In this document: piece by piece, positions 1-64,000 of the stretch
Numbering within the stretch: position 1 is the stretch's first letter
Layout: every line of letters begins with the position of its first letter
From: Sediminicoccus rosea
GTDB lineage: Bacteria; Pseudomonadota; Alphaproteobacteria; Acetobacterales; Acetobacteraceae
Assembly (NCBI RefSeq): GCF_033547095.1
Contig: NZ_CP137852.1
Location: forward strand, 186,001-250,000
Direction: 5' to 3'
DNA: 64,000 nt
Notes under the pieces: model-generated
The model's input: only the letters and a program-made list of their open reading frames with translations
The model's database searches: none
What the model was told of the DNA's origin: nothing
Made by a program: the position numbers and the translations under genes

Positions 1-762
1 CGCGCGCAGCAGTTCGGCCACCTCCTGCTGCCGCAGCCGGCCGAGCAGGGTGACGCCGTCGGGCAGGGCCAGGCCGGCGGCCGCCAGATCCTCCTCCGTG
101 CAGCCGAAGGCGGTGAGCGCCACGGGGCCGAACTCGCCCGCGGCCAGGCGGGCCAGCATGCGAAGGGTGCGGCGTGGCGCGCGGCGCGGCGTGGCGGGGC
201 GCACCATGGCCACCACCTGCCGGAGCGCGCCCGGCGCTCGCCGGACCGGACGGTAGAGGCCGTGGTCCACGCTGGGCACCACCAGCGCCGTCGCATGGCC
301 GTGCGTCGCCTCGACCATCCCGGCCAGCCAGCGCGTCTTGGAGAAATAGGTGCAGTCGCGCAGCACCGAATAGCTGGCGACGGCGAGCGCGTGCTCGGTG
401 CTGCCGGCGCGGTAGAAGAGCGGCTCGTAGTCCTGCACGTAGTAGGCATGGCGGAAGCCCAGGCCGCGCATGGATTTGTGCGTGTCCGCGATGGCATGGG
501 CCGAGGTGTTGGTGGTCGCGACCGCCACGTCCGAATCGGCGAGCAGGGAGGCGAGGTGGCGGTTGCCGTCGAAGGCCTCCATGCCGCCCTCCGCCACCCA
601 GGGGAAGCGGTCATAGGCGGCGCGGAAATACTCGGCATTGGCCTGGTTCACCAGGATGCGCGCCTCGACGCCGAGGTCGCGCATGGCATCCACCTCCTGC
701 ACCACGGAATGCGCGCCGCCGCCGCCGCCACCCACCGGAAGAACGAAGGAAACGCGCGCCAT
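1..762 (-). CDS. Glycosyltransferase, GT-B type (runs off window)
   Basis: The minus strand is open from an ATG at 762 to the window edge, so about 254 N-terminal residues are seen and the C-terminus is missing. The protein opens with a hydrophobic strand and glycine-rich turn (RVSFVLPVGGGGGG) typical of the first beta-alpha unit of GT-B glycosyltransferases, and later has YYVQDYEPLFY, which I associate with GT4-like enzymes of polysaccharide assembly. Its start lies two bases after the stop of the preceding glycosyltransferase gene, so the two form one leftward operon. It is probably a cytoplasmic enzyme for a surface glycan; sugar and acceptor cannot be told. Confidence 0.75.
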   Translation of the reverse strand, partial: MARVSFVLPVGGGGGGAHSVVQEVDAMRDLGVEARILVNQANAEYFRAAYDRFPWVAEGGMEAFDGNRHLASLLADSDVAVATTNTSAHAIADTHKSMRGLGFRHAYYVQDYEPLFYRAGSTEHALAVASYSVLRDCTYFSKTRWLAGMVEATHGHATALVVPSVDHGLYRPVRRAPGALRQVVAMVRPATPRRAPRRTLRMLARLAAGEFGPVALTAFGCTEEDLAAAGLALPDGVTLLGRLRQQEVAELLRA

Positions 763-764
763 CT

Positions 765-2735
765 TCAATCCAGCTCCGCCGCGAGGTTGCTCAGCCGGGC
801 GCGCAGCCGCCCCAGGGGGGCGCAATCCTGCATGATCCGCTCCAGCGCCGGCACGATGACGCCGGAATGCTTGTTCGTCATCTCGAGCCCGCCCTGGCGG
901 GAGAGACGCGTGCGCTCGGCCTGGCCGAAGGTGACGCTCTTGTGGTGATAGACGAAGCAGTCATCGGCCAGGGTCAGCCGAAAGCCGGCCTGGCGGGCGC
1001 GCAGGCAAAGGTCGGTCTCCTCGCCATAGCCGGTCGGGAAGGCATCCTCGTCATAGAGGCCGACGCGGTCGAAGACCTCGCGCGCGATGAGGGTGCAGAA
1101 GCCGTTGAGCACCGGGAATTCCGGGTAGGCGCGCTCGGACACCTCATCGAGGATGGCCTGCATCCGCGCCAGGTGCCGCGGCTGGATCACGGCGTTGGTG
1201 GACCAGCTGCCATCCGGCCGCTTCGCCGCCGGCACGCTCTGCCAGGTCGCGGCGTTGGAGAGCGGGCCCACCATGCCGGTGCCGGGCCGCGCCAGCGCGG
1301 CGGCGTGCAGCCGGTCGAGCCAGCCCTTCGAGACCAGCGTGTCGGAGTTCAGCACCACCACCCAGTCGGCGCCGGTCAGCAGCACGCCCTCGTTGATGGA
1401 TTTGGTGTAGCCGCGGTTGTTGTCGCGCCGGTGCAGGATGAAGCGCGGGTCGGCCATGGCTTCGGCGCGCAGCATCTCGGCCGTGAAGTCGCGGCTGCCG
1501 TCATCCACCATCACCACCTGCATGGGCCCGGTGGCGGCGGCGCGCAGCGCGTGCAGGCAGGCCCGCACCTCGTCATGGCCGTTGTAGACGGGCAGGATCA
1601 CCTGGGTGAAGGGATGCGCCTGACCTGCCGGCCGTGCGGTGGCGCGGGCGGGCGGCGGCGGCTCCCAGAGCCCGGGCAGCAGGGGATGCGCCTCCCGTCG
1701 GGCCTCGCCATGCACCCGCACGAAGCCGACGGCATGGGCAAAGGCCTCATCCAGCCGCGCATCCTCGAAGCGCGCCGCCTCCGGCAGGGGCGCCGGCCCC
1801 AGGCTGGGCAGCCAGGCGGAGAGGCCCTTGGCCGAACGGGCGATGAGCCCGATCCAGACCCCGTCCTCGGCCAGCAGCGCGGCCTCCTCCGGCGCGAGGG
1901 TGATCTCGAAGGCATGATCCGAGGGCCGGCGGAACAGCGTGCCGCGCCGCAGCCGCCGGAGCGTGTGGAAGACCGGCCCCTCGCGCCGCTCCAGCGTGAT
2001 GTCGAAGCGCGCCTTCACATGCGCCTCCGTGGCCTCGGGCAGCCAGGCAGTCACCTCCCAGGCCATGGGCTGGTCGGCCACCGCCTCCCCCAGCCGGAAA
2101 TGGAGGCAGACGACGGGCGCCACCGCATCCGCCACCAAGCGGATGCCGCGGCGGGGCGCCTGCGGCCCCTCCGGCGCCTCGGCCAGAAGCTGGAAGCGGA
2201 GGTAGCCGCCCGGGGCGTCGGTCTCGCCCAGCACGCCCTCGGCGATCGGCGTCACGCCGCCGGCGGGGCGCATGCCGGCCAGCCCCTCGGGCCAGCGCAG
2301 CCCCATCGCATGGGCCCCATCCGCCGCCGCATCCGGCGTGGCGGCGGGTGGCGCGGCGGGCAGGGGCGGCGCGGCGAGGGTGAGGGGGGAGCCGTCCAGC
2401 TCCTGCCCGGAGAGCATGTGGAAGGCGCGGACCCGCCGCGCCACGCCGTCGCGCAGCAGGGGCGGCAGGGGCCAGCTCAGGCGGAAGCGGCCCTGCGGGT
2501 CGCGCTGCGGCTCGGCGGTGACGATGCTGGTGGAGACACCCTCGACATCCAGGCCGATCTCGGGCGGTTCATCCGGCGTCAGCGGGTCGGGCGCGGCCCA
2601 GCCGGTGAGGCCGGCGGCCTCCGCCATCGGCCGGACCTCGCCGCCCGGCACGGCGACGGGGGGGATGCCCTCCGGGCTGGCCTCTCGGGTTTCGGCGCTG
2701 CCATCCATCGGCTCTGGTGCCACCTTTGCGTGCAT
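765..2735 (-). CDS. Family 2 glycosyltransferase with long N-terminal region
   Basis: This 656-residue protein has a GT-A (family 2) catalytic domain in its C-terminal 280 residues. It begins with QVILPVYNG at about residue 378, followed by the nucleotide-binding DDGS near 411 and a metal-binding NSDT (DxD variant) near 463; GYGEETDLCLR is the usual late acidic motif. The first 375 residues are not catalytic and I do not recognise them; they look beta-rich and alanine/proline-rich and may bind acceptor or partner proteins. The start was placed at the ATG at 2735 because the frame further upstream is the shadow of the divergent gene; an ATG at 2708 is possible. The product is probably a cytoplasmic glycan-assembly enzyme. 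Confidence 0.8.
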   Translation of the reverse strand: MHAKVAPEPMDGSAETREASPEGIPPVAVPGGEVRPMAEAAGLTGWAAPDPLTPDEPPEIGLDVEGVSTSIVTAEPQRDPQGRFRLSWPLPPLLRDGVARRVRAFHMLSGQELDGSPLTLAAPPLPAAPPAATPDAAADGAHAMGLRWPEGLAGMRPAGGVTPIAEGVLGETDAPGGYLRFQLLAEAPEGPQAPRRGIRLVADAVAPVVCLHFRLGEAVADQPMAWEVTAWLPEATEAHVKARFDITLERREGPVFHTLRRLRRGTLFRRPSDHAFEITLAPEEAALLAEDGVWIGLIARSAKGLSAWLPSLGPAPLPEAARFEDARLDEAFAHAVGFVRVHGEARREAHPLLPGLWEPPPPARATARPAGQAHPFTQVILPVYNGHDEVRACLHALRAAATGPMQVVMVDDGSRDFTAEMLRAEAMADPRFILHRRDNNRGYTKSINEGVLLTGADWVVVLNSDTLVSKGWLDRLHAAALARPGTGMVGPLSNAATWQSVPAAKRPDGSWSTNAVIQPRHLARMQAILDEVSERAYPEFPVLNGFCTLIAREVFDRVGLYDEDAFPTGYGEETDLCLRARQAGFRLTLADDCFVYHHKSVTFGQAERTRLSRQGGLEMTNKHSGVIVPALERIMQDCAPLGRLRARLSNLAAELD

Positions 2736-2877
2736 GTCGGCCCGGCGCGCATAGCATCGGCGCCGCGGCCGAGGAAGCATGCCCCAGCCCTGGGCGGTGG
2801 GCCAGCGGGCCGCTTGAGCCGCATCCGGGGCAGGGATACACCAGCAGGATCGCACCGCCGAGAAGAGGGGGTTTCTC

Positions 2878-3921
2878 CTGGACCAGGACGCGCCTGCCGG
2901 CCCCGCGCCGCTCCGCCTGCTGGTGGTGGCCGCCCGCCATGACCCGGATGCCGCCCCCGCGCGCCTGCTGGCCGCCGCCCAGGCCGCCGGCCTCGACGCC
3001 CGGCTGCTCTGCGGCGCGGCCGGGCAGGCGCCGCCGCCCGGCACGCGCCTGTTCCAGCCCTTCGCCGATGGCGCTTTCCTGGCGGAGGCCGAGCCCGGCC
3101 ATGACGCCGGGGAGCTGAGCCAGAACGACGCCGACCTGCTGCGCCACCTCGCGCGCTGGCTTGGCGATTGGCCGCCCGACATCGTCCACCTGCATGATCT
3201 CTCGCCCTTCGGGATGGAGTTCATCGGCCTCACGCGCCGCACCTGCCCTGAAGCGCGGCTGCTGCTCTCCCTCACGCCGGAGCTGGCGGGGCGGCTCGGC
3301 ATCACCGGCCCGGCGCGCGGCTTCATCCACCAGGCGCCGCTGCGCCGCTTCCTGGCGGAGGCGACGCTGCTGCTGCCCTGCGCGAGCCTGATCGCCCCCT
3401 GCCTCGCCTTCGGGCTCGATCCGGCGCGGCTGGTGGTGGAGCCGGGCCTGCCGCCGGAGGTCGCGCCCTGCCCCCTGCCGCCCACCGGGCGCTTCCTCGT
3501 CGTCGCCTGCTTCCCGGCGGATGAGGCGCAGCGCGCGCTGCTCACCGCCACGGGCGGGCTGATGACCGGCTTCCCCCGCGCGCCCATCCTCGACATCCGC
3601 ACCCCGAGCGAGGCCGCCGCCGCGCTGCCCGGCGCGCATCTCGCCTTGCTGCCCGATGCGGCCGGCGCCGACCCGGAAGGGGTGGGCCGCCTCGCCCGGG
3701 CGATGGGCCGGCCGGTGCTCGCGGCCGGGCAGGTTGAGATGAACCCGACCGCGCTGGCGCATCTGCTGCTCGACCTCGCCGAGGCGCCGGAGCGCGTCAC
3801 CGCCCTGGCGTCGGCGCTGGTCCCGCCCCCCGGCCCGGAGGAGGCCGCCGCCGCGCTCTTCGCCCGCTACCGGGAATGGGCGGCGGATCCCGCGCGCATC
3901 GCGCGGCCAGGGAGGGTCTGA
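2878..3921 (+). CDS. GT-B-like glycosyltransferase, start codon unusual
   Basis: The protein is about 330-347 residues long. It has an N-terminal Rossmann strand (APLRLLVVAARHDPD), a PDIVHLHDLSPFG segment as in GT4 enzymes, and a second half with short Rossmann-like strands, consistent with a small GT-B fold. The first canonical start in frame is GTG 2923, but that cuts into the first beta strand and has no ribosome-binding site. A CTG at 2878 lies 6 bases after AGAAGAGGGGG (2861-2871), keeps the strand whole and is my preferred start. It is followed three bases later by another glycosyltransferase gene on the same strand. Donor and acceptor are unknown. Confidence 0.6.
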   Translation: MDQDAPAGPAPLRLLVVAARHDPDAAPARLLAAAQAAGLDARLLCGAAGQAPPPGTRLFQPFADGAFLAEAEPGHDAGELSQNDADLLRHLARWLGDWPPDIVHLHDLSPFGMEFIGLTRRTCPEARLLLSLTPELAGRLGITGPARGFIHQAPLRRFLAEATLLLPCASLIAPCLAFGLDPARLVVEPGLPPEVAPCPLPPTGRFLVVACFPADEAQRALLTATGGLMTGFPRAPILDIRTPSEAAAALPGAHLALLPDAAGADPEGVGRLARAMGRPVLAAGQVEMNPTALAHLLLDLAEAPERVTALASALVPPPGPEEAAAALFARYREWAADPARIARPGRV

Positions 3922-3924
3922 GCC

Positions 3925-5976
3925 ATGCCGGAGACGCTCCATCCGCCGCTCGCGCAATCGCTGCGCTTCAGCCCGCGCGCGGTCGCGCGCTCGGAGAGCG
4001 CCAATTACCACCAGGGCGAGGATATCCGGCTGCACCTCGTGGTGCGCGGCCATGAGGGGCGGCCCTGCCTCATCGTGAATGATTGCCTGGGCGGCCAATG
4101 GGGTGAGGAGCTGCGCCTGCCGCTGACGCCCGAGGAAGCGCTCTCGCCCACGGTGGAGGTCGCCTTCACCGGCGCCGGCATCCTGATCCGCATCCTGGGC
4201 GAGGCGCCGGTTGCCTTCCGGCCGGGCAATGGGCCGCCGCAATCCCTGCTGCCGCGCCACGGGCCGGACATCACGGTGGGCCCGGCGGAATTGCCGGCGG
4301 AGAGCGCCGCCGCCCCCGCGCCCGTCCTGGGCGACGGCGTGATCGAAGCAGCGGCGAGCCTGCCCGGCACGGGCCACCGGCTGCTGGTGATCCGGCTGGC
4401 GGATGCGGCGCTGGAGGCCGCGCTGGTGCAGGCCCCCGCGCCGATGCGGCTGCGCGATGCGGGCGGCGCGGGCACCGCCGCCCCCGCCTCCTTCTGCGCC
4501 CTGCCCGGGGGCGGGCTGCTGGCCGCCATCGCGAGCGCGGGCGAGGGCGCGGTGACCGGCGCGGAGCTGCTGCCGGCCGGCCGGCCGCCGCTGCACCTGG
4601 CCCCCGCGCGCGACCAGGCCGAGGCGCCGCGGCCCATGCCGGCGGAATTCGTCACCCGCCTCGCCACCGCGCAGGGCCCGGCAAAGCGCGAGATGGAGCG
4701 GCTGCTGGCACGCGGCTTCACCGGACGGGACACGCTGTCCTGGCTTTCGGCACCGGTCCGCATGCGCGTCGCGCGCTGCCTGCGCACGCCCGAGGGACTG
4801 CTGCTGCAAGGCTGGCTGCACGACCCGCAGGGCGCCGTCACCACCATCCGGCTGCGCGCGGGCGAGCAGGCCTGGCCCCTCAAGCCCGGCGCCTGGCTCG
4901 ACACCATGGCCTGGGATGGCGAGGGCGGGCGCGGCTTCCTCGCGCGGGCACCGGTGCCGGTGAAGTTGGGCGAAGCCTGGCTCGACATCACGCTGGCGAA
5001 CGGCGAGAGCGGCACCTTGCCGCTGCCCCCGCCGGAAGCGGCCGACCTCGCGGCGCTGCGCGCCATCCTGGCCGAGGCGGGGGCGATCCCGGAGGCGGCG
5101 CTGGACCATGCCTTCGGCAGCGTGCTCGGCCAGCCGCTGGTCGCGCTGAACCGCCACCGGCTGGCGCGGCCCATGGCGGTGGAGGAACACGCCTTCGGCA
5201 CGCCCCCCGCCGCGCCGCGCGCCAGCCTCGTCATCCCGCTGCATGGGCGGCTCGACATGATGGCGGCACAGATGGCGCTCTTCACCGCCTGCGGCATGGA
5301 GCGGGACGAGGTGATCTTCGTGCTGGACGATCCGCCGCGGCGCGCGGCGGCGCTCGGCCTCGCGCAATCCGCCTTCGACCGCTTCGGCCTGCCGCTGCGG
5401 CTGGTCGTGCCGGCCGCGGCGCGCGGCTTCGGCCCGGCCAGCAATCTCGGGATGCGGCACGCGAAGGGCGAGGTGGTGGTCTTCCTCAACGCCGACGCCT
5501 TCCCGCAGGGCACCGACTGGCTGGACCTCCTGGTCGGCGCCGTCGCGGAGCCTTCCGTGGGCGCAGCCGGGGCGCGGCTGCTCTACCCCGATGGCAGCCT
5601 GCAGCATGGCGGCATGCAAATGGAGCCCGGCCCTGGCGGCTGGCTCTTCCCCGAGCATCCCGGCAAGGGCCTGCGCCCGCCGCCCGCGGCAGCGGGCCTG
5701 CGCGATGTGGAGGCGCTGACGGGCGCCTGCCTCGCGCTGCGGCGCGCGGTGGCGGAACGCTTCGGCGGCTTCGACGAGGATTACGTCATCGGCGATTTCG
5801 AGGATGCCGACCTCTCGGCGCGCCTCGCGGAAGCCGGTCTGCGCCGCGTCATGGTGGATGCGGCGACGCTCGTGCATCTCGAGCGCCAATCCCAGGGCCG
5901 CGCCGATGAGCAGGCCGGGCGCTGGAACCTGACGCTGCTCAACGCCTGGACCTACAACCACCGCTGGAAGCGGTGA
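3925..5976 (+). CDS. Family 2 glycosyltransferase, C-terminal catalytic domain
   Basis: This 683-residue protein carries its GT-A domain at the C-terminus. ASLVIPLHGRLD begins near residue 433, and LNADAF near 522 stands where family 2 enzymes have their DxD. Residues 1-430 include two stretches resembling the N-terminal region of the leftward glycosyltransferase at 765-2735 (repeated beta-rich, charged segments), so both enzymes may share an accessory module. The gene follows the GT-B-like gene by three bases and its stop abuts the stop of the convergent oxidoreductase. A role in surface polysaccharide or glycoprotein synthesis is likely, but the product is unknown. Confidence 0.8.
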   Translation: MPETLHPPLAQSLRFSPRAVARSESANYHQGEDIRLHLVVRGHEGRPCLIVNDCLGGQWGEELRLPLTPEEALSPTVEVAFTGAGILIRILGEAPVAFRPGNGPPQSLLPRHGPDITVGPAELPAESAAAPAPVLGDGVIEAAASLPGTGHRLLVIRLADAALEAALVQAPAPMRLRDAGGAGTAAPASFCALPGGGLLAAIASAGEGAVTGAELLPAGRPPLHLAPARDQAEAPRPMPAEFVTRLATAQGPAKREMERLLARGFTGRDTLSWLSAPVRMRVARCLRTPEGLLLQGWLHDPQGAVTTIRLRAGEQAWPLKPGAWLDTMAWDGEGGRGFLARAPVPVKLGEAWLDITLANGESGTLPLPPPEAADLAALRAILAEAGAIPEAALDHAFGSVLGQPLVALNRHRLARPMAVEEHAFGTPPAAPRASLVIPLHGRLDMMAAQMALFTACGMERDEVIFVLDDPPRRAAALGLAQSAFDRFGLPLRLVVPAAARGFGPASNLGMRHAKGEVVVFLNADAFPQGTDWLDLLVGAVAEPSVGAAGARLLYPDGSLQHGGMQMEPGPGGWLFPEHPGKGLRPPPAAAGLRDVEALTGACLALRRAVAERFGGFDEDYVIGDFEDADLSARLAEAGLRRVMVDAATLVHLERQSQGRADEQAGRWNLTLLNAWTYNHRWKR

Positions 5977-7218
5977 TCAGAACCTTTCGGCGCGATAGGG
6001 CGCGGGGTCGAGGAAGGGCGCCTCGCCCGTCATCATCTCGGCCAGCAGGCGGCCGGTGGTGGGGCCGAGGGTGAGGCCCTGATGGGCATGGCCGAAGGCG
6101 CACCAGGCGCCCTTCTGGCCAGGCAGCGGTCCGATGATGGGCAGCATGTCCGGCGTGCAGGGGCGCACGCCCATCCAGGGCGTGTTCTCCACGCGATCGG
6201 CCAGCGGCAGCAGGCCGCGCGCCACGGGCTCGGCGCGTTCGAGCTGCACGGGGGTGGGCGGCGCGTCGTTCGCCGCGAATTCGGCACCCGTGGTGAGGCG
6301 CACGCCGACGCGCATGGGCGCCAGCAGGAAGCGGCTTTCCGTGTCGAGGAAGGGGCGGTTCAGCGTGGCATTGCCACGCAGCCGGTAATGCATGTGGTAG
6401 CCGCGCTTGCCGAAATAGGGCGGCGCATAGCCCAGGCGCCGCGTGAGGGTCACGGCGGCGGCGCCGAGCGCGACCACGACCTCCTCCGCCTCCACCGGCC
6501 CATCCGCGCCCTGCACGCGCCAGCCTGAACCGGCGCGCGTGAGCGTCATGGCGTCGCCGCGCAGGATGCGGCCGCCGGCCGCCTCGAACTGATGCGCGTA
6601 GGACAGGGTGAGCGCATGCGGGTCGCTCACGGAATAGGGGTCGGTGAAGTGGATGGCGCCGAGGCGGCTGACCTGGAGATGCGGCTCCGCCGCCGCCAGC
6701 GCCGCGCTGTCCAGCACGTTGAAGTTCACGCCATGCTGCTCATGCGCGATGCGCGCCTGGGTCAGCGCCGCGTCGAAGGTGGCGGCGTCGCTGTAGAGCT
6801 TCATCCAGCCGATCGGCCGCAGCAGTGCCATCGCCTCCGTGCCCTCGGCCAGCGCGCGATGCTCATCGAGGCAGGTGGTGATCAGCGCGGCGAAGGCGCG
6901 GGCGGCATGTGCGTAGCGCTGCGGCTCGGAATGCCACCAGTATTGCAGCAGGGGCGAGGCGAAGCCGGGCAGCGCCATGGGGTGGTAATGCACGTCCAGC
7001 GCGTTGTTGCCGGCGATGCGGCGCAATTCGGAGAAGCTGCGCGGGAAGGGGTGCGGGTGCACCGCCTCCCGCTGGATCAGGCCCCCATTGCCGAAGGAGG
7101 CGCCCTCGCCTGGCGCCTCGCGGTCGAGCAGCGCCACCTGCCGCCCGCGCCGCTGCAGATGCAGCGCGACCGAGACGCCCACCATCCCCGCGCCGAGCAC
7201 GATCACCGAAGCCGCCAT
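5977..7218 (-). CDS. FAD-dependent amino-acid oxidoreductase (DadA-like)
   Basis: This 413-residue protein starts with a classical dinucleotide-binding fold (VIVLGAGMVGVSVALHL, residues 5-21) with the acidic strand end LLDRE that binds the FAD ribose. It also has GNGGLIQ after the first helix, as in D-amino-acid dehydrogenase small subunits (DadA), and a C-terminal FGHAHQGLTLGPTTG segment closing the FAD site. It probably oxidises a D-amino acid or a secondary amine such as sarcosine or proline, passing electrons to quinone at the membrane. The neighbouring peptide-binding protein, M81 peptidase and amidase suggest a nitrogen-scavenging context. The exact substrate cannot be read from sequence. 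Confidence 0.85.
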   Translation of the reverse strand: MAASVIVLGAGMVGVSVALHLQRRGRQVALLDREAPGEGASFGNGGLIQREAVHPHPFPRSFSELRRIAGNNALDVHYHPMALPGFASPLLQYWWHSEPQRYAHAARAFAALITTCLDEHRALAEGTEAMALLRPIGWMKLYSDAATFDAALTQARIAHEQHGVNFNVLDSAALAAAEPHLQVSRLGAIHFTDPYSVSDPHALTLSYAHQFEAAGGRILRGDAMTLTRAGSGWRVQGADGPVEAEEVVVALGAAAVTLTRRLGYAPPYFGKRGYHMHYRLRGNATLNRPFLDTESRFLLAPMRVGVRLTTGAEFAANDAPPTPVQLERAEPVARGLLPLADRVENTPWMGVRPCTPDMLPIIGPLPGQKGAWCAFGHAHQGLTLGPTTGRLLAEMMTGEAPFLDPAPYRAERF

Positions 7219-7340
7219 GCCATCCCCACCTGCCTCACGCCGCGCAGGATGGCCGAGGATTCCCGCATGCGTCCATGCATGCCCGGATGACTCGCAGGCA
7301 AGGAAGGGCCTAGGCTCACGCCAACACGCTGGAGAACGCC

Positions 7341-8930
7341 ATGACCCTGAGCCGCCGCGATGCGCTGCTTTTGCCCCCCGCCCTGGCGCTGGCCGCGCCA
7401 GCCCTCGCGCAGGACATGCGGGCGCGCACGCTGCGCCTCGTCCCCTCGACGGATCTCGTCTCGCTCGACCCCGTGATCTCGACGGCGCTGGTCGCCGTGC
7501 AGCACGGCTATCACGTCTTCGACACGCTCTATGGCGTGGACGGGCAGATGCGCGCGCAGCCGCAGATGGCCGAGGGCCACCAGGTCAGCGCCGATGGCCG
7601 CGCCTGGACCATCCGCCTGCGCGAGGGGCTGCGCTTCCATGATGGGGAGCCGGTGCGCGCGCGCGACTGCGCCGCGAGCCTGGAGCGCTGGTCCCGGCGC
7701 GACACCTTCGGCCGCGTCTATGCGACGGCGGTCGAGGCCTATGAGACGCCGGATGACCGCACGCTGGTGATCCGCCTGAAGCGCCCCTTCCCGCTGCTGC
7801 TGGACGCCATCGCCAAGCCGCATTCGCAGCCCGCCTTCATCATGCCCGAGCGCATCATCCGCGCCGCGCCGGATTCGCCGATCACGGAGGTGGTGGGCTC
7901 CGGCCCCTATCGCTTCCTGCGCGAGGAATGGTCCTCCGGCCATCTCATCGCCTATGGCCGCTTCGACGGCTATCGCCCGCGCAGCGAGGCGCCGGAATGG
8001 ACCTCGGGCGGCAAGGTCGCGCATTTCGAGCGCGTGGAGTGGCGTGTCATCGCCGACAAATCCACCGCCGTCTCGGCGCTGATCCAGGGCGAGGTGGACT
8101 GGATGGAATCCGTCCCGCACGACCTGCAGCCGCTGGTCGCGCGCAACCGGCGCATCCGCACGCAGAATGCCGACCCGCTCGGCTCCGTCGTCGTCATGCG
8201 CTTCAACCATCTGGTGCCGCCCTTCGATAATGCGGCGCTGCGCCGCTTCGTGCTGCAGGTGGCGCGCCAGAGCGACTACCTCACCACCGTCGCCGGCACC
8301 GATCCGGGCGCCTTCCAGGAATGCCGGGCGATGTTCCCCTGCACCATTCCGGGCGTCACGGAGATCGGGCGCGACACCTTCGGCCGCCTCGCTGCCGGCG
8401 GGCCGGCCATGGCGGAGGCGCTGCGCGCCACCGGCTACAAGGGCGAGAAGGTCGTCATCCTCAACCCGGCCGACAACGCGACGCTGGCCCCCCTCGGCCC
8501 CATCACGGCGGAGCTGCTGCGGCGCGCGGGGCTCAATGTCGAACTGCTGGACATGGACTGGGGCACGCTGCTGCAACGGCGCAACAATCGCGGCCCGGTG
8601 GAGCGCGGCGGCTGGAGCCTGTTCCACACCACCTGGCCCAGCATCGCCATCGCCAACCCCGTGCTGAACACCACGGTGCGCGGCGAGGGCGCGACCGGCT
8701 GGCCCGGCTGGTTCGAGAGTGCCGAGATGGAGCGCCTGACCAACCAGTGGCTCGACGCGACCGACCCGGCGCAGCAGGCGCGGCTGATGGGCGAGATCCA
8801 TGCGCTGGCGCTGCGCGAGGTGCCGACCGTGCCGCTCGGCATCTACTACCCCAAGACCGCCTATCGCGCCGAGCTGACCGGCGTGCTGGGCGGTTCGGTG
8901 CGCTATCCCTGGAATGTGCGGCGGGGCTGA
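7341..8930 (+). CDS. ABC transporter substrate-binding protein, family 5
   Basis: This 529-residue exported protein has an N-terminal signal with an SRRDALLL twin-arginine-like start followed by a hydrophobic stretch ending at ALAQD, so Tat or Sec export to the periplasm is expected. The mature part has the usual features of dipeptide/nickel/opine-binding proteins (family 5): an early WTIRLREGLRFHDGEPV segment and a C-terminal TVPLGIYYPKTAYR. No permease or ATPase gene lies next to it, so it is an orphan or works with transporters elsewhere. CTGGAG precedes the ATG. Its last 28 bases overlap the convergent M81 peptidase gene. Confidence 0.9.
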   Translation: MTLSRRDALLLPPALALAAPALAQDMRARTLRLVPSTDLVSLDPVISTALVAVQHGYHVFDTLYGVDGQMRAQPQMAEGHQVSADGRAWTIRLREGLRFHDGEPVRARDCAASLERWSRRDTFGRVYATAVEAYETPDDRTLVIRLKRPFPLLLDAIAKPHSQPAFIMPERIIRAAPDSPITEVVGSGPYRFLREEWSSGHLIAYGRFDGYRPRSEAPEWTSGGKVAHFERVEWRVIADKSTAVSALIQGEVDWMESVPHDLQPLVARNRRIRTQNADPLGSVVVMRFNHLVPPFDNAALRRFVLQVARQSDYLTTVAGTDPGAFQECRAMFPCTIPGVTEIGRDTFGRLAAGGPAMAEALRATGYKGEKVVILNPADNATLAPLGPITAELLRRAGLNVELLDMDWGTLLQRRNNRGPVERGGWSLFHTTWPSIAIANPVLNTTVRGEGATGWPGWFESAEMERLTNQWLDATDPAQQARLMGEIHALALREVPTVPLGIYYPKTAYRAELTGVLGGSVRYPWNVRRG

Positions 8931-10399
8931 ATCTTCGCCTCGGGCGTGAAGGCGATGTCGTCCACCGGGTAGAAGGGGCGCGCGACGGTGAAGGGCATCT
9001 CCGCCACGCGGTAGGAGGAGAGGCCGGGCGTGTCCACCGTCACGCATTCGCCGAGGGCGGCGAAGTTCAGCGTGAAATGATAGCCGGAGCGGACCACCAC
9101 CACGGCGTGGTCCGCGGGCTCCAGCCCCATGGCGCGGAAATAGCCGGGGTCGAGATAGGAATAGGGGAAGGCGGTCAGCGCCAGGTGCAGCGGGCCGACC
9201 CGCAGCACGGCGTAGGGGCCGATCAGCGCGCGCTGTCCGGCTTCGGCGGGGCCCGCATAGGTGAAGGCGGCGCCTTCGGCGGCCGCGATCACTTCGCCGG
9301 TGAGCGTGACGGGCGGCATCATGGTGGAGATGCGGCCGCCGACGCTCAGCGTGAGGGTGGCGCCGATGCCGGCCGCGCGGCAGGCGGCGACGGCGTCCGG
9401 GTCGGTCAGGGGCAGGATGGCGGGCAAACCATTTCCGCGCTCCAGCAGCGCATGCAGGATCACGGTGCTGTCGCCCGGCGCGCCGGCGGCAACGCGGTCC
9501 CCCTGGTCGCCCAGGATCAGCGTGCGGCCGGGGGTGGCGCGGGCGAGTGTTTCCTCCAGGCCCGGGTATTGGATGATGGTCTCGGCGCGGGCCGCCCAGA
9601 GCGCCTCGGCCAGTTCCTGCACCAGGGCGCGGGCCGCCTCCGCCTCGCCATTGCCATAGGCCATGACCACCTGGCCGAGGCCGGGCACATCGAGGAATTG
9701 CTGCGCGTTGAAGATCGAGGCGTCCGCCACCGCGCCGGAGGCGACGGCTGCCGCCGCGCGGGCATGCAGGCCGATCAGCGGCGGCTCATCCGTGCGGTCC
9801 CGCCCGAGCGTGAGCATGGGCAGGTGGGCATGCGCCAGGACCGGCTTGAGATGGCCCTCCAGCATGGCCAGCGCGGCGCGGCCGGCGCGTTCGCCCGTGG
9901 CGCCCTGGTCGGCATGCGGGTTGGTGAGATAGCCGGCCAGCAGGTCGCAATCGCCCAGGATCCCGGGCGTCACATGCGCGTGCAGGTCGAAGGCGGCGGT
10001 GATCGGAACCTCCGGGCCCACGATCCCGCGCAGCGCGGCGATCAGCACGCCCTCCGGATCATGCCGTGAGGGCGTAAGCATGCCGCCATGCAGCGGCAGT
10101 GCGATGGCGTCGAAATCGCCGCGCCGGGCGGCGTCGCACATGAGGCCCAGCACCTCCTCGAAGACGCCCTCCTCCACCGGGCCGCCGGATTGCGCGCGGA
10201 ACAGGGTGGGCACGATCACCTCCGCGCCCACGGTATCGGCCGCGGCGATGATGCCGCCCAGCGTGGAGTTGGTGCCGCGCGCCTTGGCCAGCGCATCGGC
10301 GCCGGCGGTGATGGTGAAGCTCTCCCGCCCCGTCCGCACGGGGGTGAAGCTGTGGGATTCCTGCGAGATGCCGCCCGCGAGGATGCGCCTGCGCGCCAA
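8903..10399 (-). CDS. M81 family metallopeptidase (MlrC-like)
   Basis: This 498-residue protein resembles MlrC (microcystinase C). It has an N-terminal ILAGGISQESHSF with the conserved glutamate-histidine pair, a FDLHAHVT metal-ligand segment and a C-terminal basic/hydrophobic MlrC domain. The family hydrolyses linear peptides or similar amides with zinc. No ATG fits. I use TTG at 10399, three bases beyond the amidase stop, which leaves ARRRILAGG at the N-terminus; the longer open frame upstream is a shadow of the amidase gene. Translation is probably coupled to the amidase. The 3' end overlaps the substrate-binding protein gene. Confidence 0.85.
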   Translation of the reverse strand: MARRRILAGGISQESHSFTPVRTGRESFTITAGADALAKARGTNSTLGGIIAAADTVGAEVIVPTLFRAQSGGPVEEGVFEEVLGLMCDAARRGDFDAIALPLHGGMLTPSRHDPEGVLIAALRGIVGPEVPITAAFDLHAHVTPGILGDCDLLAGYLTNPHADQGATGERAGRAALAMLEGHLKPVLAHAHLPMLTLGRDRTDEPPLIGLHARAAAAVASGAVADASIFNAQQFLDVPGLGQVVMAYGNGEAEAARALVQELAEALWAARAETIIQYPGLEETLARATPGRTLILGDQGDRVAAGAPGDSTVILHALLERGNGLPAILPLTDPDAVAACRAAGIGATLTLSVGGRISTMMPPVTLTGEVIAAAEGAAFTYAGPAEAGQRALIGPYAVLRVGPLHLALTAFPYSYLDPGYFRAMGLEPADHAVVVVRSGYHFTLNFAALGECVTVDTPGLSSYRVAEMPFTVARPFYPVDDIAFTPEAKIQPRRTFQG

Positions 10400-10401
10400 G
10401 G

Positions 10402-11850
10402 TCAGCCGAGCCCCGGCGGGCGGTGCTGCGCCCAGGGCCGCGCCTGTTCCAGGATGGCAGCGAGGCGCAGCACATCCGCCTCGGCCCGCCAGCGGCCGAC
10501 GATCTGCAGGCCGAAGGGCAGCCCATCCGCGCCGAAGCCCGAGGGCAGGGTCAGCGCCGGATGGCCGGTGAGGTTGAAGGGGTATTGCGGCGAGGTCCAA
10601 CCCTGGCGGGTGATGCCGCAGGGCACGCCATCCACCACGACCTCCTCATTCGCGGCGTCGAACACCGCCGGCAGCGCGGTGCGCGACATGGTGGGCATCA
10701 TCAGCACGTCGTAGCGTTCCAGCAGCGCCTGGATCTGGCGGAAGAGGCGCGTGCGGGCGAATTGCGCCTCGCGGAACTGGGCGAGCGAGAAGCCCTCGCC
10801 ACGTCGCATGAATTCCAGCGTCACCGGATCCATCGCATTCTGCCAGCGCGGCAATTGCGCGGCGAGGAGGACGGTGAAATTGGCCTGGTAGAGGACACGG
10901 CCCTCGAACTCGATCCAGTCGATCTCGTCCGTGACCTCCTCCAGCTCGGCGCCGAGATCAGCATAGGCGGCGAGGGCCGCGCGGGTGCCCGCCTCCACCT
11001 CGGCGGCCACGCGCGGATTGGCGCAGCGCATCATGTAGCCGATCCGCAACCCGCCGAGATCGCCGCCGATCAGGCCGGGCGAGAGCGGCGCATCCGGCCC
11101 AGCCCCGGCGGACCAGGGGTCGCGTGCCAGCGGGTCGGCGTCGGCGGGGCCGCGCAGCACGCCATACATCAGCGCGGCATCGGTCACGCTGCGCGTCATC
11201 GGGCCGGAATAGCTGTTGTTGCCGAAGCCATCCTTGGCGCCCTCCAGCGGAATGGCACCCAGCGTGGGCTTGAGGCCGACCAGCCCGCAGCAGGCGGCAG
11301 GCCCACGGATCGAACCCGCGCCATCGGTGCCGAGCGCGATGGGCCCGAGCCCCGCCGCCACGGCGGCCGCGCTCCCGCCCGAGGAACCGCCCGCGGTGCG
11401 ATCGAGATTCCAGGGATTGCGCGTGATGCCGAAGGCCGGGCCGTCGGTCAGGCCCTTCACGCCATATTCGGGCGTGGTGGTCTTGCCGAAGAGGATGGCG
11501 CCCGCCGCGCGCAGCCGCGCCACGGGAACGGCATCGGCCTTGGCGGGGGCGGCGGCGTCGAAGATGCGGCTGCCCATGCGCGTCGGCGCGCCCTTCACGT
11601 CCAGCAGATCCTTCACGCCGATCGGGATGCCGTGCAGCGGGCCGAGCGGGCCGCCCGCCATCACCGCCGCCTCGGCCGCCTTCGCCGCCGCGCGGGCTTC
11701 CTCGGCCATCACGGTGACGAAGCAGTTGAGCCGCGGCTGCTGGCCCTCCACCGCCGCCAGCACCGCGTCCAGGTATTCGACGGGCGAGAGGCGCTTGCCG
11801 CGGATCAGCGCGGCGGCGCGATGGGCGGGGAGAAAGAGCAGATCGGACAC
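10402..11850 (-). CDS. Amidase (amidase signature family)
   Basis: This 482-residue protein shows the Ser-cisSer-Lys amidase core: lysine 80 in GVKDLLDVKG, the GGSSGGS loop at 154-160 with the cis-serine, and the nucleophile near serine 180 in GAGSIRGPA. It is the length of free-standing amidases and lies outside any gatCB context, so it is a small-molecule or peptide amidase, not the tRNA amidotransferase subunit. The M81 peptidase gene follows immediately on the same strand, and the two probably act in one peptide/amide degradation route with the oxidoreductase and binding protein beyond. No signal peptide is visible. Confidence 0.9.
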   Translation of the reverse strand: MSDLLFLPAHRAAALIRGKRLSPVEYLDAVLAAVEGQQPRLNCFVTVMAEEARAAAKAAEAAVMAGGPLGPLHGIPIGVKDLLDVKGAPTRMGSRIFDAAAPAKADAVPVARLRAAGAILFGKTTTPEYGVKGLTDGPAFGITRNPWNLDRTAGGSSGGSAAAVAAGLGPIALGTDGAGSIRGPAACCGLVGLKPTLGAIPLEGAKDGFGNNSYSGPMTRSVTDAALMYGVLRGPADADPLARDPWSAGAGPDAPLSPGLIGGDLGGLRIGYMMRCANPRVAAEVEAGTRAALAAYADLGAELEEVTDEIDWIEFEGRVLYQANFTVLLAAQLPRWQNAMDPVTLEFMRRGEGFSLAQFREAQFARTRLFRQIQALLERYDVLMMPTMSRTALPAVFDAANEEVVVDGVPCGITRQGWTSPQYPFNLTGHPALTLPSGFGADGLPFGLQIVGRWRAEADVLRLAAILEQARPWAQHRPPGLG

Positions 11851-11889
11851 GGGCGGGCCTCGGTGGTGGCCCGCCAGCTTCGCACCAAT

Positions 11890-13047
11890 TCAGGCGGCGT
11901 CCAGTCGCAGCACCCGCCCGCGCGATTCATCCGTCAGCAGCAGGAGGCCGCCATCCGGCGCGAAGAGCACCTGGCGCATGCGGGCGCGGCCCCAGAGCAG
12001 GCGCTCCTCCGCCACCACCGCATCGCCCTCCATCTGCAGGCGTAGCAGGCCGGGCGTGTTGAGGCAGGCGATGTAGAGCGCGCCCCGCCAGAGCGGCTGG
12101 GCATGGGCCGGCGCGAAATTGATGCCCGAGGGGCTGACCGAGGGCGCCCAATGCCGCACCGGCTCGGTGATGCCGGGGGCCGAGGTACGGCCGCCGGCGA
12201 TCTGCCGGCCGGAATACTCGCGGCCATAGGAGACGTCCGGCCAGCCGAAATTCAGCCCGGGGCGGATCAGGTTCAGCTCATCCCCGCCGCGCGGGCCGAA
12301 TTCGGCCAGGAAGAGGCTGCCGGTGGCCGGGTTGAAGGCGATGCCCTGCGGGTTGCGGTGGCCATAGCTGAAGATTTCGCCGCGCAGCCCGGGGCGGCCG
12401 GCGAAGGGATTGTCATGCGGGATCTCGCCCTGGCGGGTCAGGCGGATCACCTTGCCGGCCAGGTCGTTCAGCTTCTGCGCCCGCTCCCGGCTGTTGTTGC
12501 GGTCGCCCGTCGTCAGGAAGAGATGCGCGCCATCGGGCGAGAAGGCGAGGCGGCCGCCATAATGCAGCCGGCCGCTGGGCTGGGCCGGGGTGGCATCCAG
12601 CACCGGCCGCACCGCCTCGAAGCCGCGCGGCGTGAGGCGGGCGCGGGAGAGGCGGGTCAGCACGCCGCCTTCGACGAGGGTGGCCGAGGCGAAGAAGACC
12701 TCGGCGGTGGTGGCGAAATCCGGCGCCGGCTGCATGTCGAGCAGGCCGCCCTGGCCCTCGGCCACCACCTCCGGCAGGCCGGCGAGCGGGGCTGAAAGGG
12801 TGCCGTCCGGCGCCATCAGCCGGGCGCGGCCGGGGCGCTCGCTCAGCAGCAGGCGGCCATCGGGCAGGAAGCCGCCGCCCCAGGGGTTTTCCAGGCCGGA
12901 GGCGAGGACGCGCCAGCGGAAGGGGCCGCGCTCGCTGCGCTCGGGTTCGGCCGGGTTCGACGTGGGGGCCTGGGCGCGGGCGAGGCCGGGCGCGATCGCA
13001 GGGGCGGCGAGCAGCGCGGCGAGCAGGGGGCGGCGAGAGCTGGACAT
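11890..13047 (-). CDS. PQQ-dependent sugar dehydrogenase, exported
   Basis: This 385-residue protein starts at ATG 13047 with a clear signal peptide (MSSSRRPLLAALLAAPAIAP, cut near ARAQA). The body is the six-bladed beta-propeller of the soluble glucose/sorbosone dehydrogenase family (Gdh-B/YliI type): LENPWGGGFLPDGRLLLSERPG, DMQPAPDFA, GDRNNSRERAQ, FSYGHRNPQGIAF and GGDELNLIRPGLNFGWP are all family landmarks, including the histidine in GHRNPQG that acts as general base. It would oxidise an aldose or similar sugar in the periplasm using PQQ and calcium; substrate range in this family is broad. The longer frame upstream is not needed. Confidence 0.9.
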   Translation of the reverse strand: MSSSRRPLLAALLAAPAIAPGLARAQAPTSNPAEPERSERGPFRWRVLASGLENPWGGGFLPDGRLLLSERPGRARLMAPDGTLSAPLAGLPEVVAEGQGGLLDMQPAPDFATTAEVFFASATLVEGGVLTRLSRARLTPRGFEAVRPVLDATPAQPSGRLHYGGRLAFSPDGAHLFLTTGDRNNSRERAQKLNDLAGKVIRLTRQGEIPHDNPFAGRPGLRGEIFSYGHRNPQGIAFNPATGSLFLAEFGPRGGDELNLIRPGLNFGWPDVSYGREYSGRQIAGGRTSAPGITEPVRHWAPSVSPSGINFAPAHAQPLWRGALYIACLNTPGLLRLQMEGDAVVAEERLLWGRARMRQVLFAPDGGLLLLTDESRGRVLRLDAA

Positions 13048-13171
13048 GCGGGCTCCGTCTTGGCTGGTGCAGAGGAGGGTCTGCCTGACAGATGGGGATG
13101 ATTTGTTACGTGCCAGCGTTTCCCGACGCGGCGCTCTTGGTTTATGGCGGGCGCATGTCCGGCCCTGCCTC
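13048..13171. other. Divergent intergenic region
   Basis: This short region lies between the leftward sugar dehydrogenase and the rightward TonB-like gene and should hold both promoters. Around 13087-13110 the sequence is less GC-rich than its surroundings (GATGATTTGTTACG), the likely promoter zone. I could not define a confident -35/-10 pair. Confidence 0.3.
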
Positions 13172-14392
13172 GTGACGCGCGCGAACACCACACCGCCCCG
13201 CCTCCGCACCCACACGCGCTTCGGCGCGCGGCGGCGCGTGACGACGCGCCGTGAGCCGCAGCCGCCGAGCTGGCGCCCCGCCCCGCCTCGCGCCCGCTGG
13301 CGCCCGCCGGAGCCGCCGCGCCCGGTGCTGGGCTTCCCGCTCTACTGGCTCGGCTCCATCGCGGCCCACCTGCTGGTGGCGGCACTGATCCTGTTCTGGC
13401 CGGAGCCGCGGCAGCGCCCCTCCAACGAGATGCCGCCGCCCAGCTTCGACATCGTCTTCGAGGGCGGGCAGGTGGAAAGCCCAATGGCGGACCCGGTGGA
13501 GGGGGTGGAGACGCCGCCCGCCACCCCCGCGCCACCCAGCCAGGCGCCGGTGCCGCCACCGCCCGACGCGCCGCCCCTGCCCTCGCAGCCCGCGCTGCCG
13601 CCGATCCAGCAGGCGCTGCCCCTGCCGCCGCCGCCACCACCCCCGCCGGTGCCCCAGGCGCAACCGGCGCCGCCGCCGCCCGTCCCGCAGCCGCCCGTTC
13701 CACAGCCCCCCCAGCCGCGGCCTCCGGTCCTGGCCGAGGCGCCGCCGCCGCCGCTCCCGCCACTGCCCGGCGCGGTGGAGCTCTTCGCGCCGCCGACGGA
13801 GCTGCGCCTGCCGGACCGGCTCTCCGAGACGCTGCCCCTGCCGCCGCCGCCCACGCCGCCGGCGCCCCCGCAGCGCCAGCCCCCGCAGCAGCAGGCGCAG
13901 CGCGCCCAGCCGGCGCAGCCAAGTCAGCCGGCGCAGCCCAACCTGCCGGGCATCTGGGTGCCCGGCGGCGTCCAGCTCGGCCGCCCCGCCGCCCCGCCCG
14001 CCGGGCGGCCCCAGGCGCGCGGCACCGACACCACCGTGGACCCGCGCTTCCTGGAAGGCCGCCCGCGCACCGACCCCTCGGTGCGCGTCACCGGGGCGCA
14101 GGTGGGGGCCGATTGGCGCGCCGCCTTCCGCCGCTGGCTGGACCAGAATCTGAGCTACCCCGAGCGCGCGGTCGCGCTGGGCGAGGATGGCGTGGTGCGG
14201 GTGGTGGTGACGGCGGCGCCGGACGGCACGGTGCGGAATGTGCGGCTGGTCGGCCCCTCCACCTCGCCCTCGCTGAATTTCGGGACGACCTTCCCCTTCC
14301 AGGGGGCCAGGCTGCCGGCTTTTCCGCCCGGCGCGGACCCCAATGGGGTGACGATCGAGCTCACGGTGAACTATGTGCTGATCCGGCGCTGA
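13172..14392 (+). CDS. TonB-like energy-transducing protein
   Basis: The protein has the three-part layout of TonB: a basic N-terminus with one membrane segment (LYWLGSIAAHLLVAALILFW), a proline-rich periplasmic spacer of about 190 residues with runs of up to eight prolines, and a C-terminal domain (WLDQNLSYPERAVALGEDG to VNYVLIRR) of the TonB C type. TonB passes energy from ExbB/ExbD to outer-membrane receptors; no exbBD or receptor gene is nearby. No ATG fits; GTG 13172 (406 residues) and GTG 13238 (384 residues) are both possible, neither with a good ribosome-binding site. It could also be a TolA-like protein. Confidence 0.75.
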   Translation: MTRANTTPPRLRTHTRFGARRRVTTRREPQPPSWRPAPPRARWRPPEPPRPVLGFPLYWLGSIAAHLLVAALILFWPEPRQRPSNEMPPPSFDIVFEGGQVESPMADPVEGVETPPATPAPPSQAPVPPPPDAPPLPSQPALPPIQQALPLPPPPPPPPVPQAQPAPPPPVPQPPVPQPPQPRPPVLAEAPPPPLPPLPGAVELFAPPTELRLPDRLSETLPLPPPPTPPAPPQRQPPQQQAQRAQPAQPSQPAQPNLPGIWVPGGVQLGRPAAPPAGRPQARGTDTTVDPRFLEGRPRTDPSVRVTGAQVGADWRAAFRRWLDQNLSYPERAVALGEDGVVRVVVTAAPDGTVRNVRLVGPSTSPSLNFGTTFPFQGARLPAFPPGADPNGVTIELTVNYVLIRR

Positions 14393-14545
14393 TTCGGCGG
14401 ATTCACAACCCTCTGTTTCTGAATCCGAAACCCAGCCGCCAAGGCTTTTCCACAAGTTTCTGGCGAATCGGAATTATCCACACCTTGTATGTCAATCCTC
14501 CAATTTGCTACTCTATTTAGTATCAGGGACGGGGGATTGCATCCT
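14391..14545 (+). promoter_or_regulatory. gcrA control region: DnaA boxes and GANTC cluster
   Basis: Upstream of gcrA there is a perfect DnaA box TTATCCACA at 14474-14482 and a one-mismatch box TTTTCCACA at 14446-14454, 28 bases apart and in the same orientation. Four GANTC sites, the target of the CcrM methylase, lie at 14391, 14400, 14421 and 14465. The region is distinctly AT-richer than its neighbours. In Caulobacter, DnaA activates gcrA and CcrM methylation tunes GcrA-dependent promoters, so this layout fits replication-coupled control. A GGGACGGGGG stretch at 14526-14535 serves as ribosome-binding site. Confidence 0.75.
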
Positions 14546-15034
14546 ATGGACTGGACGAACGAAGCCATTGACCGCCTGCGCGCCCTCTGGGCCGAGGGGC
14601 ATTCAACCGCCGAGATCGGTCGCCGCATGGGCATTTCGAAGAATGCCGTGGTGGGCAAGGCGCATCGCCTGGACCTGCCCGCGCGCCCGAGCCCGATCCG
14701 CCGCGATCCCGCCACGCCGCGCCCCGTCGCGACCGGCCGCCGGCCCACCCTGCCGCCGCTGCGCGCCGCGATGCCCATCGCCGCCGCCCCGCGCCGCGAG
14801 GAGCCGAAGCCGGTGGCGCCGACCATCCTGGCCCTGCCGCCCAAGCCGGCCAGCAGCGTCGTGCGCGCCTTCCCGCGCGTCAGCAGCAAGGCCTGCTGCT
14901 GGCCGATCGGCGAGCCGGGCACCAAGGGCTTCCGCTTCTGCTCGGAGCCCGCGATGAGCGGCAAGCCCTATTGCGCCGAGCACGCGGCCCTCGCCTATGT
15001 CCGCGTGAAGGACCGCCGCGAAGACGCCGCCTGA
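14546..15034 (+). CDS. gcrA: GcrA cell cycle regulator
   Basis: This 162-residue protein is a typical GcrA. Its N-terminal helix-turn-helix (MDWTNEAIDRLRALWAEG, then GRRMGISKNAVVGKAHRL) recognises methylated GANTC promoters together with sigma70, a proline/alanine-rich linker follows, and a C-terminal Cys-rich domain (CCWPIGEPG, FRFC, KPYCAEH) contacts RNA polymerase. It controls DNA replication, division and CcrM-linked genes in alphaproteobacteria. The start is the ATG at 14546 in front of MDWT, after a strong GGGGG ribosome-binding site; the 19-residue upstream extension in frame is not conserved in the family. The promoter region carries DnaA boxes. Confidence 0.97.
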   Translation: MDWTNEAIDRLRALWAEGHSTAEIGRRMGISKNAVVGKAHRLDLPARPSPIRRDPATPRPVATGRRPTLPPLRAAMPIAAAPRREEPKPVAPTILALPPKPASSVVRAFPRVSSKACCWPIGEPGTKGFRFCSEPAMSGKPYCAEHAALAYVRVKDRREDAA

Positions 15035-15090
15035 CCAAGGCCGGGGCCTCGCCAAGTGGTCAGGCCCCACCAAAGCAGCGGCCGCCTCCC

Positions 15091-15183
15091 GAGAATGCGA
15101 GGCGAATAGCCGAGCCGGATCGCTTCAGCGATTCGAAGCCAAGCGCGCGGGTGCGCGCGCCCGGCGTCTGAGGGCATCAAAAT
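15091..15183 (+). repeat. Intergenic hairpin element, copy A
   Basis: Copy A of a small repeat family in this window. It contains a first hairpin with arms GGATCGC (15117-15123) and GCGATTC (15128-15134) around TTCA, then GAAGCCAA, a second hairpin with arms GCGCGC (15143-15148) and GCGCGC (15153-15158) around GGGT, then GCCCGGCG and TCTGAGGGC. The end of the element lies directly before the ATG of the DMT transporter gene at 15184, so it would sit in that gene's leader. Copy B at 16.9 kb keeps the unpaired parts but has different, still paired, stems. Confidence 0.7.
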
Positions 15184-16044
15184 ATGCTTGGTGTCTTCCT
15201 GCAGCTTTGCGCCCTCATGATCTTCGTCATGATGGACACGCTGCTGAAGGTGATGGCGGCGGAATTTCCCGTGCTCCAGATCATCTGGGCGCGCTTCCTC
15301 TTCTCTTCGCTCACCGTCGCCATCGCGCTGCGCATCGCCATGGGGCGCTTGCCCTGGCGCTCCCGCGCGCCGGGGCTGCAGGCGCTGCGCTCGCTGCTGC
15401 TGGGCGCGTGCAGCGTGCTCTTCACCGCCGCGCTGGCGCGCATCCCGCTGGCCGATGCGACCGCGGTGGGCTTCGCCTCGCCGCTCATCACCGTGGCGCT
15501 GGCCGCGCTGCTGCTGGGGGAGAAGGTCAGCCTCCGGCGCTGGTGCGGCGTGGCGCTGGGCTTTGCGGGTGTCCTGGTGGCGCTCAGGCCGCCCTTCCTG
15601 ACGGGCGCGCCGCTGCACTGGGCCTATCTGCTGCCGCTCGGCACCGCCATCATGTTCGCCTTCTACCAGATCCTCACCCGGCGCCTGGCCGCGCTGGACG
15701 ACAGCCGCGTCACCATCTTCCACACCGGCCTCGCCGCCGCCCTGGCCACCAGCCTGGCGCAGCCCTTCGTCTTCGTGGCGCCCGCCGCACTGGACTGGGG
15801 CATCCTGGTCGCGGTGGGGGTGCTGGGGGCGCTGAGCCATGGGCTGCTGGTGCTGGCCTATGCCCGGGCGCCGGCCAGCCTGCTGGCGCCGCTCTCCTAC
15901 ACGCAGCTGGTCTGGGCGAGCCTCGCCGGCATCCTGGTCTTTGGCGACTGGCCGGACGCGATCACCCTGCTGGGCGCGGTCATCATCGCCGCCGGCGGCG
16001 TGCTGACCGCCCTGCCGCAACGGGCCCGGGCCGCCCCGCCGTGA
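15184..16044 (+). CDS. DMT superfamily transporter (EamA family)
   Basis: This 286-residue protein is almost entirely hydrophobic and has the ten-helix, two-repeat arrangement of EamA exporters: the first repeat opens at MLGVFLQLCALMIFVMMDT and contains ADATAVGFASPLITVALAALLLGE, and the second repeats the pattern (APLSYTQLVWASLAGILVFGDW). Such carriers export amino acids or other metabolites across the inner membrane; the substrate is not predictable. It starts at the ATG directly after hairpin element A. Its stop overlaps a GTG (GTGA at 16041) in the frame of the following methyltransferase gene. Confidence 0.85.
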   Translation: MLGVFLQLCALMIFVMMDTLLKVMAAEFPVLQIIWARFLFSSLTVAIALRIAMGRLPWRSRAPGLQALRSLLLGACSVLFTAALARIPLADATAVGFASPLITVALAALLLGEKVSLRRWCGVALGFAGVLVALRPPFLTGAPLHWAYLLPLGTAIMFAFYQILTRRLAALDDSRVTIFHTGLAAALATSLAQPFVFVAPAALDWGILVAVGVLGALSHGLLVLAYARAPASLLAPLSYTQLVWASLAGILVFGDWPDAITLLGAVIIAAGGVLTALPQRARAAPP

Positions 16045-16064
16045 CCTCCTGGCGCAAGCGGGCC

Positions 16065-16832
16065 ATGCCGCCCATGCAACGTGATTCCCACAATGCCGCT
16101 TGCACGCCCCCCAAGGCCGCGCTAACCCCTGAGCCCGATCGAACAGGGGATCGTCACATTCCAACCTTTGGGCTTTCCGAGGGCGAGCGCGCCCATCCCC
16201 GTGCCGCGCTCGACGCTGCCTCGGTCCGCAACGCCTATCGGCGCTGGGCGGGCGTCTATGACCTGGTCTTCGGCGGCGTCTCGGCCTTCGGCCGACGCTC
16301 GGCCGTGGCCGCCGTCAACCGCATCTCGCAGACCGCGGGCCGCCGCATCCTGGAGGTGGGCGTGGGCACCGGCCTCGCCCTGCCGCATTACCGGCCGGAC
16401 CTGGACGTGGTGGGCATCGACCTCTCGCGCGAGATGCTCCTGAAAGCGCAGGAGCGCGTGGCGGCCGAGCGGATCACCGCCTGCCACGGCCTCCTCGAGA
16501 TGGACGCCGAGAACACCGCCTTCGCCGATGACAGCTTCGACATCGCGGTGGCGATGTTCACCGCCTCCGTCGTGCCGGATGCGCGCAAGCTCTACGCCGA
16601 GATGTCGCGCGTGGTGCGCCCGGGCGGCCACCTGCTCTTCGTCAACCATTTCGCGGCGGATGACGGCTTCCGCTGGTGGCTGGAGCGGACCACGGCGCCG
16701 CTGGCCCGCATCCTGGGCTGGCACCCGGACTTCAAGCTCAGCGACCTGCTGGGCGAGGGCGAGGCCGAGATCGAGCGCATGGAAGCCTGCCCGCCGCTCG
16801 CGCTCTTCACGCTGGTCGAAGTGAAGAACTGA
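16065..16832 (+). CDS. pmtA: PmtA-type phosphatidylethanolamine N-methyltransferase
   Basis: The core (about residue 55 onward) is a class I SAM methyltransferase with the pattern of Rhodobacter-type PmtA: RRWAGVYDLVFGGVSAFGRR, SAM motif I ILEVGVGTGLALPHY, DVVGIDLSREML, and RVVRPGGHLLFVNHF. PmtA methylates phosphatidylethanolamine towards phosphatidylcholine at the membrane surface. The family is usually near 200-220 residues; here ATG 16065 or 16074, or GTG 16041, gives an N-terminal extension without recognisable features, so the true start is uncertain. Ubiquinone-type methyltransferases are the main alternative. It ends just before hairpin element B. Confidence 0.8.
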   Translation: MPPMQRDSHNAACTPPKAALTPEPDRTGDRHIPTFGLSEGERAHPRAALDAASVRNAYRRWAGVYDLVFGGVSAFGRRSAVAAVNRISQTAGRRILEVGVGTGLALPHYRPDLDVVGIDLSREMLLKAQERVAAERITACHGLLEMDAENTAFADDSFDIAVAMFTASVVPDARKLYAEMSRVVRPGGHLLFVNHFAADDGFRWWLERTTAPLARILGWHPDFKLSDLLGEGEAEIERMEACPPLALFTLVEVKN

Positions 16833-16880
16833 CATCGGCGAACGAGAATACGCCCAGGCTAGAGGGCGCAATAACGAAGT

Positions 16881-16986
16881 TTGCGAGCCGAACAGGCGAG
16901 CCGGAACGCTTCAGCGTTCCGAAGCCAAGCCGGCGCAGCCGGCGCCCGGCGTTTGAGGGCGAGAAAACCCCGCCTGACAAGGCGGG
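16881..16986 (+). repeat. Intergenic hairpin element, copy B, plus small stem-loop
   Basis: Copy B of the element at 15.1 kb. Hairpin 1 has arms GGAACGC (16903-16909) and GCGTTCC (16914-16920) around TTCA. GAAGCCAA follows, then hairpin 2 with arms GCCGGC (16929-16934) and GCCGGC (16938-16943) around GCA, then GCCCGGCG and TTTGAGGGC. A further stem-loop CCCGCC/GGCGGG (16969-16974, 16981-16986) follows an AAAA run and may act as a terminator after pmtA. The element lies between pmtA and the SURF1 gene. Confidence 0.7.
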
Positions 16987-17010
16987 CAAGTTGCGCCACA
17001 TGAGGGGGTG

Positions 17011-17754
17011 ATGACCCCTTCCGAACAACGCCCGGTCCCTTGGCAACGCCTGATCCTGCCGAGCTTCCTGGCCCTGCCCGTGCTCGCCCTGCTGCTCGGC
17101 CTCGGCACCTGGCAATTGCAGCGCCTCGCCTGGAAGAACGGCCTGCTGGCCGAGCTCGCCGCCGCCCAGGCGCGCGGCCCGGTCGAGGCCACGGCCAACC
17201 CGGCCCCCTTCGCCCATATCACCGCCACCGGCCGCTTCCGCCCGGGCGCCGAGGCCATGCTGGGCCTTGAGGTGCGCGGGCCGGTGCTGGGCGGCAGCCT
17301 CGTTACCGTGCTGGACCGGCCGGGCCAGCCGCCCTTGCTGGTGGAGCGCGGCTGGGCGCCGCTGGAGGGGGGCGACCAGATCCAGCGCCCGGGCGGTGAC
17401 GTGACAGTCAGCGGCTATGCCCGCTATGCCGACCGCCGCAGCCTCTTCGCCGCGAAGGACGACCCGGCCAATCGCCGCTTCTACAGCTTCGACCCGCGCG
17501 CGCTGGCCGCGGCGCTGGGCGCGCCGGACGCGCCCCCCTATGCGCTGACGGTGGTGGTGCCGGGTGCCGCGCCCCTGCCCTCCGGCCTCGGCAGCGCGCC
17601 AGCGCCGCAGCGCGGGCCGGTGCCCGATGCCGCGCATGGCTTCCCTTCCCCCGGCAACCCGCATCTGGGCTATGCCGTGACATGGTTCGGCCTCGCCCTG
17701 GCCTGGATCGCCATCTTCCTCCTCTGGGCCCGACGACGGATCCGCGACGCATGA
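17011..17754 (+). CDS. SURF1 family cytochrome oxidase assembly protein
   Basis: This protein of about 247 residues has the SURF1 layout: an N-terminal membrane helix (LILPSFLALPVLALLLGLG) running into GTWQLQRLAWK, a periplasmic middle with LVERGWAP, and a C-terminal membrane helix after NPHLGYAVTWFGLA. SURF1 helps insert heme a into subunit I of aa3-type cytochrome oxidase. In many alphaproteobacteria it sits with cox genes; here it stands apart. ATG 17011 is used; a GTG at 17008 is equally possible after GAGGGGG. Its stop overlaps the next ATG (ATGA), so it is coupled to the M32 peptidase gene. Confidence 0.9.
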   Translation: MTPSEQRPVPWQRLILPSFLALPVLALLLGLGTWQLQRLAWKNGLLAELAAAQARGPVEATANPAPFAHITATGRFRPGAEAMLGLEVRGPVLGGSLVTVLDRPGQPPLLVERGWAPLEGGDQIQRPGGDVTVSGYARYADRRSLFAAKDDPANRRFYSFDPRALAAALGAPDAPPYALTVVVPGAAPLPSGLGSAPAPQRGPVPDAAHGFPSPGNPHLGYAVTWFGLALAWIAIFLLWARRRIRDA

Positions 17755-19247
17755 GCCACCCCGCCTATCTCCGCCTGACGCAGCGCGCCGCCCGGCTGGG
17801 CGCCCTGGGGGAAGCCGCCGCCATCCTGCATTGGGATGCGAGCACCATGATGCCGCGCGGCGGGGGTGCCGCGCGGGGCGAGCAACTGGCCACCCTGGCC
17901 GGCCTCGCGCATGACATGATGACCGCGCCCGAGGTGGCCGACGACCTGCAGGCCGCCGAGGCGAGCGGCGAATGGGAGGCGGCGAACCTCGCCCTCATGC
18001 GCCGCGCCCATGCCCGCGCGACCGCGCTGCCCACCGCCCTGGTCGAGGCCACGGCGCGCGCCAATTCCGCCTGCGAGAAGATCTGGCGCGAGGCCAAGGC
18101 GAAATCCGACTTCGCCATGGTCCGCCCTGCCTTGGAGGAGGTGCTGCGCCTGCAGCGCGAGACCGCCCAGGCGCTCTCCGCCGCCACCGGCCTCGCCCCC
18201 TATGACGCGCTGATGGAAAGCTACCAGCGCGGCGTGACCGCGGCCGAGGTGGAGCCCGTGTTCAACGCCTATGAAGCCTGGCTGCGCGAGGCGCTGCCCC
18301 GCGCCGAGGAGATCCAGGCCCGGCGCGGCGCGGCCGTCCCGCTCCCCGGCCCCTTCCCGGTGGAGAAGCAGCGCGAGCTGTGCCGCAGCCTCTCGCTGCG
18401 CCTGGGCCTCGAGGCCGATCACTCGCGGCTGGATGAGAGCGTGCACCCCTTCTGCGGCGGCACGCCCACCGATGTGCGGATCACCACCTTCTACAGCGCC
18501 AACGACCCCGCCAAGGCGCTGCTCGGCGTGCTGCACGAGACCGGCCATGCCCTCTATGAGCGCGGCCTGCCCGCGGGTTTCGCCCGCCAACCCGTGGGGG
18601 AATCCGCCGGCATGGCGGCGCATGAATCGCAGAGCCTCATCATCGAGATGCAAGCCTGCCGCAGCGACGCCTTCCTGAGCTTCCTGGGGCCCGAGCTGCA
18701 CCGCCTCTACGGCGGCGACCCCGCGCCCTATGCGCCGGCCAACCTCGCCAGGCTCTGGCGCCGCGTCTCGCGCGGCTTCATCCGCGTGGATGCGGATGAG
18801 CTGACCTATCCCGCCCATGTGATCCTGCGCTTCCGGCTGGAGCGCGCGATGATCGAGGGGCGGCTCGCCATCGCCGACCTCCCGGGCGCCTGGGCCGAGG
18901 GGCTGCGATCCCTGCTCGGCATCACGCCGCCGGATGATGCGCGCGGCTGCCTGCAGGACATCCATTGGCATGATGGCGGCTTCGGCTATTTCCCCAGCTA
19001 TACGCTGGGCGCCATGGCCGCCGCGCAGCTCATGAAGGCGGCGCGCGCCGCCACGCCCGGGCTGGATGCGGCGCTGGCTGAGGGGGATCTCGCGCCGCTG
19101 GTAGGCTGGCTGCGGGTGAATGTGCATGCGCATGGCGCCAGCCTCGGCTTCCAGGACCTGTTGCGCGCCGCCACCGGAAAGCCGCTCGATCCGATGGATT
19201 TCCAGGCTCATCTCGCCGCGCGCTACCTCGACGGGGCGCCCGCCTGA
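17751..19247 (+). CDS. Carboxypeptidase Taq family (M32) metallopeptidase
   Basis: This 498-residue enzyme carries the M32 zinc motif HETGH at residues 262-266, with the third ligand expected in the AGMAAHESQSLIIEM segment, and the family landmarks ILHWDASTMMPRG near the N-terminus and HPFCGGTPTDVRITT. M32 enzymes remove C-terminal residues (not proline) from peptides in the cytoplasm. The start is ATG 17751, which overlaps the SURF1 stop; the frame further upstream is SURF1 sequence read in another phase. The stop at 19247 overlaps the start of the antiporter gene. Confidence 0.95.
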   Translation: MSHPAYLRLTQRAARLGALGEAAAILHWDASTMMPRGGGAARGEQLATLAGLAHDMMTAPEVADDLQAAEASGEWEAANLALMRRAHARATALPTALVEATARANSACEKIWREAKAKSDFAMVRPALEEVLRLQRETAQALSAATGLAPYDALMESYQRGVTAAEVEPVFNAYEAWLREALPRAEEIQARRGAAVPLPGPFPVEKQRELCRSLSLRLGLEADHSRLDESVHPFCGGTPTDVRITTFYSANDPAKALLGVLHETGHALYERGLPAGFARQPVGESAGMAAHESQSLIIEMQACRSDAFLSFLGPELHRLYGGDPAPYAPANLARLWRRVSRGFIRVDADELTYPAHVILRFRLERAMIEGRLAIADLPGAWAEGLRSLLGITPPDDARGCLQDIHWHDGGFGYFPSYTLGAMAAAQLMKAARAATPGLDAALAEGDLAPLVGWLRVNVHAHGASLGFQDLLRAATGKPLDPMDFQAHLAARYLDGAPA

Positions 19248-20455
19248 TGCCGCATGAGACGGGGCTGATCGCCACCATCGCGCTGGGCCTGACCTTCGCG
19301 CTCTTCCTGGGCCTGGCCGCCCGCGCGGTGCGGCTGCCGACCATCGTGGGCTATCTCGCGGCCGGCATCGTCATCGGGCCGGCCACGCCAGGCTTCGTGG
19401 CCGATCTGGAAGCGGCGCAGCAGCTCGCCGAGATCGGCGTGATTTTGCTCATGTTCGGCGTGGGGCTTCATTTCTCACCGCGCGAACTGGCCGATGCGCG
19501 GGGTGTCGCCGTGCCCGGCGCGCTGCTCCAGATGGCCTGCGCCACGCTGATGGGCTGGGGGCTGGCGCGCCTGATGGGCTGGAGCGATGCGGCGGGGATC
19601 ATCTTCGGCTTCTGCCTTTCCGTCGCCTCCACCGTCGTGCTGCTGCGCGCGCTGACCGAGCGCGGCGAACTCGCCACCACCCAGGGCCACACCGCGGTGG
19701 GCTGGCTGGTGGTGGAGGACATGGCGATGGTGGTCGCGCTGGTGCTGGTGCCGGTTCTGGCCGCCGTCACGCAGGACCGGCCGGCGGCGGGCCTCGTCAT
19801 CGGCATGGGTGGCGCGGAGGGTGTCGCGCTCATGCTGCTGATCACGCTCGGCAAGGTCGCGATCTTCGTGGCGCTGATGCTGGTGGTGGGGGCGCGCGTG
19901 CTGCCCTGGGCGCTTTCCTGGGTGGGGCGGCTGCGCTCGCGCGAGCTGTTCTCGCTGGCCGCGCTCGTCACCGCGCTGGGCATCGCCTACCTCGCCTATG
20001 TGCTGTTCGGCGTCTCCTTCGCGCTGGGCGCCTTCCTGGCGGGGCTGGTGCTGGGGCAGTCGGCGCTCTCGCAGAAAGCGGCGGAACAGACGCTGCCGCT
20101 GCGCGATGCCTTCGCCGTGCTGTTCTTCGTCGCCGTCGGCATGCTGTTCGACCCGCTGATCGTCCTGCACCAGCCGCTCGCGCTGCTGGGCACGGTGCTG
20201 GTGGTGCTGATCGGCAAGACCGTCGCGGCCTATGGCATCGCGCGGCTGCGCGGGCTGGAGACCAAGGCCGCGCTCTCCATCGCCGCCGCGCTGGCCCAGG
20301 TGGGGGAGTTCAGCTTCATCCTGGCCGGGCTGGCGGTGACGGAGGGCGTGCTTCCCGAGGCGGGGCGGGACCTGATCCTGGCCGCCGCGATCATCTCGAT
20401 CGCGGTCAATCCCTTCATGTTCCGCGTGGCGGATTGGATCGGCAGGCGCGCCTGA
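19247..20455 (+). CDS. CPA2 family cation:proton antiporter, membrane domain only
   Basis: This 402-residue membrane protein corresponds to the transport domain of KefB/YbaL/RosB antiporters: about 12-13 hydrophobic segments, RLPTIVGYLAAGIVIGP, an unwound helix FGFCLSVASTVVLLRAL and LFFVAVGMLFDP. The usual C-terminal TrkA-N (RCK) nucleotide-binding domain is absent; the protein ends at the last membrane segment with RVADWIGRRA. It probably exchanges potassium or sodium for protons. The ATG overlaps the preceding stop (TGATG). A strong hairpin follows two bases after its stop. Confidence 0.88.
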   Translation: MPHETGLIATIALGLTFALFLGLAARAVRLPTIVGYLAAGIVIGPATPGFVADLEAAQQLAEIGVILLMFGVGLHFSPRELADARGVAVPGALLQMACATLMGWGLARLMGWSDAAGIIFGFCLSVASTVVLLRALTERGELATTQGHTAVGWLVVEDMAMVVALVLVPVLAAVTQDRPAAGLVIGMGGAEGVALMLLITLGKVAIFVALMLVVGARVLPWALSWVGRLRSRELFSLAALVTALGIAYLAYVLFGVSFALGAFLAGLVLGQSALSQKAAEQTLPLRDAFAVLFFVAVGMLFDPLIVLHQPLALLGTVLVVLIGKTVAAYGIARLRGLETKAALSIAAALAQVGEFSFILAGLAVTEGVLPEAGRDLILAAAIISIAVNPFMFRVADWIGRRA

Positions 20456-20456
20456 T

Positions 20457-20481
20457 CGCCTTCGGTGTTTCACCGAAGGCG
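20457..20481. terminator. Bidirectional hairpin terminator
   Basis: A perfect 11-bp stem (arms CGCCTTCGGTG and CACCGAAGGCG) with a TTT loop lies between the stops of two convergent genes. It has no clear U-tract, so it is likely a transcript-end stabiliser or a weak intrinsic terminator acting in both directions. Confidence 0.6.
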
Positions 20482-20502
20482 TGAATCAGCCGCGCAGCAT
20501 GC

Positions 20503-21729
20503 CTAATAGGCCCGCCCCGCCGCCATGGCGGGCGCCGCGCCGGCCCGTGCCTCGGCGACGGCGTCGCGCAGATCCGCGAGGTACTCCTCGGCCACCTCGG
20601 CATGCAGCGGGTTCAGGTGCAGGTGGATGCCATCCGGCTCCTGCTGGCGGCTGACCAGCCAGCCGCGCGCATCCAGCGCGGTCGCGACGCGGCCGATCTC
20701 CAGCGCCGGGTCCGTGCTGCGATAGACCAGGATGGCGTGGTTGCCGGGCAGCACCTCGAGCCCCGGCAGCGCCACCACGCCGGCGGCGATGGTGGCGCGC
20801 GCCTGCATGATCCGCCGCGCGCAGTCGAGATAGCCCGCCTGGCCCAGATGGTTCATCACCGCCCAGGCCGCCGCCACGGCACCCCCCGGGCGCGTGCCCT
20901 GCGCGGTGTGCGCCACATACATCCCGCGCGCCCAGGCCTTGCTCTCGAAGCGGTGATGCGCCTTCAGCGCCGCATCGCGCAGCAGCAGCAGCGAGGCCCC
21001 TTTCGGCGCCATCCCGTGCTTGTGGATGTCGGCGCTGATGGAGGTGACGCCGGGCACGCTGAAATCCCAGGCCGGCAGCGGGACGCCCAGGCGTGACAGG
21101 AAGGGCGAGAGGAAGCCGCCGACGCAGGCATCCACATGCAGCCAGACGCCGCGCTCCGTCGCCAGCGCGCCGAGTTCCGCGATGCGGTCAATGCCACCGA
21201 AGGGGTAGTTGGGCGCGGAGCCGACCAGCGCCACCGTGTTCGCATCCATCGCCGCCGCCATGGCCGCCACGTCGCTCCGGCGGTCGGCCGCGACGGGCAC
21301 GCGCCGCACCTCCATCCCGAGATACCAGGCCGCGCGGTCGAAGGTGAGGTGCGCGGTGTCGGGGATCACGATGTTCGCCTGGGCCACGCGCGCCTTTTCG
21401 CGCGCGGCCAGCATCGCCAGGAAGATGCTTTCGCTGCCGCCGGAGGTGAAGGTGCCGCCGGCACCCTCCGGCGCCTGCATGAGCGAGAGGCCCATCTGCA
21501 CCACCTCGCCCTCCAGCCGCGCGAGGGAAGGGAAGGCCCGCTGGCCGAGATTGTTCTCGGTCCAGAAGGTCATGTAGGCCTCCTGCTGGATGCGCTCCAG
21601 CGCCTCATCCAGGTAGTAGAAGAAGACCGCCATGCGGCCGCGCTTCCAGGAATAGTCGCGCGCCTTGGCCTCCAGCAGGGCCTGCTTCAGGGCGGGCCAA
21701 TCCTGGCCTTGCTCGGGAATTGCGATCAT
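20503..21729 (-). CDS. PLP-dependent lyase/decarboxylase, sphingosine-1-phosphate-lyase-like
   Basis: This 408-residue group II PLP enzyme has GGTFTSGGSESIFLA at about 91-105 (phosphate-binding loop), HVDACVGGF with the cofactor aspartate near 200, and the Schiff-base lysine near 237 in SADIHKHGMAPKG. This arrangement, in particular D-x-HK-x-G-x-APKG-[AS]-S, is closer to sphingosine-1-phosphate lyase than to typical glutamate or tyrosine decarboxylases. Such lyases cleave phosphorylated long-chain bases to an aldehyde and ethanolamine phosphate. The eukaryotic membrane anchor is absent. Given the sphingoid-like cluster 9 kb away the match is interesting, but an amino-acid decarboxylase cannot be excluded. 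Confidence 0.75.
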   Translation of the reverse strand: MIAIPEQGQDWPALKQALLEAKARDYSWKRGRMAVFFYYLDEALERIQQEAYMTFWTENNLGQRAFPSLARLEGEVVQMGLSLMQAPEGAGGTFTSGGSESIFLAMLAAREKARVAQANIVIPDTAHLTFDRAAWYLGMEVRRVPVAADRRSDVAAMAAAMDANTVALVGSAPNYPFGGIDRIAELGALATERGVWLHVDACVGGFLSPFLSRLGVPLPAWDFSVPGVTSISADIHKHGMAPKGASLLLLRDAALKAHHRFESKAWARGMYVAHTAQGTRPGGAVAAAWAVMNHLGQAGYLDCARRIMQARATIAAGVVALPGLEVLPGNHAILVYRSTDPALEIGRVATALDARGWLVSRQQEPDGIHLHLNPLHAEVAEEYLADLRDAVAEARAGAAPAMAAGRAY

Positions 21730-21789
21730 GATTTTCCTCGGACGGCGTTTGGGTCATCTGAACACGCCGTCATAAAAGGGGGAAGCGAG

Positions 21790-22743
21790 ATGCAGCTGGG
21801 CATGGTGGGCCTCGGCCGGATGGGCGGGAACATCCTGCGCCGCGTGATGCAGGCGGGGCATGAGGGTGTCGCCTTCGACCGCGACGATGCGGCCGTCGCG
21901 ACCCTGGTGGCCGAGGGTGCCGCGGGCGCCACCAGCCTGAAGGAACTGGTCGGCCTGCTGCGCGCGCCGCGCACCGTCTGGGTCATGCTGCCGGCGGGCG
22001 AGATCACCGAGGCCGCGCTGACGGAGCTGCACGGCCTGCTGAGCCCGGGCGACACCATCATCGAGGGCGGCAATTCCTTCTGGAAGGATTCCGCCCGCCG
22101 TGGGGCCGAAGCCGAAGCGCGCGGCCTGCATTACCTCGACATCGGCACCTCGGGCGGCGTCTGGGGCCTGAAACGCGGCTATTGCCTGATGATCGGCGGC
22201 CCGGCCGAGGTGGTGCAGCGGCTGGACCCGATCCTTGCCGCGCTGGTCCCCGGCGCGGGCACCGCGCTGCCGACCGAAGGGCGCGAGGCGCGCGACCCCC
22301 GCCCCGCCCAGGGCTATGTGCATTGCGGGCCGAATGGCGCGGGGCACTACGCCAAGATGGTCCATAACGGGATCGAATACGGGATGATGCAGGCCATGGC
22401 CGAGGGGCTCGATTTGATGCGCGCCGCGCCCTTCGATCTCGACCTGCCCGACATCACCGAGGCCTGGCGGCGGGGTTCCGTCGTCTCCTCCTGGCTGTTG
22501 GACCTGACGGCCCAGGCGCTGGCCTATGACCCGGACCTCGCCGAATACAGCGGCCATGTGAGCGACAGCGGCGAGGGGCGCTGGACGGTGGACACGGCGG
22601 TGGAGCAGGCGGTGCCTGTGCCCGTGCTGGCGGCGGCGCTCTTCGCGCGCTTCCGCTCGCGGCAGGAGGCGAGCTTCGCGGACAAGGCCTTGAGCGCGAT
22701 GCGGAAGGGCTTCGGCGGGCATCTGGAGCCAAAGAAGGGATGA
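21790..22743 (+). CDS. gnd: 6-phosphogluconate dehydrogenase, decarboxylating (short type)
   Basis: This 317-residue protein has the N-terminal NADP fold MQLGMVGLGRMGGNILRRV, the substrate loop IIEGGNSFWKDSARR, GTSGGVWG and the catalytic K/N helix GAGHYAKMVHNGIEYGMMQ. It is the short GntZ/YqeC-like form lacking the long C-terminal domain of the dimeric enzyme. It oxidises 6-phosphogluconate to ribulose 5-phosphate and CO2. The ATG follows an AAGGGGGAAGCGAG ribosome-binding site. The stop overlaps the gluconokinase start (ATGA), forming a gluconate-use operon. Confidence 0.95.
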   Translation: MQLGMVGLGRMGGNILRRVMQAGHEGVAFDRDDAAVATLVAEGAAGATSLKELVGLLRAPRTVWVMLPAGEITEAALTELHGLLSPGDTIIEGGNSFWKDSARRGAEAEARGLHYLDIGTSGGVWGLKRGYCLMIGGPAEVVQRLDPILAALVPGAGTALPTEGREARDPRPAQGYVHCGPNGAGHYAKMVHNGIEYGMMQAMAEGLDLMRAAPFDLDLPDITEAWRRGSVVSSWLLDLTAQALAYDPDLAEYSGHVSDSGEGRWTVDTAVEQAVPVPVLAAALFARFRSRQEASFADKALSAMRKGFGGHLEPKKG

Positions 22744-23243
22744 CCCTGCACCTCCTCGTCATGGGCGTCTCGGGTTCAGGCAAATCCACCATCGGCGCGC
22801 AGCTGGCGCGCGCCCTGGCGCTGCCCTTCGGCGATGCGGACGCCTTCCACCCCGCCAGCAACGTGCAGAAGATGTCAGCCGGGATTCCGCTGACGGATGA
22901 GGATCGCTGGCCCTGGCTCGATGCGCTGGGCGCCTGGCTCGCGGCGCAGAAGGGGGGCGGCGTCATCGCCTGCTCGGCGCTCAAGCGCGCCTATCGGGAC
23001 CGGCTGCGCGCGGCCGTGCCGGGGCTGCGAATCCTGCATCTCTCGGGCCAGGCCGCGATGATCACGGCGCGCCAGGCCGCGCGCGAGGGGCATTTCATGC
23101 CGCCCTCGCTCATGGCGAGCCAATTCGCCACACTGGAACCGCCCGCGCCGGATGAAGCGGCGCTGGTGCTCGACATCACCGCCCCGCCGGAGGTCCTCAT
23201 CCTCCAGGCGACGGCGCAATTGCGGAGGATCGCTGCATGTTGA
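22740..23243 (+). CDS. gntK: Gluconokinase
   Basis: This 167-residue P-loop kinase has the Walker A motif GVSGSGKST (residues 9-17) and the gluconokinase landmarks [29 protein letters not shown] and [13 protein letters not shown] given here in parts: [18 protein letters not shown] and SALKRAYRD. It phosphorylates gluconate to 6-phosphogluconate, the substrate of the upstream dehydrogenase, to which it is translationally coupled. The last seven bases overlap the acyl-CoA synthetase gene. Gluconate is a common periplasmic product of sugar oxidation in related bacteria, which fits the PQQ sugar dehydrogenase found earlier in the window. Confidence 0.95.
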
Positions 23244-24883
23244 GTTACGTCCATGGTGCCTCGGCGACGCCGCTGCTGGGCGAGACGATCGGCGCCAATT
23301 TCCGCAACACCGTCGCCCGCTTCCCGGATCGCCTGGCGCTCATCGCGCGGCAGCAGGGCGTGCGCTGGACCTATGCCGAGATGCTGGCCCATGCGGAGAA
23401 TGTCGCGGCCAATTTCCTCGCCGCCGGGCTCGAGCCGGGCGAGCGTGTCGGCATCTGGTCGCCCAACAACGCCGAATGGGCGCTGACGCAATATGCCACG
23501 GCGCTGGCGGGGCTGGTGCTGGTGAACATCAACCCCTCCTACCGCCTGTCGGAGCTGGAATACGCGGTGAACAAGGTGGGCTGCGCCGCCATCGTCACCG
23601 CCACGCGCTTCAAGACCAGCGAATATGTGACCATGCTGGACATCCTCGGCGCCGAAAAACTGCCCACGCTGCGCCACCGCTTCCAGATCGGCCCCGAGAC
23701 GCAGAAGGGCTACCGCAACTTTGCCGAGCTCATGCAGCCCGCGCCCGCGGAAGCACGCGCGAAGCTGCACGCGATCGAGGCGACGCTGCAGATGGATGAC
23801 CCCATCAACATCCAGTTCACCAGCGGCACCACCGGCGCGCCGAAGGGTGCGACGCTGACGCACCACAACATCCTCAACAACGGCTACTTCGTCGCCGAGG
23901 CGCAGCGCATCACGCATGAGGACCGCATCTGCATCCCCGTCCCGCTCTATCACTGCTTCGGGATGGTGATGGGCAATCTCGGCTGCACCACGCATGGCGC
24001 CACCATCGTCTATCCGGGCGAGGGCTTCGATCCGCTCGCGACACTGGAAGCGGTGGCGGCGGAGCGCTGCACCTCGCTCTATGGCGTGCCCACCATGTTC
24101 ATCGCGCAGCTGAACCACCCTGACTTCGCGAAGTTCGATCTGAGCAGCCTGCGCACCGGCATCATGGCGGGCTCGCCCTGCCCCATCGAGGTGATGCGCC
24201 GTTGCATCGCCGACATGAACATGGCGGAAGTCACCATCGCCTATGGCATGACGGAAACCAGCCCGGTCAGCTTCCAGTCCTCCACCACGGATTCCGTCGA
24301 GCGCCGCGTCTCCACCGTGGGCCGCGTGCAGCCGCATATCGAGGTGAAGATCGTGGATGGCGAAGGCCGCGTCGTGCCGCGCGGCCAGCCGGGCGAGCTC
24401 TGCACGCGCGGCTATTCCGTGATGCTCGGCTATTGGGGCGATGAGGCGCGCACCAGGGAAGCCATTGATCCCGCCGGGTGGATGCACACCGGCGACCTCG
24501 CGGTGATTGACGAGGAGGGCTTCTGCAACATCGTCGGCCGCATCAAGGACCTGGTGATCCGCGGCGGCGAGAATGTCTATCCGCGCGAGGTGGAGGAGTT
24601 CCTCTTCCGCCACCCGAAGGTGGCGGAGGTGCAGGTGATCGGCGTGCCCGATCCGCGCTTCGTGGAAGAAATCTGCGCCTGGATCCGCCTCAAGCCCGGC
24701 GAGAGTGCCACGCCGGAGGAGATCCGCGATTTCTGCCAGGGCCAGATCGCGCATTACAAGGTTCCGCGCCACATCCGCTTCGTCGAGGAATTCCCGATGA
24801 CGGTCACCGGCAAGGTGCAGAAATACCTGATGCGCGAGGCGATGATCGCGGAACTCGGGCTCGCCGAGCAGAAGACGGCGTGA
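23237..24883 (+). CDS. AMP-binding acyl-CoA synthetase (ACSF2/FadD type)
   Basis: This 548-residue adenylate-forming enzyme has [18 protein letters not shown] as its ATP-binding P-loop, [10 protein letters not shown] (A5 motif), [16 protein letters not shown] (A7), [18 protein letters not shown] (A8) and the catalytic lysine near the C-terminus in VTGKVQKY. The overall pattern is that of medium/long-chain fatty-acyl-CoA synthetases of the ACSF2 group. It activates a carboxylic acid to its CoA thioester. It overlaps gntK and the next methyltransferase gene (GTGA). It could supply acyl-CoA to the acyltransferases at 43-44 kb, but that is only a possibility. Confidence 0.92.
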
Positions 24884-25701
24884 GAGAGGATTGGCGCAGC
24901 CTGAACAGGGCGAATTGGGATGAGCGCGTGCCGCTGCATCTCGGCACGGCGATGTATGATCGCGCGCATCTGCGCAACGGGGCCGGCCGGCTGGACGCCA
25001 TCGCCGAAGCGGGGCTCGGCGATGTGACCGGGCTGCGCGTGGCTCATCTGCAGTGCCACATGGGGGATGATACGCTGTGCCTCGCCCAGCGCGGGGCAGC
25101 CGCGGTGGCGGGCCTCGATTTCAGCGCTCCGGCCATCGCCTCCGCGCGGGAATTCGCGGGCGAGCTGGGCCTCACGAATGCCAGCTTCGTGCAGGCGGAT
25201 GTCTATGATGCACCAGCCGCGCTCGGTGGTGGGCATGACCTCGTCTTCAGCAGTTGGGGGACGATTTGCTGGTTGCCCGATATCGAAGGCTGGGCGCGGG
25301 TGATCGCGGAATTGCTGCGCCCCGGTGGCGCCTTCTTCTTTGCCGAGGCACATCCCTTGGCGCTGGTCTTCGACGACGCGGCGCCAGCTGATGCACAGGG
25401 TCGGCCGGGCTGGGACGTGCCGTATTTCGGCGCGGGGCCGCTCGAGATCCAGGAGTTGCGCGACTATGCCAATCCGGAAGCCGAGCTGCGCAACAGCCAC
25501 ACCATCCAGTGGCTGCACAGCCTCTCCGCCATTCTCGAAGCCTTGCATGGAGCCGGCCTGCGCCTGGAATGGCTGCGGGAGCATCCTGGTTGCCCCTGGC
25601 GCATGTTCCGTTCGCTGGTGCGCGGGCCGGATGGCCTCTGGACCTGGCCCGGCCCCGCCTGGCTGCCGCTCGGCATGAGTTTGCGCGCCGTGAAATCCTG
25701 A
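24880..25701 (+). CDS. Class I SAM-dependent methyltransferase
   Basis: This 273-residue protein starts at GTG 24880, overlapping the previous stop. It has a SAM-binding core: [19 protein letters not shown] in the place of motif [18 protein letters not shown] as the acidic loop of motif II, and [15 protein letters not shown] as motif III. HLQCHxGxDTL is typical of a bacterial branch of methyltransferases often annotated only as class I SAM-dependent. The C-terminal third ([13 protein letters not shown] onward) probably forms the substrate lid. The substrate is unknown; its neighbours on the same strand handle CoA thioesters. Confidence 0.85.
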
Positions 25702-25709
25702 AGGGAGAC

Positions 25710-27047
25710 ATGATGATCAACCGCAGCGGCGGCCGCGCGTGCCGCGAGATCACGCCCGAGGCGGCGGCGGCCCTGGTGAAGTCCGGTGACTGGCTGGACT
25801 ATGGGGCCACCTTCAACCAGCCCGACGCCTTCGACCGCGCATTGGCCGCACGCAAGGACGCGCTGTACGACGTCAGCATCCGCAACTGCCTCAGCATGCG
25901 CCCGCGCGCCACGCTGGAAGCCGACCCCGAGCGCAGGCACTTCGCCTTCTACAACTGGCATTTCTCCGGCTATGACCGGAAGAAGCACGATGCCGGCCTC
26001 TGCCACTACATCCCCTGCCATCTGGGCGAGATCCCCGACTACTACCGCCGCTTCATCGAGCGCGTGGACATCGCCATCCTCAAGGCCGCGCCCATGGATG
26101 CGGAGGGGTATTTCAACCTCGGCCCCGTCAGCATCTGGCACCCGGCGGTGGTGGAGCGTGCAACGACGCTCATCCTCGAGATCACGCCCGACATGCCGCC
26201 CGTGGTAGGCACGCATGTGCGCGTGCATCGCGACCAGGTGGACTACCTGATCCAGGGCGACGACACGCCCATGCCGGAACTGCCCAACGCCGAGGCGAGC
26301 GAGGTGGATCGCGCGGTCGCGCGCCTCATCGCCACCGAGATCGAGGATGGCGCCTGCCTCCAGGTCGGCATCGGCGGCATGCCCAATGCGGTGACCACGC
26401 TGCTGCTGGAATCCAACGTGAAGGACCTCGGCGTCCATACCGAGATGCTGAATGACGGGCTGATCGAACTCTATCGCGCGGGGCGCGTCAGCGGCGGGCG
26501 CAAGGCGACGGACCAGGGCCTCGTCACCTACAGCTTCTGCCTGGGCAGCCGCGCCAGCTACGACACGCTCCGGCACAATGACGACTTCCTGTGCCGCCCG
26601 GTGGATGACACCAACATGCCCGACATCATCGCCCGCAATGACCGGGTGGTGGCGATCAACAACACCACCCAGCTCGACCTCCAGGGCCAGGCGGCGTCGG
26701 AATCCGATGGGCACCGGCACATCAGCGGCACGGGCGGGCAGTCGCAATTCGTGCGCGGCGCCTATGCGTCGAAGGGCGGGAAATCCTTCATCTGCCTCGC
26801 CTCCACCTATGAGCGGCACGGAAGCCGCCGCAGCCGCATCGTGCTGGACCTGACGCCCGGCAACATCGTCACCACGCCGCGCTCGGACCAGATGTTCGTC
26901 GTCACCGAATACGGGATGGTGAACCTGAAGGGCCGCTCGGTGCCGGAGCGTGCCAGGGCCATCATCGGCCTCGCGCACCCCGACTACCGGGAGGAGCTGG
27001 CGCGCGAGGCGCGGGCGCGGCGGATCGTGCCGGCCCATTTCCTATGA
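25710..27047 (+). CDS. Acetyl-CoA hydrolase/transferase family CoA-transferase
   Basis: This 445-residue protein resembles the Cat1/Cat2/ScpC group. It has QVGIGGMPNAVTTLL (CoA-binding glycine loop), the probable catalytic glutamate in LGVHTEMLNDGL, and the late GTGGQSQFVRGAYASKGGKS and VVTEYGMVNLKGRS motifs. It would move CoA between short-chain acids, for example acetate, propionate, succinate or 4-hydroxybutyrate. The ATG follows an AAGGGAG ribosome-binding site seven bases after the previous stop. The HTEMLNDG context is closest to 4-hydroxybutyrate CoA-transferase, but I would not fix the substrate. Confidence 0.88.
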   Translation: MMINRSGGRACREITPEAAAALVKSGDWLDYGATFNQPDAFDRALAARKDALYDVSIRNCLSMRPRATLEADPERRHFAFYNWHFSGYDRKKHDAGLCHYIPCHLGEIPDYYRRFIERVDIAILKAAPMDAEGYFNLGPVSIWHPAVVERATTLILEITPDMPPVVGTHVRVHRDQVDYLIQGDDTPMPELPNAEASEVDRAVARLIATEIEDGACLQVGIGGMPNAVTTLLLESNVKDLGVHTEMLNDGLIELYRAGRVSGGRKATDQGLVTYSFCLGSRASYDTLRHNDDFLCRPVDDTNMPDIIARNDRVVAINNTTQLDLQGQAASESDGHRHISGTGGQSQFVRGAYASKGGKSFICLASTYERHGSRRSRIVLDLTPGNIVTTPRSDQMFVVTEYGMVNLKGRSVPERARAIIGLAHPDYREELAREARARRIVPAHFL

Positions 27048-27111
27048 AGGGGGCCGATTGACGCTCAGCCCCGGCGGGCGGAAAAGCGCGCCATCGTTCA
27101 GGAGAACCACC

Positions 27112-27828
27112 ATGGCGCTTTCCGCCGAGACCAAGGCCAAGCTCGAGAAGATCACCACCGCGACGCTGACGACGGTGCTGCTGAAGAAGGGTCTGCGCAA
27201 CGTCTGGATGCGCAAGGCCGCCCCCTTCACGCCGGCCGCGCAGAATGTCCGCCTGGTGGGCGAGGCCTTCACGCTGCGCTTCGTCCCCGCCCGCGAGGAC
27301 CTCGCCACCCCCGCCTCCTGGTCCAGCCCGATCAGCACGCGCGCGGCCATCGAGGCGATGCCCGAGGGCGTGATCGCCGTCGCCGACGCCATGGGTGTCA
27401 GCGATGCCGGCATCTTCGGCGACATCCTCTGCGCGCGGCTGGCCAAGCGCGGCGTGACGGCGCTGGTCACCGATGGCGCGGTGCGTGACGTGGCGGGCGT
27501 GAACGGCACGGGCCTGCCGGTCTGGTGCGCCGGCGGCGCGGCGCCCCCCTCCGTCGCCGGCCTCACCTTCGTCTCCTGGCAGGAGCCGATCGGCTGCGGC
27601 GGCGTCGCCGTCTTCCCCGGCGATGTCGTGGTCTGCGACGCCGATGGCTGCGTGCTCATCCCGAAGGACATGGTGGACGCCGTGACCGAGGAGAGCGTGG
27701 AGCAGGAGCGCCTGGAAGGCTGGATCATGAAGCAGGTGGATGCCGGCATGGCGCTGCCTGGCCTCTACCCGGCCAATGCCGAGAACAAGGCGCGCTACGA
27801 GGCCGACAAGGCCGCCGGCCGCGCCTGA
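27112..27828 (+). CDS. RraA-like protein / HMG aldolase family
   Basis: This 238-residue protein has the RraA/4-hydroxy-4-methyl-2-oxoglutarate aldolase fold: an N-terminal helix (KITTATLTTVLLKKGLRN), GVIAVADAMGVSDAGIFGDILCARLAKRG with the metal/pyruvate-binding glycines, and TDGAVRDVAGV, where arginine and aspartate are catalytic in the aldolase. Members are aldolases, oxaloacetate decarboxylases or RNase E inhibitors; the intact TDGxxRD suggests an enzyme. AGGAG precedes the ATG at 27112. It follows the CoA-transferase gene by 64 bases and is followed by a strong terminator. Confidence 0.88.
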   Translation: MALSAETKAKLEKITTATLTTVLLKKGLRNVWMRKAAPFTPAAQNVRLVGEAFTLRFVPAREDLATPASWSSPISTRAAIEAMPEGVIAVADAMGVSDAGIFGDILCARLAKRGVTALVTDGAVRDVAGVNGTGLPVWCAGGAAPPSVAGLTFVSWQEPIGCGGVAVFPGDVVVCDADGCVLIPKDMVDAVTEESVEQERLEGWIMKQVDAGMALPGLYPANAENKARYEADKAAGRA

Positions 27829-27837
27829 GACGGGCAG

Positions 27838-27864
27838 GACGCGGGCCCGGCGGGGGCCCGCGTC
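27838..27864 (+). terminator. Hairpin terminator
   Basis: An 11-bp GC-rich stem (arms GACGCGGGCCC and GGGCCCGCGTC) with a five-base loop begins nine bases after the RraA-like stop. A C-tract rather than a T-tract follows, so it is a strong pausing hairpin, probably the end of the preceding operon. Confidence 0.65.
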
Positions 27865-27945
27865 ACCCCCCCTGTTTGGGGGTCTTGCGGAGCGGTGCCG
27901 CCGTTTTACAGTCGCGTTGCAACCCCGTCAGGAACGGACTTTGTG

Positions 27946-28314
27946 ATGCGCTTCCTTCTGGCCCCCGCCCTGCTCGCCACCGGCCTCCTGCTCGGGGCCT
28001 GCACGCCCGATGCGCGCCAGCCCGTCACCACGGGGTCGGCCGTGTGCGACACGAGCATGCGCTTCGTGAACAACTCCTCCAACACGGTGCTGAGCCTCTA
28101 CTACAGTCCCTCCTCCACCAGCGGCTGGGGGCCGGACCGGCTGGGCGCGAATGTGATGCGCCCGGGGCAGACCTCCGCGGTGCGCCTCGCCAATCCGGGG
28201 AATTATGATTTCCGCGTGGTCTGGGACAATGGGCGCTCGGCCGAGGTCCGGCAGGTGAATGTGTGCCGCGCGGCGCGGATCACCGTCACCAATGCGGGGC
28301 TGCGCGTCAGCTGA
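27946..28314 (+). CDS. Small lipoprotein, paralogue of the next gene
   Basis: This 122-residue protein has a lipoprotein signal with lipobox LLGAC (cysteine 19). The mature part is beta-rich and contains VNNSSNTVLSLYYSPSS, SGWGPDRLG, RLANPGNYDFRVVWDNGR and a closing AARITVTNAGLRV. I do not recognise a named domain. It aligns by eye over its whole mature length with the protein at 28387-28740, including two cysteines that could form a disulphide. It probably sits in the periplasm, anchored to a membrane. The ATG at 27946 follows CAGGAACGGAC; the longer upstream frame has no support. Confidence 0.75.
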   Translation: MRFLLAPALLATGLLLGACTPDARQPVTTGSAVCDTSMRFVNNSSNTVLSLYYSPSSTSGWGPDRLGANVMRPGQTSAVRLANPGNYDFRVVWDNGRSAEVRQVNVCRAARITVTNAGLRVS

Positions 28315-28342
28315 GCAAGCCGCAAGGCCTTGCCGGTCCAGC

Positions 28343-28373
28343 GTGAATCATCTCAAATCGCGAGACGATTCAC
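28343..28373. repeat. Inverted repeat between paralogues
   Basis: Arms GTGAATCATCTC and GAGACGATTCAC pair over 12 bp with one mismatch around a seven-base loop. The hairpin lies between the two paralogous exported-protein genes, 13 bases before the second ATG, so it could terminate or attenuate transcription or block the ribosome-binding site. Confidence 0.5.
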
Positions 28374-28386
28374 GAATGGAAATGCC

Positions 28387-28740
28387 ATGTTCTCGCGCGC
28401 TGCGCTGCTTGCCCTTACCGCCGCCCTTCCCCTCCTGGCGGTGGCTTCCCCAGCCGCGCAGGCGCAGCGCTGCGACACCAACATCCGTGTCACGAACGAG
28501 TCGTCGAGCATCGTGACCGGGATCTACTACAACCCGACCGGCAACCGGAGCTGGGGCACGAACCGGCTCGGCACCGCCGAGGTGTTCCCGCGGCGGAGCG
28601 TGCGTTTCCGCCTGGCCAATGAAGTGCCCTATGATTTCCGCATCGTTTGGATCACCTCGGCAACGGACGAGCTGCGCAACGTGGATATCTGCCGGATCAG
28701 CGAGGTCGTCATCACGGACCGGGGCATGCGTGTCCGCTGA
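28387..28740 (+). CDS. Small exported protein, paralogue of upstream lipoprotein
   Basis: This 117-residue protein has a Sec signal peptide (MFSRAALLALTAALPLLAVA, cut near AQAQR) but no lipobox. The mature part repeats the pattern of the upstream lipoprotein: VTNESSSIVTGIYYNPTG, SWGTNRLG, RLANEVPYDFRIVW, DICRISEVVITDRGMRV. Two cysteines are conserved between the two. The genes probably arose by tandem duplication, and one copy changed its anchoring. Function is unknown. The stop overlaps the start of the thioesterase gene by about ten bases. Confidence 0.75.
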   Translation: MFSRAALLALTAALPLLAVASPAAQAQRCDTNIRVTNESSSIVTGIYYNPTGNRSWGTNRLGTAEVFPRRSVRFRLANEVPYDFRIVWITSATDELRNVDICRISEVVITDRGMRVR

Positions 28741-29131
28741 TTTCCCCTTCTGGACGGAAGAGAAGCTCCGCATCCAGGACACCGACCTGAACGGTCATGT
28801 GAACAACGCCTCCATCGCGGCGCTGTGCGAGGCCGGGCGCGGCGAAATCATCAGCGCCGTCGCCGGCATCCCGCGCGAACGGCCGCTCGCTTCCGCGCTG
28901 CGCCGCGTCACGATCGACTACCTGGCGGAGGTGCATTACCCGGGCGTGGTCCGCATCGGCTGCCGGATCGCGAAGGTGGGCAACACTTCCATCACCATCG
29001 CGCAGTCGCTCTTCGAGGGCGGCCGCTGCTTCGCGACGGCCGAGAGTGTGATCGTCTTCACCGACCGCACGACGCGGCGCCCCGCTCCGATGCCGGAGGC
29101 GTGGCGCGAAGGATTCGCGCGGCTGGGTTAG
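28730..29131 (+). CDS. Hotdog-fold acyl-CoA thioesterase (4HBT type)
   Basis: This 133-residue protein has the hotdog thioesterase pattern: RIQDTDLNGHVNNASIAALCEAGR, where the aspartate and the NGHVNN loop match the catalytic segment of 4-hydroxybenzoyl-CoA-type enzymes, then RVTIDYLAEVHYPGVVRIGCRI and a C-terminal beta hairpin. It hydrolyses an acyl-CoA. GTG 28730 is taken as start because it follows GGACCGGGG and overlaps the preceding stop; an upstream start would fall inside the neighbour. A second, unrelated-branch thioesterase lies at 30213-30647. Confidence 0.85.
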   Translation: MSADFPFWTEEKLRIQDTDLNGHVNNASIAALCEAGRGEIISAVAGIPRERPLASALRRVTIDYLAEVHYPGVVRIGCRIAKVGNTSITIAQSLFEGGRCFATAESVIVFTDRTTRRPAPMPEAWREGFARLG

Positions 29132-29175
29132 ACCACGCTGCGGTCACGCCGCATGGTGCAGCCCTGGCTGAGAGG

Positions 29176-29214
29176 ATGATGCAGCGTTGCGGCGACCCCG
29201 CCTCAACGCATCAT
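29176..29214. terminator. Bidirectional terminator hairpin
   Basis: A nested stem formed by ATGAT/ATCAT, GCGTTG/CAACGC and GGCG/CGCC, with a three-base bulge on the left arm, separates the convergent thioesterase and asparaginase genes. It is the likely shared transcript end. Confidence 0.65.
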
Positions 29215-29217
29215 GCC

Positions 29218-30216
29218 CTAGTATTCCGCGAAGATCCGGTTCAGCTCCGCGCGGTCCTTCGTCACGGTCAGGCCCAGCATCAGCAGGATGCGCGCCTTCT
29301 GCGGGTTCAGGTTGTCGGCGTTGAGGAACCCCGCCTCCTGCATCCGCGTCGTGTAGAACATGCGGCCCGAACCCGCGCGCGTGCTGGCGGCGATGGGCGT
29401 GCCGGCGGCCATCGCGGCCGTCATCGCCTCACCCAGGGCCGGAGTCACGAAGCTCGGCGCGAAGCCGGCGGAGACGAGGCCCTGCGCGCCGGCGGCGATG
29501 AAGGCCTCGACGGCCGCGCCATCGGCGCCGGCGTAGCAATAGACGATGTCCACGCGCGGCAGGGTGGCCAGGCCGCGCACATCGAACTCCGTCTCGCGGC
29601 CGAGCTTGCGCAGCGGGCGGCGATACCAGGCGATGGCATCGGCATCGGCGTGGCCGAGGCAGCCGAAATCCGGGCTGCGGAAGGTCTGCAGGCGGGAGGT
29701 GCTGGTCTTCGTCACCTCGCGCGCCGCATGGATCTCGTCATTCAGCAGGACCAGCGCGCCGAGGCCGCGCGCCCGCTTGTCACCCGCCACGCGGCAGGCA
29801 TTGGCGAGGTTCATGCCCGCGTCTGAGGACAGGCCCGAGGAAGGCCGCTGCGCGCCGACCAGCACGACCGGCACCTCCACCTTCACCGTCAGCGAGAGGA
29901 AATAGGCCGTCTCCTCCAGCGTCGCGGTGCCATGGGTGATCACGATGCCGTCGAGGTTCGGGATCTCGGCCACCACCTGGTCGCAGAGGCGCACCAGTTC
30001 CAGCCATTCCTTGGGGCCGAGCGCGGTGGAGGGCACGGCCGCGTATTTCACCGCGACCACCTCGGCCACCTCATGCACCTGCGGCCAATAGGCCAGCAGC
30101 TGCTCGGCATCCATCACCTTGCCCAGCGTCGCGTAGTCCGCGATGTCGAAGGGCCCGCGGCCGAGCGAGCCGATGGTGCCGCCGGTGCCGATCAGCGCGA
30201 TTTTGGGCTTGGTCAC
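29218..30216 (-). CDS. L-asparaginase family amidohydrolase
   Basis: This 332-residue protein has both threonine signatures of bacterial asparaginases: IALIGTGGTIGS at residues 6-17 and IVITHGTATLEETAYFL near 94-110, the latter carrying the T-D/A-E/K relay. It lacks a signal peptide, so it should be cytoplasmic. The start is a GTG at 30216 that overlaps the stop of the thioesterase gene. It is therefore the last member of a coupled set of four genes that begins with the alpha-oxoamine synthase. Whether it only degrades asparagine or acts on an amide of the lipid pathway is open. Confidence 0.9.
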   Translation of the reverse strand: MTKPKIALIGTGGTIGSLGRGPFDIADYATLGKVMDAEQLLAYWPQVHEVAEVVAVKYAAVPSTALGPKEWLELVRLCDQVVAEIPNLDGIVITHGTATLEETAYFLSLTVKVEVPVVLVGAQRPSSGLSSDAGMNLANACRVAGDKRARGLGALVLLNDEIHAAREVTKTSTSRLQTFRSPDFGCLGHADADAIAWYRRPLRKLGRETEFDVRGLATLPRVDIVYCYAGADGAAVEAFIAAGAQGLVSAGFAPSFVTPALGEAMTAAMAAGTPIAASTRAGSGRMFYTTRMQEAGFLNADNLNPQKARILLMLGLTVTKDRAELNRIFAEY

Positions 30217-30647
30217 TTGGCGGGCTTCCTCTCGATGATGGAGGTGGTGAGGCGGGAGACGCAGAACAGCTCGCCATCGTCGCGGCGCAGCTCGATGTTC
30301 CAGACATGCACGCTGCGGCCGATCCGCACCGGCGTGCAGAGGCCGAAGGCGCGGCCGCCCTTGGGCAGCGGGCGCAGGTGGTTGGCGTTGATCTCGAGGC
30401 CGACGGCCATGAAGCCCGGCTCGCAGGCCATCATGGAGGCGACGCTGCCCAGCGTCTCGGCCAGCACGACGGAGACGCCGCCATGGATGATGCCGAAGGG
30501 CTGCACATGGCGCTCATCCACCGGCATCTCGCCGCGCAGGAAGTCCGGGCCGATCTCGGTGATGCGGATGTCGAGCAGGCCGTTGACCGAGCCATGGGCG
30601 CGGCTGTGGATTTCCTCGGGCGTGGTGTGCTGGCGCCAGATGCTCAA
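30213..30647 (-). CDS. PaaI-type hotdog thioesterase
   Basis: This 144-residue protein has the PaaI/YdiI pattern: MPVDERHVQPFGIIHGGVSVVLAETLGS, with the HGG loop and the glutamate on the following helix that acts in catalysis, then GLEINANHLRP. It would hydrolyse an acyl-CoA or acyl-carrier-protein thioester in the cytoplasm. No ATG fits; TTG 30647 overlaps the stop of the CDP-alcohol phosphotransferase gene (TTGA) and starts the protein at SIWRQHTTPEE. In a cluster whose synthase has no thioesterase domain it could edit stalled chains or recycle CoA esters. Confidence 0.85.
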   Translation of the reverse strand: MSIWRQHTTPEEIHSRAHGSVNGLLDIRITEIGPDFLRGEMPVDERHVQPFGIIHGGVSVVLAETLGSVASMMACEPGFMAVGLEINANHLRPLPKGGRAFGLCTPVRIGRSVHVWNIELRRDDGELFCVSRLTTSIIERKPAK

Positions 30648-31354
30648 TCTTCCGTCCTTTCCGCTTCGGCCCCGCTGCGCGCCTGGCGCGCGTGCCGCTG
30701 GTCGGCCAGGCCGGCGCTGCGGATGTCGCGACGCAGGACGAAGCCGAAATTCACCAGCATGATGCCGGCCCACAACAGCGAAAGGCAATCCAGCACGGAC
30801 AGGCCGATGCCGGGCACCACCGCCAGGAAGACCCCCGGCAGCAGGTAGAGGAGCACGGCGAGTCCCATGAAGCAGACGCGCAGTTCGGTCGTGCCCACCG
30901 CGTCCAGCGCCAGGCTGTGCACGCCGCTGATCAGCATGCGCGCGAGCGCGAGGTTGCTCAGCAGCATGTAGAGCGAGAGCAGGATGAAGGGGATGGGCAG
31001 CGAGACGAGGCCGGAGGCGGCGAAGCCCAGCGCCACCAGCGTATAGGCGATGAGGTCCACGCCATTGTCGAGGACGAAGCCCTGCACCTTCCGCTCGATC
31101 CGGCGGTGGCGGGCTACCTTGCCGTCCAGCGAATCCCCCAGCCAGTTCAGCCCGAAGCCGAGGAAGACGAGGAAGACCGAGAACAGGCTGGACAGGCCGA
31201 GCGCGAATCCCACCGCGACCAGGACGGCGCCGAAGATGCCGAGGCCGGTGAGGGTGTCGGGCCCGATGCTGGCCGGCACGCGATGCACCATCGCGTCGAG
31301 CAGGCGCGCCTCAGGCTTGGCAAGCCAGCCGCCATTCACGCGACGGGGAATCAC
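30644..31354 (-). CDS. CDP-alcohol phosphatidyltransferase family protein
   Basis: This 236-residue membrane protein has about six hydrophobic segments and the CDP-alcohol phosphotransferase signature. D74 and D77-G78 are followed by A81-R82, then nine residues, G92, three residues, D96, three residues, D100. Most family members have eight residues between AR and G, so this belongs to a variant branch. The family transfers a phospho-head group from a CDP-alcohol to an acceptor hydroxyl, or a CDP-lipid to an alcohol. GTG 31354 overlaps the stop of the oxoamine synthase gene. I infer it adds a phosphate-containing head group to the cluster's lipid. Confidence 0.88.
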   Translation of the reverse strand: MIPRRVNGGWLAKPEARLLDAMVHRVPASIGPDTLTGLGIFGAVLVAVGFALGLSSLFSVFLVFLGFGLNWLGDSLDGKVARHRRIERKVQGFVLDNGVDLIAYTLVALGFAASGLVSLPIPFILLSLYMLLSNLALARMLISGVHSLALDAVGTTELRVCFMGLAVLLYLLPGVFLAVVPGIGLSVLDCLSLLWAGIMLVNFGFVLRRDIRSAGLADQRHARQARSGAEAERTED

Positions 31355-32700
31355 GACCGATCGAGGATCGTCGTGACAGCGTCGAGGGCGGTGTCGATCT
31401 GGGCACGCTCATGCGCCGCCGAGAGGAAGAAGCGCAGCCGCGAGGTGCCCTTGGGCACGCCGGGGGAGGTGACGGGGAAACTGTAGACCCCCATCCGCTC
31501 CAGCTCCTGCGCCATGGCGAAGGTGCGGATATCGGTGCCGAGGATGATGGGGGTCACGCCAAAGCCCCAGCTCGGCCCCACATCCAGGCCGCGGGCGCGG
31601 GCGCCAGCAACGAAATAGGCGCCATTGGCCTGCAGCGCGGCCACGCGCTCCGGCTCGCGCCGCATGATCTCGAGCGCCTTGAGCGAGGCGGCGGCGACCG
31701 GGGCGGGCATGCCCACGCTGTAGACCATGCCGGGGGCGCGGGCCTTGAGGATGTCGATCAGCACCTGGCTGCCGCAGACATACCCGCCGCAGCCGACGAG
31801 CGCCTTCGAGAGCGTGCCGAACCAGATGTCCACCCGGTTCGGATCAATGCCGCTGTGCTCGGCGATGCCGCGCCCGGTGGCGCCGATCACGCCCAGCGAA
31901 TGCGCCTCATCCACCATCAGCCAGGCCTGGAAGCGCTCCTTGATCTCGACGAGGCGGAACATGTCCGGCCCGTCGCCATCCATGGAGAAGAGGCCCTCGG
32001 TCACGATCAGCACGCGCTCGAAGAGGTGGCGCGTCAGCGTCAGGTAGTTCTCGAGGTCATCCAGGTCATTGTGGCGGAAGGATTTGCGCTGGCAGCGCGC
32101 ACCCTGGGCACCGACCACCACGCAATTGTGGATCAGCGCGTCATGGATGATGAGGTCCTTGGGGCCGAGGATCGTCTCGATGACGGAGGCCGCAGTGGCA
32201 TGGCCGCTGACGAAGAGCGCGCCGGCCTCGGCCTCATAGACCTCGGCCAGGGCGGCTTCGAGGGCGCGATGCACCGGCCGCTCGCCCGAGGTGATGCGGC
32301 TGGCCGAGACGCTGGTCCCGTAGCGGCGCGCGGCCTCCTCATGGGCGGCGAGGACTTCCGGGTGGCCGTTCAGCGCCAGGTAGTCATAGCTCGAGAAATT
32401 CAGCAATTCCCGCCCGTTGATCGAGGTCCGGGTGGCGGCGCGGCCGTCATGCACGCGGTAATAGGGATTGGTGAAGCCGAGCGCGGGGCCGACCTGCCGC
32501 TCCATCAGGATCTCGCGATAGGCGGGCAGGCTCTCGAAGGAGAGATCATGCTTGGGTGCGTCTTGGCGCAGGGCCCGGGCGCGCGGCTGCCGGCGGTCAG
32601 CGACCAGATTGGACGGAATCTCGGCGGCAGGGACGGGCGTCGCGGCCTCGCGGCCAAGGCCCGCCACATCCAGTTCCGTCGGAGTCAGCCTCAAATTCAT
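31351..32700 (-). CDS. Alpha-oxoamine synthase (serine palmitoyltransferase-like)
   Basis: This 449-residue PLP enzyme belongs to the family of serine palmitoyltransferase, KBL, BioF and HemA. It has the cofactor-stacking histidine 191 in ALIHNCVV, DEAHS at 264-268, and the Schiff-base lysine 299 in FGTLSKALVGCGG. It condenses an acyl thioester with an amino acid, losing CO2, to give an alpha-amino ketone. The first 65 residues are longer than in BioF and may dock a carrier protein. It is followed by three overlapping genes. With a thioesterase-less reducing PKS next to it, it is the probable chain-releasing enzyme. The amino acid (serine, glycine or alanine) cannot be told. Confidence 0.9.
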   Translation of the reverse strand: MNLRLTPTELDVAGLGREAATPVPAAEIPSNLVADRRQPRARALRQDAPKHDLSFESLPAYREILMERQVGPALGFTNPYYRVHDGRAATRTSINGRELLNFSSYDYLALNGHPEVLAAHEEAARRYGTSVSASRITSGERPVHRALEAALAEVYEAEAGALFVSGHATAASVIETILGPKDLIIHDALIHNCVVVGAQGARCQRKSFRHNDLDDLENYLTLTRHLFERVLIVTEGLFSMDGDGPDMFRLVEIKERFQAWLMVDEAHSLGVIGATGRGIAEHSGIDPNRVDIWFGTLSKALVGCGGYVCGSQVLIDILKARAPGMVYSVGMPAPVAAASLKALEIMRREPERVAALQANGAYFVAGARARGLDVGPSWGFGVTPIILGTDIRTFAMAQELERMGVYSFPVTSPGVPKGTSRLRFFLSAAHERAQIDTALDAVTTILDRS

Positions 32701-32997
32701 CGGCCCGCCATCTCGTCACACGTGTTTACTATATCGGAGCTGTTCTGAACCGGAAGTGAACCGTGCTTCCGCCAGGGTAATGAAATTGTCAAAGCACTTC
32801 CTGAACTTACACAAGATTTATCCGCTTTCCGAGATTCCGCCAAGGTCTTGAGGAGCCGCCTTATCCAAGGATCCAGCCGATTCTGCACAACGATGCTGCA
32901 GAGCAATACAAAAGGATGGGCAGCCCCCCAGCTGAGCCGCGCACCTGAAAAACATCGCGTGTGCGCTTTTTTGGAGCGGTCTGACGAGCGGTCTCTA
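32701..32997. promoter_or_regulatory. Lower-GC intergenic region, oxoamine synthase promoter
   Basis: No gene is supported here. The region is clearly AT-richer than its surroundings and should carry the leftward promoter of the oxoamine synthase operon. On the minus strand TATAGT (32733-32728) is a possible -10. Small palindromes that could be operators are ACACGTGT (32718-32725), GTTCTGAAC (32742-32750) and TCTGCA/TGCAGA (32882-32887 and 32897-32902). The part next to 32998 has T-runs but no convincing terminator hairpin for the PKS gene. Confidence 0.45.
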
Positions 32998-35900
32998 TTA
33001 TTGCGACCGCTGCGCCGAGATCGTCCCGACGATCCGGCCGACCAGGTCCCGGATCGAGCGGTTGCCGCCCATGGTGGTCAGCGGCAGTTCCACCCCCGTC
33101 CGCTTCTCGACGCCGAGGCGCAGTTCCAGCGCCATCAGGGAGTCCAGGCCGATGTCGATCAGTGGTCGGTCGGGCTCCACCGCCTCGGGCGGCAAGCGGA
33201 GGATGCGGGCCACCTCCTCCCGCACCAGGCCCAGCAGCGCCTCGGTCGCCGCCTCGGGCGAGAGGGCGGAGAGGTCGAGCACCTCCTCGCCGCCCTGCGT
33301 GCCGGTCTGGCCCTGCTCCGCGAAGACATCGGCGAAATACGGGGACCGCAGCACGGCGAGCTTGTTCGCCGCGGGGGACCAGCGGATCACGGAATAGGCG
33401 CTGACGGCCGGCGCCGCCGCCGGGTCGGCCAGCAGGGTGCCCAGATGCGCCAGCGCCTCGGCCGAGGTGACGCCCGAGACGCCGGTGGCGGCGCGCAGCC
33501 GCTCGGCCAGCCCACGCGTGCGGGCAATGACGCCGACATCCGAGATCGCGCCCCAGCAGACCGCCAGCGCCGGCACGCCCCGCGCCCGCAGCCCCAGCAT
33601 CGCCCCCTCCAGGAAGGCATTGCCCACCACATAGGCAGATTGGCCCGGACTGCCGACGAAGGTCGTCGAGGAGGAATAGGCGACGAGGTATTGCAGCGCA
33701 TCCCCCGCGATCGCCGCCTCCACCGCGCGCATGCCGGTCACCTTGGGCCCCAGCACGCGCGCGATCTTCTCGGGCGCGAGGCCGAGGATCATCCCGTCCT
33801 CCAGCACCATCGCGCAGTGGATGACGCCGGCGATGGGGCCGAGTTCGGCGCGCCAGCGGCCAAAGGCGGCCGCGACCGCCGCGGCGTCGGTGATGTCCAG
33901 CGCCTCGGTCCGGAGGTCGGTGCCGGCGGCGCGGGCCTGCGCCACGCGTGCGGCCATCGCCTCGTCCACCGCGCCGCGGCGGGAGACGGCGACGACCGTT
34001 CCCGCCCCCTGCGCGGCGAGCCAGAGCGCGGTCTCCAAGCCGAAGCCGCCGGTCCCGCCCAGCACCACATGCACGCCGGGCGCGGGCTGGAAGCGCGCCG
34101 GTGCCGGCGCCGGCGGAACCGCGGTCATGCTTGGCCGCACCAGGATCTTGCCCAGGTGGCCGGAGGCCTGCATCAGCCGGAACGCATCCGCCACGCGCCC
34201 GCCCTCGAAGGCGAGGTAGGGAATGGGCCGCAGCCGCCCCGTCTCGAACAGCACCATGATGACGCTGACCATGCGCCGCACCGCCGCCGGGTCATGCGCC
34301 AGAAGCTGGTCGATGTCGGCGCCGATATAGGTGATGTTCTTCACGAAGGGCCGCAGGCCCAGGCGCGTGTTGTCGTAGAAGTCCCGCTTGCCGAGCTCGA
34401 CGAAGCGGCCGAAGGGACGGACGAGGCGCAGTGCCGCGCGCATCGCATCGCCCGCGACCGAGTTCAGCACCACGTCCACGCCGCCCACCGCCGCGCGGAT
34501 GCGGTCCTCGACATCCGGCGCGCGGGAATCCACCACGTGGTCGGCGCCCAGATGCCGCAGCAGGGCGCGCTTCTCCGCCGTGCCGGCCGCGGCGACGACG
34601 ATCGCGCCGTGCGCCTTGGCGATCTGCACCGCCGCCATGCCGACGCCGCCCGCGGCCCCCTCGATCAGCACCGTCTCGCCGCGCTTCAGCGCCGCGCGCT
34701 CGATCAGGCCGAACCAGGCGGTGACGAAGGCGACCGGCACGGCGGCCGCCGCCTCCTCCGGCAGCACCTGGCCCAGCGGGAACAGGCGGTCCGCCGGGAG
34801 CGTCAGGTGGGAGGCGAAGGCCTGGGCGCCGAAGCCCATCACGGGATCACCGGGCTGGAAGCCTTGCACCCCCTCGCCCACGCGCAGGACATGGCCGGCG
34901 AATTCGAAGCCGAGCGAGCCGCTGGTCAGCCCCTCGCCCAGGATCTCGGAATCCAGCACGCCGAGGCCCAGCATCACGTCGCGGAAATTCAGGCCGGTCG
35001 CGGTGACCGCCAGCTCCACCTCGCCCGCGCCGGGGGCAAGGCGCGGGGCCAGGGCCCAGGCGAAATCCTCCAGCCCGCGCGGGCCGATGCCGAGCAGGCT
35101 GCGCTCCTCCGCCGCCAGGGCACGGGCGCGCGCCTCCATCCGGCGCGCGGCGCGCGGCACCAGGGCGCCCTCGGCGGTGAGGCGCAACTCGCGCTCCAGC
35201 AGCGGCTCGGCGAGGTGGCGGCGCAGCGCCGCCGCCATCACGGCGGGCGGGGCATCGGGCGTCCAGGCCAGGAGGCAGGTCTCGACGGCCGGGAACTCGT
35301 TCATCAGGCAGCGCGCATAGCCCGCCATGGCCTGCGCCATGGGCGTGGGCATGCCGTCCGCCCCCTGTTCCAGCGCCACGTAGAGGCGGGCGGTCGCCTC
35401 GCCCTCGCTGAGCGCGATGGCCAGCTCGCGCAGGCGCAGCATGCGCTCGCCCAGGGCCGCCGCCTCATCCATCGCCACCGCGGGGGCGGACTCGATCAGG
35501 GCGGGCAGGCCCTCGCCCGGCACGGCTTCCGCGACCCAGGCGGCCGCCTCGGCCGGGGTCTGGACGGGCTGGGGCATGAGGCCGGCCAGACGGGCGGCGA
35601 GGCCATCGCCCTCGCCGCCGAGCAGGGCGAAGGTGTGGCGCCGCGCGCCCTCGGCCTCCGCCGGGCGGCGCGGCGGCTGCGCGAAGACCAGCCGCTCGCC
35701 CGAGGCCGGCAGGCTCGCCTGGCGCAGGGCGACGAAGCCGCGCTGCACCAGCGCCTCATCCGCCTCGGAGGGATAGGGCCAGGCGCCCACCGGCTGCTCC
35801 GGCGAGGGCGAGAAGCGGAACCAGCCGGGCGTCGCGGCATGCAGCACGTCGATCGCCGGGTGGTGCGGCGGGATCGCGACCAGCAGCGGCGGCGCCGCAT

Positions 35901-38900
35901 CGCCCAGGCCCGCCAGCAGGTCGAGTGGGCTTGGCTGCCCGCCATCCAGCGGCGTGACGGCGGCGCAGAGGGCAAGGTCGAACACCGCCCCGCTCCGCTG
36001 GGCATCCGGGCCCAGCACGGGGACGGCCCGGGCGGCGCCGGCGCGGGCCAGCAGGCGCTCGGCCGCCTCCACATCGGCGGCGAGGATGGCGAGCGAGATC
36101 TCGCCCGCGCGGGCCCGCGGCAGCAGGCGCGGCAGCAGCCCGCCCAGGCCCGGCTCCAGCAGCACGAGGCGCAGCCGCCCGCCCTCGCCGGGCGCGGCGA
36201 GGCGGTCCACCACCGTCGCCAGCGCGTCCAGGCTGGGCGCGGCGAAGACGGAGGCGCTCATCACCGCGTCGAGCATGTCGGCATTGGGGGGCGCATCCTG
36301 CCCTGTGGCGAGGATGGCGGGCAGCGCCTCCAGCGTGTGCAGGGCAAGGCGGAGATCGGCGCTCGCCTCCGGATGGCGCGCGGCGAAACCGGCCAGGGCC
36401 GCGCCCGGATCGGCCAGGCCCTGGGTGAGCACGGGGATGGCCTGCGTCGCGGCGAGCTGCTCGGCCTCCTGCCGGGCATCCGTCAGGGCGCGCCAGATGA
36501 CGCGGGCGGGCGGAGCGATGGGTCCGGCGAGGCCGGGGCTGCGCTCGGGCGCGCGGCCTTCGGCCACCATGTTCACCACATGCCCCGCGATGTCGAGCGC
36601 GAGGCCGATCAGCCCCGCGCGCGCCGCCGTATCGGCCGCCGGCAGCGGCCGGGCGAGCGCCTCCGCCATGGCGGCGGTGAGGTCGGCCGGGCCGGCGCGC
36701 CAGGGCTGGAGGCGCTGCTCGATGATGCGGTCCGCCTCGCGCCAGGCGGCGAAGGTCACGCGGCGCATCACCACGCCCTCGCCCCGGCCGACGAGGCGGC
36801 CATCGGCCGAGAGCAGCTCGATGTCGAAGACTCGCGCATCGGCGGTCTGGCGCGTGAGGCGCGCCACGGAACGCACCACGGGCTCGCCCGGCACATAGAG
36901 CGAGAGGCGGCCGATCCGCACCGGCAGCTCGCCCAGCACCTGCCCTGGCTTCTGCGGGATGCCGAGGAAGATGCCGTGGAAGGCGGCGTCATAGCTGGCC
37001 GGCTCGATCACCAGGGTGTCGGTGAAGAAGCCGAGATCGGGGGCGGTGCCGGAGATCTCGGTGATGACCGTGTTACCGGCGGCGCGGGCGGAGCGCGCCG
37101 CGCGGAAGGCCCCGCCATAGCCCAGGCGGCAGGCGGCGGTGGCGGCGTAGATCGCCGCCGCGTCATGCGCCTCGCCGCCCGCCGGAACGGGCTGCGGCTG
37201 CGGCTGGGCAGCGGGCTCGGGCAGCAGGATGGCGCGCGCATGCAGGGTGAAGCCGGCGCCCGCATCCAGCCGGGGCCGCGCGCGGATCTCCACCACGCGC
37301 TCCGCCTCGTGCCAGAGGATGCTGAGTTCCTGCGCCTGTTCCAGGCTCAGGGCGCGCAGGATGTCGAGGTCAAGGATGCGCAGGCGGCTCGTGCCATGCA
37401 CCTCGCGGCCCACGGCCAGCATCATTTCCATGTAGGCGGTGGCAGGGACGATGACCTGCCCATCCACCTTGTGCCCGGCCAGGAAGGGCTGCGTCGGCAC
37501 GCTCAGCATATGGCGCCATTCCGGACCGCCGGGGGCGAGGCGCGCGCCGATCAGCGCATGCAGCGGCGCGCCGCCATGGCTCGGGCCATAGATGCCATAG
37601 GCCTCGGGCGTCGCGCCGATCACGTATTCCTGGCGGTCCCAGCGCATCAGCGGCAGGTCCCGCACGCCCGGCGCCGGGCCGGTGGCCAAGGGGGCGCCCG
37701 CGAGGGGAGCGCCCTTCACCACCGCCTCGAGCAGGATGCGGGCGATCGGGTCCGCCTCCTCCGCGCCGCGGCCCTGGGTGAGCGTCGCGATCGCGGCGGC
37801 GCGCACCCCGGCATGGCGCGCGACATCGGCCACCAGCGAGCCCAGGATCGGGCGCGGGCCGATCTCGATGAACAGCTCCGCCCGGCCCAGCGCCGTCGTC
37901 ACCGCATCCTGGAAGAGCACGGGCGCGCGGATGTTGGACCACCAATAGGCGCCATCCAGCGCCGCGCCCGCCACCTCCGCCCCGGTGACGGAGGAGATCA
38001 TCGGCACGCGCGTCGGCCCGGGACGCAGCCCGGCCAGCGCCGCCACCGTCGCCTCCCGTCCCGGATCGAGGATGCGGCTGTGGAAGGGGTAGGCCACGTC
38101 GAGCGTGACGGAGGCGATGCGCGCGCGCCGCGCCGTCCGCAGCACCTCCGCCAGGGCCTGGCTGGTGCCGGAGAGGGTGGTGGAGCCGGGCGCGTTGCGC
38201 GCGGCGATCTCGACCTCGTCCGTGCCGGCCTCGGCGATGATCTCGGCCGCGCGCGTGGCGTCGCAGGCCAGCACAGCCATGCCGCCCAGGCCCTGCACCA
38301 CCTCCTGCCCCGCGCTGCGGACCACGATGAGCCGCGCCGCATCCTCGGGCGAGAGCGCGCCGGAGGCGGCGGCCGCCGCCACCTCGCCCACCGAATGGCC
38401 GAGCACCACGTCGGGCCGCAGGCCTTCCGCCGCCAACGCGGCGCAGAGCGAGAGCTGGATCGCCATCAGCAGCGGCTGCATGGCGCTGGTGGCGGCGATG
38501 CGCTGCGCCACATCCTCGGCCAGCATGGTCTCCAGCGGGCAGATGCCGCCGGCGGCGCGGATGCGTGCGGCCCATTCGTCGAAGGCGGCACGGAAGACGG
38601 CATTGCCGTGATAGGCGGCGCGGCCCATGCCCGGCCATTGCGTGCCATTGCCGGAGAAGACGAAGGCGATGCGCGCCTGACGGGCGATGGCCTCGCCCAC
38701 CGCCAGGTCGGGGCGGGCGAGATCCGGCTCCATCAGCGCCGGCGGCACGACGCCGCCCTGCGCCAGGTCCAGCACCAGGCGATGCGGCAGCCGGTCCCGC
38801 CCGGCCTGGGCGGCCGCGGCCACGGCAGCGGCGCCGAGCCGCTCGACCGGTTCCAGATAGGCGGCGGCCAGCTCCCGCAGGGCCGCCTTGCTGTGCGCGG

Positions 38901-40314
38901 AGATGACGAGGTAGCGGGCCGCGGCGCCCGCGGCTTCCCCCGTGGCGGGGGCCGGGCGCTCCGGCGCGGTGCCGATCACGGCATGGGCGTTGGTGCCGCC
39001 GAAGCCGTAGTTGCACAGACCGGCCAGCAGCGGACCCTCGGCCGCCAGCTCGACCGCCTGCGCCGCGGGGGCGAGGCCGAGGCCGGCCACGTCGATGTCG
39101 GGGTTCAGCTCCTCCAGGTAGAGCGTCGCGGGGTAGCGCCGGCGCTCCAGCGCGAGGACGAGCTTCGCGAGGCCGGCCATGCCGGAGGCGGATTCCAGGT
39201 GGCCGATATTGGACTTCACCGAACCCACCGGCAGCGGCGCGCGGCGATGCCGGCCAAGGGATTCCCCGATGGCGCGTGCCTCGATCGGGTCGCCCACGCG
39301 GGTGCCGGTGCCATGCGCCTCGACGAAGGCCAGCGCATCGGGCGAGATGCCGGACTGGCGGTAGATGGCCTCCAGCAGGTCCCGCTGGCCGGTGAGCGAC
39401 GGGAGGGAGATGCCGTTGGTTCGGCCGTCGGAATTCACGCCGATCGCGTGCAGCACGGCACGCGGGCCGGCGGCGCCGAAGCCCCCGCCAAGGCCGGACC
39501 CGGCGCGCGCCAGCACGAGCATGACCGCGCCCTCGGCGCGCACATAGCCATCGCCCTTGGCGGAGAAGGGCCGGCAGCGTCCGGTGGGGGAGAGCATGCC
39601 GGCGCGGGAGAAGCCGATGAAGGGCGCCGGCGAGGAAAGCATGTTCACGCCGCCGACCAGAGCGAGCTCGATCCGCCCCGCCTCCAGCGCCGCCGCCGCC
39701 TGGGCGAGCGCCACGATGGAGGAGGAGCAGGCGGTGTCGAGCGTGAGGCTCGGCCCCTTCAGGTCATAGGCGTAGGAAATCCGGTTGGAGACCAGGGCCA
39801 GGCTGTTGCCGGTCATGAAATGGGCGTCGAGCGCCGAGACGTCGAGCAGCGGCACATCGGCATAATCGGTGGCCGAGGCGCCGACGAAGACGCCCACCTG
39901 CCGCCCGGCGAGGCTCGCGGGCGCGATGCCGGCATCCTCCAGCGCCTCCCAGGTCACTTCCAGCAGGACGCGCTGCTGCGGGTCCATCTGCTCCGCCTCG
40001 CGGCGGGACATGCCGAAGGCCGCGGCGTCGAAGGAGAGCCCCTCCTCCAGATAGCCGCCCGCGAAGGTGTAGGCGGTGCCGCGCGCGGTGGTGTCGGTGC
40101 TGAGGAAGCGCTCGGGCCGCCAGCGATCCGCCGGCGAAATGTCCCGCACGGCCGATCCGCCCGCCTCCAGCAGCGCCCAGAGTGCGCGGAGGTCCGCCGC
40201 CCCCGGGAGCCGGGCGGCGAGGCCGAGGATGTCAAGCGGAGCAGGGAAGTTCAGGATCAACGCAGTGTCCAGGAGGGTTGGGGTGGCGAGGATCGGCGCC
40301 ATGCGGGCGCCCAT
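32998..40314 (-). CDS. Type I reducing polyketide synthase, single module
   Basis: This 2438-residue protein has one full reducing module. KS (about 26-450) has C196 in DTACSSS, H334 in HGTGT and H372 in NIGH. AT (545-850) has GHSVGE with S641 and YPFHS at 742-746. DH (915-1195) has H948 in an HxxxGxxxxP motif and D1109. A degenerate methyltransferase-like region lies at about 1230-1500, with LEPGLGG where a SAM motif should be. ER (1745-2062) has GAAGGVGMA; KR (2075-2300) has GGTGGFG and S/Y2228/N2232; ACP has S2392 in GLDSLMALEL. There is no thioesterase. The order matches highly reducing iterative synthases, so a saturated long acyl chain is likely. ATG 40302 is an alternative start. Confidence 0.95.
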   Translation of the reverse strand: MGARMAPILATPTLLDTALILNFPAPLDILGLAARLPGAADLRALWALLEAGGSAVRDISPADRWRPERFLSTDTTARGTAYTFAGGYLEEGLSFDAAAFGMSRREAEQMDPQQRVLLEVTWEALEDAGIAPASLAGRQVGVFVGASATDYADVPLLDVSALDAHFMTGNSLALVSNRISYAYDLKGPSLTLDTACSSSIVALAQAAAALEAGRIELALVGGVNMLSSPAPFIGFSRAGMLSPTGRCRPFSAKGDGYVRAEGAVMLVLARAGSGLGGGFGAAGPRAVLHAIGVNSDGRTNGISLPSLTGQRDLLEAIYRQSGISPDALAFVEAHGTGTRVGDPIEARAIGESLGRHRRAPLPVGSVKSNIGHLESASGMAGLAKLVLALERRRYPATLYLEELNPDIDVAGLGLAPAAQAVELAAEGPLLAGLCNYGFGGTNAHAVIGTAPERPAPATGEAAGAAARYLVISAHSKAALRELAAAYLEPVERLGAAAVAAAAQAGRDRLPHRLVLDLAQGGVVPPALMEPDLARPDLAVGEAIARQARIAFVFSGNGTQWPGMGRAAYHGNAVFRAAFDEWAARIRAAGGICPLETMLAEDVAQRIAATSAMQPLLMAIQLSLCAALAAEGLRPDVVLGHSVGEVAAAAASGALSPEDAARLIVVRSAGQEVVQGLGGMAVLACDATRAAEIIAEAGTDEVEIAARNAPGSTTLSGTSQALAEVLRTARRARIASVTLDVAYPFHSRILDPGREATVAALAGLRPGPTRVPMISSVTGAEVAGAALDGAYWWSNIRAPVLFQDAVTTALGRAELFIEIGPRPILGSLVADVARHAGVRAAAIATLTQGRGAEEADPIARILLEAVVKGAPLAGAPLATGPAPGVRDLPLMRWDRQEYVIGATPEAYGIYGPSHGGAPLHALIGARLAPGGPEWRHMLSVPTQPFLAGHKVDGQVIVPATAYMEMMLAVGREVHGTSRLRILDLDILRALSLEQAQELSILWHEAERVVEIRARPRLDAGAGFTLHARAILLPEPAAQPQPQPVPAGGEAHDAAAIYAATAACRLGYGGAFRAARSARAAGNTVITEISGTAPDLGFFTDTLVIEPASYDAAFHGIFLGIPQKPGQVLGELPVRIGRLSLYVPGEPVVRSVARLTRQTADARVFDIELLSADGRLVGRGEGVVMRRVTFAAWREADRIIEQRLQPWRAGPADLTAAMAEALARPLPAADTAARAGLIGLALDIAGHVVNMVAEGRAPERSPGLAGPIAPPARVIWRALTDARQEAEQLAATQAIPVLTQGLADPGAALAGFAARHPEASADLRLALHTLEALPAILATGQDAPPNADMLDAVMSASVFAAPSLDALATVVDRLAAPGEGGRLRLVLLEPGLGGLLPRLLPRARAGEISLAILAADVEAAERLLARAGAARAVPVLGPDAQRSGAVFDLALCAAVTPLDGGQPSPLDLLAGLGDAAPPLLVAIPPHHPAIDVLHAATPGWFRFSPSPEQPVGAWPYPSEADEALVQRGFVALRQASLPASGERLVFAQPPRRPAEAEGARRHTFALLGGEGDGLAARLAGLMPQPVQTPAEAAAWVAEAVPGEGLPALIESAPAVAMDEAAALGERMLRLRELAIALSEGEATARLYVALEQGADGMPTPMAQAMAGYARCLMNEFPAVETCLLAWTPDAPPAVMAAALRRHLAEPLLERELRLTAEGALVPRAARRMEARARALAAEERSLLGIGPRGLEDFAWALAPRLAPGAGEVELAVTATGLNFRDVMLGLGVLDSEILGEGLTSGSLGFEFAGHVLRVGEGVQGFQPGDPVMGFGAQAFASHLTLPADRLFPLGQVLPEEAAAAVPVAFVTAWFGLIERAALKRGETVLIEGAAGGVGMAAVQIAKAHGAIVVAAAGTAEKRALLRHLGADHVVDSRAPDVEDRIRAAVGGVDVVLNSVAGDAMRAALRLVRPFGRFVELGKRDFYDNTRLGLRPFVKNITYIGADIDQLLAHDPAAVRRMVSVIMVLFETGRLRPIPYLAFEGGRVADAFRLMQASGHLGKILVRPSMTAVPPAPAPARFQPAPGVHVVLGGTGGFGLETALWLAAQGAGTVVAVSRRGAVDEAMAARVAQARAAGTDLRTEALDITDAAAVAAAFGRWRAELGPIAGVIHCAMVLEDGMILGLAPEKIARVLGPKVTGMRAVEAAIAGDALQYLVAYSSSTTFVGSPGQSAYVVGNAFLEGAMLGLRARGVPALAVCWGAISDVGVIARTRGLAERLRAATGVSGVTSAEALAHLGTLLADPAAAPAVSAYSVIRWSPAANKLAVLRSPYFADVFAEQGQTGTQGGEEVLDLSALSPEAATEALLGLVREEVARILRLPPEAVEPDRPLIDIGLDSLMALELRLGVEKRTGVELPLTTMGGNRSIRDLVGRIVGTISAQRSQ

Positions 40315-40488
40315 CCCGGGATGGTCTCGTGCGGCTGGTTCAGTCTGGGCGTATCATCCCCTGAACGTGCTGGGCTGGCGCACTGGCCGGCCCCCTCTGC
40401 TGCCCTCCTCACTCCGATGGCTTGGAACCTCTGGACACACCTTGGCAAGACGGATTGAACAAGAGTTTTCGGACCAGACTGCTCCTGG

Positions 40489-40537
40489 CAGGCGAATCCC
40501 GACAGGCAATAGGCAACAGGCGATTCTCAGCAGGCGC
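40489..40537 (+). repeat. Heptamer-phased direct repeats (YAGGCRM)
   Basis: Units matching YAGGCRM start at 40489, 40503, 40510, 40517 and 40531, that is, at exact multiples of seven bases (0, 14, 21, 28, 42); two intervening heptamers at 40496 and 40524 do not match. This could be a multi-site operator in which proteins bind at short, regular spacing, or the remnant of a 7-bp tandem repeat. Confidence 0.6.
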
Positions 40538-40551
40538 GGTGTCGCGTGCGC

Positions 40552-40592
40552 ATTGTAACAGAGGGGCGTCGTCATTGCCTTCCCCTTACAAT
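40552..40592. repeat. Long inverted repeat in divergent promoter
   Basis: ATTGTAA (40552-40558) and TTACAAT (40586-40592) are perfect inverse copies. Just inside them GGGG (40562-40565) and CCCC (40582-40585) extend the pairing after a short bulge. It may be a cruciform, an RNA stem-loop in a leader, or two half-sites of an operator about three helical turns apart. Confidence 0.5.
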
Positions 40593-40716
40593 CGGATACG
40601 CTATTTTCATCTCTCGATTCAAGTTTCCCCAATCCCCGCTCCCGCCCATGGGGCCGCTCAGCCTGGAGGCCGGATGGTGAAGGAGGCGCGGCGCGCCCTG
40701 CCGGGAGGCACCCTCG

Positions 40717-41538
40717 ATGACTGAGGCCGGGCCCGGCTGGGCGCTCGTCACCGGCGGTTCCAGCGGCATCGGCGAGGCCTTGGCGGCGGGGCTCCTGGCC
40801 CGGGGCCTGCGCCTGGTGCTGGTCGCGCGGGATGCCGGCCGGCTGGCGGCCGCCCAGGCGCGGCTGGCGGCGGGGCATGCGGGCGGCCCGCCGATCGAGA
40901 CGCTGGCGCTGGATGTGGGGGAGGCGCCGGCGGTGGCCGCCGCCATGGACGGGCTGGTCGGGCGCCTCGGACCACCCGCCTGGGTTGTGACGAGCGCGGG
41001 CATTGCGTTGCCCGGCCGCTTCCTGGACCAGCCCCTGGCCGAGCACGAGGCCCAGTTCCGCGCCAACTACCTCGGCACCCTCAACATCCTGCATGCGCTG
41101 GCACCTTCCATGGCGCGGGCCGGGCGCGGGCAGGTGGTGCTGCTTTCCTCCGCCGCGGCGCTCGGCGGCTTCGCGGGCTATGCCGCCTATGCCCCCTCCA
41201 AATGGGCGATCCGGGGCCTGGGGGAGATCCTGGAGCTGGAGCTCGGCGCCCATGGGGTGCGGGTGCTGACCGCCTTCCCGCCCGACACCGACACGCCGCA
41301 ACTGGCCGAGGAGCGCGCCCGTCGCCCGGCCTTCACGGCGCGCTTCGCGGGCGGCGGCACGGCCCTCAGCCCGGCCTTCGTGGCCGCGCGCATCCTGGGC
41401 GCGGCCGATCGCGGCGCCCGGCGGGTGGCGCCCGGCTTCGGCGCCAGCCTTCTGCTCTGGGCCGGGCGCCCCTGGGCGCGCTATCTGGAGGCGGCACAGC
41501 GCCGGCTGCTGCGCCGGCACCCCGAGGATTCCCGCTGA
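40717..41538 (+). CDS. SDR reductase, 3-ketodihydrosphingosine-reductase-like
   Basis: This 273-residue short-chain dehydrogenase has TGGSSGIGE at 12-20 (NADP binding), serine 144/145, tyrosine 158 and lysine 162 (YAPSK) as catalytic residues. The segment AFPPDTDTPQLAEE (187-200) closely resembles the PPDTDTPG stretch of animal 3-ketodihydrosphingosine reductase (KDSR), which most SDRs lack. The likely reaction is NADPH reduction of the beta-amino ketone made by the oxoamine synthase to an amino alcohol. A good ribosome-binding site (GGGAGG) precedes the ATG. It heads the six-gene rightward operon; the P450 gene begins one base after its stop. Confidence 0.85.
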   Translation: MTEAGPGWALVTGGSSGIGEALAAGLLARGLRLVLVARDAGRLAAAQARLAAGHAGGPPIETLALDVGEAPAVAAAMDGLVGRLGPPAWVVTSAGIALPGRFLDQPLAEHEAQFRANYLGTLNILHALAPSMARAGRGQVVLLSSAAALGGFAGYAAYAPSKWAIRGLGEILELELGAHGVRVLTAFPPDTDTPQLAEERARRPAFTARFAGGGTALSPAFVAARILGAADRGARRVAPGFGASLLLWAGRPWARYLEAAQRRLLRRHPEDSR

Positions 41539-41539
41539 C

Positions 41540-42937
41540 GTGAAGCGCCTCTCCCTCCAGCCGCCGATCATCGAGGAAGCCGGCCCGGGCTGGCTCATCC
41601 CCGCGCATCCTGAGCCCCTGGCCAAGGGTCCGGGCGGGCTGCGCCTCGCCATGATGGCGCGGCACAGCCTGATCGGCGTCTGGACCGCGGACAGCTACGC
41701 GGCGCGGGATTTCGCCTACCGCCTGCTCCGCCGCCAGGTCTGCGTCTTCAACGACCCCGCCTCCATCAAGGCGGTCTTCGTGGCGGGGGCGGACCGGTTC
41801 GAGCGCAAGGGGGCGATGATGCGCCGCGCCCTGGCGCCCCTGCTGGGCGACGGGCTCTTCATCTCCGACGGCGAGACCTGGCGCCGGCGCCGGCCGCTGG
41901 TGGCCGACATCGCGCACAAGACGCAGGTGCCCTTCTACGCGCCGATGATGACCGGCGCGGTGACCGACATGCTGGCCGGCTGGCACGAGGGCGAGGCGAT
42001 CAGCCTGCTGCCCGCCATGGCGGAGCTGACGGCGCAGATCATCGCGCGATCCATCTTCGGGACGCGGCTGGGGGCGGAGGCGCTCTCCGGCATCGTGCAC
42101 GGCTTCGGCCGCTACCAGGCGGGCATCGACAGCTTCAACCTGCCCTTCTTCCTGGGCGCCGCCGAGGGCTGGCCGGTCGGTCGCGGCCGCGCGCTCCGCG
42201 CCGCCATCGCCGAGGTGCATGGCGTGGTGGAGCATGTGATCACCGAGCACGTCGCCGGCCGGGGCGAGCATGGCTCCATGGTCGACATGCTGGTGCGCCG
42301 CATGCAGCGCAGCCCGGAACTCGGCCTCGACGTGCAGGCGCTGCGCAACGAGGCCGCGACCATCTTCATGGCCGGCCACGAGACCACGGCGGCGACGCTC
42401 ACCTGGGCCTTCTACCTGCTCGCCAAGGCGCCCTGGGCCGAGGCGTCGCTGCATGCCGAGCTGGATGCCGTGCTGGGCGGGCGGGAGCCCACCGCCGACG
42501 ACGTGGCGAACCTTCCCTATGCCCGCGCCGTGATCGAGGAGACGCTGCGCCTCTACCCGCCCGTGCCCATCCTGCCGCGCCAAGCGCGGGAGGCGACGCA
42601 GGTGGGCGACATCGCGGTGGAGAAGGATGCGCTGGTGCTGGTGGTGCCCTGGATCCTGCACCGCTCGCCCGACCTCTGGGAGCAGCCGATGCATTTCCGG
42701 CCCGAACGCTTCCTCGAAGGCCCGGCACCGGTGCCCTACAGCTACATCCCCTTCTCGGCCGGGCCGCGCATCTGCGCCGGGCTGAATTTCGGCCTGACCG
42801 AGGCGATCCTCTGCCTCGCCATGGTGGCCCGGGCCTTCCGCCTGCGCCTCGCGCCCGGCTTCACGGCCGATCCGGTCTGTCGTCTGTCGCTCAGGCCGCA
42901 ACACCCGATCACGGTCCGGCTGGAGCGACGGGGTTGA
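41540..42937 (+). CDS. Cytochrome P450
   Basis: This 465-residue protein has all P450 landmarks: the oxygen-activation helix with AGHETT (278-283), ExxR at E334-R337 in EETLRLYPP, and the heme loop FSAGPRICAG with ligand cysteine 412. It looks soluble, without an N-terminal anchor. The FNDPASIKAVF and FERKG segments near residues 70-91 recall fatty-acid hydroxylating P450s, so chain hydroxylation is a fair guess. No ferredoxin or reductase gene is nearby, so electrons must come from general partners. GTG 41540 is the start. Its stop overlaps the acyltransferase start (TTGA). Confidence 0.92.
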   Translation: MKRLSLQPPIIEEAGPGWLIPAHPEPLAKGPGGLRLAMMARHSLIGVWTADSYAARDFAYRLLRRQVCVFNDPASIKAVFVAGADRFERKGAMMRRALAPLLGDGLFISDGETWRRRRPLVADIAHKTQVPFYAPMMTGAVTDMLAGWHEGEAISLLPAMAELTAQIIARSIFGTRLGAEALSGIVHGFGRYQAGIDSFNLPFFLGAAEGWPVGRGRALRAAIAEVHGVVEHVITEHVAGRGEHGSMVDMLVRRMQRSPELGLDVQALRNEAATIFMAGHETTAATLTWAFYLLAKAPWAEASLHAELDAVLGGREPTADDVANLPYARAVIEETLRLYPPVPILPRQAREATQVGDIAVEKDALVLVVPWILHRSPDLWEQPMHFRPERFLEGPAPVPYSYIPFSAGPRICAGLNFGLTEAILCLAMVARAFRLRLAPGFTADPVCRLSLRPQHPITVRLERRG

Positions 42938-43833
42938 ACGAGACGCCGAACCAGCCCGTGCCCGACCGGCGCGCGCCCACCCTGCTGAACCGGCTGCTCG
43001 ACCTGTGGGAAATCACGCTCTACCAGGTGTTCCGCCGGCTGCCGATCGACCTGGCCCCCACGCTCTCCCGCCGCAGCACCGTCCGCAACATCCGCGAGCA
43101 GCGGCCCTGGGTGGTGGAGCGCGCGCGCGCCAATCTGAAGCGCCACCGCCCGGAGGCGAGCGACGCCCAGATCGAGACCTGGGTGAACAACTTCCTGGAC
43201 AATCTCGGCCGGCAAGTGGGCGAGGTGGCGACGGTGGGCCGGCAGCATGCTGCCGGGCGCATCGAATTCGTCCAGCCGGTCAGCGTTCGGGAGAGGTGGA
43301 ACCGGAGGCCGATCCTCGCCATCGCCGTTCACACGGGCAATTGGGAGGTGATGGCCGAAGCCTTCACCCTGGCCGGCCTGAGCGTCGCCATCATCCCGAT
43401 CGAGTGGGAAAGCCGCGGTCAGGACTGGATCCTGGCGGATCTGCGCCAGCGCAACAGCATGCGCCTCTTCCCGAAGGACCATCGCGGGCTGCGCGCCATG
43501 CTGCGGGAAATGCAGGAGGGCGGCATCTTCTCCATCTTCGTGGATGAGGTGCGCGACGGGAAACTCATGGGCCCGCTCTTCGGCCGCGCACCGCACATGG
43601 ATGGTAATCTCGGCGTTGCCGCACGGCTCGCGCGCCGCTTCAACGCGCCGGTCGCCCTCTGCTACGTGACACGCACGCCGAACAACCATTTCCGCGTGTT
43701 CTTCGGGGACCCGATCGACCTGCCTCCCGACACGAAAAATCCACTGGACGATGTGCGCTTCCTGAACGACCTGATCGAGCCGGTAATCCTGGAGCGGCTT
43801 GATCAGTGGTTTTTCCTCGATGATGAATTCTGA
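42934..43833 (+). CDS. LpxL/HtrB-type lipid acyltransferase
   Basis: This 299-residue protein is a member of the lysophospholipid acyltransferase group of lipid A lauroyl transferases. The catalytic HX4E pair is H133 and E138 in HTGNWE, and IFVDEVRDGKLMGPLFGR is the usual later substrate loop. LpxL enzymes acylate hydroxyl groups on lipid A at the inner membrane from acyl-ACP. An N-terminal anchor is weak here. Set between a P450 and a GNAT enzyme, it more likely acylates the cluster's amino lipid, on nitrogen or oxygen. TTG 42934 overlaps the P450 stop and is preceded by GGAGCGACGGGG. Confidence 0.85.
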   Translation: MNETPNQPVPDRRAPTLLNRLLDLWEITLYQVFRRLPIDLAPTLSRRSTVRNIREQRPWVVERARANLKRHRPEASDAQIETWVNNFLDNLGRQVGEVATVGRQHAAGRIEFVQPVSVRERWNRRPILAIAVHTGNWEVMAEAFTLAGLSVAIIPIEWESRGQDWILADLRQRNSMRLFPKDHRGLRAMLREMQEGGIFSIFVDEVRDGKLMGPLFGRAPHMDGNLGVAARLARRFNAPVALCYVTRTPNNHFRVFFGDPIDLPPDTKNPLDDVRFLNDLIEPVILERLDQWFFLDDEF

Positions 43834-44458
43834 GCCCGGAGACGTCGCCGTCGGCCCGCTGCCGCCCGGGCCGCTGGGCGATCACGTCCTGGACCTGGCG
43901 GCGACCGGCCGCGCGGGGCTGGCGGCCTTGCTGGGCGATGCGCCGCAGCGCCATGCCCTGTTCCGGCGGGGAATGCGGGCCGACCGCTTCCTGGTGGCGA
44001 CGGTGAATGGCGAACTGGCCGGCTATCTCAGCCTGAAATACGCGGGCCAGGGGCCCTTCGCGCCCAGTCTCGGTGATTTCATCCGCTGCCAGGGCTGGCG
44101 CCGTGGCCCGCATGCCTGGGCGGTGTTCTCCTGGATCGAGGCGCGCACGCAACCGCGCCCGCGCGGCGCCTACGTCTACGGGATGGATGTGCTGAAGGCA
44201 TGGCGCGGCCACAAGCATGGGCGGGATGTGGGCGGCGCGCTGATGGCCGCGGCGATCGAGGCGATGACGCGCCTCGGCTACACCAGCCTCGACATGGAGG
44301 TCCGCCGCCCGACCGCCCGCGCCCTGGCGCGGCGGGCGGGCGCGGTGCCTGCCGTGGCGCCGCGCCTCTCCCTCACCCGGCTGCTCATGGCCACGGCGGG
44401 AGAATACGAACGCCTGACCATCCCCCTCACGCCGGAGGCGCGCCATGGCCGGCCATGA
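43820..44458 (+). CDS. GNAT family N-acyltransferase
   Basis: This protein of about 212 residues has the GNAT fold. FLVATVNGELAGYLSLKY forms the central strands, GAYVYGMDVLKAWRGHKHGRDVGGALMAAAIE is the acyl-CoA pyrophosphate loop (given here by its ends VLKAWRGHKHG and GGALMAA), and LGYTSLDMEV is the next strand. It transfers an acyl group from a thioester to an amine. ATG 43820 is used; TTG 43799 after GGAG is an alternative. It overlaps the LpxL-like gene by 14 bases. As I recall, the ceramide synthase described from Caulobacter is also an acyl-CoA N-acyltransferase-fold enzyme, so N-acylation of a sphingoid-like base is plausible. Confidence 0.8.
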   Translation: MMNSEPGDVAVGPLPPGPLGDHVLDLAATGRAGLAALLGDAPQRHALFRRGMRADRFLVATVNGELAGYLSLKYAGQGPFAPSLGDFIRCQGWRRGPHAWAVFSWIEARTQPRPRGAYVYGMDVLKAWRGHKHGRDVGGALMAAAIEAMTRLGYTSLDMEVRRPTARALARRAGAVPAVAPRLSLTRLLMATAGEYERLTIPLTPEARHGRP

Positions 44459-45587
44459 CCTGAACCTGGCCGCGCTGCATGATCCGCAGGCCTTCGCCGA
44501 GGAGCAGGCGCGGCTTGGCAGGGTGTGGACGCTGCTCGGCTTCACCACGGACCTGCCGCGGCAGAATGACTGGTTCCGCGCCGTGCTGGGCGGGCGCTCC
44601 GTCTTCATCCAGCGCTTCGCGGAGGGGCTGCGCGGCTTCGAGAACCGCTGCGCGCACCGCTCCTTCCCGCTGCGAACGACGGAGCGCGGCAACGGCCCCG
44701 TGCTCTGCGGCTTCCACCACTGGCGCTATGATTCCGAGGGCCGGGCCGCCGGCATTCCCAATTGCCAGGACGCCTTCGGCACGACGCCGCGCGAGCTCGA
44801 TCGCCGCCTCGCGCCGCTCGATGTCGCCTGCTGCGGGCAGCTGATCTTCGCGCGCTTCCCGGGCGCCACCGAGACGCTGGAGGAGTTCCTCGGCCCGCTC
44901 TTCGAGGTGCTGGCCCTGCTCTGCGCCGACCTTGGGCAGCAGCGGCGCGCCACGCTGTCGGCGCGGATGAACTGGCGCATCAGCCAATGGATCAGCATTG
45001 ACGACTACCACCTGGCGGCGGTGCATCCGAAGAGCCTGCCGACGGGCCGCCGCTACCTCCGCCGGACGGAGCTCGGCTATCACCGGATCGGCCGGCACAG
45101 CGCCTATTTTCACCGCCAGGATGCCGGCGACGTGGCGGACTGGCTGGACGAGCTGCGCGGCAAGCGGCCGGTGCGGACCGGCTATCGCGTGGTCCATCTC
45201 TTCCCCAATGCGGCGATCACCTACCTGCCGCGCCTCTTCGTGTTGCCGCGGGTTGCGCTGCCCTTCCCCTACCTGCTGATCCAGCGCCATGTGCCCGTCG
45301 CGGCGGATCGCACACATCTCGAGGCGACCACGGCGGCGGTGGCGGGGCTGCCGCGCCATGCTTCCTGGCTGATGCGGCTGATCGCGCCCTTCGAATGGGC
45401 CCGCCTGCCCTTCGTGCAGCGCCGCATGCTGCGCGTGCTGCGCGAGGACCAGGCGGTCTGCGAGGCGATGCAGACCGGCGCCGCGCAGATCGCGCCCGAT
45501 CCGCTCTATGGCGCGGCCGAGGCCCGGATCGCCTGGTTCGACGAGGCCTATGCCGCGGCGATGCGGCCCGAGGCTTCACCGGGATGA
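44445..45587 (+). CDS. Rieske non-heme iron oxygenase, alpha subunit
   Basis: This 380-residue protein has a Rieske [2Fe-2S] site (C69, H71, C88, H91: CAHRS then CGFHHW) and the mononuclear iron ligands H189 and H194 in DDYHLAAVHP, with aspartates 186-187 in the position that links the two centres. LREDQAVCEAMQ near the C-terminus is the usual late motif. Such enzymes hydroxylate, demethylate or desaturate. No beta subunit, ferredoxin or reductase gene adjoins it. It starts 14 bases before the GNAT stop and its own stop overlaps the glycosyltransferase ATG (ATGA). The substrate is probably the same lipid handled by the P450. Confidence 0.92.
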   Translation: MAGHDLNLAALHDPQAFAEEQARLGRVWTLLGFTTDLPRQNDWFRAVLGGRSVFIQRFAEGLRGFENRCAHRSFPLRTTERGNGPVLCGFHHWRYDSEGRAAGIPNCQDAFGTTPRELDRRLAPLDVACCGQLIFARFPGATETLEEFLGPLFEVLALLCADLGQQRRATLSARMNWRISQWISIDDYHLAAVHPKSLPTGRRYLRRTELGYHRIGRHSAYFHRQDAGDVADWLDELRGKRPVRTGYRVVHLFPNAAITYLPRLFVLPRVALPFPYLLIQRHVPVAADRTHLEATTAAVAGLPRHASWLMRLIAPFEWARLPFVQRRMLRVLREDQAVCEAMQTGAAQIAPDPLYGAAEARIAWFDEAYAAAMRPEASPG

Positions 45588-46846
45588 ACCAGCCCCTCGT
45601 CCTCGATGTCTCGCGCCTGCTCTGGCGCGCGGTGCGCGCCGCACCCGGCGGCATTGACCGGCTGGAGCTGGCCATGGCGCAGCATCTGCTGCGCGAGGAA
45701 CCCTCGGCGCGCTTCGTCTTCACCGATGGCGGCGTGGTCCGCGTGCTCAAGCCTGCCATGGCCCGCCGCCTGGTCGAGGGCGCCTCGGCCCGCTGGTCGG
45801 GCCATCCGCGCGATGCCGCCTGCGGGCGTGTCACGGCCTATCTGGCCGGCGCGGAGGACGCCTTCCCCCCGGCCCGCGCCCGCCTGGCCGACCGGCAGGT
45901 GCCGCTGGTGGATCTGGGCCGCAACCTGCTGGCCGGGCTGCTCTACCGGCGCGGCGTGCCGCGCACGGCGGAGCCGGAGGCGCTGCAGGGCGCCACCTAC
46001 CTGAACCTCTCGCACCGCAACCTGGATGACGCGAAGCTCTTCGCCGCGCTGTCCCGCGCGGGCCACCTGCTCTGCTACCTGCATGATGACATCCCGCTGC
46101 GCCGCCCGAACCTTGCCGCGCCGGGCAGCGACCAGCGCTTCCGCCGCATGCTCCGCCACCTGGGCGAGAGGCCGGTGCGGATCGTCACCAATTCCGCCGC
46201 CTCCCGCCGGCGGATCGTCGAGAGCGCGGCGGCGCATGGCCTGCGCCTCGCGCGCGTCGAGGTCATCGCGCCGCCGGTCGCGGAGCTCTTCACGCATCGC
46301 ACGCCGCCTTCCGTCGCGGGGCGCCGCTTCTTCCTCGTTCCCGGGCTCGTCACCGCGCGCAAGAACCTGGCCCTGCTGGCCGAGGCCTGCCGCGCCATGG
46401 CCGGGCGGCGCGACTTCGACCTCATCCTGGCCGGCGCGCCGGGGCTGGATGCGGCGGAGGTGCTGGCCGGGCTCGGCGCCATGCCGCCCGGCATTCGGTT
46501 GCTGCGTGCCGAAGGATTGAGCGACCACGCCATGGCCCGGCTGGTGCGCGCGGCCATCGCCGTGCTGGCGCCCTCGCTCGAGGAAGGCTTCGACTACCCG
46601 GTGCATGAGGCGCTGGCCTCGGGCGTGCCCGTCATCGCCTCCGACATTCCCGCGCATCGCGAATATGTCGCGGGCTATGCGGAGTTGCTGGATGCGCGGG
46701 ACGTGGCGGGCTGGGCCGCCGCGCTGGCGGATTTCGCCGCGGGCGGGCCGCGCCATGCGGCGGCCCGCGCGGCAGCCGGCCGCTTCGCGGCGCCGAGCCC
46801 CGCCCGGCTGCTGCGCGGGATGACGGAGCTGGCGCGCGCCACCTGA
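45584..46846 (+). CDS. GT4-type glycosyltransferase
   Basis: This 420-residue GT-B enzyme has an N-terminal half ending in HLLCYLHDDIPLRRP and a C-terminal donor domain with FFLVPGLVTARKNL (the usual G-x-RKN loop), then SLEEGFDYPVHEALASGVPVIAS, the EX7E region that binds the nucleotide sugar. It resembles GT4 mannosyl/glucosyl transferases. It is the last gene of the six-gene operon starting at 40717 and is coupled to the Rieske gene by ATGA. A role in adding a sugar to the amino-lipid, giving a glycosphingolipid-like product, is inferred from position only. Confidence 0.88.
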   Translation: MNQPLVLDVSRLLWRAVRAAPGGIDRLELAMAQHLLREEPSARFVFTDGGVVRVLKPAMARRLVEGASARWSGHPRDAACGRVTAYLAGAEDAFPPARARLADRQVPLVDLGRNLLAGLLYRRGVPRTAEPEALQGATYLNLSHRNLDDAKLFAALSRAGHLLCYLHDDIPLRRPNLAAPGSDQRFRRMLRHLGERPVRIVTNSAASRRRIVESAAAHGLRLARVEVIAPPVAELFTHRTPPSVAGRRFFLVPGLVTARKNLALLAEACRAMAGRRDFDLILAGAPGLDAAEVLAGLGAMPPGIRLLRAEGLSDHAMARLVRAAIAVLAPSLEEGFDYPVHEALASGVPVIASDIPAHREYVAGYAELLDARDVAGWAAALADFAAGGPRHAAARAAAGRFAAPSPARLLRGMTELARAT

Positions 46847-47009
46847 CACGCTTGTCGCACGCCGCGAGACGCGCCATCCTGTTTTTTAAGATAGGCACAG
46901 CCTATCGAAGAATAAGAATGAGCGGATTGGTGCCGATCATGCGGCGCCGATAGGTTCCACAACACAGGACGGGATGGCCCCGAACCTGAGATCCTCACGG
47001 AGACTCGAA
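46847..47009. promoter_or_regulatory. AT-rich intergenic region with inverted repeat
   Basis: GATAGGC (46890-46896) and GCCTATC (46900-46906) form a 7-bp inverted repeat with a three-base spacer, preceded by a T6 run and followed by an A-rich stretch. A T-tract after the hairpin is missing, so it reads more like an operator or promoter element for the small exported-protein gene than a terminator of the lipid operon. Confidence 0.4.
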
Positions 47010-47396
47010 ATGTCCAAGCGCTTCACCCTCGCCGCCCTCGCCGCCCTGCCCATCGCCTTCGCCTCGATGGGCGCCCAGGCGCAGATGGCGCAGTATTGCG
47101 AAGGCCGCATCGTGGCCAACGCCTTCTACGCCAATGTGCAGAGCAACGGCTCGCGTTCCACGGTGCCGTATTTCGTGCAGCTGCAGAACCGGTCGGGCGA
47201 GGCGATCCGCTACACCGTGCGCTTCACCGCGCCGCACATCATGGGCGCGCAGAACGGCAGCACCGTGGCGCATCTGGCGAGCTACCAGCAGGTGACGGTG
47301 CAGCTCGGCACGCAGAGCTTCAACAACCCCTCGGGCACGGGCCAGCTCAGCCAGGCGGACATGGCCCGCTATACCCAGGTGCAGTGCCCGCGCTAG
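47010..47396 (+). CDS. Small exported protein, two-cysteine family
   Basis: This 128-residue protein has a Sec signal peptide (SKRFTLAALAALPIAFASMG, cut near AQAQM). The mature protein begins MAQYCEGRI and ends VQCPR, with only two cysteines, one at each end, that could form a disulphide. The middle is polar and beta-rich. It resembles the exported protein at 50296-50664 (AQFCNGRI at the start, VECP at the end). The family is unknown to me. ATG 47010 lies before the basic residues of the signal; an upstream ATG at 46974 would spoil it. Confidence 0.75.
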   Translation: MSKRFTLAALAALPIAFASMGAQAQMAQYCEGRIVANAFYANVQSNGSRSTVPYFVQLQNRSGEAIRYTVRFTAPHIMGAQNGSTVAHLASYQQVTVQLGTQSFNNPSGTGQLSQADMARYTQVQCPR

Positions 47397-47404
47397 GGCC
47401 TGAC

Positions 47405-47430
47405 CGTCTTTGGTGGAAACACCCAAGACG
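47405..47430 (+). terminator. Hairpin with GAAA tetraloop
   Basis: Arms CGTCTTTGGTG and CACCCAAGACG pair over 11 positions with one mismatch and are capped by GAAA, a stable GNRA tetraloop. It begins nine bases after the stop of the exported-protein gene and probably marks the 3' end of that transcript. Confidence 0.6.
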
Positions 47431-47513
47431 CGACCCAGCCTCTCAGCGAATGGCCAGGCCGTGATCAACCCCTGTTGATCGCGGCCCAGGCGACTGGGAG
47501 GGCATCGCAGCAG

Positions 47514-47536
47514 CCCAGCCCGGATCCGGGGCTGGG
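47514..47536. terminator. Hairpin between convergent genes
   Basis: Arms CCCAGCCC and GGGCTGGG (8 bp) enclose a seven-base loop and are followed by TTGTTCG on the plus strand. A second small hairpin, GATCAAC/GTTGATC (47463-47480), precedes it. They lie just beyond the MFS gene's 3' end, so a bidirectional transcript end is likely. Confidence 0.5.
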
Positions 47537-47545
47537 TTGTTCGCG

Positions 47546-48721
47546 TCACGCCTTCTGCCAGCGCAGGAACAGCGCGCAGCCCATCACCAGCGCCGCGGCG
47601 AAGGTGAGCAGCGCCGCCGCCACCCCGCCCAGCGCCGCGGCCGCGCCGCTCAGCCCCTGCAGCACGGCGGCGCCGCCGAAGAAGAAGATGTTCTGCGCCG
47701 AGAGCGCGCGCCCCGCCTCCTCCGGCCGCACCAGGCTGCGGAGCAGCGCGAAGCAGAGGATCTGGAAGGAGATGGTGGCGCCGAAGCCCACCAGCAGCAG
47801 CCCATCCGCCCAGGCGGGAAAGCCCAGCGGCCCGCCCAGCACCAGCGCCACGACGCAGGCCGCCGCCGCCAGATGCCCGCCCAGCAGCAGGAGGCGCAGA
47901 TGGCCGAGCCGCCCCACCAGCCAGCCCGCGAAGGCCGGGCCCGCGACGAGGGTGAAGGTGCAGAAGAGCAGCAGGTGCCCGGCCTCGATCCGGCCCATGC
48001 CCTTGATGTCCATCAGCCAGGGCCCGCCCCAGAGGCCGCGCACGCCCAGCACCGCGCCGAAGCTGACGAAGGCCAGCGCCATCAGCCCGCGCAGCCGGGG
48101 CGAGGTGGCGAATTGCATCACCTCCCGCGCATTCTGCCAGATGCTGGAGCGCGAAGCCTCGGCCGGGCGCTCATGCCGCACCGTGAGCGCGATGGCGAGC
48201 ATGGCGATGAGCGCCAGCGCGCCGCAGGCCCAGAAGCCCGCGCGCCAGCCCGAGACCTCGACCAGCCAGGCGAGCGGCGAGGCGGAGAGGATCATCCCCG
48301 AATTGCCGAAGCCCTGGACCAGGCCCGCCCAGAGGCCGAACTGCGCCTGCGGCACGCCGCGCGCGGCATAGGTCATCGGGCACATCATCATGCCGGAACA
48401 GGCCACCCCGAGGACGATCTGCGCCAGCAGCAGCGTGGCGGCCGAGGGCGCCACCGCGGCCAGGGCCGAGCCCAGCACGGCGATGGCCATGAGGGTGAGG
48501 GCCACCGGCTTCACGCCATAACGGTCGAGCCCCACGCCGACCGGGATCATCGCGACCGCGAAGGCCGCGGGGAAGGCGCTGGTGATGGCGGCCAGCGTCT
48601 CCGCGCTGATCGCGAGGTCGCGCGTCAGCACATCGGTCGCGACGGCGGGCAGGGTGCGGACGGCGTTGGAAAACACATGGCCCAGCGTCAGGGCCAGCAG
48701 CGGAACGGCGATGGGATTCAA
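47546..48721 (-). CDS. MFS transporter
   Basis: This 391-residue protein has twelve hydrophobic segments, the MFS loop motif between helices 2 and 3 (VGVGLDRYGVKPVAL) and a long central cytoplasmic loop (RHERPAEASRSS). The substrate is unknown. TTG 48721 overlaps the stop of the FAD-linked oxidase gene (TTGA), so carrier and oxidase are made together; a hydroxy-acid such as lactate or glycolate is a reasonable guess for both. Confidence 0.85.
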   Translation of the reverse strand: MNPIAVPLLALTLGHVFSNAVRTLPAVATDVLTRDLAISAETLAAITSAFPAAFAVAMIPVGVGLDRYGVKPVALTLMAIAVLGSALAAVAPSAATLLLAQIVLGVACSGMMMCPMTYAARGVPQAQFGLWAGLVQGFGNSGMILSASPLAWLVEVSGWRAGFWACGALALIAMLAIALTVRHERPAEASRSSIWQNAREVMQFATSPRLRGLMALAFVSFGAVLGVRGLWGGPWLMDIKGMGRIEAGHLLLFCTFTLVAGPAFAGWLVGRLGHLRLLLLGGHLAAAACVVALVLGGPLGFPAWADGLLLVGFGATISFQILCFALLRSLVRPEEAGRALSAQNIFFFGGAAVLQGLSGAAAALGGVAAALLTFAAALVMGCALFLRWQKA

Positions 48722-50124
48722 TTGCGGAACATCTTGCCCGGATTGAGGATGCCCTTGGGGTCCAGCGTGGTCTTCAGGCTCCGCATCACGGCGATCGCCT
48801 CCATCCCGTGTTCCGTCTCCAGGAATTCCCGCTTGCCGAGGCCGATGCCGTGCTCGCCCGAGCAGGTGCCGCCCAGGTCGAGCGCGCGCTGCACGATCTT
48901 CCGGTCGAGCGCCCAGGCGCGCTCCATCTCATCGGCGTTGTTTTCCTCGACCAGGATGATGGTGTGGAAATTGCCGTCGCCGACATGGCCGACGATGGGC
49001 GCCTCGAAACCGCTCGCCTCGATATCGGCCTTCGCACCCAGCAGCGCCTCGGCGAGGCGGGAGATGGGGACGCAGACATCGGTGGTGATGCCGCGCTTGC
49101 CGGGGCGATAGGCGATGCCGGCCCAATAGGCGTCATGCCGCGCCTTCCAGAGCCGGTTGCGCGTCTCCGCCTCGCGCGCCCAGGCGAAGCCGGAACCGTT
49201 GTGGTCGGCGGTGATGGCCTCCACGGCGCTGGCCTGCTCGGTCACGCCCGCCTCGGTGCCGTGGAATTCGAGGAAGAGCGTGGGGACGGGCGCATAGCCC
49301 TCCAGCTTGGAATAGGCGATGCAGGCGGCCATCTGGACTTCGTCCAGCAGCTCGATCCGCGCCACGGGAATGCCGAGCTGCATGACGGTGATGACGCTGT
49401 TCACCGCGTCCGCCAGCGTCGGGAACTGGCAGACCGCCGCGCTGGTGGCTTCGGGAATGCCATGCAGGCGCAGGCGGATCCTGGTGATGACGCCGAGCGT
49501 GCCCTCGCTGCCGATGAAGAGGCGCGTCAGGTCGTAGCCATTGGCGCCCTTGCGCGTGCGCCCGCCGGTGTGGATCACGCGCCCATCGGCCAGCACGACC
49601 TCGAGGCCCAGCACGTTCTCGCGGATGGTGCCGTATCTCACGGCATTGGTGCCGCTCGCGCGCGTCGCGCACATGCCGCCGATGGTGCAGACCGAGCCCG
49701 GATCCACCGGGAAGAACAGCCCCTGGTCGCGCAGGAATTCATTGAGCTGCTGGCGCGTGACGCCCGGCTCGATGAGACAATCCATGTCCTCGGCGTTGAC
49801 CTCGAGAATGCCGGTCATGTGGCTGAGGTCGAGGGTGATGCCGGCGCGCACCGGATTCACATGCCCCTCCAGCGAGGTGCCGGCGCCGAAGGGCGTCACC
49901 GGCACCTCATGCTGGTGGCAGAGCCTCAGGATCTCGCTCACCTCCGCCGTGGTCTTCGCGAAGGCGACGGCGTCGGGCAGCGTCGGCGTCGTCGTGTCCT
50001 CGCCGCGGCCATGCTGCTGACGGATGGCGTCGTTGGTGCTCAGGCGGTCGCCCAGCAGGGCGCGCAGGGCGGCGATGACGGCATCCACGGGTCCCAAGGA
50101 CGAGGGGGGCGAGAACGAGTTCAT
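48718..50124 (-). CDS. FAD-binding 2-hydroxyacid oxidase (GlcD/Dld-like)
   Basis: This 468-residue flavoprotein of the PCMH/GlcD group has VTPFGAGTSLEGHVNPVRAG and DPGSVCTIGGMCATRASGTNAVRYG, which wrap the FAD pyrophosphate, and GHVGDGNFHTIILV plus GTCSGEHGIGLGKREFL, which carry the metal/substrate histidines. It resembles D-lactate dehydrogenase (cytochrome) and the GlcD subunit of glycolate oxidase. No glcE or glcF lies next to it, so a stand-alone D-lactate or D-2-hydroxyacid dehydrogenase is more likely. ATG 50124 is the start; the longer frame upstream is antisense to the exported-protein gene. Confidence 0.92.
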   Translation of the reverse strand: MNSFSPPSSLGPVDAVIAALRALLGDRLSTNDAIRQQHGRGEDTTTPTLPDAVAFAKTTAEVSEILRLCHQHEVPVTPFGAGTSLEGHVNPVRAGITLDLSHMTGILEVNAEDMDCLIEPGVTRQQLNEFLRDQGLFFPVDPGSVCTIGGMCATRASGTNAVRYGTIRENVLGLEVVLADGRVIHTGGRTRKGANGYDLTRLFIGSEGTLGVITRIRLRLHGIPEATSAAVCQFPTLADAVNSVITVMQLGIPVARIELLDEVQMAACIAYSKLEGYAPVPTLFLEFHGTEAGVTEQASAVEAITADHNGSGFAWAREAETRNRLWKARHDAYWAGIAYRPGKRGITTDVCVPISRLAEALLGAKADIEASGFEAPIVGHVGDGNFHTIILVEENNADEMERAWALDRKIVQRALDLGGTCSGEHGIGLGKREFLETEHGMEAIAVMRSLKTTLDPKGILNPGKMFRN

Positions 50125-50295
50125 GGCGTGTCCTTCCGGTAGCGCGCCATCATGCCCGCTTCGCGCCGCTTGGGCGATGGCTGCCTGGGAGGAGCAGGGT
50201 TGCATCATCGGCCGGGCCGATGGCGGTGATGGGGCGCGTGGCGTTGCCCCTGGCCGGCGCGGCGCCCATGCTCGGCCCGTTGAGAGGAGACCAGC

Positions 50296-50664
50296 ATGTT
50301 CCGTCCCATCCTTCCGCTGCTCGCGCTCGGCCTGGCCGTCACGGCCGCGCCGGCCCAGGCGCAGCTCGCGCAGTTCTGCAACGGGCGGATCAGCCTGGTG
50401 AACATCACGCTCGATCCGCGCTCGGTCAGCGATGCGCGGCGGCCCTGGCTCTATTCCGGCAGTTTCTTGAACAGCACGGGGGCCGCGATCAACACGGTTC
50501 TGACCTTCACCGGCCCATCGGGCGTTTACAGCCTGGCCACGGCCCGCCCGCTGGCCATGCCGGGCAGCAGCCAGACCCAGGCGCCCCTGGTGCAATGGCC
50601 GAAGAGCATGTCGCAGCCCAGCCTCGGCACCATCGCCGCCGGCGTTCGGGTGGAATGCCCCTGA
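50296..50664 (+). CDS. Small exported protein, two-cysteine family
   Basis: This 122-residue protein has a Sec signal peptide (FRPILPLLALGLAVTAAPAQ, cut near AQAQL). The mature part starts LAQFCNGRI and ends RVECP, like the protein at 47010-47396, again with just two cysteines near the termini. The middle is serine/threonine-rich and beta-like (YSGSFLNSTGAAINTVLTF). No known domain was recognised. GAGAGGAG precedes the ATG at 50296. It is a stand-alone gene with its own promoter region (50125-50295), in which I saw no clear motif. Confidence 0.75.
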   Translation: MFRPILPLLALGLAVTAAPAQAQLAQFCNGRISLVNITLDPRSVSDARRPWLYSGSFLNSTGAAINTVLTFTGPSGVYSLATARPLAMPGSSQTQAPLVQWPKSMSQPSLGTIAAGVRVECP

Positions 50665-50741
50665 GGCGGCGCGAAGGTCTTACCAGCCAGCCGCTTCCGT
50701 CCTAGCCTTCCGTCCATCGCATGCAACGCAGGAGGAAAGCG

Positions 50742-51506
50742 ATGGCGAACAAGGTCAAGGAAGCCTGGAAGGCCGGCAAGGCCGTGGTGAACGGGTGGCT
50801 CGCCATCCCCAACGCGTTCAGCGCCGAGATGTACAGCCAGTGCGGCTGGGATTCCGTCACGGTGGACATGCAGCACGGCGTGCAGGACTACCTCTCCTGC
50901 GTGTCCTGCTTCCAGGGCATCGCGGCCTCCGGCTCGGGCGCCACGCCGATGGTGCGCGTGCCGTGGAACGAGCCCGGGATCATCGGCAAGGTGCTGGATG
51001 CCGGCGCCTATGGCGTGATCTGCCCGATGGTGAACACGCCGCAGGAAGCGGCCAACCTGGTGCAGTACAGCAAGTATCCGCCGGGCGGCACGCGCTCCAA
51101 CGGGCCGATCCGCGCGGGCGCCTACGGCTCCTCGGGCAACTACCAGGCGACGGCGAATGACGAGATCCTCGTCATCCCGATGATCGAGACCAAGCAGGCG
51201 ATCGAGAACATCCAGGCCATCCTGGACGTGCCGGGCATCGACGGCATCTATATCGGCCCGTCGGACCTGTCCTTCAGCTACGGCCTGACGCCGAAGCTGG
51301 ACGTGGAGGACCCCTTCATCCTCAACATCTACGAGATGCTGCTGAAGGAGACGTCCAAGCGCGGCATCGCGGCGGGCCTGCACAATGGCACGCCGGAATA
51401 TGCGAACCGCATGATCAAGATGGGCTTCAAGCTGGTCACCATCGCGAACGAGGTCGGCCTCATGGTGGGCGCCGCCAAGGCCGCGGTGAAGGTCGCCAAG
51501 GGCTGA
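50742..51506 (+). CDS. HpcH/HpaI aldolase family protein
   Basis: This 254-residue class II aldolase-type TIM barrel has DSVTVDMQHGVQDY (a metal-site histidine region), the arginine in MVRVPWNEPG, the metal-binding glutamate in IPMIETKQAIENI and the aspartate in IYIGPSDLSFSYG. Such enzymes cleave 4-hydroxy-2-oxo acids to pyruvate and an aldehyde. GCAGGAGGAAAG precedes the ATG at 50742. The stop overlaps a CTG that I take as start of the epimerase gene. The natural substrate is unknown; the upstream FAD oxidase and downstream CoA-transferase may or may not be related. Confidence 0.9.
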   Translation: MANKVKEAWKAGKAVVNGWLAIPNAFSAEMYSQCGWDSVTVDMQHGVQDYLSCVSCFQGIAASGSGATPMVRVPWNEPGIIGKVLDAGAYGVICPMVNTPQEAANLVQYSKYPPGGTRSNGPIRAGAYGSSGNYQATANDEILVIPMIETKQAIENIQAILDVPGIDGIYIGPSDLSFSYGLTPKLDVEDPFILNIYEMLLKETSKRGIAAGLHNGTPEYANRMIKMGFKLVTIANEVGLMVGAAKAAVKVAKG

Positions 51507-52633
51507 ACGGCGCAAGGCACATCCTCTGCGTCCTGGGGACGCGGCCCGAGGCGGTGAAGATGGCCCCCGTCATCACCGCCTTGCGGCAGCGCCCCTGGGC
51601 ACGGGTGAGCGTGCTCAGCACCGGCCAGCACCGCGACATGATCGCGCCCATGCTGGAAATCTTCGGCATCACGCCCGACCTTGCGCTGGACGTGATGCGG
51701 CCGGGGCAGAGCCTGGCCGAACTCACCGCGCGATTGCTCCAGGGGCTCGATCCGCTCCTGGCGCGCGAAGCGCCGGCGCTGCTGCTGGCGCAGGGCGACA
51801 CCACCACCGTCCTCGCCACCGCCATGGCGGCCTTCTACCGCCGCATCCCCTTCGGCCATGTGGAAGCGGGTCTGCGCACCGGCGACATGGCCTATCCCTT
51901 CCCGGAGGAATTCAATCGCGTGACGGCGGCACGCATCGCCGCGCTGCATTTCGCGCCCAGCGCTGGGGCACGCGAGAACCTGCTGCGCGAGGGCATCCCG
52001 CCCGACCGCGTTCATGTGACGGGCAACCCGGTGATGGATGCGCTGCTGCAGGTGGCCGCGCGGCCCGACTTGCCGCCGGGCCATCCCGCGGCGCCGGGCG
52101 CGCGCATGATCCTGCTGACCATCCATCGGCGCGAGAACACGGGCGCCGCCCTGGAGGGGATCTGCCGCGCCGTGGCCGCGCTGCATGACCGCTTCGGCGA
52201 TGTGGAGTTCGTCTATCCTATGCACCCGAACCCCGCGCTGCGCGCCGTGGTGCGGCCGTTGCTGGGGGCCCTGCCGCGCGTGCACCTGATCGAGGCGGTG
52301 GATTATCCGCGCATGGCGGCGCTGCTCAGGCAATGCAGCCTCGTCCTGACCGATAGCGGCGGACTGCAGGAGGAGGCGCCGGCACTCGGCAAACCGGTCT
52401 TCGTGCTGCGCGCCGAGACCGAGCGGCCCGAGCTGGTGGAAGCGGGTTTCGCGCGGCTGGTGGGGCATGCGACGCAGGCGATCCTGGACGGCGTCTCGGA
52501 TTTCCTCACCGACCCGCGCCCGGGGGGCGGCTTCGCGCGTGGCGCCTCCCCCTATGGCGATGGCCAAGCCGCGACGCGCATCGCCGATCTCTGCGGGAGT
52601 TTCCTCGGCGTGGAAGCTTGCACCGCGGGCTGA
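51503..52633 (+). CDS. wecB: UDP-N-acetylglucosamine 2-epimerase (non-hydrolysing), CTG start
   Basis: The protein has the WecB/MnaA landmarks: LGTRPEAVKMAPVI at the N-terminus, LLLAQGDTTTVLA, FGHVEAGLRTGD, VTGNPVMDALL, MILLTIHRRENTG and TDSGGLQEEAPALGKPV. It converts UDP-GlcNAc to UDP-ManNAc for surface polysaccharides. The first canonical start is GTG 51554, which would cut away HILCVLGTRPEA including part of the donor-binding loop. CTG 51503, overlapping the aldolase stop as CTGA, restores the full N-terminus and imitates the ATGA/GTGA/TTGA overlaps elsewhere here. It gives 376 residues, the usual length. Confidence 0.9.
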   Translation: MNGARHILCVLGTRPEAVKMAPVITALRQRPWARVSVLSTGQHRDMIAPMLEIFGITPDLALDVMRPGQSLAELTARLLQGLDPLLAREAPALLLAQGDTTTVLATAMAAFYRRIPFGHVEAGLRTGDMAYPFPEEFNRVTAARIAALHFAPSAGARENLLREGIPPDRVHVTGNPVMDALLQVAARPDLPPGHPAAPGARMILLTIHRRENTGAALEGICRAVAALHDRFGDVEFVYPMHPNPALRAVVRPLLGALPRVHLIEAVDYPRMAALLRQCSLVLTDSGGLQEEAPALGKPVFVLRAETERPELVEAGFARLVGHATQAILDGVSDFLTDPRPGGGFARGASPYGDGQAATRIADLCGSFLGVEACTAG

Positions 52634-52675
52634 GGCGGCCATGATCGGGCCCCGCAAGCTTGCCACGGTGCCCAC

Positions 52676-53854
52676 ATGACCATCTCGCCACTTTCCGCCC
52701 TCAAGGTCGTCGAATTCACCCACATGGTGATGGGCCCTACCACCGGCATGGTGCTGGCCGACCTCGGCGCCGATGTCGTGAAGGTGGAGCCAGCGCCGAA
52801 GGGGGATTCCACGCGCGCGCTGACCGGCTCGGGCACTGGCTTCTATGCCAGCTTCCAGCGCAATCGCCGCTCGCTCTGCGTGGACATGAAGGCGCCGGAA
52901 GGTCTGGCCCTGGTGAAGAAGCTGGTGGCGCAGAGCGACGTGCTGATCGAGAATTTCCGGCCGGGTGCGATGGAGAAGCTCGGCCTCGGCTATGCCGCGT
53001 TGAGCGCGGAGAATCCGCGGCTGATCTACTGCTCCTGCAAGGGCTTCCTCAACGGCCCCTACCAGCACCGAACCGCGCTGGACGAGGTGGTGCAGATGAT
53101 GGGCGGCCTCGCCTACATGACCGGGCCGGAGGGGCAGCCGCTGCGCGCCGGCGCCTCGGTGATCGACATCATGGGGGGCTTGTCGGCCGCCATCGCCATC
53201 CTCTCCGTCGTCACCGAGCGGGCGCAGACCGGGCGCGGGCGCTATGTGGAGGCCGCGCTGTTCGAGACGGTGGCGCTGCTGATGGCGCAGCACATGGCGC
53301 AGACCGCCATCACCGGCACGGCGCCGCCGCCGATGAGCAAGCGCACGCCCGCCTGGCCGGTCTATGACGTGTTCGATACATCGGATGGGGGACAGGTGTT
53401 CGTCGGCGTCGTCACCGACACGGCCTGGCCGGCCTTCTGCGAGGCCTTCGGGCTGACGGAGCTGGCGGCCGACCCCTCGCTCGCCACCAAGCAGCAGCGC
53501 GTGGCGCAGCGGGCGCGGACCATTCCCGTGATCGCGGAGGCGCTGCGCCACTACACCAAGCCTGCGCTGATGGAGAAATGCGAGGCGCTGGGCCTGCCCT
53601 ATGCGCCGATCGGCAAGCCGGCCGATCTGTTCGACGACCCGCATCTCACTGCCAATGGCGGGCTGGTCCCGCTGACGCTGCCCGATGGGCGTTCCGTGAA
53701 GCTGCCTGCGCTGCCCATCACGCTGGATGGCGAGCGGCCGGGGCTGCGGCATGATCTGGCGCCGCCCGGCGCGCAGAATGACGAGCTCTGCGCGGAGCTT
53801 GGGTATTCGCCTTTGGAGATCGGACGCCTGCGAGACGCGGGCGTGATTGTGTGA
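52676..53854 (+). CDS. CaiB/BaiF family (class III) CoA-transferase
   Basis: This 392-residue protein has the class III CoA-transferase pattern: LKVVEFTHMVMGPTTGMVLADLGADVVKVE at the N-terminus (shown by VVEFTHMVMGPTTG and LADLGADVVKVE), VLIENFRPGAMEKLGLGY, and the catalytic aspartate in TALDEVVQMMGG. It moves CoA between organic acids; formyl-, oxalyl-, succinyl- and mesaconyl-CoA enzymes all look alike, so the substrate is open. It is followed by a hairpin terminator and the convergent maf gene. Confidence 0.92.
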   Translation: MTISPLSALKVVEFTHMVMGPTTGMVLADLGADVVKVEPAPKGDSTRALTGSGTGFYASFQRNRRSLCVDMKAPEGLALVKKLVAQSDVLIENFRPGAMEKLGLGYAALSAENPRLIYCSCKGFLNGPYQHRTALDEVVQMMGGLAYMTGPEGQPLRAGASVIDIMGGLSAAIAILSVVTERAQTGRGRYVEAALFETVALLMAQHMAQTAITGTAPPPMSKRTPAWPVYDVFDTSDGGQVFVGVVTDTAWPAFCEAFGLTELAADPSLATKQQRVAQRARTIPVIAEALRHYTKPALMEKCEALGLPYAPIGKPADLFDDPHLTANGGLVPLTLPDGRSVKLPALPITLDGERPGLRHDLAPPGAQNDELCAELGYSPLEIGRLRDAGVIV

Positions 53855-53860
53855 AGGGGT

Positions 53861-53879
53861 CTGGGGCCTGAGGCCCCAG
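53861..53879. terminator. Bidirectional terminator hairpin
   Basis: Arms CTGGGGCC and GGCCCCAG form a perfect 8-bp stem with a TGA loop between the convergent CoA-transferase and maf stops. Confidence 0.55.
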
Positions 53880-53892
53880 CCGCCGGAGGCAC

Positions 53893-54486
53893 TTATGCTT
53901 TGATGACCCCAGCATCGCGCAGATAGGCGAGCAGCGGCAGAAGCGGCAGCCCCAGGATGGCCGTGTGCTCGCCGCGGATGTCGCGCATGAGCTGGATGCC
54001 CATCCCTTCCAGCCGATAGGCGCCCACGCTCTGTGTCACGAAGCCACCCTCGCGTGCCAGATATTCATCCAGGAAGGCATCCGAGAAGTCGCGCATGGCG
54101 AGGCGCGGCGTGGCGAGATGGTGCCAGGCACGCTGGCCGTTGCGCCAGACCACCACGGCCGTCATCAGTTCATGCGCGCGGTTGCGGAGCTTCAACAGGT
54201 GGCCGCGCGCCGCCGCGAGGTCGGGCGGCTTGTCGAACCATTCCCCCTCGCAGACGAGGAGCTGGTCGGCGCCGATCACGACGGCCTCAGGGTGGCGGCG
54301 GGCGATGCGGGCGGCCTTGGCATCGGCCAGCAGGATGGCGGTGTCGGCGGCGCTCACGCCCTCGGCCTGGGCGCTCTCCTTGATGGCGGCCTCGTCCACG
54401 GCCGAGGGCATGGCCTCGAAATCGAGGCCCGCACCCTCGAGCAGCGCGCGGCGGGAAAGGCTTTGCGAGGCGAGGATCAGCCTCAC
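53893..54486 (-). CDS. maf: Maf family nucleotide pyrophosphatase
   Basis: This 197-residue protein has the Maf signature [18 protein letters not shown] at the N-terminus, [12 protein letters not shown], and the core [18 protein letters not shown] followed by [11 protein letters not shown]. Maf proteins hydrolyse non-canonical or modified nucleoside triphosphates, and some affect septum formation. The start is a GTG at 54486 that overlaps the PPSR stop. The gene order PPSR-maf next to hemE matches the origin-proximal region of Caulobacter. Confidence 0.93.
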
Positions 54487-55373
54487 GAATGCGGCCCCAG
54501 CACGGGGGCCGCGGGATCTTCGGGTGCGGGAGCGATCTGGCTGCCGCGCCGCTGGTGCCAGAGCTCCACCTGCTGCATCACCGTGGCCGCCGTCTCCTCG
54601 ATACTGCGGCGGGTGACGTCGATCACCGGCCAGCCATGCGCGGCGCAGAGCCGGCGGGCGGCCAGGATTTCCTGCTTCACGGCGTCGGGGTCCACATATT
54701 CATTCTCGCCCACGCGGACGCCGCCCGCGCCGATCAGCTTCAGGCGGTGGCGGCGGATATCAATCAGCGAGATGGGATCGATGGTCAGCCCCACCACCGG
54801 GCAGGGGGGGTTCTCCAGCTCGGGCGGCAGCGGCGCGCCGGGAACGAGCGGGACATTCGCCGCCTTCACACCGCGATTGGCCAGGTAGAAGCAGGTGGGC
54901 GTCTTGGAGGAGCGCGAGACGCCGACAAGGACGACATCCGCATTCATGATGCCGGCCGTGCCCTGCCCGTCATCATGGCTCAGCACATAGTGCATGGCAT
55001 CGATGCGGCGGAAATAGTCGGCATCCATCACATGCTGCGCGGCGCGCTTCTCGGTGGCGCGCAGGCCGATCTCGGCCTGGAGGAGGTCCATCACGGAATC
55101 CAGCACGGAGAGGCAGGGCACGCCGAGCCGGCCGCAGGTTTCCTCCAGCGCGTGGCGCAGGCTGCGGTCCACCAGGGTGAAGATGACGGGCCCGGGTTCC
55201 TGCTCGATGCCTTCCAGCACGCGGTCCAGGTTCATGCGGCTGCGCACCAGGAACCAGCGATGCTGGATGACGCCGGCATTGTCGAAACGGGCGATGGCGG
55301 CGCGGGCGATGCTGTTCAGCGTCTCGCCCGTGCTGTCGGAAACCAGGTGCAGGTTGGTGTTGCGGGAGGGCAT
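54483..55373 (-). CDS. Pyruvate,phosphate dikinase regulatory protein (PPSR, DUF299)
   Basis: This 296-residue bifunctional kinase/phosphorylase has the DUF299 landmarks: [19 protein letters not shown] at the N-terminus, and the P-loop-like [21 protein letters not shown] near residue 150, followed by [11 protein letters not shown]. It switches PEP synthase or pyruvate,phosphate dikinase on and off by threonine phosphorylation. It is the counterpart of the first gene after the Caulobacter origin (RP001-like). It reads away from hemE, and the intergenic region between them is the candidate origin. Confidence 0.95.
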
Positions 55374-55680
55374 GAGGGCTGTGGATCATTCCGCTGGAGG
55401 CTGGGGAAAACGGGGATGAATTGTCGCCCGTCACGATACGCCGGCTGGCATCGGGGACAAACCAGACATTTTCCTCACCCCGGGATGAAATCCGGCGCTG
55501 GCTGTGCCGGCGCGGGACAATGGGGCGCAAGGCCAGTCCAGGCTTGGCGTTCCGGTGGATGGCGTCCGCCGGACAAGCCTGTGGATGGTTCTGGGACAAA
55601 CTGCGTCCCCATGATTCACAGGCCCTACTACCAACCACCACCTCTTCTTATTTTCCTTTTTTCCTGGGATGGTCTGGGTC
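55374..55680. other. Candidate chromosome replication origin (oriC)
   Basis: This 307-bp gap lies between PPSR and hemE, the same pair that flanks the Caulobacter origin. TGTGGATCA (55380-55388) is the exact complement of TGATCCACA, which I recall as the Caulobacter G-type DnaA box. TGTGGATGG (55580-55588) and TGGGGAAAA (55402-55410, complement TTTTCCCCA) are weaker candidates. GGGACAA occurs at 55454, 55514 and 55593, with CGGACAA at 55570 and an inverted GCGACAA at 55421-55427. A pyrimidine-rich, lower-GC stretch (55640-55663) could be the unwinding element, and one GANTC site lies at 55613. No CtrA-type TTAA pair was seen. It also holds the hemE promoter. Confidence 0.55.
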
Positions 55681-56718
55681 ATGACAGACAAGCCCATTCT
55701 CCGAGTGCTCTCAGGCGAGAGCGTCTGGCCCCCTCCGGTCTGGCTCATGCGCCAGGCAGGGCGGCACCTGCCCGAATACCGGGCGACGCGCGGCGTGGCC
55801 GGCAGCTTCATGGACCTCTGCCTCAACCCGGAACTCGCGGCCGAGGTCACGATCCAGCCGGTGCGGCGCTACGGCATGGATGCGGCGATCCTCTTCTCGG
55901 ACATCCTGATCGTCCCCTGGGCCATGGGCCAGGGCCTGACCTTCGCGGAAGGCGAGGGGCCGCGCCTGCCGCCCATCACCGACCAGGCGGGCCTCGACAA
56001 GCTCGACGTGGCCGGCGCCGCCGCCCGGGCGGAGCCGATCATGGAGACAGTGCGCCGCGTGCGGGCCGGCCTGGCCAAGGACCATCCGAACACCACGCTG
56101 ATCGGCTTCGCGGGCTCGCCCTGGACGGTTGCCTGCTACATGGTGGAGGGCAAGGGCGGCGGCGAGTTCAAGCACGCCCGTCGCATGATCCATGACAACC
56201 CGGCCCTGTTCGGCGCCCTGGTCGAAAAGCTGGAGGCGGCGACGCTGGCCTATCTCCTGGCCCAGGCCGATGCGGGGGCCGAGGCGCTGATGCTCTTCGA
56301 TTCCTGGGCGGGCCAATTGGCGCCCAACGCCTTCCGCAAGTGGGTGATCGAGCCGAACAAGCGCCTCAGGGCTGCCATCAAGGCCGCCCGGCCCGACATG
56401 CCGGTGATCGGCTTCCCGCGCCTTGCCGGGCCCATGCTGGCGGAATACGCGGCCGAGACCGGGGTGCAGGCCGTCGGCATGGATACGGCGATGAACCCGG
56501 CCTGGGCCGCGGCCAATGTGCCGAAGAACGTCGCCCTGCAAGGCAATCTGGACCCCGAGGTGCTGATCGCCGGCGGCGCGGCCCTGCGACGGGAGGCGGA
56601 ATCCATCCTCGCCGCCATGAAGGGCCGCCCCTTCATCTTCAATCTGGGGCATGGCGTGGAGATCACAACGCCTCCGGAACATGTCGTGGAATTGCTTCAA
56701 ATCCTCCGCGCCGCTTGA
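55681..56718 (+). CDS. hemE: Uroporphyrinogen decarboxylase
   Basis: This 345-residue enzyme has the two HemE signatures: VWLMRQAGRHLPEYRATRG near residues 20-38 with the substrate-binding arginines, and GFAGSPWTVACYMVEGKGG near 140-158. LFSDILIVPWAMGQ carries the catalytic aspartate. It decarboxylates the four acetate side chains of uroporphyrinogen III in heme synthesis. ATG 55681 gives the usual N-terminus; an ATG at 55669 would add four residues. Ferrochelatase follows 51 bases downstream on the same strand. Confidence 0.97.
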   Translation: MTDKPILRVLSGESVWPPPVWLMRQAGRHLPEYRATRGVAGSFMDLCLNPELAAEVTIQPVRRYGMDAAILFSDILIVPWAMGQGLTFAEGEGPRLPPITDQAGLDKLDVAGAAARAEPIMETVRRVRAGLAKDHPNTTLIGFAGSPWTVACYMVEGKGGGEFKHARRMIHDNPALFGALVEKLEAATLAYLLAQADAGAEALMLFDSWAGQLAPNAFRKWVIEPNKRLRAAIKAARPDMPVIGFPRLAGPMLAEYAAETGVQAVGMDTAMNPAWAAANVPKNVALQGNLDPEVLIAGGAALRREAESILAAMKGRPFIFNLGHGVEITTPPEHVVELLQILRAA

Positions 56719-56769
56719 AACCCTGCCCGGAGAGGGTATGTGCGGGTGTGAATCCGGGGGTTTGGCTTG

Positions 56770-57876
56770 ATGGCGCGGCGCGTTGCGGTGGTTTTGTTCA
56801 ATCTGGGTGGGCCTGACGCGCCGGAAAGCGTGCGGCCCTTCCTGGTCAACCTGTTCAGCGACCCCGCCATCCTGCGGGTGCCGGGCTTCGTCCGCCCCTG
56901 GCTGGCCAAGCTCATCGCCTGGCGGCGGACCAAGCCGGCGCAGGAGAACTACGCCGTGCTGGGCGGCAAATCCCCGCTGCGCGAATTGACCGAGGAACAG
57001 GGCCGCAACCTGGAAGCGGTGCTGCGCGAGCGCGAGCCAGGCACGGAATGGCGCTCCTTCGTCGCCATGCGCTACTGGCACCCGATGAGCGACGAGACGG
57101 TGAGCGCCGTGCAGTCCTGGGGCGCCGACGAGGTGCTGCTGGTGCCGCTCTATCCACAGTTTTCCACCACGACGACCGGCTCCTCCATCACCGCCTGGAA
57201 TGATGCCTGCGCCAAGGCGGGGCTGCGCGTGCCCACCACGGCGCTGTGCTGCTTCCACGCGGATGAGGGCTATGCCCGCTCCACCGCCCGGATGGTGCAG
57301 GAGGCCTATGACAAAGCGCGGGCCGAGCTGCCGGCCGAGGTGCCGCTGCGTATCCTGTTCTCGGCGCATGGTCTGCCCGAGAGCATCGTGAAGGCGGGCG
57401 ACCCCTATCAGTGGCAGGTGGAAAGCACGGTGGCTGCCGTGATCGAGCACCTGACCATCCCGAACCTGGATTCCTTGGTCTGCTACCAGTCGCGCGTCAC
57501 GCCGCAGAAATGGATCGGCCCCTCGACCGAGGATGAGATCGAGCGCGCGGCGAAGGAGAAGGTCGCGATCCTGATCAGCCCCATCGCCTTCGTCTCCGAG
57601 CATTCGGAAACCCTGGTGGAGCTGGATGTGGAGTACCGCGAGGAGGCCGATCATCTCGGCATTCCCGGCTATTTCCGCGTGCCGGCGCAGAACAGCGACC
57701 AGGGCTTCATCCTGGCCCTGGCCGACCTGGTGCAGCGCACCCGGGGCTCGGGGCGGGCGCTGTGCAGCTTCGCCGGGGCCCGGCAATGCCCGAAGCAGCA
57801 TGGCGATTGCCCGCATGCCCGCGCGAAGGTGGAGCAGGGTGCCGTGCAGGACGCGAAGCTCGCGAAGGCGGCGTGA
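56770..57876 (+). CDS. hemH: Ferrochelatase
   Basis: This 368-residue protein inserts iron into protoporphyrin IX. It has VAVVLFNLGGPDAPESVRPFL at the N-terminus (part: LFNLGGPDAPE), YPQFSTTTTGSS, ILFSAHGLPESIV with the metal-site histidine, and the acidic FVSEHSETLVELD segment. The C-terminal tail has three closely spaced cysteines (CSFAGARQC then GDC) that recall the [2Fe-2S]-type ferrochelatases such as that of Caulobacter, but I could not identify all four ligands. ATG 56770 is the start. The stop overlaps the GTG of the next gene. Confidence 0.96.
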   Translation: MARRVAVVLFNLGGPDAPESVRPFLVNLFSDPAILRVPGFVRPWLAKLIAWRRTKPAQENYAVLGGKSPLRELTEEQGRNLEAVLREREPGTEWRSFVAMRYWHPMSDETVSAVQSWGADEVLLVPLYPQFSTTTTGSSITAWNDACAKAGLRVPTTALCCFHADEGYARSTARMVQEAYDKARAELPAEVPLRILFSAHGLPESIVKAGDPYQWQVESTVAAVIEHLTIPNLDSLVCYQSRVTPQKWIGPSTEDEIERAAKEKVAILISPIAFVSEHSETLVELDVEYREEADHLGIPGYFRVPAQNSDQGFILALADLVQRTRGSGRALCSFAGARQCPKQHGDCPHARAKVEQGAVQDAKLAKAA

Positions 57877-58487
57877 TCCGCGCCGTCCTGTTCGACTGCG
57901 ATGGCGTGCTGGCCGACAGCGAGACCCTGTCCAACCGCATTGTGGCCGAGGAGATCACCGCCCTCGGCTGGGCGCTGGACGGGCATGCGGCGCAGCGGGA
58001 GTTCCTCGGGCTTTCGCTGCCCGACATGCTGCCCATCATCGAGGGCCGCGTCGGACCTGTGCCGGCGGGTTGGGGCCTGGCGCTGAGCCATCGCATCGCG
58101 CGGGAAATGGAGATCGGCGTGACGGCCATGCCCGGCGCCTTGGCGGCGCTGGAGGCGGTGGTGGCGGCAGGCTTGCCCATGGCGGTCTGCTCCAATTCCG
58201 CCCGTGCCGAGCTTGGCATGAAGATGCGCGTGCTGGGCTTCGAGGGCTTTTTCGCAGGCCGGATTCTCAGCTTCCAGGATGTGCCGCGCCCCAAGCCAGC
58301 GCCGGATCTCTACCTTGCGGCGGCGGAAGCGTGCGGCGTGGCGCCGGCGGACTGCCTGGTGGTGGAGGACAGCGCCACCGGCGTCGCGGCCGGCCTGGCG
58401 GCAGGCTGCCAGGTGGTGAGCCTGGTGCCCGGCCTCGGCGTGCCATACCTGCCCGACCTGGCTGGCCTGGGCGCGCTGCTGGGCTGA
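57873..58487 (+). CDS. HAD family phosphatase
   Basis: This 204-residue haloacid dehalogenase-type hydrolase has motif I FDCDGVLADSE at residues 7-17 (nucleophile and acid aspartates), motif II VCSNSAR, and motifs III/IV KPAPDLYL and VVEDSATGVAAGLAAG. The alpha-helical cap between I and II suggests a beta-phosphoglucomutase or sugar-phosphatase type (CbbY/YieH group). It starts at a GTG overlapping the hemH stop. Its substrate cannot be fixed from sequence. Confidence 0.9.
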   Translation: MIRAVLFDCDGVLADSETLSNRIVAEEITALGWALDGHAAQREFLGLSLPDMLPIIEGRVGPVPAGWGLALSHRIAREMEIGVTAMPGALAALEAVVAAGLPMAVCSNSARAELGMKMRVLGFEGFFAGRILSFQDVPRPKPAPDLYLAAAEACGVAPADCLVVEDSATGVAAGLAAGCQVVSLVPGLGVPYLPDLAGLGALLG

Positions 58488-58694
58488 AGAGGGCCATGCT
58501 TGCCGCCGGACGCAGCGCGAAGCCAGGCGGCCGGCGCCTGATGGCAGAAGATACCAAGAAGGTCAGCATTGTCCTTTGAGGATGCACGCGCGAAGCGCGC
58601 GCCGCGCCCAGGCTGCCAGCGCCGCTGTCACATCCTGTCGAGGCGCGAAGCCAAGCGGCCGGAGGCCGCGCCCGGCGCCTGAGGGCGGAAGAAT
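58488..58694 (+). repeat. Intergenic hairpin elements, copies C1 and C2
   Basis: Copy C2 (58641-58686) has GAAGCCAA, a hairpin with arms GCGGCC (58655-58660) and GGCCGC (58664-58669) around GGA, then GCCCGGCG and CCTGAGGGC, the same framework as copies A and B. Copy C1 (58501-58547) has the flanks GAAGCCA and GCGCCTGA but lacks the central hairpin, as if by deletion. A separate CGCGC-GAA-GCGCG hairpin lies near 58586-58600. No gene is supported here; the gap separates convergent genes. Confidence 0.6.
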
Positions 58695-61268
58695 TCAGAA
58701 CCGCCTGAGCAGCCGATCAATGTAATCAAGTTCCTCGGCCGGCCTTTCGCGCTCCGCCCCACGCCGGCGCAGCTCATCCTGCAGCCGCCGGGTGCGGAGC
58801 TGCTCGGCTTCGTCCGGCACGCGGGTGTCGCTGCCATTGTCGGCATTGCCGGTGTTCTCGCGGGCGCGGCGGCCAAGCGGGTCGCGGCCCTCGCCGAGCT
58901 GCTGCTCGCCATCCTGGCCCTCGCCGCCCATTTCCATCTCGCCCATGCCCTCCTCTTCGCCCTCGCCTTCGCCCTGGCCCTGGCCGAACTGGCGCTGCAT
59001 CTGCTGGGCCATCTGGCGGCCGCCCTCCTGCAGGCGGCGCATGGCCTCCTGCTGGGCGGGGCGGGCGTCGCGGCCTTGCTGGAGGGCTTCCATCGCCTCG
59101 CGCATTGCCTGGTCGGCCTGGCCGAGGGCCTCGGGGATCTCGCCGGTCAGGTCGCCCTGCTGCTGCATGAGCTCACCCAGGGCGCGGCGGAGCGCCCGCT
59201 GGCGGCGGGCCTCGGCCTGGAGCTGGCGCTGGAGCTCCTGCTCGGCCTGCTGCTGTTGCTCCGGCGTGGTCTGGCCGGGCTGGCCGGGGCGCTGGTTCCA
59301 GGGCTGGGCCAGGCGGCGCTGCTGGGCGGCGCGTTGTTCCTGCTGCTCGGCACGGCGTGAGCCCTGGTCCACCATCTCGCCCTGGCGGCGCACCATGTCC
59401 TGCACGGCGCCCATCTGCTGCTGGCCGCGCTCGCGCTGGCGCTGGCGCTCAGGGGATTCGGAACGGGCAACGCGGCCTTCCTGCAGCGCGCGGAGCATTT
59501 CCTCCAGTTCGGCGAGTTCGCGCTGGGCGTCCTCCATGCGGTTCTGGCGGGTCGCTTCCTCCATGCGGCGGGTGCGGCGGTCCATGTCGCGCTGGTCGAG
59601 CATGCGCTGCTGCGGGTCATAGGGCAGAGCCTCGGCATTCTCGCGCTGCAGGCGCTCGGCCATGGCTTCGAGGTGACGGCGGATCGCCTCGCGCAACTGT
59701 TCGATGCGGCGCTCCACCTCGCTGCGCTGCTGCTCGTTCTCGGCGGGCGGCGTGCGCTCGGCCTCGTTCATCGCCTCGCGCAGCTGGCGCTGGGCCTCGG
59801 CGAGGGCGCGGGCGGTGCGGCTGTCGCGGCCTTCCTCCAGCGCCAGGGCGGCTTCCCAGAGCAGTTCCTGCACTTCGCCCACCGCCTCGGCCCGCCGGTC
59901 GCGCTGAAGCTGGCCGCGCGCGGTGCGGAGCGCCAGCAGGGTGCCGGCATCATGCTCGAAGGCCTCGGGCGCCTGGGTGATGCGGTCCATCTCGCGCATC
60001 GCCTCCATCCGCCCACCGGGGTTGAGCGAGAGGCCCTTGCGGATCTCGATGATGGCGCGCGCCACGGGGTGGTTGAAGCTGCGCTCGGGCAGGATGAGCG
60101 TCACCTCCTCCGAGCGGCCCTCCTGCTCGGCGCCGTCGCGGGCGATGAGGCGCAGCGTGACCGGCAGCCCTGCCCAGGGATGCGCCGAGAGGTCGGGCTG
60201 CGCCAGGCCGCGCGCCTGCTTCGGCGCGGCGGAGGGCAGCGTCATCTCCAGCGTGATGGGTGCGGCGTCGGGGCGGGCGGCCAGGTGGAACTCGGCCCGC
60301 AGCGTGGCGACGCCCCAGTCATCCTCGGTGCGCCAGGGCAGCCGGAGCGCCAGCCCGCGCGGCGAGCGGACGGGCACCTCGGTGAAGGCGGCGATGGGCG
60401 GCGCATCGGCCTGGACGGCGAGGTTCCAGGTGACGATCTCCGTCCCCTCGCGCCGGATGGTGATGCGCGCGCCGGCCTGCATCACGGCCTGGGCGGTGTG
60501 GCTGCCGCCGCCGCCCTGGCTGGTGATCGGCGCCTCGAAGGCCAGGCCGGGCAGGCCGATGATCTCGGGCAGGGCGGTGCCCGGGCCGCCGGAAAGCGCG
60601 ACCTGGAGGCGGCTGCCGGCCGGGATGGTGGCGCTGCCGCCCTGGGCGGGCAGGAAGATGGGCGGAGCGCCGGTATAGGCGGGCGGCGTCACCCAGGCCT
60701 CGATGCGGAGCGCCGCCGCGGGTGGCGGGCTGCCGAAATGGGGTGTCAGGCCGCGGGCGAGCAGGGCGGGCGCATCGCCCCCGGCGGCGAAGAGCGCGGC
60801 GCAGAAGGCGACCAGCACGCCGGCCCGCAGCGCGCGCGGGTCCCGTGCGGCGAGGCCGGGGCGCGGCGTGCCGACGCGCAGCTTGCCGATCATCCGCCGC
60901 ATGCGGGATTGATGCGCCTGCCACAGCGCCAGACCGTCCGGATCCTGTGTGGCGGGCTGGTCCTGCAGGGCGGCGAGGGGGCGGTGCTTCAGCCCGGTCT
61001 CACGCTCCAGCCGGCGGTCCACCGCGGCCGCATCAGGGCCGCGGAATCCCTTGAAGCCGTGCCGCAGGGCGAGGACCAGCGCGGCCGCGAAGCCCGCAAG
61101 GATCAGGACATGGGCCCAGCCGGGCAGCAGCGCGGGCAGGCCGGCCAGGGCGAAGATGCCGAAGAGGCCGAGCGTGCCAAGGGCCGGCCAGAGCGCCGGC
61201 CAGAGGGCCTCCCACCACAGCGCGGCCCGGGCGAGGGCGCGCTTGCGGGCGAGGCGCCCCGCCGTCAC
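58695..61268 (-). CDS. TIGR02302 / DUF4175 low-complexity membrane protein
   Basis: This 857-residue protein matches the alphaproteobacterial TIGR02302 family. It has two or three N-terminal membrane segments (LGTLGLFGIFALAGLPALL, VLILAGFAAALVLALRHG), LERETGLKHRPLAALQDQPA with the family's DRRLE...HRPL pattern, a beta-rich periplasmic middle and a C-terminal 350 residues of glutamine/arginine/glutamate-rich coiled coil. It ends in a short RRRG-containing tail (LDYIDRLLRRF). Function is not established; an envelope role is assumed. GTG 61268 overlaps the lysA stop, a gene pairing common in this class. Confidence 0.88.
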   Translation of the reverse strand: MTAGRLARKRALARAALWWEALWPALWPALGTLGLFGIFALAGLPALLPGWAHVLILAGFAAALVLALRHGFKGFRGPDAAAVDRRLERETGLKHRPLAALQDQPATQDPDGLALWQAHQSRMRRMIGKLRVGTPRPGLAARDPRALRAGVLVAFCAALFAAGGDAPALLARGLTPHFGSPPPAAALRIEAWVTPPAYTGAPPIFLPAQGGSATIPAGSRLQVALSGGPGTALPEIIGLPGLAFEAPITSQGGGGSHTAQAVMQAGARITIRREGTEIVTWNLAVQADAPPIAAFTEVPVRSPRGLALRLPWRTEDDWGVATLRAEFHLAARPDAAPITLEMTLPSAAPKQARGLAQPDLSAHPWAGLPVTLRLIARDGAEQEGRSEEVTLILPERSFNHPVARAIIEIRKGLSLNPGGRMEAMREMDRITQAPEAFEHDAGTLLALRTARGQLQRDRRAEAVGEVQELLWEAALALEEGRDSRTARALAEAQRQLREAMNEAERTPPAENEQQRSEVERRIEQLREAIRRHLEAMAERLQRENAEALPYDPQQRMLDQRDMDRRTRRMEEATRQNRMEDAQRELAELEEMLRALQEGRVARSESPERQRQRERGQQQMGAVQDMVRRQGEMVDQGSRRAEQQEQRAAQQRRLAQPWNQRPGQPGQTTPEQQQQAEQELQRQLQAEARRQRALRRALGELMQQQGDLTGEIPEALGQADQAMREAMEALQQGRDARPAQQEAMRRLQEGGRQMAQQMQRQFGQGQGEGEGEEEGMGEMEMGGEGQDGEQQLGEGRDPLGRRARENTGNADNGSDTRVPDEAEQLRTRRLQDELRRRGAERERPAEELDYIDRLLRRF

Positions 61269-62617
61269 GTGGCCCAGCCGGCGTGGTCGGCCGGCGGCAG
61301 GCGCTGGCCTTCGATCAGGGCCGCGTGGGATTGCCGGTCACGGATCACCGTGAAGCGGTTTCCTTCCACCATCACCTCGGCCGCCAGCGGGCGGGCATTG
61401 TAGGTGCTGCTCATCGAGGCACCGTAGGCGCCGGCATCAAGAAAAGTCACCAGCGAATTGGGGGGCAGCGCGGGCAGGTCGCGCCCCTTGGTGAAGGTGT
61501 CGCTGCTTTCGCAGACAGGGCCGACCACATCTGCCGGCGAAAGCGGCGCGTGGAAGGCGGCGGCGGACACCGGCAGGATGCCGTGCCACGCCTCATACAT
61601 GGCCGGGCGCAGCAGATCATTCATCGCGGCGTCCACGATGACGAAGCGGCGCGTCGTGGCCTGCTTCTCAACAATGACACGCGCGAGCAGCACACCGGCT
61701 GGCCCGCAGATCCAGCGCCCCGGCTCCAGCATGATCTTCACGCCGAGATCGCCGAGGCCGGCCTTGATGGCGCCGGCCAGGGCCGCGGGGGTGCCCGGCG
61801 TCTCGTCGCGATAGGGGATGCCGAGACCACCGCCACAATCCACCCGCAGCACCGGGTGGCCCGCCGCGCGCAGCTCCCGCACCAGCTGGCCCAGGCGCTG
61901 GTAGGCGGCGCGGTAGGAGGCCACGCCCTGCGCGATCTGGCTGCCGATATGCACGGTGAGGCCGACCGGATCGAGGCCGGGCAGCGCGCACATCTTCGCA
62001 TAGAGGGCGGGCGCCATGGCGATGGGCACGCCGAACTTGTTCTCGGTCAGGCCGGTCGTGATCTTGGCGTGGGTCTTGGCGTCCACATCGGGGTTCACGC
62101 GCAGCGCGCAGCGGGCCCGCTTGCCCATCGAAGCGGCGACGGCGCTCAGCATCTCCGCTTCTTCCGCGGATTCGATGTTGAGCTGGAGGATGTCCTCCGC
62201 GAGCGCCAGGCGCATCTCGCGCTCGGTCTTGCCGACGCCGGAGAAGACGATGCCCGAGGCGGGAACGCCGGCAGCGCGGGCGGCGCGCAGCTCGCCCTCG
62301 CTCACCACATCGGCGCCCAGGCCCTCCTGGTGCAGCAGGTTCACCACGGCCAGCGCGGGGTTGGACTTGGTGGCGAAGTGGATGGAGGCGTCGAGCCCCG
62401 CCTCGGCCAGCGCATCGCGCAGGCTCCGGGCGCGGCGGCGCAGCGTGGTGGCGGAATAGACCCAGGTCGGCGTGCCGACGACATCGGCGATGCGGGCGAG
62501 CGAGACCTCCTCCACCATCAGCCCGGCGATGGGGTCCATCGCCAGCGCGGGGCGCGCGGCCAGGAGGTCGGCGAAGGAGGGGTCGGGGCTGTCGAAGACA
62601 GGAGCGGGAGCGGCCAT
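61265..62617 (-). CDS. lysA: Diaminopimelate decarboxylase
   Basis: This 450-residue PLP enzyme of the alanine-racemase fold type has the Schiff-base lysine in HFATKSNPALAVV, VDCGGGLGIPY for phosphate binding, EPGRWICGPAG, and the active-site cysteine and glutamate in GPVCESSDTFT. It performs the last step of lysine synthesis. ATG 62617 opens with AAPAPVFDSPD; the longer frame upstream is not conserved in style. The TIGR02302 gene is coupled to its stop. Confidence 0.96.
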   Translation of the reverse strand: MAAPAPVFDSPDPSFADLLAARPALAMDPIAGLMVEEVSLARIADVVGTPTWVYSATTLRRRARSLRDALAEAGLDASIHFATKSNPALAVVNLLHQEGLGADVVSEGELRAARAAGVPASGIVFSGVGKTEREMRLALAEDILQLNIESAEEAEMLSAVAASMGKRARCALRVNPDVDAKTHAKITTGLTENKFGVPIAMAPALYAKMCALPGLDPVGLTVHIGSQIAQGVASYRAAYQRLGQLVRELRAAGHPVLRVDCGGGLGIPYRDETPGTPAALAGAIKAGLGDLGVKIMLEPGRWICGPAGVLLARVIVEKQATTRRFVIVDAAMNDLLRPAMYEAWHGILPVSAAAFHAPLSPADVVGPVCESSDTFTKGRDLPALPPNSLVTFLDAGAYGASMSSTYNARPLAAEVMVEGNRFTVIRDRQSHAALIEGQRLPPADHAGWAT

Positions 62618-62657
62618 CACGGTAGATAAGGGGCGGAGGGGGCGCCCGCCAAGGGTC

Positions 62658-63602
62658 CTAACCCTTCTCGCGGGGTGCCGAGAGCTCCCGGAAGGCGGGG
62701 GAATCCCGCTCCATATGCGCCAGCCAGAGTGCATCCGGGGCCGGTCCGGCCGGGTGGCGGAGGAAGACCTGCAGCAGGCAGGCCCGGTTGAAGGGATCCA
62801 TCAGCGCCCGCTTGACCGCCCAGGCAAGGAACATCGCGAGGAACAGCCCGCCACCCGACCAGTCGCCCGGCATGGCGCGCGCAATCGCGACGGAAGGCGC
62901 CAGCAGCAGCGCGAAGCTCCCGACGACGAGCAGCACCGTGGGCGGCAGCAGGACCAGGCGGTTGCGCATCATCGCGCCGATGTTTTGCGCGTAGAGGATC
63001 AGCCCCTGCCGCGCCGCCGCCCAGGGCTCGCCGGTGGAAGGACGGAGCGCCTGGGCGATGATCACGAGGCTGGCCGGCCCGGCGAGGAAGCGCAGGGTGG
63101 CGCGCAGCAGGACGAGCAGCTGCGAGACCAGGGTCGTCTGGATCAGGCGGCGCGTCAGGCCGTGCAGCAGCTCGAGCGCCGCGTCCATCGCGCGGCGCAG
63201 CAGCCCCTCCAGCCGGAGCAGCGCGGCGGGGTCGGGGAAGCGAGCGGCCACCAGCGCCCGCGCCGCGCCGATCTGCGCCCGGCCGGCGGGCAGGGTGCCG
63301 CCTTCCAGCAGCGTGACCATGGCGGCCAGGTGTGCGGCCGTGAGTTCATGGAGAATGCGCGCCCGCCGTTGGTGGATGAGCAGGGCGGCCAGGCCCGCGC
63401 CGGCCGCCCCGCCCAGCATCATCGCCACGTCGAGGAACTGGGGGTCGAAGACGAGGCCCAGGATCTGCCCCAGCCCCGCGCCGGCCGTGATCAGCGCCAG
63501 ATGCAGCGCCACGATGCCAGCATGGAGAAGCACCTGCAGCAGCAGGAAAGGCCAGGTCCGGGCCATGAGGCCGAGGGAGCGGAAGAAGGAGAAACGCCAC
63601 AT
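62658..63602 (-). CDS. Membrane protein of unknown function
   Basis: This protein of about 314 residues has roughly five hydrophobic segments: WPFLLLQVLLHAGIVALHLA, VAMMLGGAAGAGLAALLI, ASLVIIAQAL, LVLLPPTVLLVVGSFALLLA and LFLAMFLAWAVK. A long amphipathic helical part (residues 75-165) rich in alanine and leucine lies between the second and third. I do not recognise the family. ATG 63602 is used; GTG 63611, which overlaps the MFS stop as GTGA, would add three residues. It may be a helper or regulator of the upstream carrier, but nothing proves that. Confidence 0.7.
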   Translation of the reverse strand: MWRFSFFRSLGLMARTWPFLLLQVLLHAGIVALHLALITAGAGLGQILGLVFDPQFLDVAMMLGGAAGAGLAALLIHQRRARILHELTAAHLAAMVTLLEGGTLPAGRAQIGAARALVAARFPDPAALLRLEGLLRRAMDAALELLHGLTRRLIQTTLVSQLLVLLRATLRFLAGPASLVIIAQALRPSTGEPWAAARQGLILYAQNIGAMMRNRLVLLPPTVLLVVGSFALLLAPSVAIARAMPGDWSGGGLFLAMFLAWAVKRALMDPFNRACLLQVFLRHPAGPAPDALWLAHMERDSPAFRELSAPREKG

Positions 63603-63607
63603 CCGCG

Positions 63608-64000
63608 TCACCGCCGGAACAGGATGACCGCCGAGATCGCCTGGAGCACCGCCGCCGCCGCCAGCACCGCCGCACCGGAGCCGGTGAAGTCCCGCAGCAG
63701 GCCGAAGGCCCCGGGTGTGAGCGCATAGGTCGCCTGGTTCACGGCCGTGACAAGGGCGACGACGCGGCCGACATCGGCGCGCGGGAATTCCACCTGCGCG
63801 ATCATCGGTGGCAGCGAGAGCATGTTGCCCACGGTGAGGCCCACCACCATGCATCCGGCCAGCAGCCAGGGCGCCGACACATCGAGCGCTGCGAGCAGGA
63901 CGAGCGTGCCCAGCGTCTGCACGGCGAAGTTCCAGGCGCCGGCGCGGCGGCGATCCGCGCCCACGGGCAGCGCCCAGCCCAGCAGCGTGCGGCCCGCTAC
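63608..64000 (-). CDS. MFS transporter, C-terminal part (runs off window)
   Basis: The minus strand is open from the window edge to a stop at 63608, giving about 130 residues with four membrane segments (for example WLLAGCMVVGLTVGNMLSLPPMIA and the last one, AAVLAAAAVLQAISAVILF). VGNMLSLPPMIAQVEFP resembles helix 10-11 loops of MFS carriers. The N-terminal two thirds lie outside the window, so the substrate class cannot be guessed. Confidence 0.75.
   Translation of the reverse strand, partial: VAGRTLLGWALPVGADRRRAGAWNFAVQTLGTLVLLAALDVSAPWLLAGCMVVGLTVGNMLSLPPMIAQVEFPRADVGRVVALVTAVNQATYALTPGAFGLLRDFTGSGAAVLAAAAVLQAISAVILFRR

Follow-up and report, generated by a model that had tools for sequence, protein, structure and literature searches.

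A polyketide synthase and oxoamine synthase gene cluster of Sediminicoccus rosea with a predicted role in phospho- and glyco-tailored sphingolipid synthesis

Can a bacterium build a complex sphingolipid on an acyl chain made by a polyketide synthase (PKS)? This question is raised by a gene cluster of Sediminicoccus rosea in which a reducing PKS stands beside an α-oxoamine synthase (AOS) and a set of putative lipid-tailoring enzymes. The cluster lies in the window analyzed here, a stretch of 64,000 nucleotides (G000:C1:186001-250000) within a 5.14-Mb genome. An earlier sequence-only reading had proposed a PKS-fed, sphingolipid-like pathway. Our analysis suggests that the locus encodes a stand-alone PKS-derived sphingolipid pathway with phospho- and glyco-tailoring, to which we assign a probability of about 0.55, and a PKS-fed AOS route to a sphingoid-type lipid is still the best reading of the core.

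The gene types named in that reading were all recovered at their places by coding signal and domain search (Table 1). GC3 was well above GC2, in agreement with the gene calls, and Pfam matches were obtained for 4HBT, CDP-OH_P_transf, PF00155, the PKS domains, SDR, P450, PF03279, PF00583, Rieske, and GT4. The minus strand carries, in order, the PKS, AOS, CDP-alcohol phosphotransferase, hotdog, and asparaginase genes, and the plus strand carries the short-chain dehydrogenase (SDR), P450, LpxL-like acyltransferase, GNAT, Rieske oxygenase, and GT4 genes. Adjacent genes share overlaps of a few bases (with the starts preferred for the GT4 and hotdog genes), and the two sets are separated by a divergent intergenic gap of 402 bp (40315-40716), which agrees with their description as divergent and tightly coupled. 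A promoter and terminator scan of this gap found none. The catalytic motifs that we take to be expected are present in the PKS, CDP-alcohol phosphotransferase, acyltransferase, P450, Rieske, and SDR proteins. No dedicated flippase or electron-transfer partner was recognized within the cluster. A homologue of S1P lyase lies 9 kb away from it.

Table 1. Genes of the interval, with positions in the window and the evidence for each assignment
Feature	Position	Strand	Evidence or remark
Type II-like asparaginase	29218-30216	-	First gene of the interval; absent from the gene list of the sequence-only reading
Hotdog thioesterase (4HBT)	start 30647 (preferred)	-	Pfam
CDP-alcohol phosphotransferase, 236 aa, proposed head-group enzyme	30644..31354	-	Weak Pfam match, motif, fold
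AOS, 449 aa	31351..32700	-	PF00155; PDB relatives KBL and SPT; tree; PKS adjacency
Iterative type I PKS, 2438 aa	32998..40314	-	Pfam, motifs
Short-chain dehydrogenase, 273 aa, proposed 3-ketosphinganine reductase (KDSR/RkpH-like)	40717..41538	+	PDB match, S. meliloti homologue
Cytochrome P450, 465 aa, proposed chain hydroxylase	41540..42937	+	Pfam, motif, PDB relatives, linkage
LpxL/HtrB-family acyltransferase, 299 aa, proposed N-acyltransferase (or O-acyl)	42934..43833	+	PF03279, HTGNWE, P450 adjacency
GNAT-fold acyltransferase, accessory	43799..44458, start 43799 or about 43820	+	PF00583
Rieske-type oxygenase alpha subunit, 380 aa, variable accessory	44445..45587	+	Pfam, motifs
GT4-family glycosyltransferase, about 420 aa, proposed sugar transfer	45584..46846 (ORF listed from 45395; start 45584 preferred)	+	Pfam

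The PKS has the domain order KS-AT-DH-(long linker)-ER-KR-ACP, with the motifs TACSS/HGTGT/SVKSNIGH, GHSVGE and YPFH, HKVDGQVIVP, GAAGGVG, YVVGN, and GLDSL. KS, AT, DH, ER, KR, and PP-binding domains were matched and no thioesterase domain was matched by Pfam, confirming a single-module reducing PKS without thioesterase. GHSVGE and YPFH in the AT presumably mark a malonyl type. No methyltransferase match was found in the long DH-ER linker of the window PKS; a Caballeronia homologue (L140) has such a match in its PKS (PF13489, 34.7 bits). The domain content together with the linker result suggests that the chain would be reduced and unbranched. In a KS-AT tree (“quick” search, with a simpler model than that of the AOS tree), the window and locus L046 fell in an 11-row clade with a support of 100, and a Bosea/Beijerinckiaceae/Ancylobacter/Rhizobium clade was its sister with a joint support of 99. 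The P450 is carried by nine of the 10 genomes of that sister clade.

Among the tailoring enzymes, the SDR had TSC10 KDSR (8jat) as its best PDB match, nearly tied with two other SDRs, and was 39% identical over 241 aa to the SDR adjoining the S. meliloti AOS; it appears to be KDSR-like, with a weak preference for TSC10 over other SDRs. The PDB relatives of the P450 include CYP97 and CYP102. The LpxL-like protein, which carries an HTGNWE motif and adjoins the P450 in relatives, matched PF03279 and the GNAT matched PF00583, so the claim of two acyltransferases of different folds holds. Over 149 aa, this GNAT was 31% identical (E 2e-15) to the GNAT encoded in a PKS-AOS capsule locus of Pseudomonas. 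The CDP-OH_P_transf match of the phosphotransferase was weak (24.6 bits versus a cut-off of 22); the motif D-x2-D-G-x2-A-R-x9-G-x3-D-x3-D was invariant in 12 of 12 aligned CDP-alcohol phosphotransferases, and the structure model (pLDDT 81.5) had a cholinephosphotransferase as its best fold match. By catalytic motif and modeled fold, this enzyme is of the CPT/EPT type. An inositol-phosphate head, hinted at by a weak archaetidylinositol model, is disfavored because no inositol-phosphate synthase (PF07994) was found, although inositol uptake would still allow it; of 60 genomes, three had PF07994, and the 10 whose AOS is at least 62% identical to that of the window all lacked it.

A conserved-neighborhood search, as proposed in the sequence-only reading, was performed. 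An AOS match was found in 29 genomes; loci were fetched for 20 of these, and the second side for eight. Roseomonas-like and Rubritepida members of the Acetobacteraceae were the nearest relatives. The PKS, AOS, CDP-alcohol phosphotransferase, SDR, P450, LpxL-like, and GT4 genes occurred together in seven of the eight relatives fetched on both sides, and the eighth (G026, AOS 57%) has the PKS-AOS pair without the CDP-alcohol phosphotransferase, P450, LpxL-like, and GT4 genes. The GT4 was accordingly present in 7/8 relatives and the GNAT in 4/8 fetched on that side, and the Rieske gene was intact in one of eight (full length in G015, an 85-aa remnant in G019, and no match in the six others). Rubritepida flocculans DSM 14296, whose AOS sequence is identical to that of G010, carries the set, and its PKS-AOS locus is 57%/65% identical to that of the window. 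The same seven genes were found in one 19-kb locus of Bosea sp. AAP35, as two modules about 43 kb apart in Bosea sp. Root381, and within about 30 kb in a Beijerinckiaceae genome. Linkage was counted in 48 of 80 named loci, the best 80 of at least 586 confirmed. The P450 was present at ≥41% identity in 22 of these 48 PKS-AOS genomes and absent in 26; it was adjoined by the LpxL-like gene in 15 of the 22 (a 16th was recovered by tblastn) and lay ≤64 kb from the AOS in 16 of the 22, eight of them ≤5 kb, against a rough chance estimate of about one for genomes this large. These results indicate that the CDP-alcohol phosphotransferase, KDSR-like SDR, P450, LpxL-like, and GT4 tailoring set is a distinct part of the cluster, which is a variant of the published core. 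The co-occurrence of the CDP-alcohol phosphotransferase and GT4 with PKS-AOS in relatives also supports the enzymatic part of the earlier proposal of a phospho- and glyco-head group; the head group itself is a plausible prediction from these enzymes.

The hotdog thioesterase, previously counted as a pathway part, fared differently. In congeners, it and the asparaginase also adjoin a different, Kps-linked PKS cluster, and neither occurs near the window-type loci of G010, G013, and G018; they are therefore probably syntenic neighbors, and roles as the PKS release factor and as a pathway member, respectively, were set aside, although either may yet apply in the window. In congeners, the Kps-linked (“alpha”) and window-type (“delta”) clusters occupy one and the same position on the chromosome. 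Hotdog, asparaginase, and RraA genes flank it, joined in most of these genomes by an S1P-lyase homologue. Because the two share this site and its flanks yet are far apart in the KS-AT tree, one PKS-lipid system appears to have replaced the other there.

The AOS scored below every curated NCBIfam cut-off: 345 versus 426 bits for bioF, the best model, 257 versus 493 for KBL (2am3keto_CoA), and 172/670, 251/500, and 274/640 (score/cut-off) for the SPT models. The best model might point to an ordinary BioF or KBL paralogue with unrelated lipid genes beside it. However, a true BioF (L136) scored 478 bits with the bioF model, whereas capsule-linked AOSs, which likewise pass no curated cut-off, scored 333-358, like the window AOS. 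The AOS tree (99 rows, “quick” search) contradicts such a paralogue as well, since the window fell within a clade of 81 of the 99 rows (SH-aLRT 99) that includes the capsule-locus AOSs L139-L142, with BioF, KBL, ALA synthase, and canonical SPT all outside. The grouping with KBL or BioF that the sequence-only reading had named as part of a refuting outcome is thus not what the tree shows; we reject this assignment and consider it extremely improbable. The PKS directly adjoins the AOS in 19 of 20 relative loci, in 78 of the 80 named loci (the remaining two start at contig edges), and in 17 of 20 Pseudomonadales loci, where the three without it are the BioF-like rows L136-L138. Named hosts among the loci listed were Alpha-, Beta-, and Gammaproteobacteria and one Desulfovibrionaceae genome, and no AOS relative was found in viral contigs. 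Judged by sequence, the window AOS is a member of the PKS-linked AOS family (SgaAB/RkpAG/WcbR type). Use of glycine or alanine by the AOS would give an aminoketone or 1-deoxy base unable to bear a 1-phosphate head, a signal or antibiotic-like metabolite following a fumonisin-like logic. The substrate is not readable from sequence, the SPT cut-offs were all missed, and the two oxygenases resemble secondary-metabolite tailoring; but the genes for the CDP-alcohol phosphotransferase and the AOS overlap and stay together in 8/8 near loci, congeners share the gene set instead of showing a patchy distribution, and SgaB is almost exclusively serine specific (PMC12134224), which makes this outcome rather unlikely.

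A further alternative is that the cluster makes a lipid anchor or carrier of a surface polysaccharide (rkp-1/wcb-like), the GT4 adding the first linker sugar and the remaining glycan being made elsewhere; the glycan may also be of the Wzy type or another non-Kps type. Consistent with this, the window AOS and PKS have homologues among the capsule genes of annotated plasmid loci in Pseudomonas, Caballeronia, Paraburkholderia, and S. meliloti, and the P450 and LpxL-like genes of Ancylobacter sp. Lp-2 and a Beijerinckiaceae genome are accompanied by genes for polysaccharide export and glycosyltransferases. The Kps capsule-synthesis family PF05159 was matched in all 14 other PKS-AOS genomes of the family set, ≤5 kb from the AOS in 12. 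However, at E≤1e-10, it had no match in the window genome (G000), nor in eight of the 10 genomes, the window genome included, with an AOS at least 62% identical; in the other two (G005 and G015, each with 7% contamination), the matches do not adjoin the AOS. No polysaccharide-export gene was seen among the neighboring ORFs scanned, and the CDP-alcohol phosphotransferase, P450, and LpxL-like enzymes fit a finished membrane lipid. No canonical SPT was found in the window genome, and an SPT-like protein (442-485 bits) occurred in G021, G028, G029, and G033, none of which has a PKS-AOS match; these capsule and SPT counts come from small samples of related genomes. We regard the anchor as a minority possibility, and the pathway is best read as derived from the capsule-anchor lipid family.

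In the stand-alone sphingolipid pathway that we favor, the iterative PKS, as its domains suggest, would assemble on its ACP a long acyl chain that is saturated and probably unbranched. The AOS would free the chain by condensing it with an amino acid (most likely serine, by analogy to SgaB) in a PLP-dependent, decarboxylative reaction that gives a 3-keto-sphinganine-like base. The KDSR-like SDR would reduce the ketone, and the P450, plus the Rieske oxygenase where present, would hydroxylate the chain. The LpxL-like acyltransferase may add the second chain, as a proposed N-acyl group, with the GNAT as the alternative enzyme, and the CDP-alcohol phosphotransferase and GT4 would add a phospho-alcohol and a sugar. 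The order of steps, the amide-forming acyltransferase, the head group, and the cellular location are our predictions from the enzyme classes.

A broader and more speculative proposal, which we hold only tentatively, is that a family in Acetobacteraceae and Rhizobiales turned a capsule-anchor-related system into one for a free, P450-hydroxylated phospho-glyco-ceramide, wholly PKS-fed, with the LpxL-type enzyme acting as a ceramide synthase of a third kind, unrelated to the other two, and the cholinephosphotransferase-like enzyme as a bacterial sphingomyelin or ceramide-phosphoethanolamine synthase. If the pathway is as proposed, a search for canonical SPT alone would miss sphingolipid producers, bacteria without SPT, CerR, and bCerS could still make complex sphingolipids, and free membrane sphingolipids and capsule lipid anchors would be linked within one enzyme family. 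The cluster also offers candidate genes for the second acyl chain, chain hydroxylation, and phospho head group of the PKS route.

Several known systems share parts of this chemistry. The fungal fumonisin and sphingofungin clusters follow the same logic, with a reducing PKS, an AOS, a KDSR homologue, and a P450, but their products are free mycotoxins. To our knowledge, these clusters do not contain a CDP-alcohol phosphotransferase, an LpxL-like enzyme, or a GT4. Their KDSR homologues are FUM13/SphF (as cited in PMC12134224). The canonical ceramide pathway (spt, cerR, bcerS) shares the expected condensation of an acyl chain with serine, reduction, and addition of a second acyl chain, but it uses a different SPT clade, other acyltransferases, and an epimerase-type reductase (beside the SPT of locus L164), whereas a classical SDR is found here; in L164, no protein besides SPT matched the window tailoring genes with a meaningful score. 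The rhizobial rkp-1 region presumably makes a lipid carrier or anchor of the capsule. The S. meliloti pSymB locus is homologous (AOS 44%, SDR 39%, PKS KS-DH part 40%), and its genes probably correspond to rkpA, rkpG, and rkpH, as gene order and homology suggest. The rkp-1 and wcb-type Burkholderia loci sit with capsule synthesis and export genes, whereas no Kps gene was detected in the window genome. rkpA has been connected with wcbR (PMC3908369). The swf sponge PKS family was dropped as a close relative, with its R+ST domains and modest WcbR/RkpA homology (PMC3908369).

The cluster type has probably been catalogued already, as the delta group of a 2021 survey of Acetobacteraceae type-1 PKSs (PMC8776678). 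That group includes Rubritepida flocculans DSM 14296, whose delta PKS is described with a PLP aminotransferase and an oxidoreductase and without a thioesterase, and appears to be locus L046; the alpha group is described with GT4, an aminotransferase, and a capsule protein (PMC8776678). The survey's passages on the delta group give no product, and a term search of its text found no mention of sphingolipids (PMC8776678). In the open-licence literature, searches for a PKS route to sphingolipids, either involving CDP-alcohol enzymes or in Roseomonas, found nothing closer. The statement that no pathway of this kind had been described does not hold for the core, given the rhizobial rkp-1 trio of PKS, AOS, and SDR, this probable catalogue entry (PMC8776678), and SgaAB (PMC12134224).

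In Pseudomonas fluorescens MYb115, the iterative PKS SgaA and the AOS SgaB, which has SPT activity, make C24-C28 sphinganines, with products that probably include phosphoglycerol sphingolipids; SgaC is the proposed KDSR, and 6101 clusters homologous to SgaAB were counted in 2025, mostly in Burkholderia (PMC12134224). A pattern from the PfSgaB C-terminus had no match in the 20 Pseudomonadales loci, and a primer-derived PfSgaB pattern matched none of 10 genomes and one of 390. By homology, the window PKS-AOS pair belongs to the family of these P. fluorescens sphinganine makers and the presumed rhizobial capsule-anchor makers. As described for SgaA, SgaB, and SgaC, the window has an iterative mono-modular PKS, an AOS, and a KDSR-like SDR; unlike SgaAB, it adds P450, LpxL-like, CDP-alcohol phosphotransferase, and GT4 tailoring (PMC12134224).

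Within one genus, the same chromosomal site carries either a Kps-linked or a non-Kps cluster of polyketide synthase (PKS) and alpha-oxoamine synthase genes, and the two clusters are unrelated. A homologue of sphingosine-1-phosphate (S1P) lyase lies near the cluster in the window. It matched 3mad with an E value of 8e-82 and the human enzyme with 5e-77, and the best match outside the S1P lyases had an E value of 9e-22. The homologue was present in 8 of the 13 congener flanking loci fetched, adjoining Kps-linked and window-type clusters alike, and was not found in the fetched flanks of G008, G010, G013, and G018 and from the 3-kb piece of G015. A presumed phosphate-binding His is not conserved in the window homologue. 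Beyond the GT4 gene, the genes surrounding a WecB-type epimerase are housekeeping genes.

Features in and around the cluster
Feature	Location	Strand	Position
S1P lyase homologue	window 20503-21729	-	~9 kb from cluster
Shared site of both PKS-oxoamine synthase cluster types	window 29218-30647; L023, L024, L026-L029		
WecB-type UDP-GlcNAc 2-epimerase	window 51554-52633	+	~5 kb past GT4

The Rieske oxygenase, intact in the window, corresponds in place to an 85-aa remnant in a relative (L032:3168-3389), and the gene seems to be decaying or of recent gain. The P450 gene at G466:C27:13549-14920 (L169) spans two reading frames, as if by frameshift or misassembly. In Bosea sp. OK403, the LpxL-like match beside the P450 gene is only a short fragment (L055:14848), and a full-length LpxL-like gene lies on a different contig (G472:C1:133824-134648).

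At L140:8873-10525, the PKS of the Caballeronia capsule locus has kept a recognizable C-methyltransferase in its linker, whereas none is recognizable in the linker of the window PKS.
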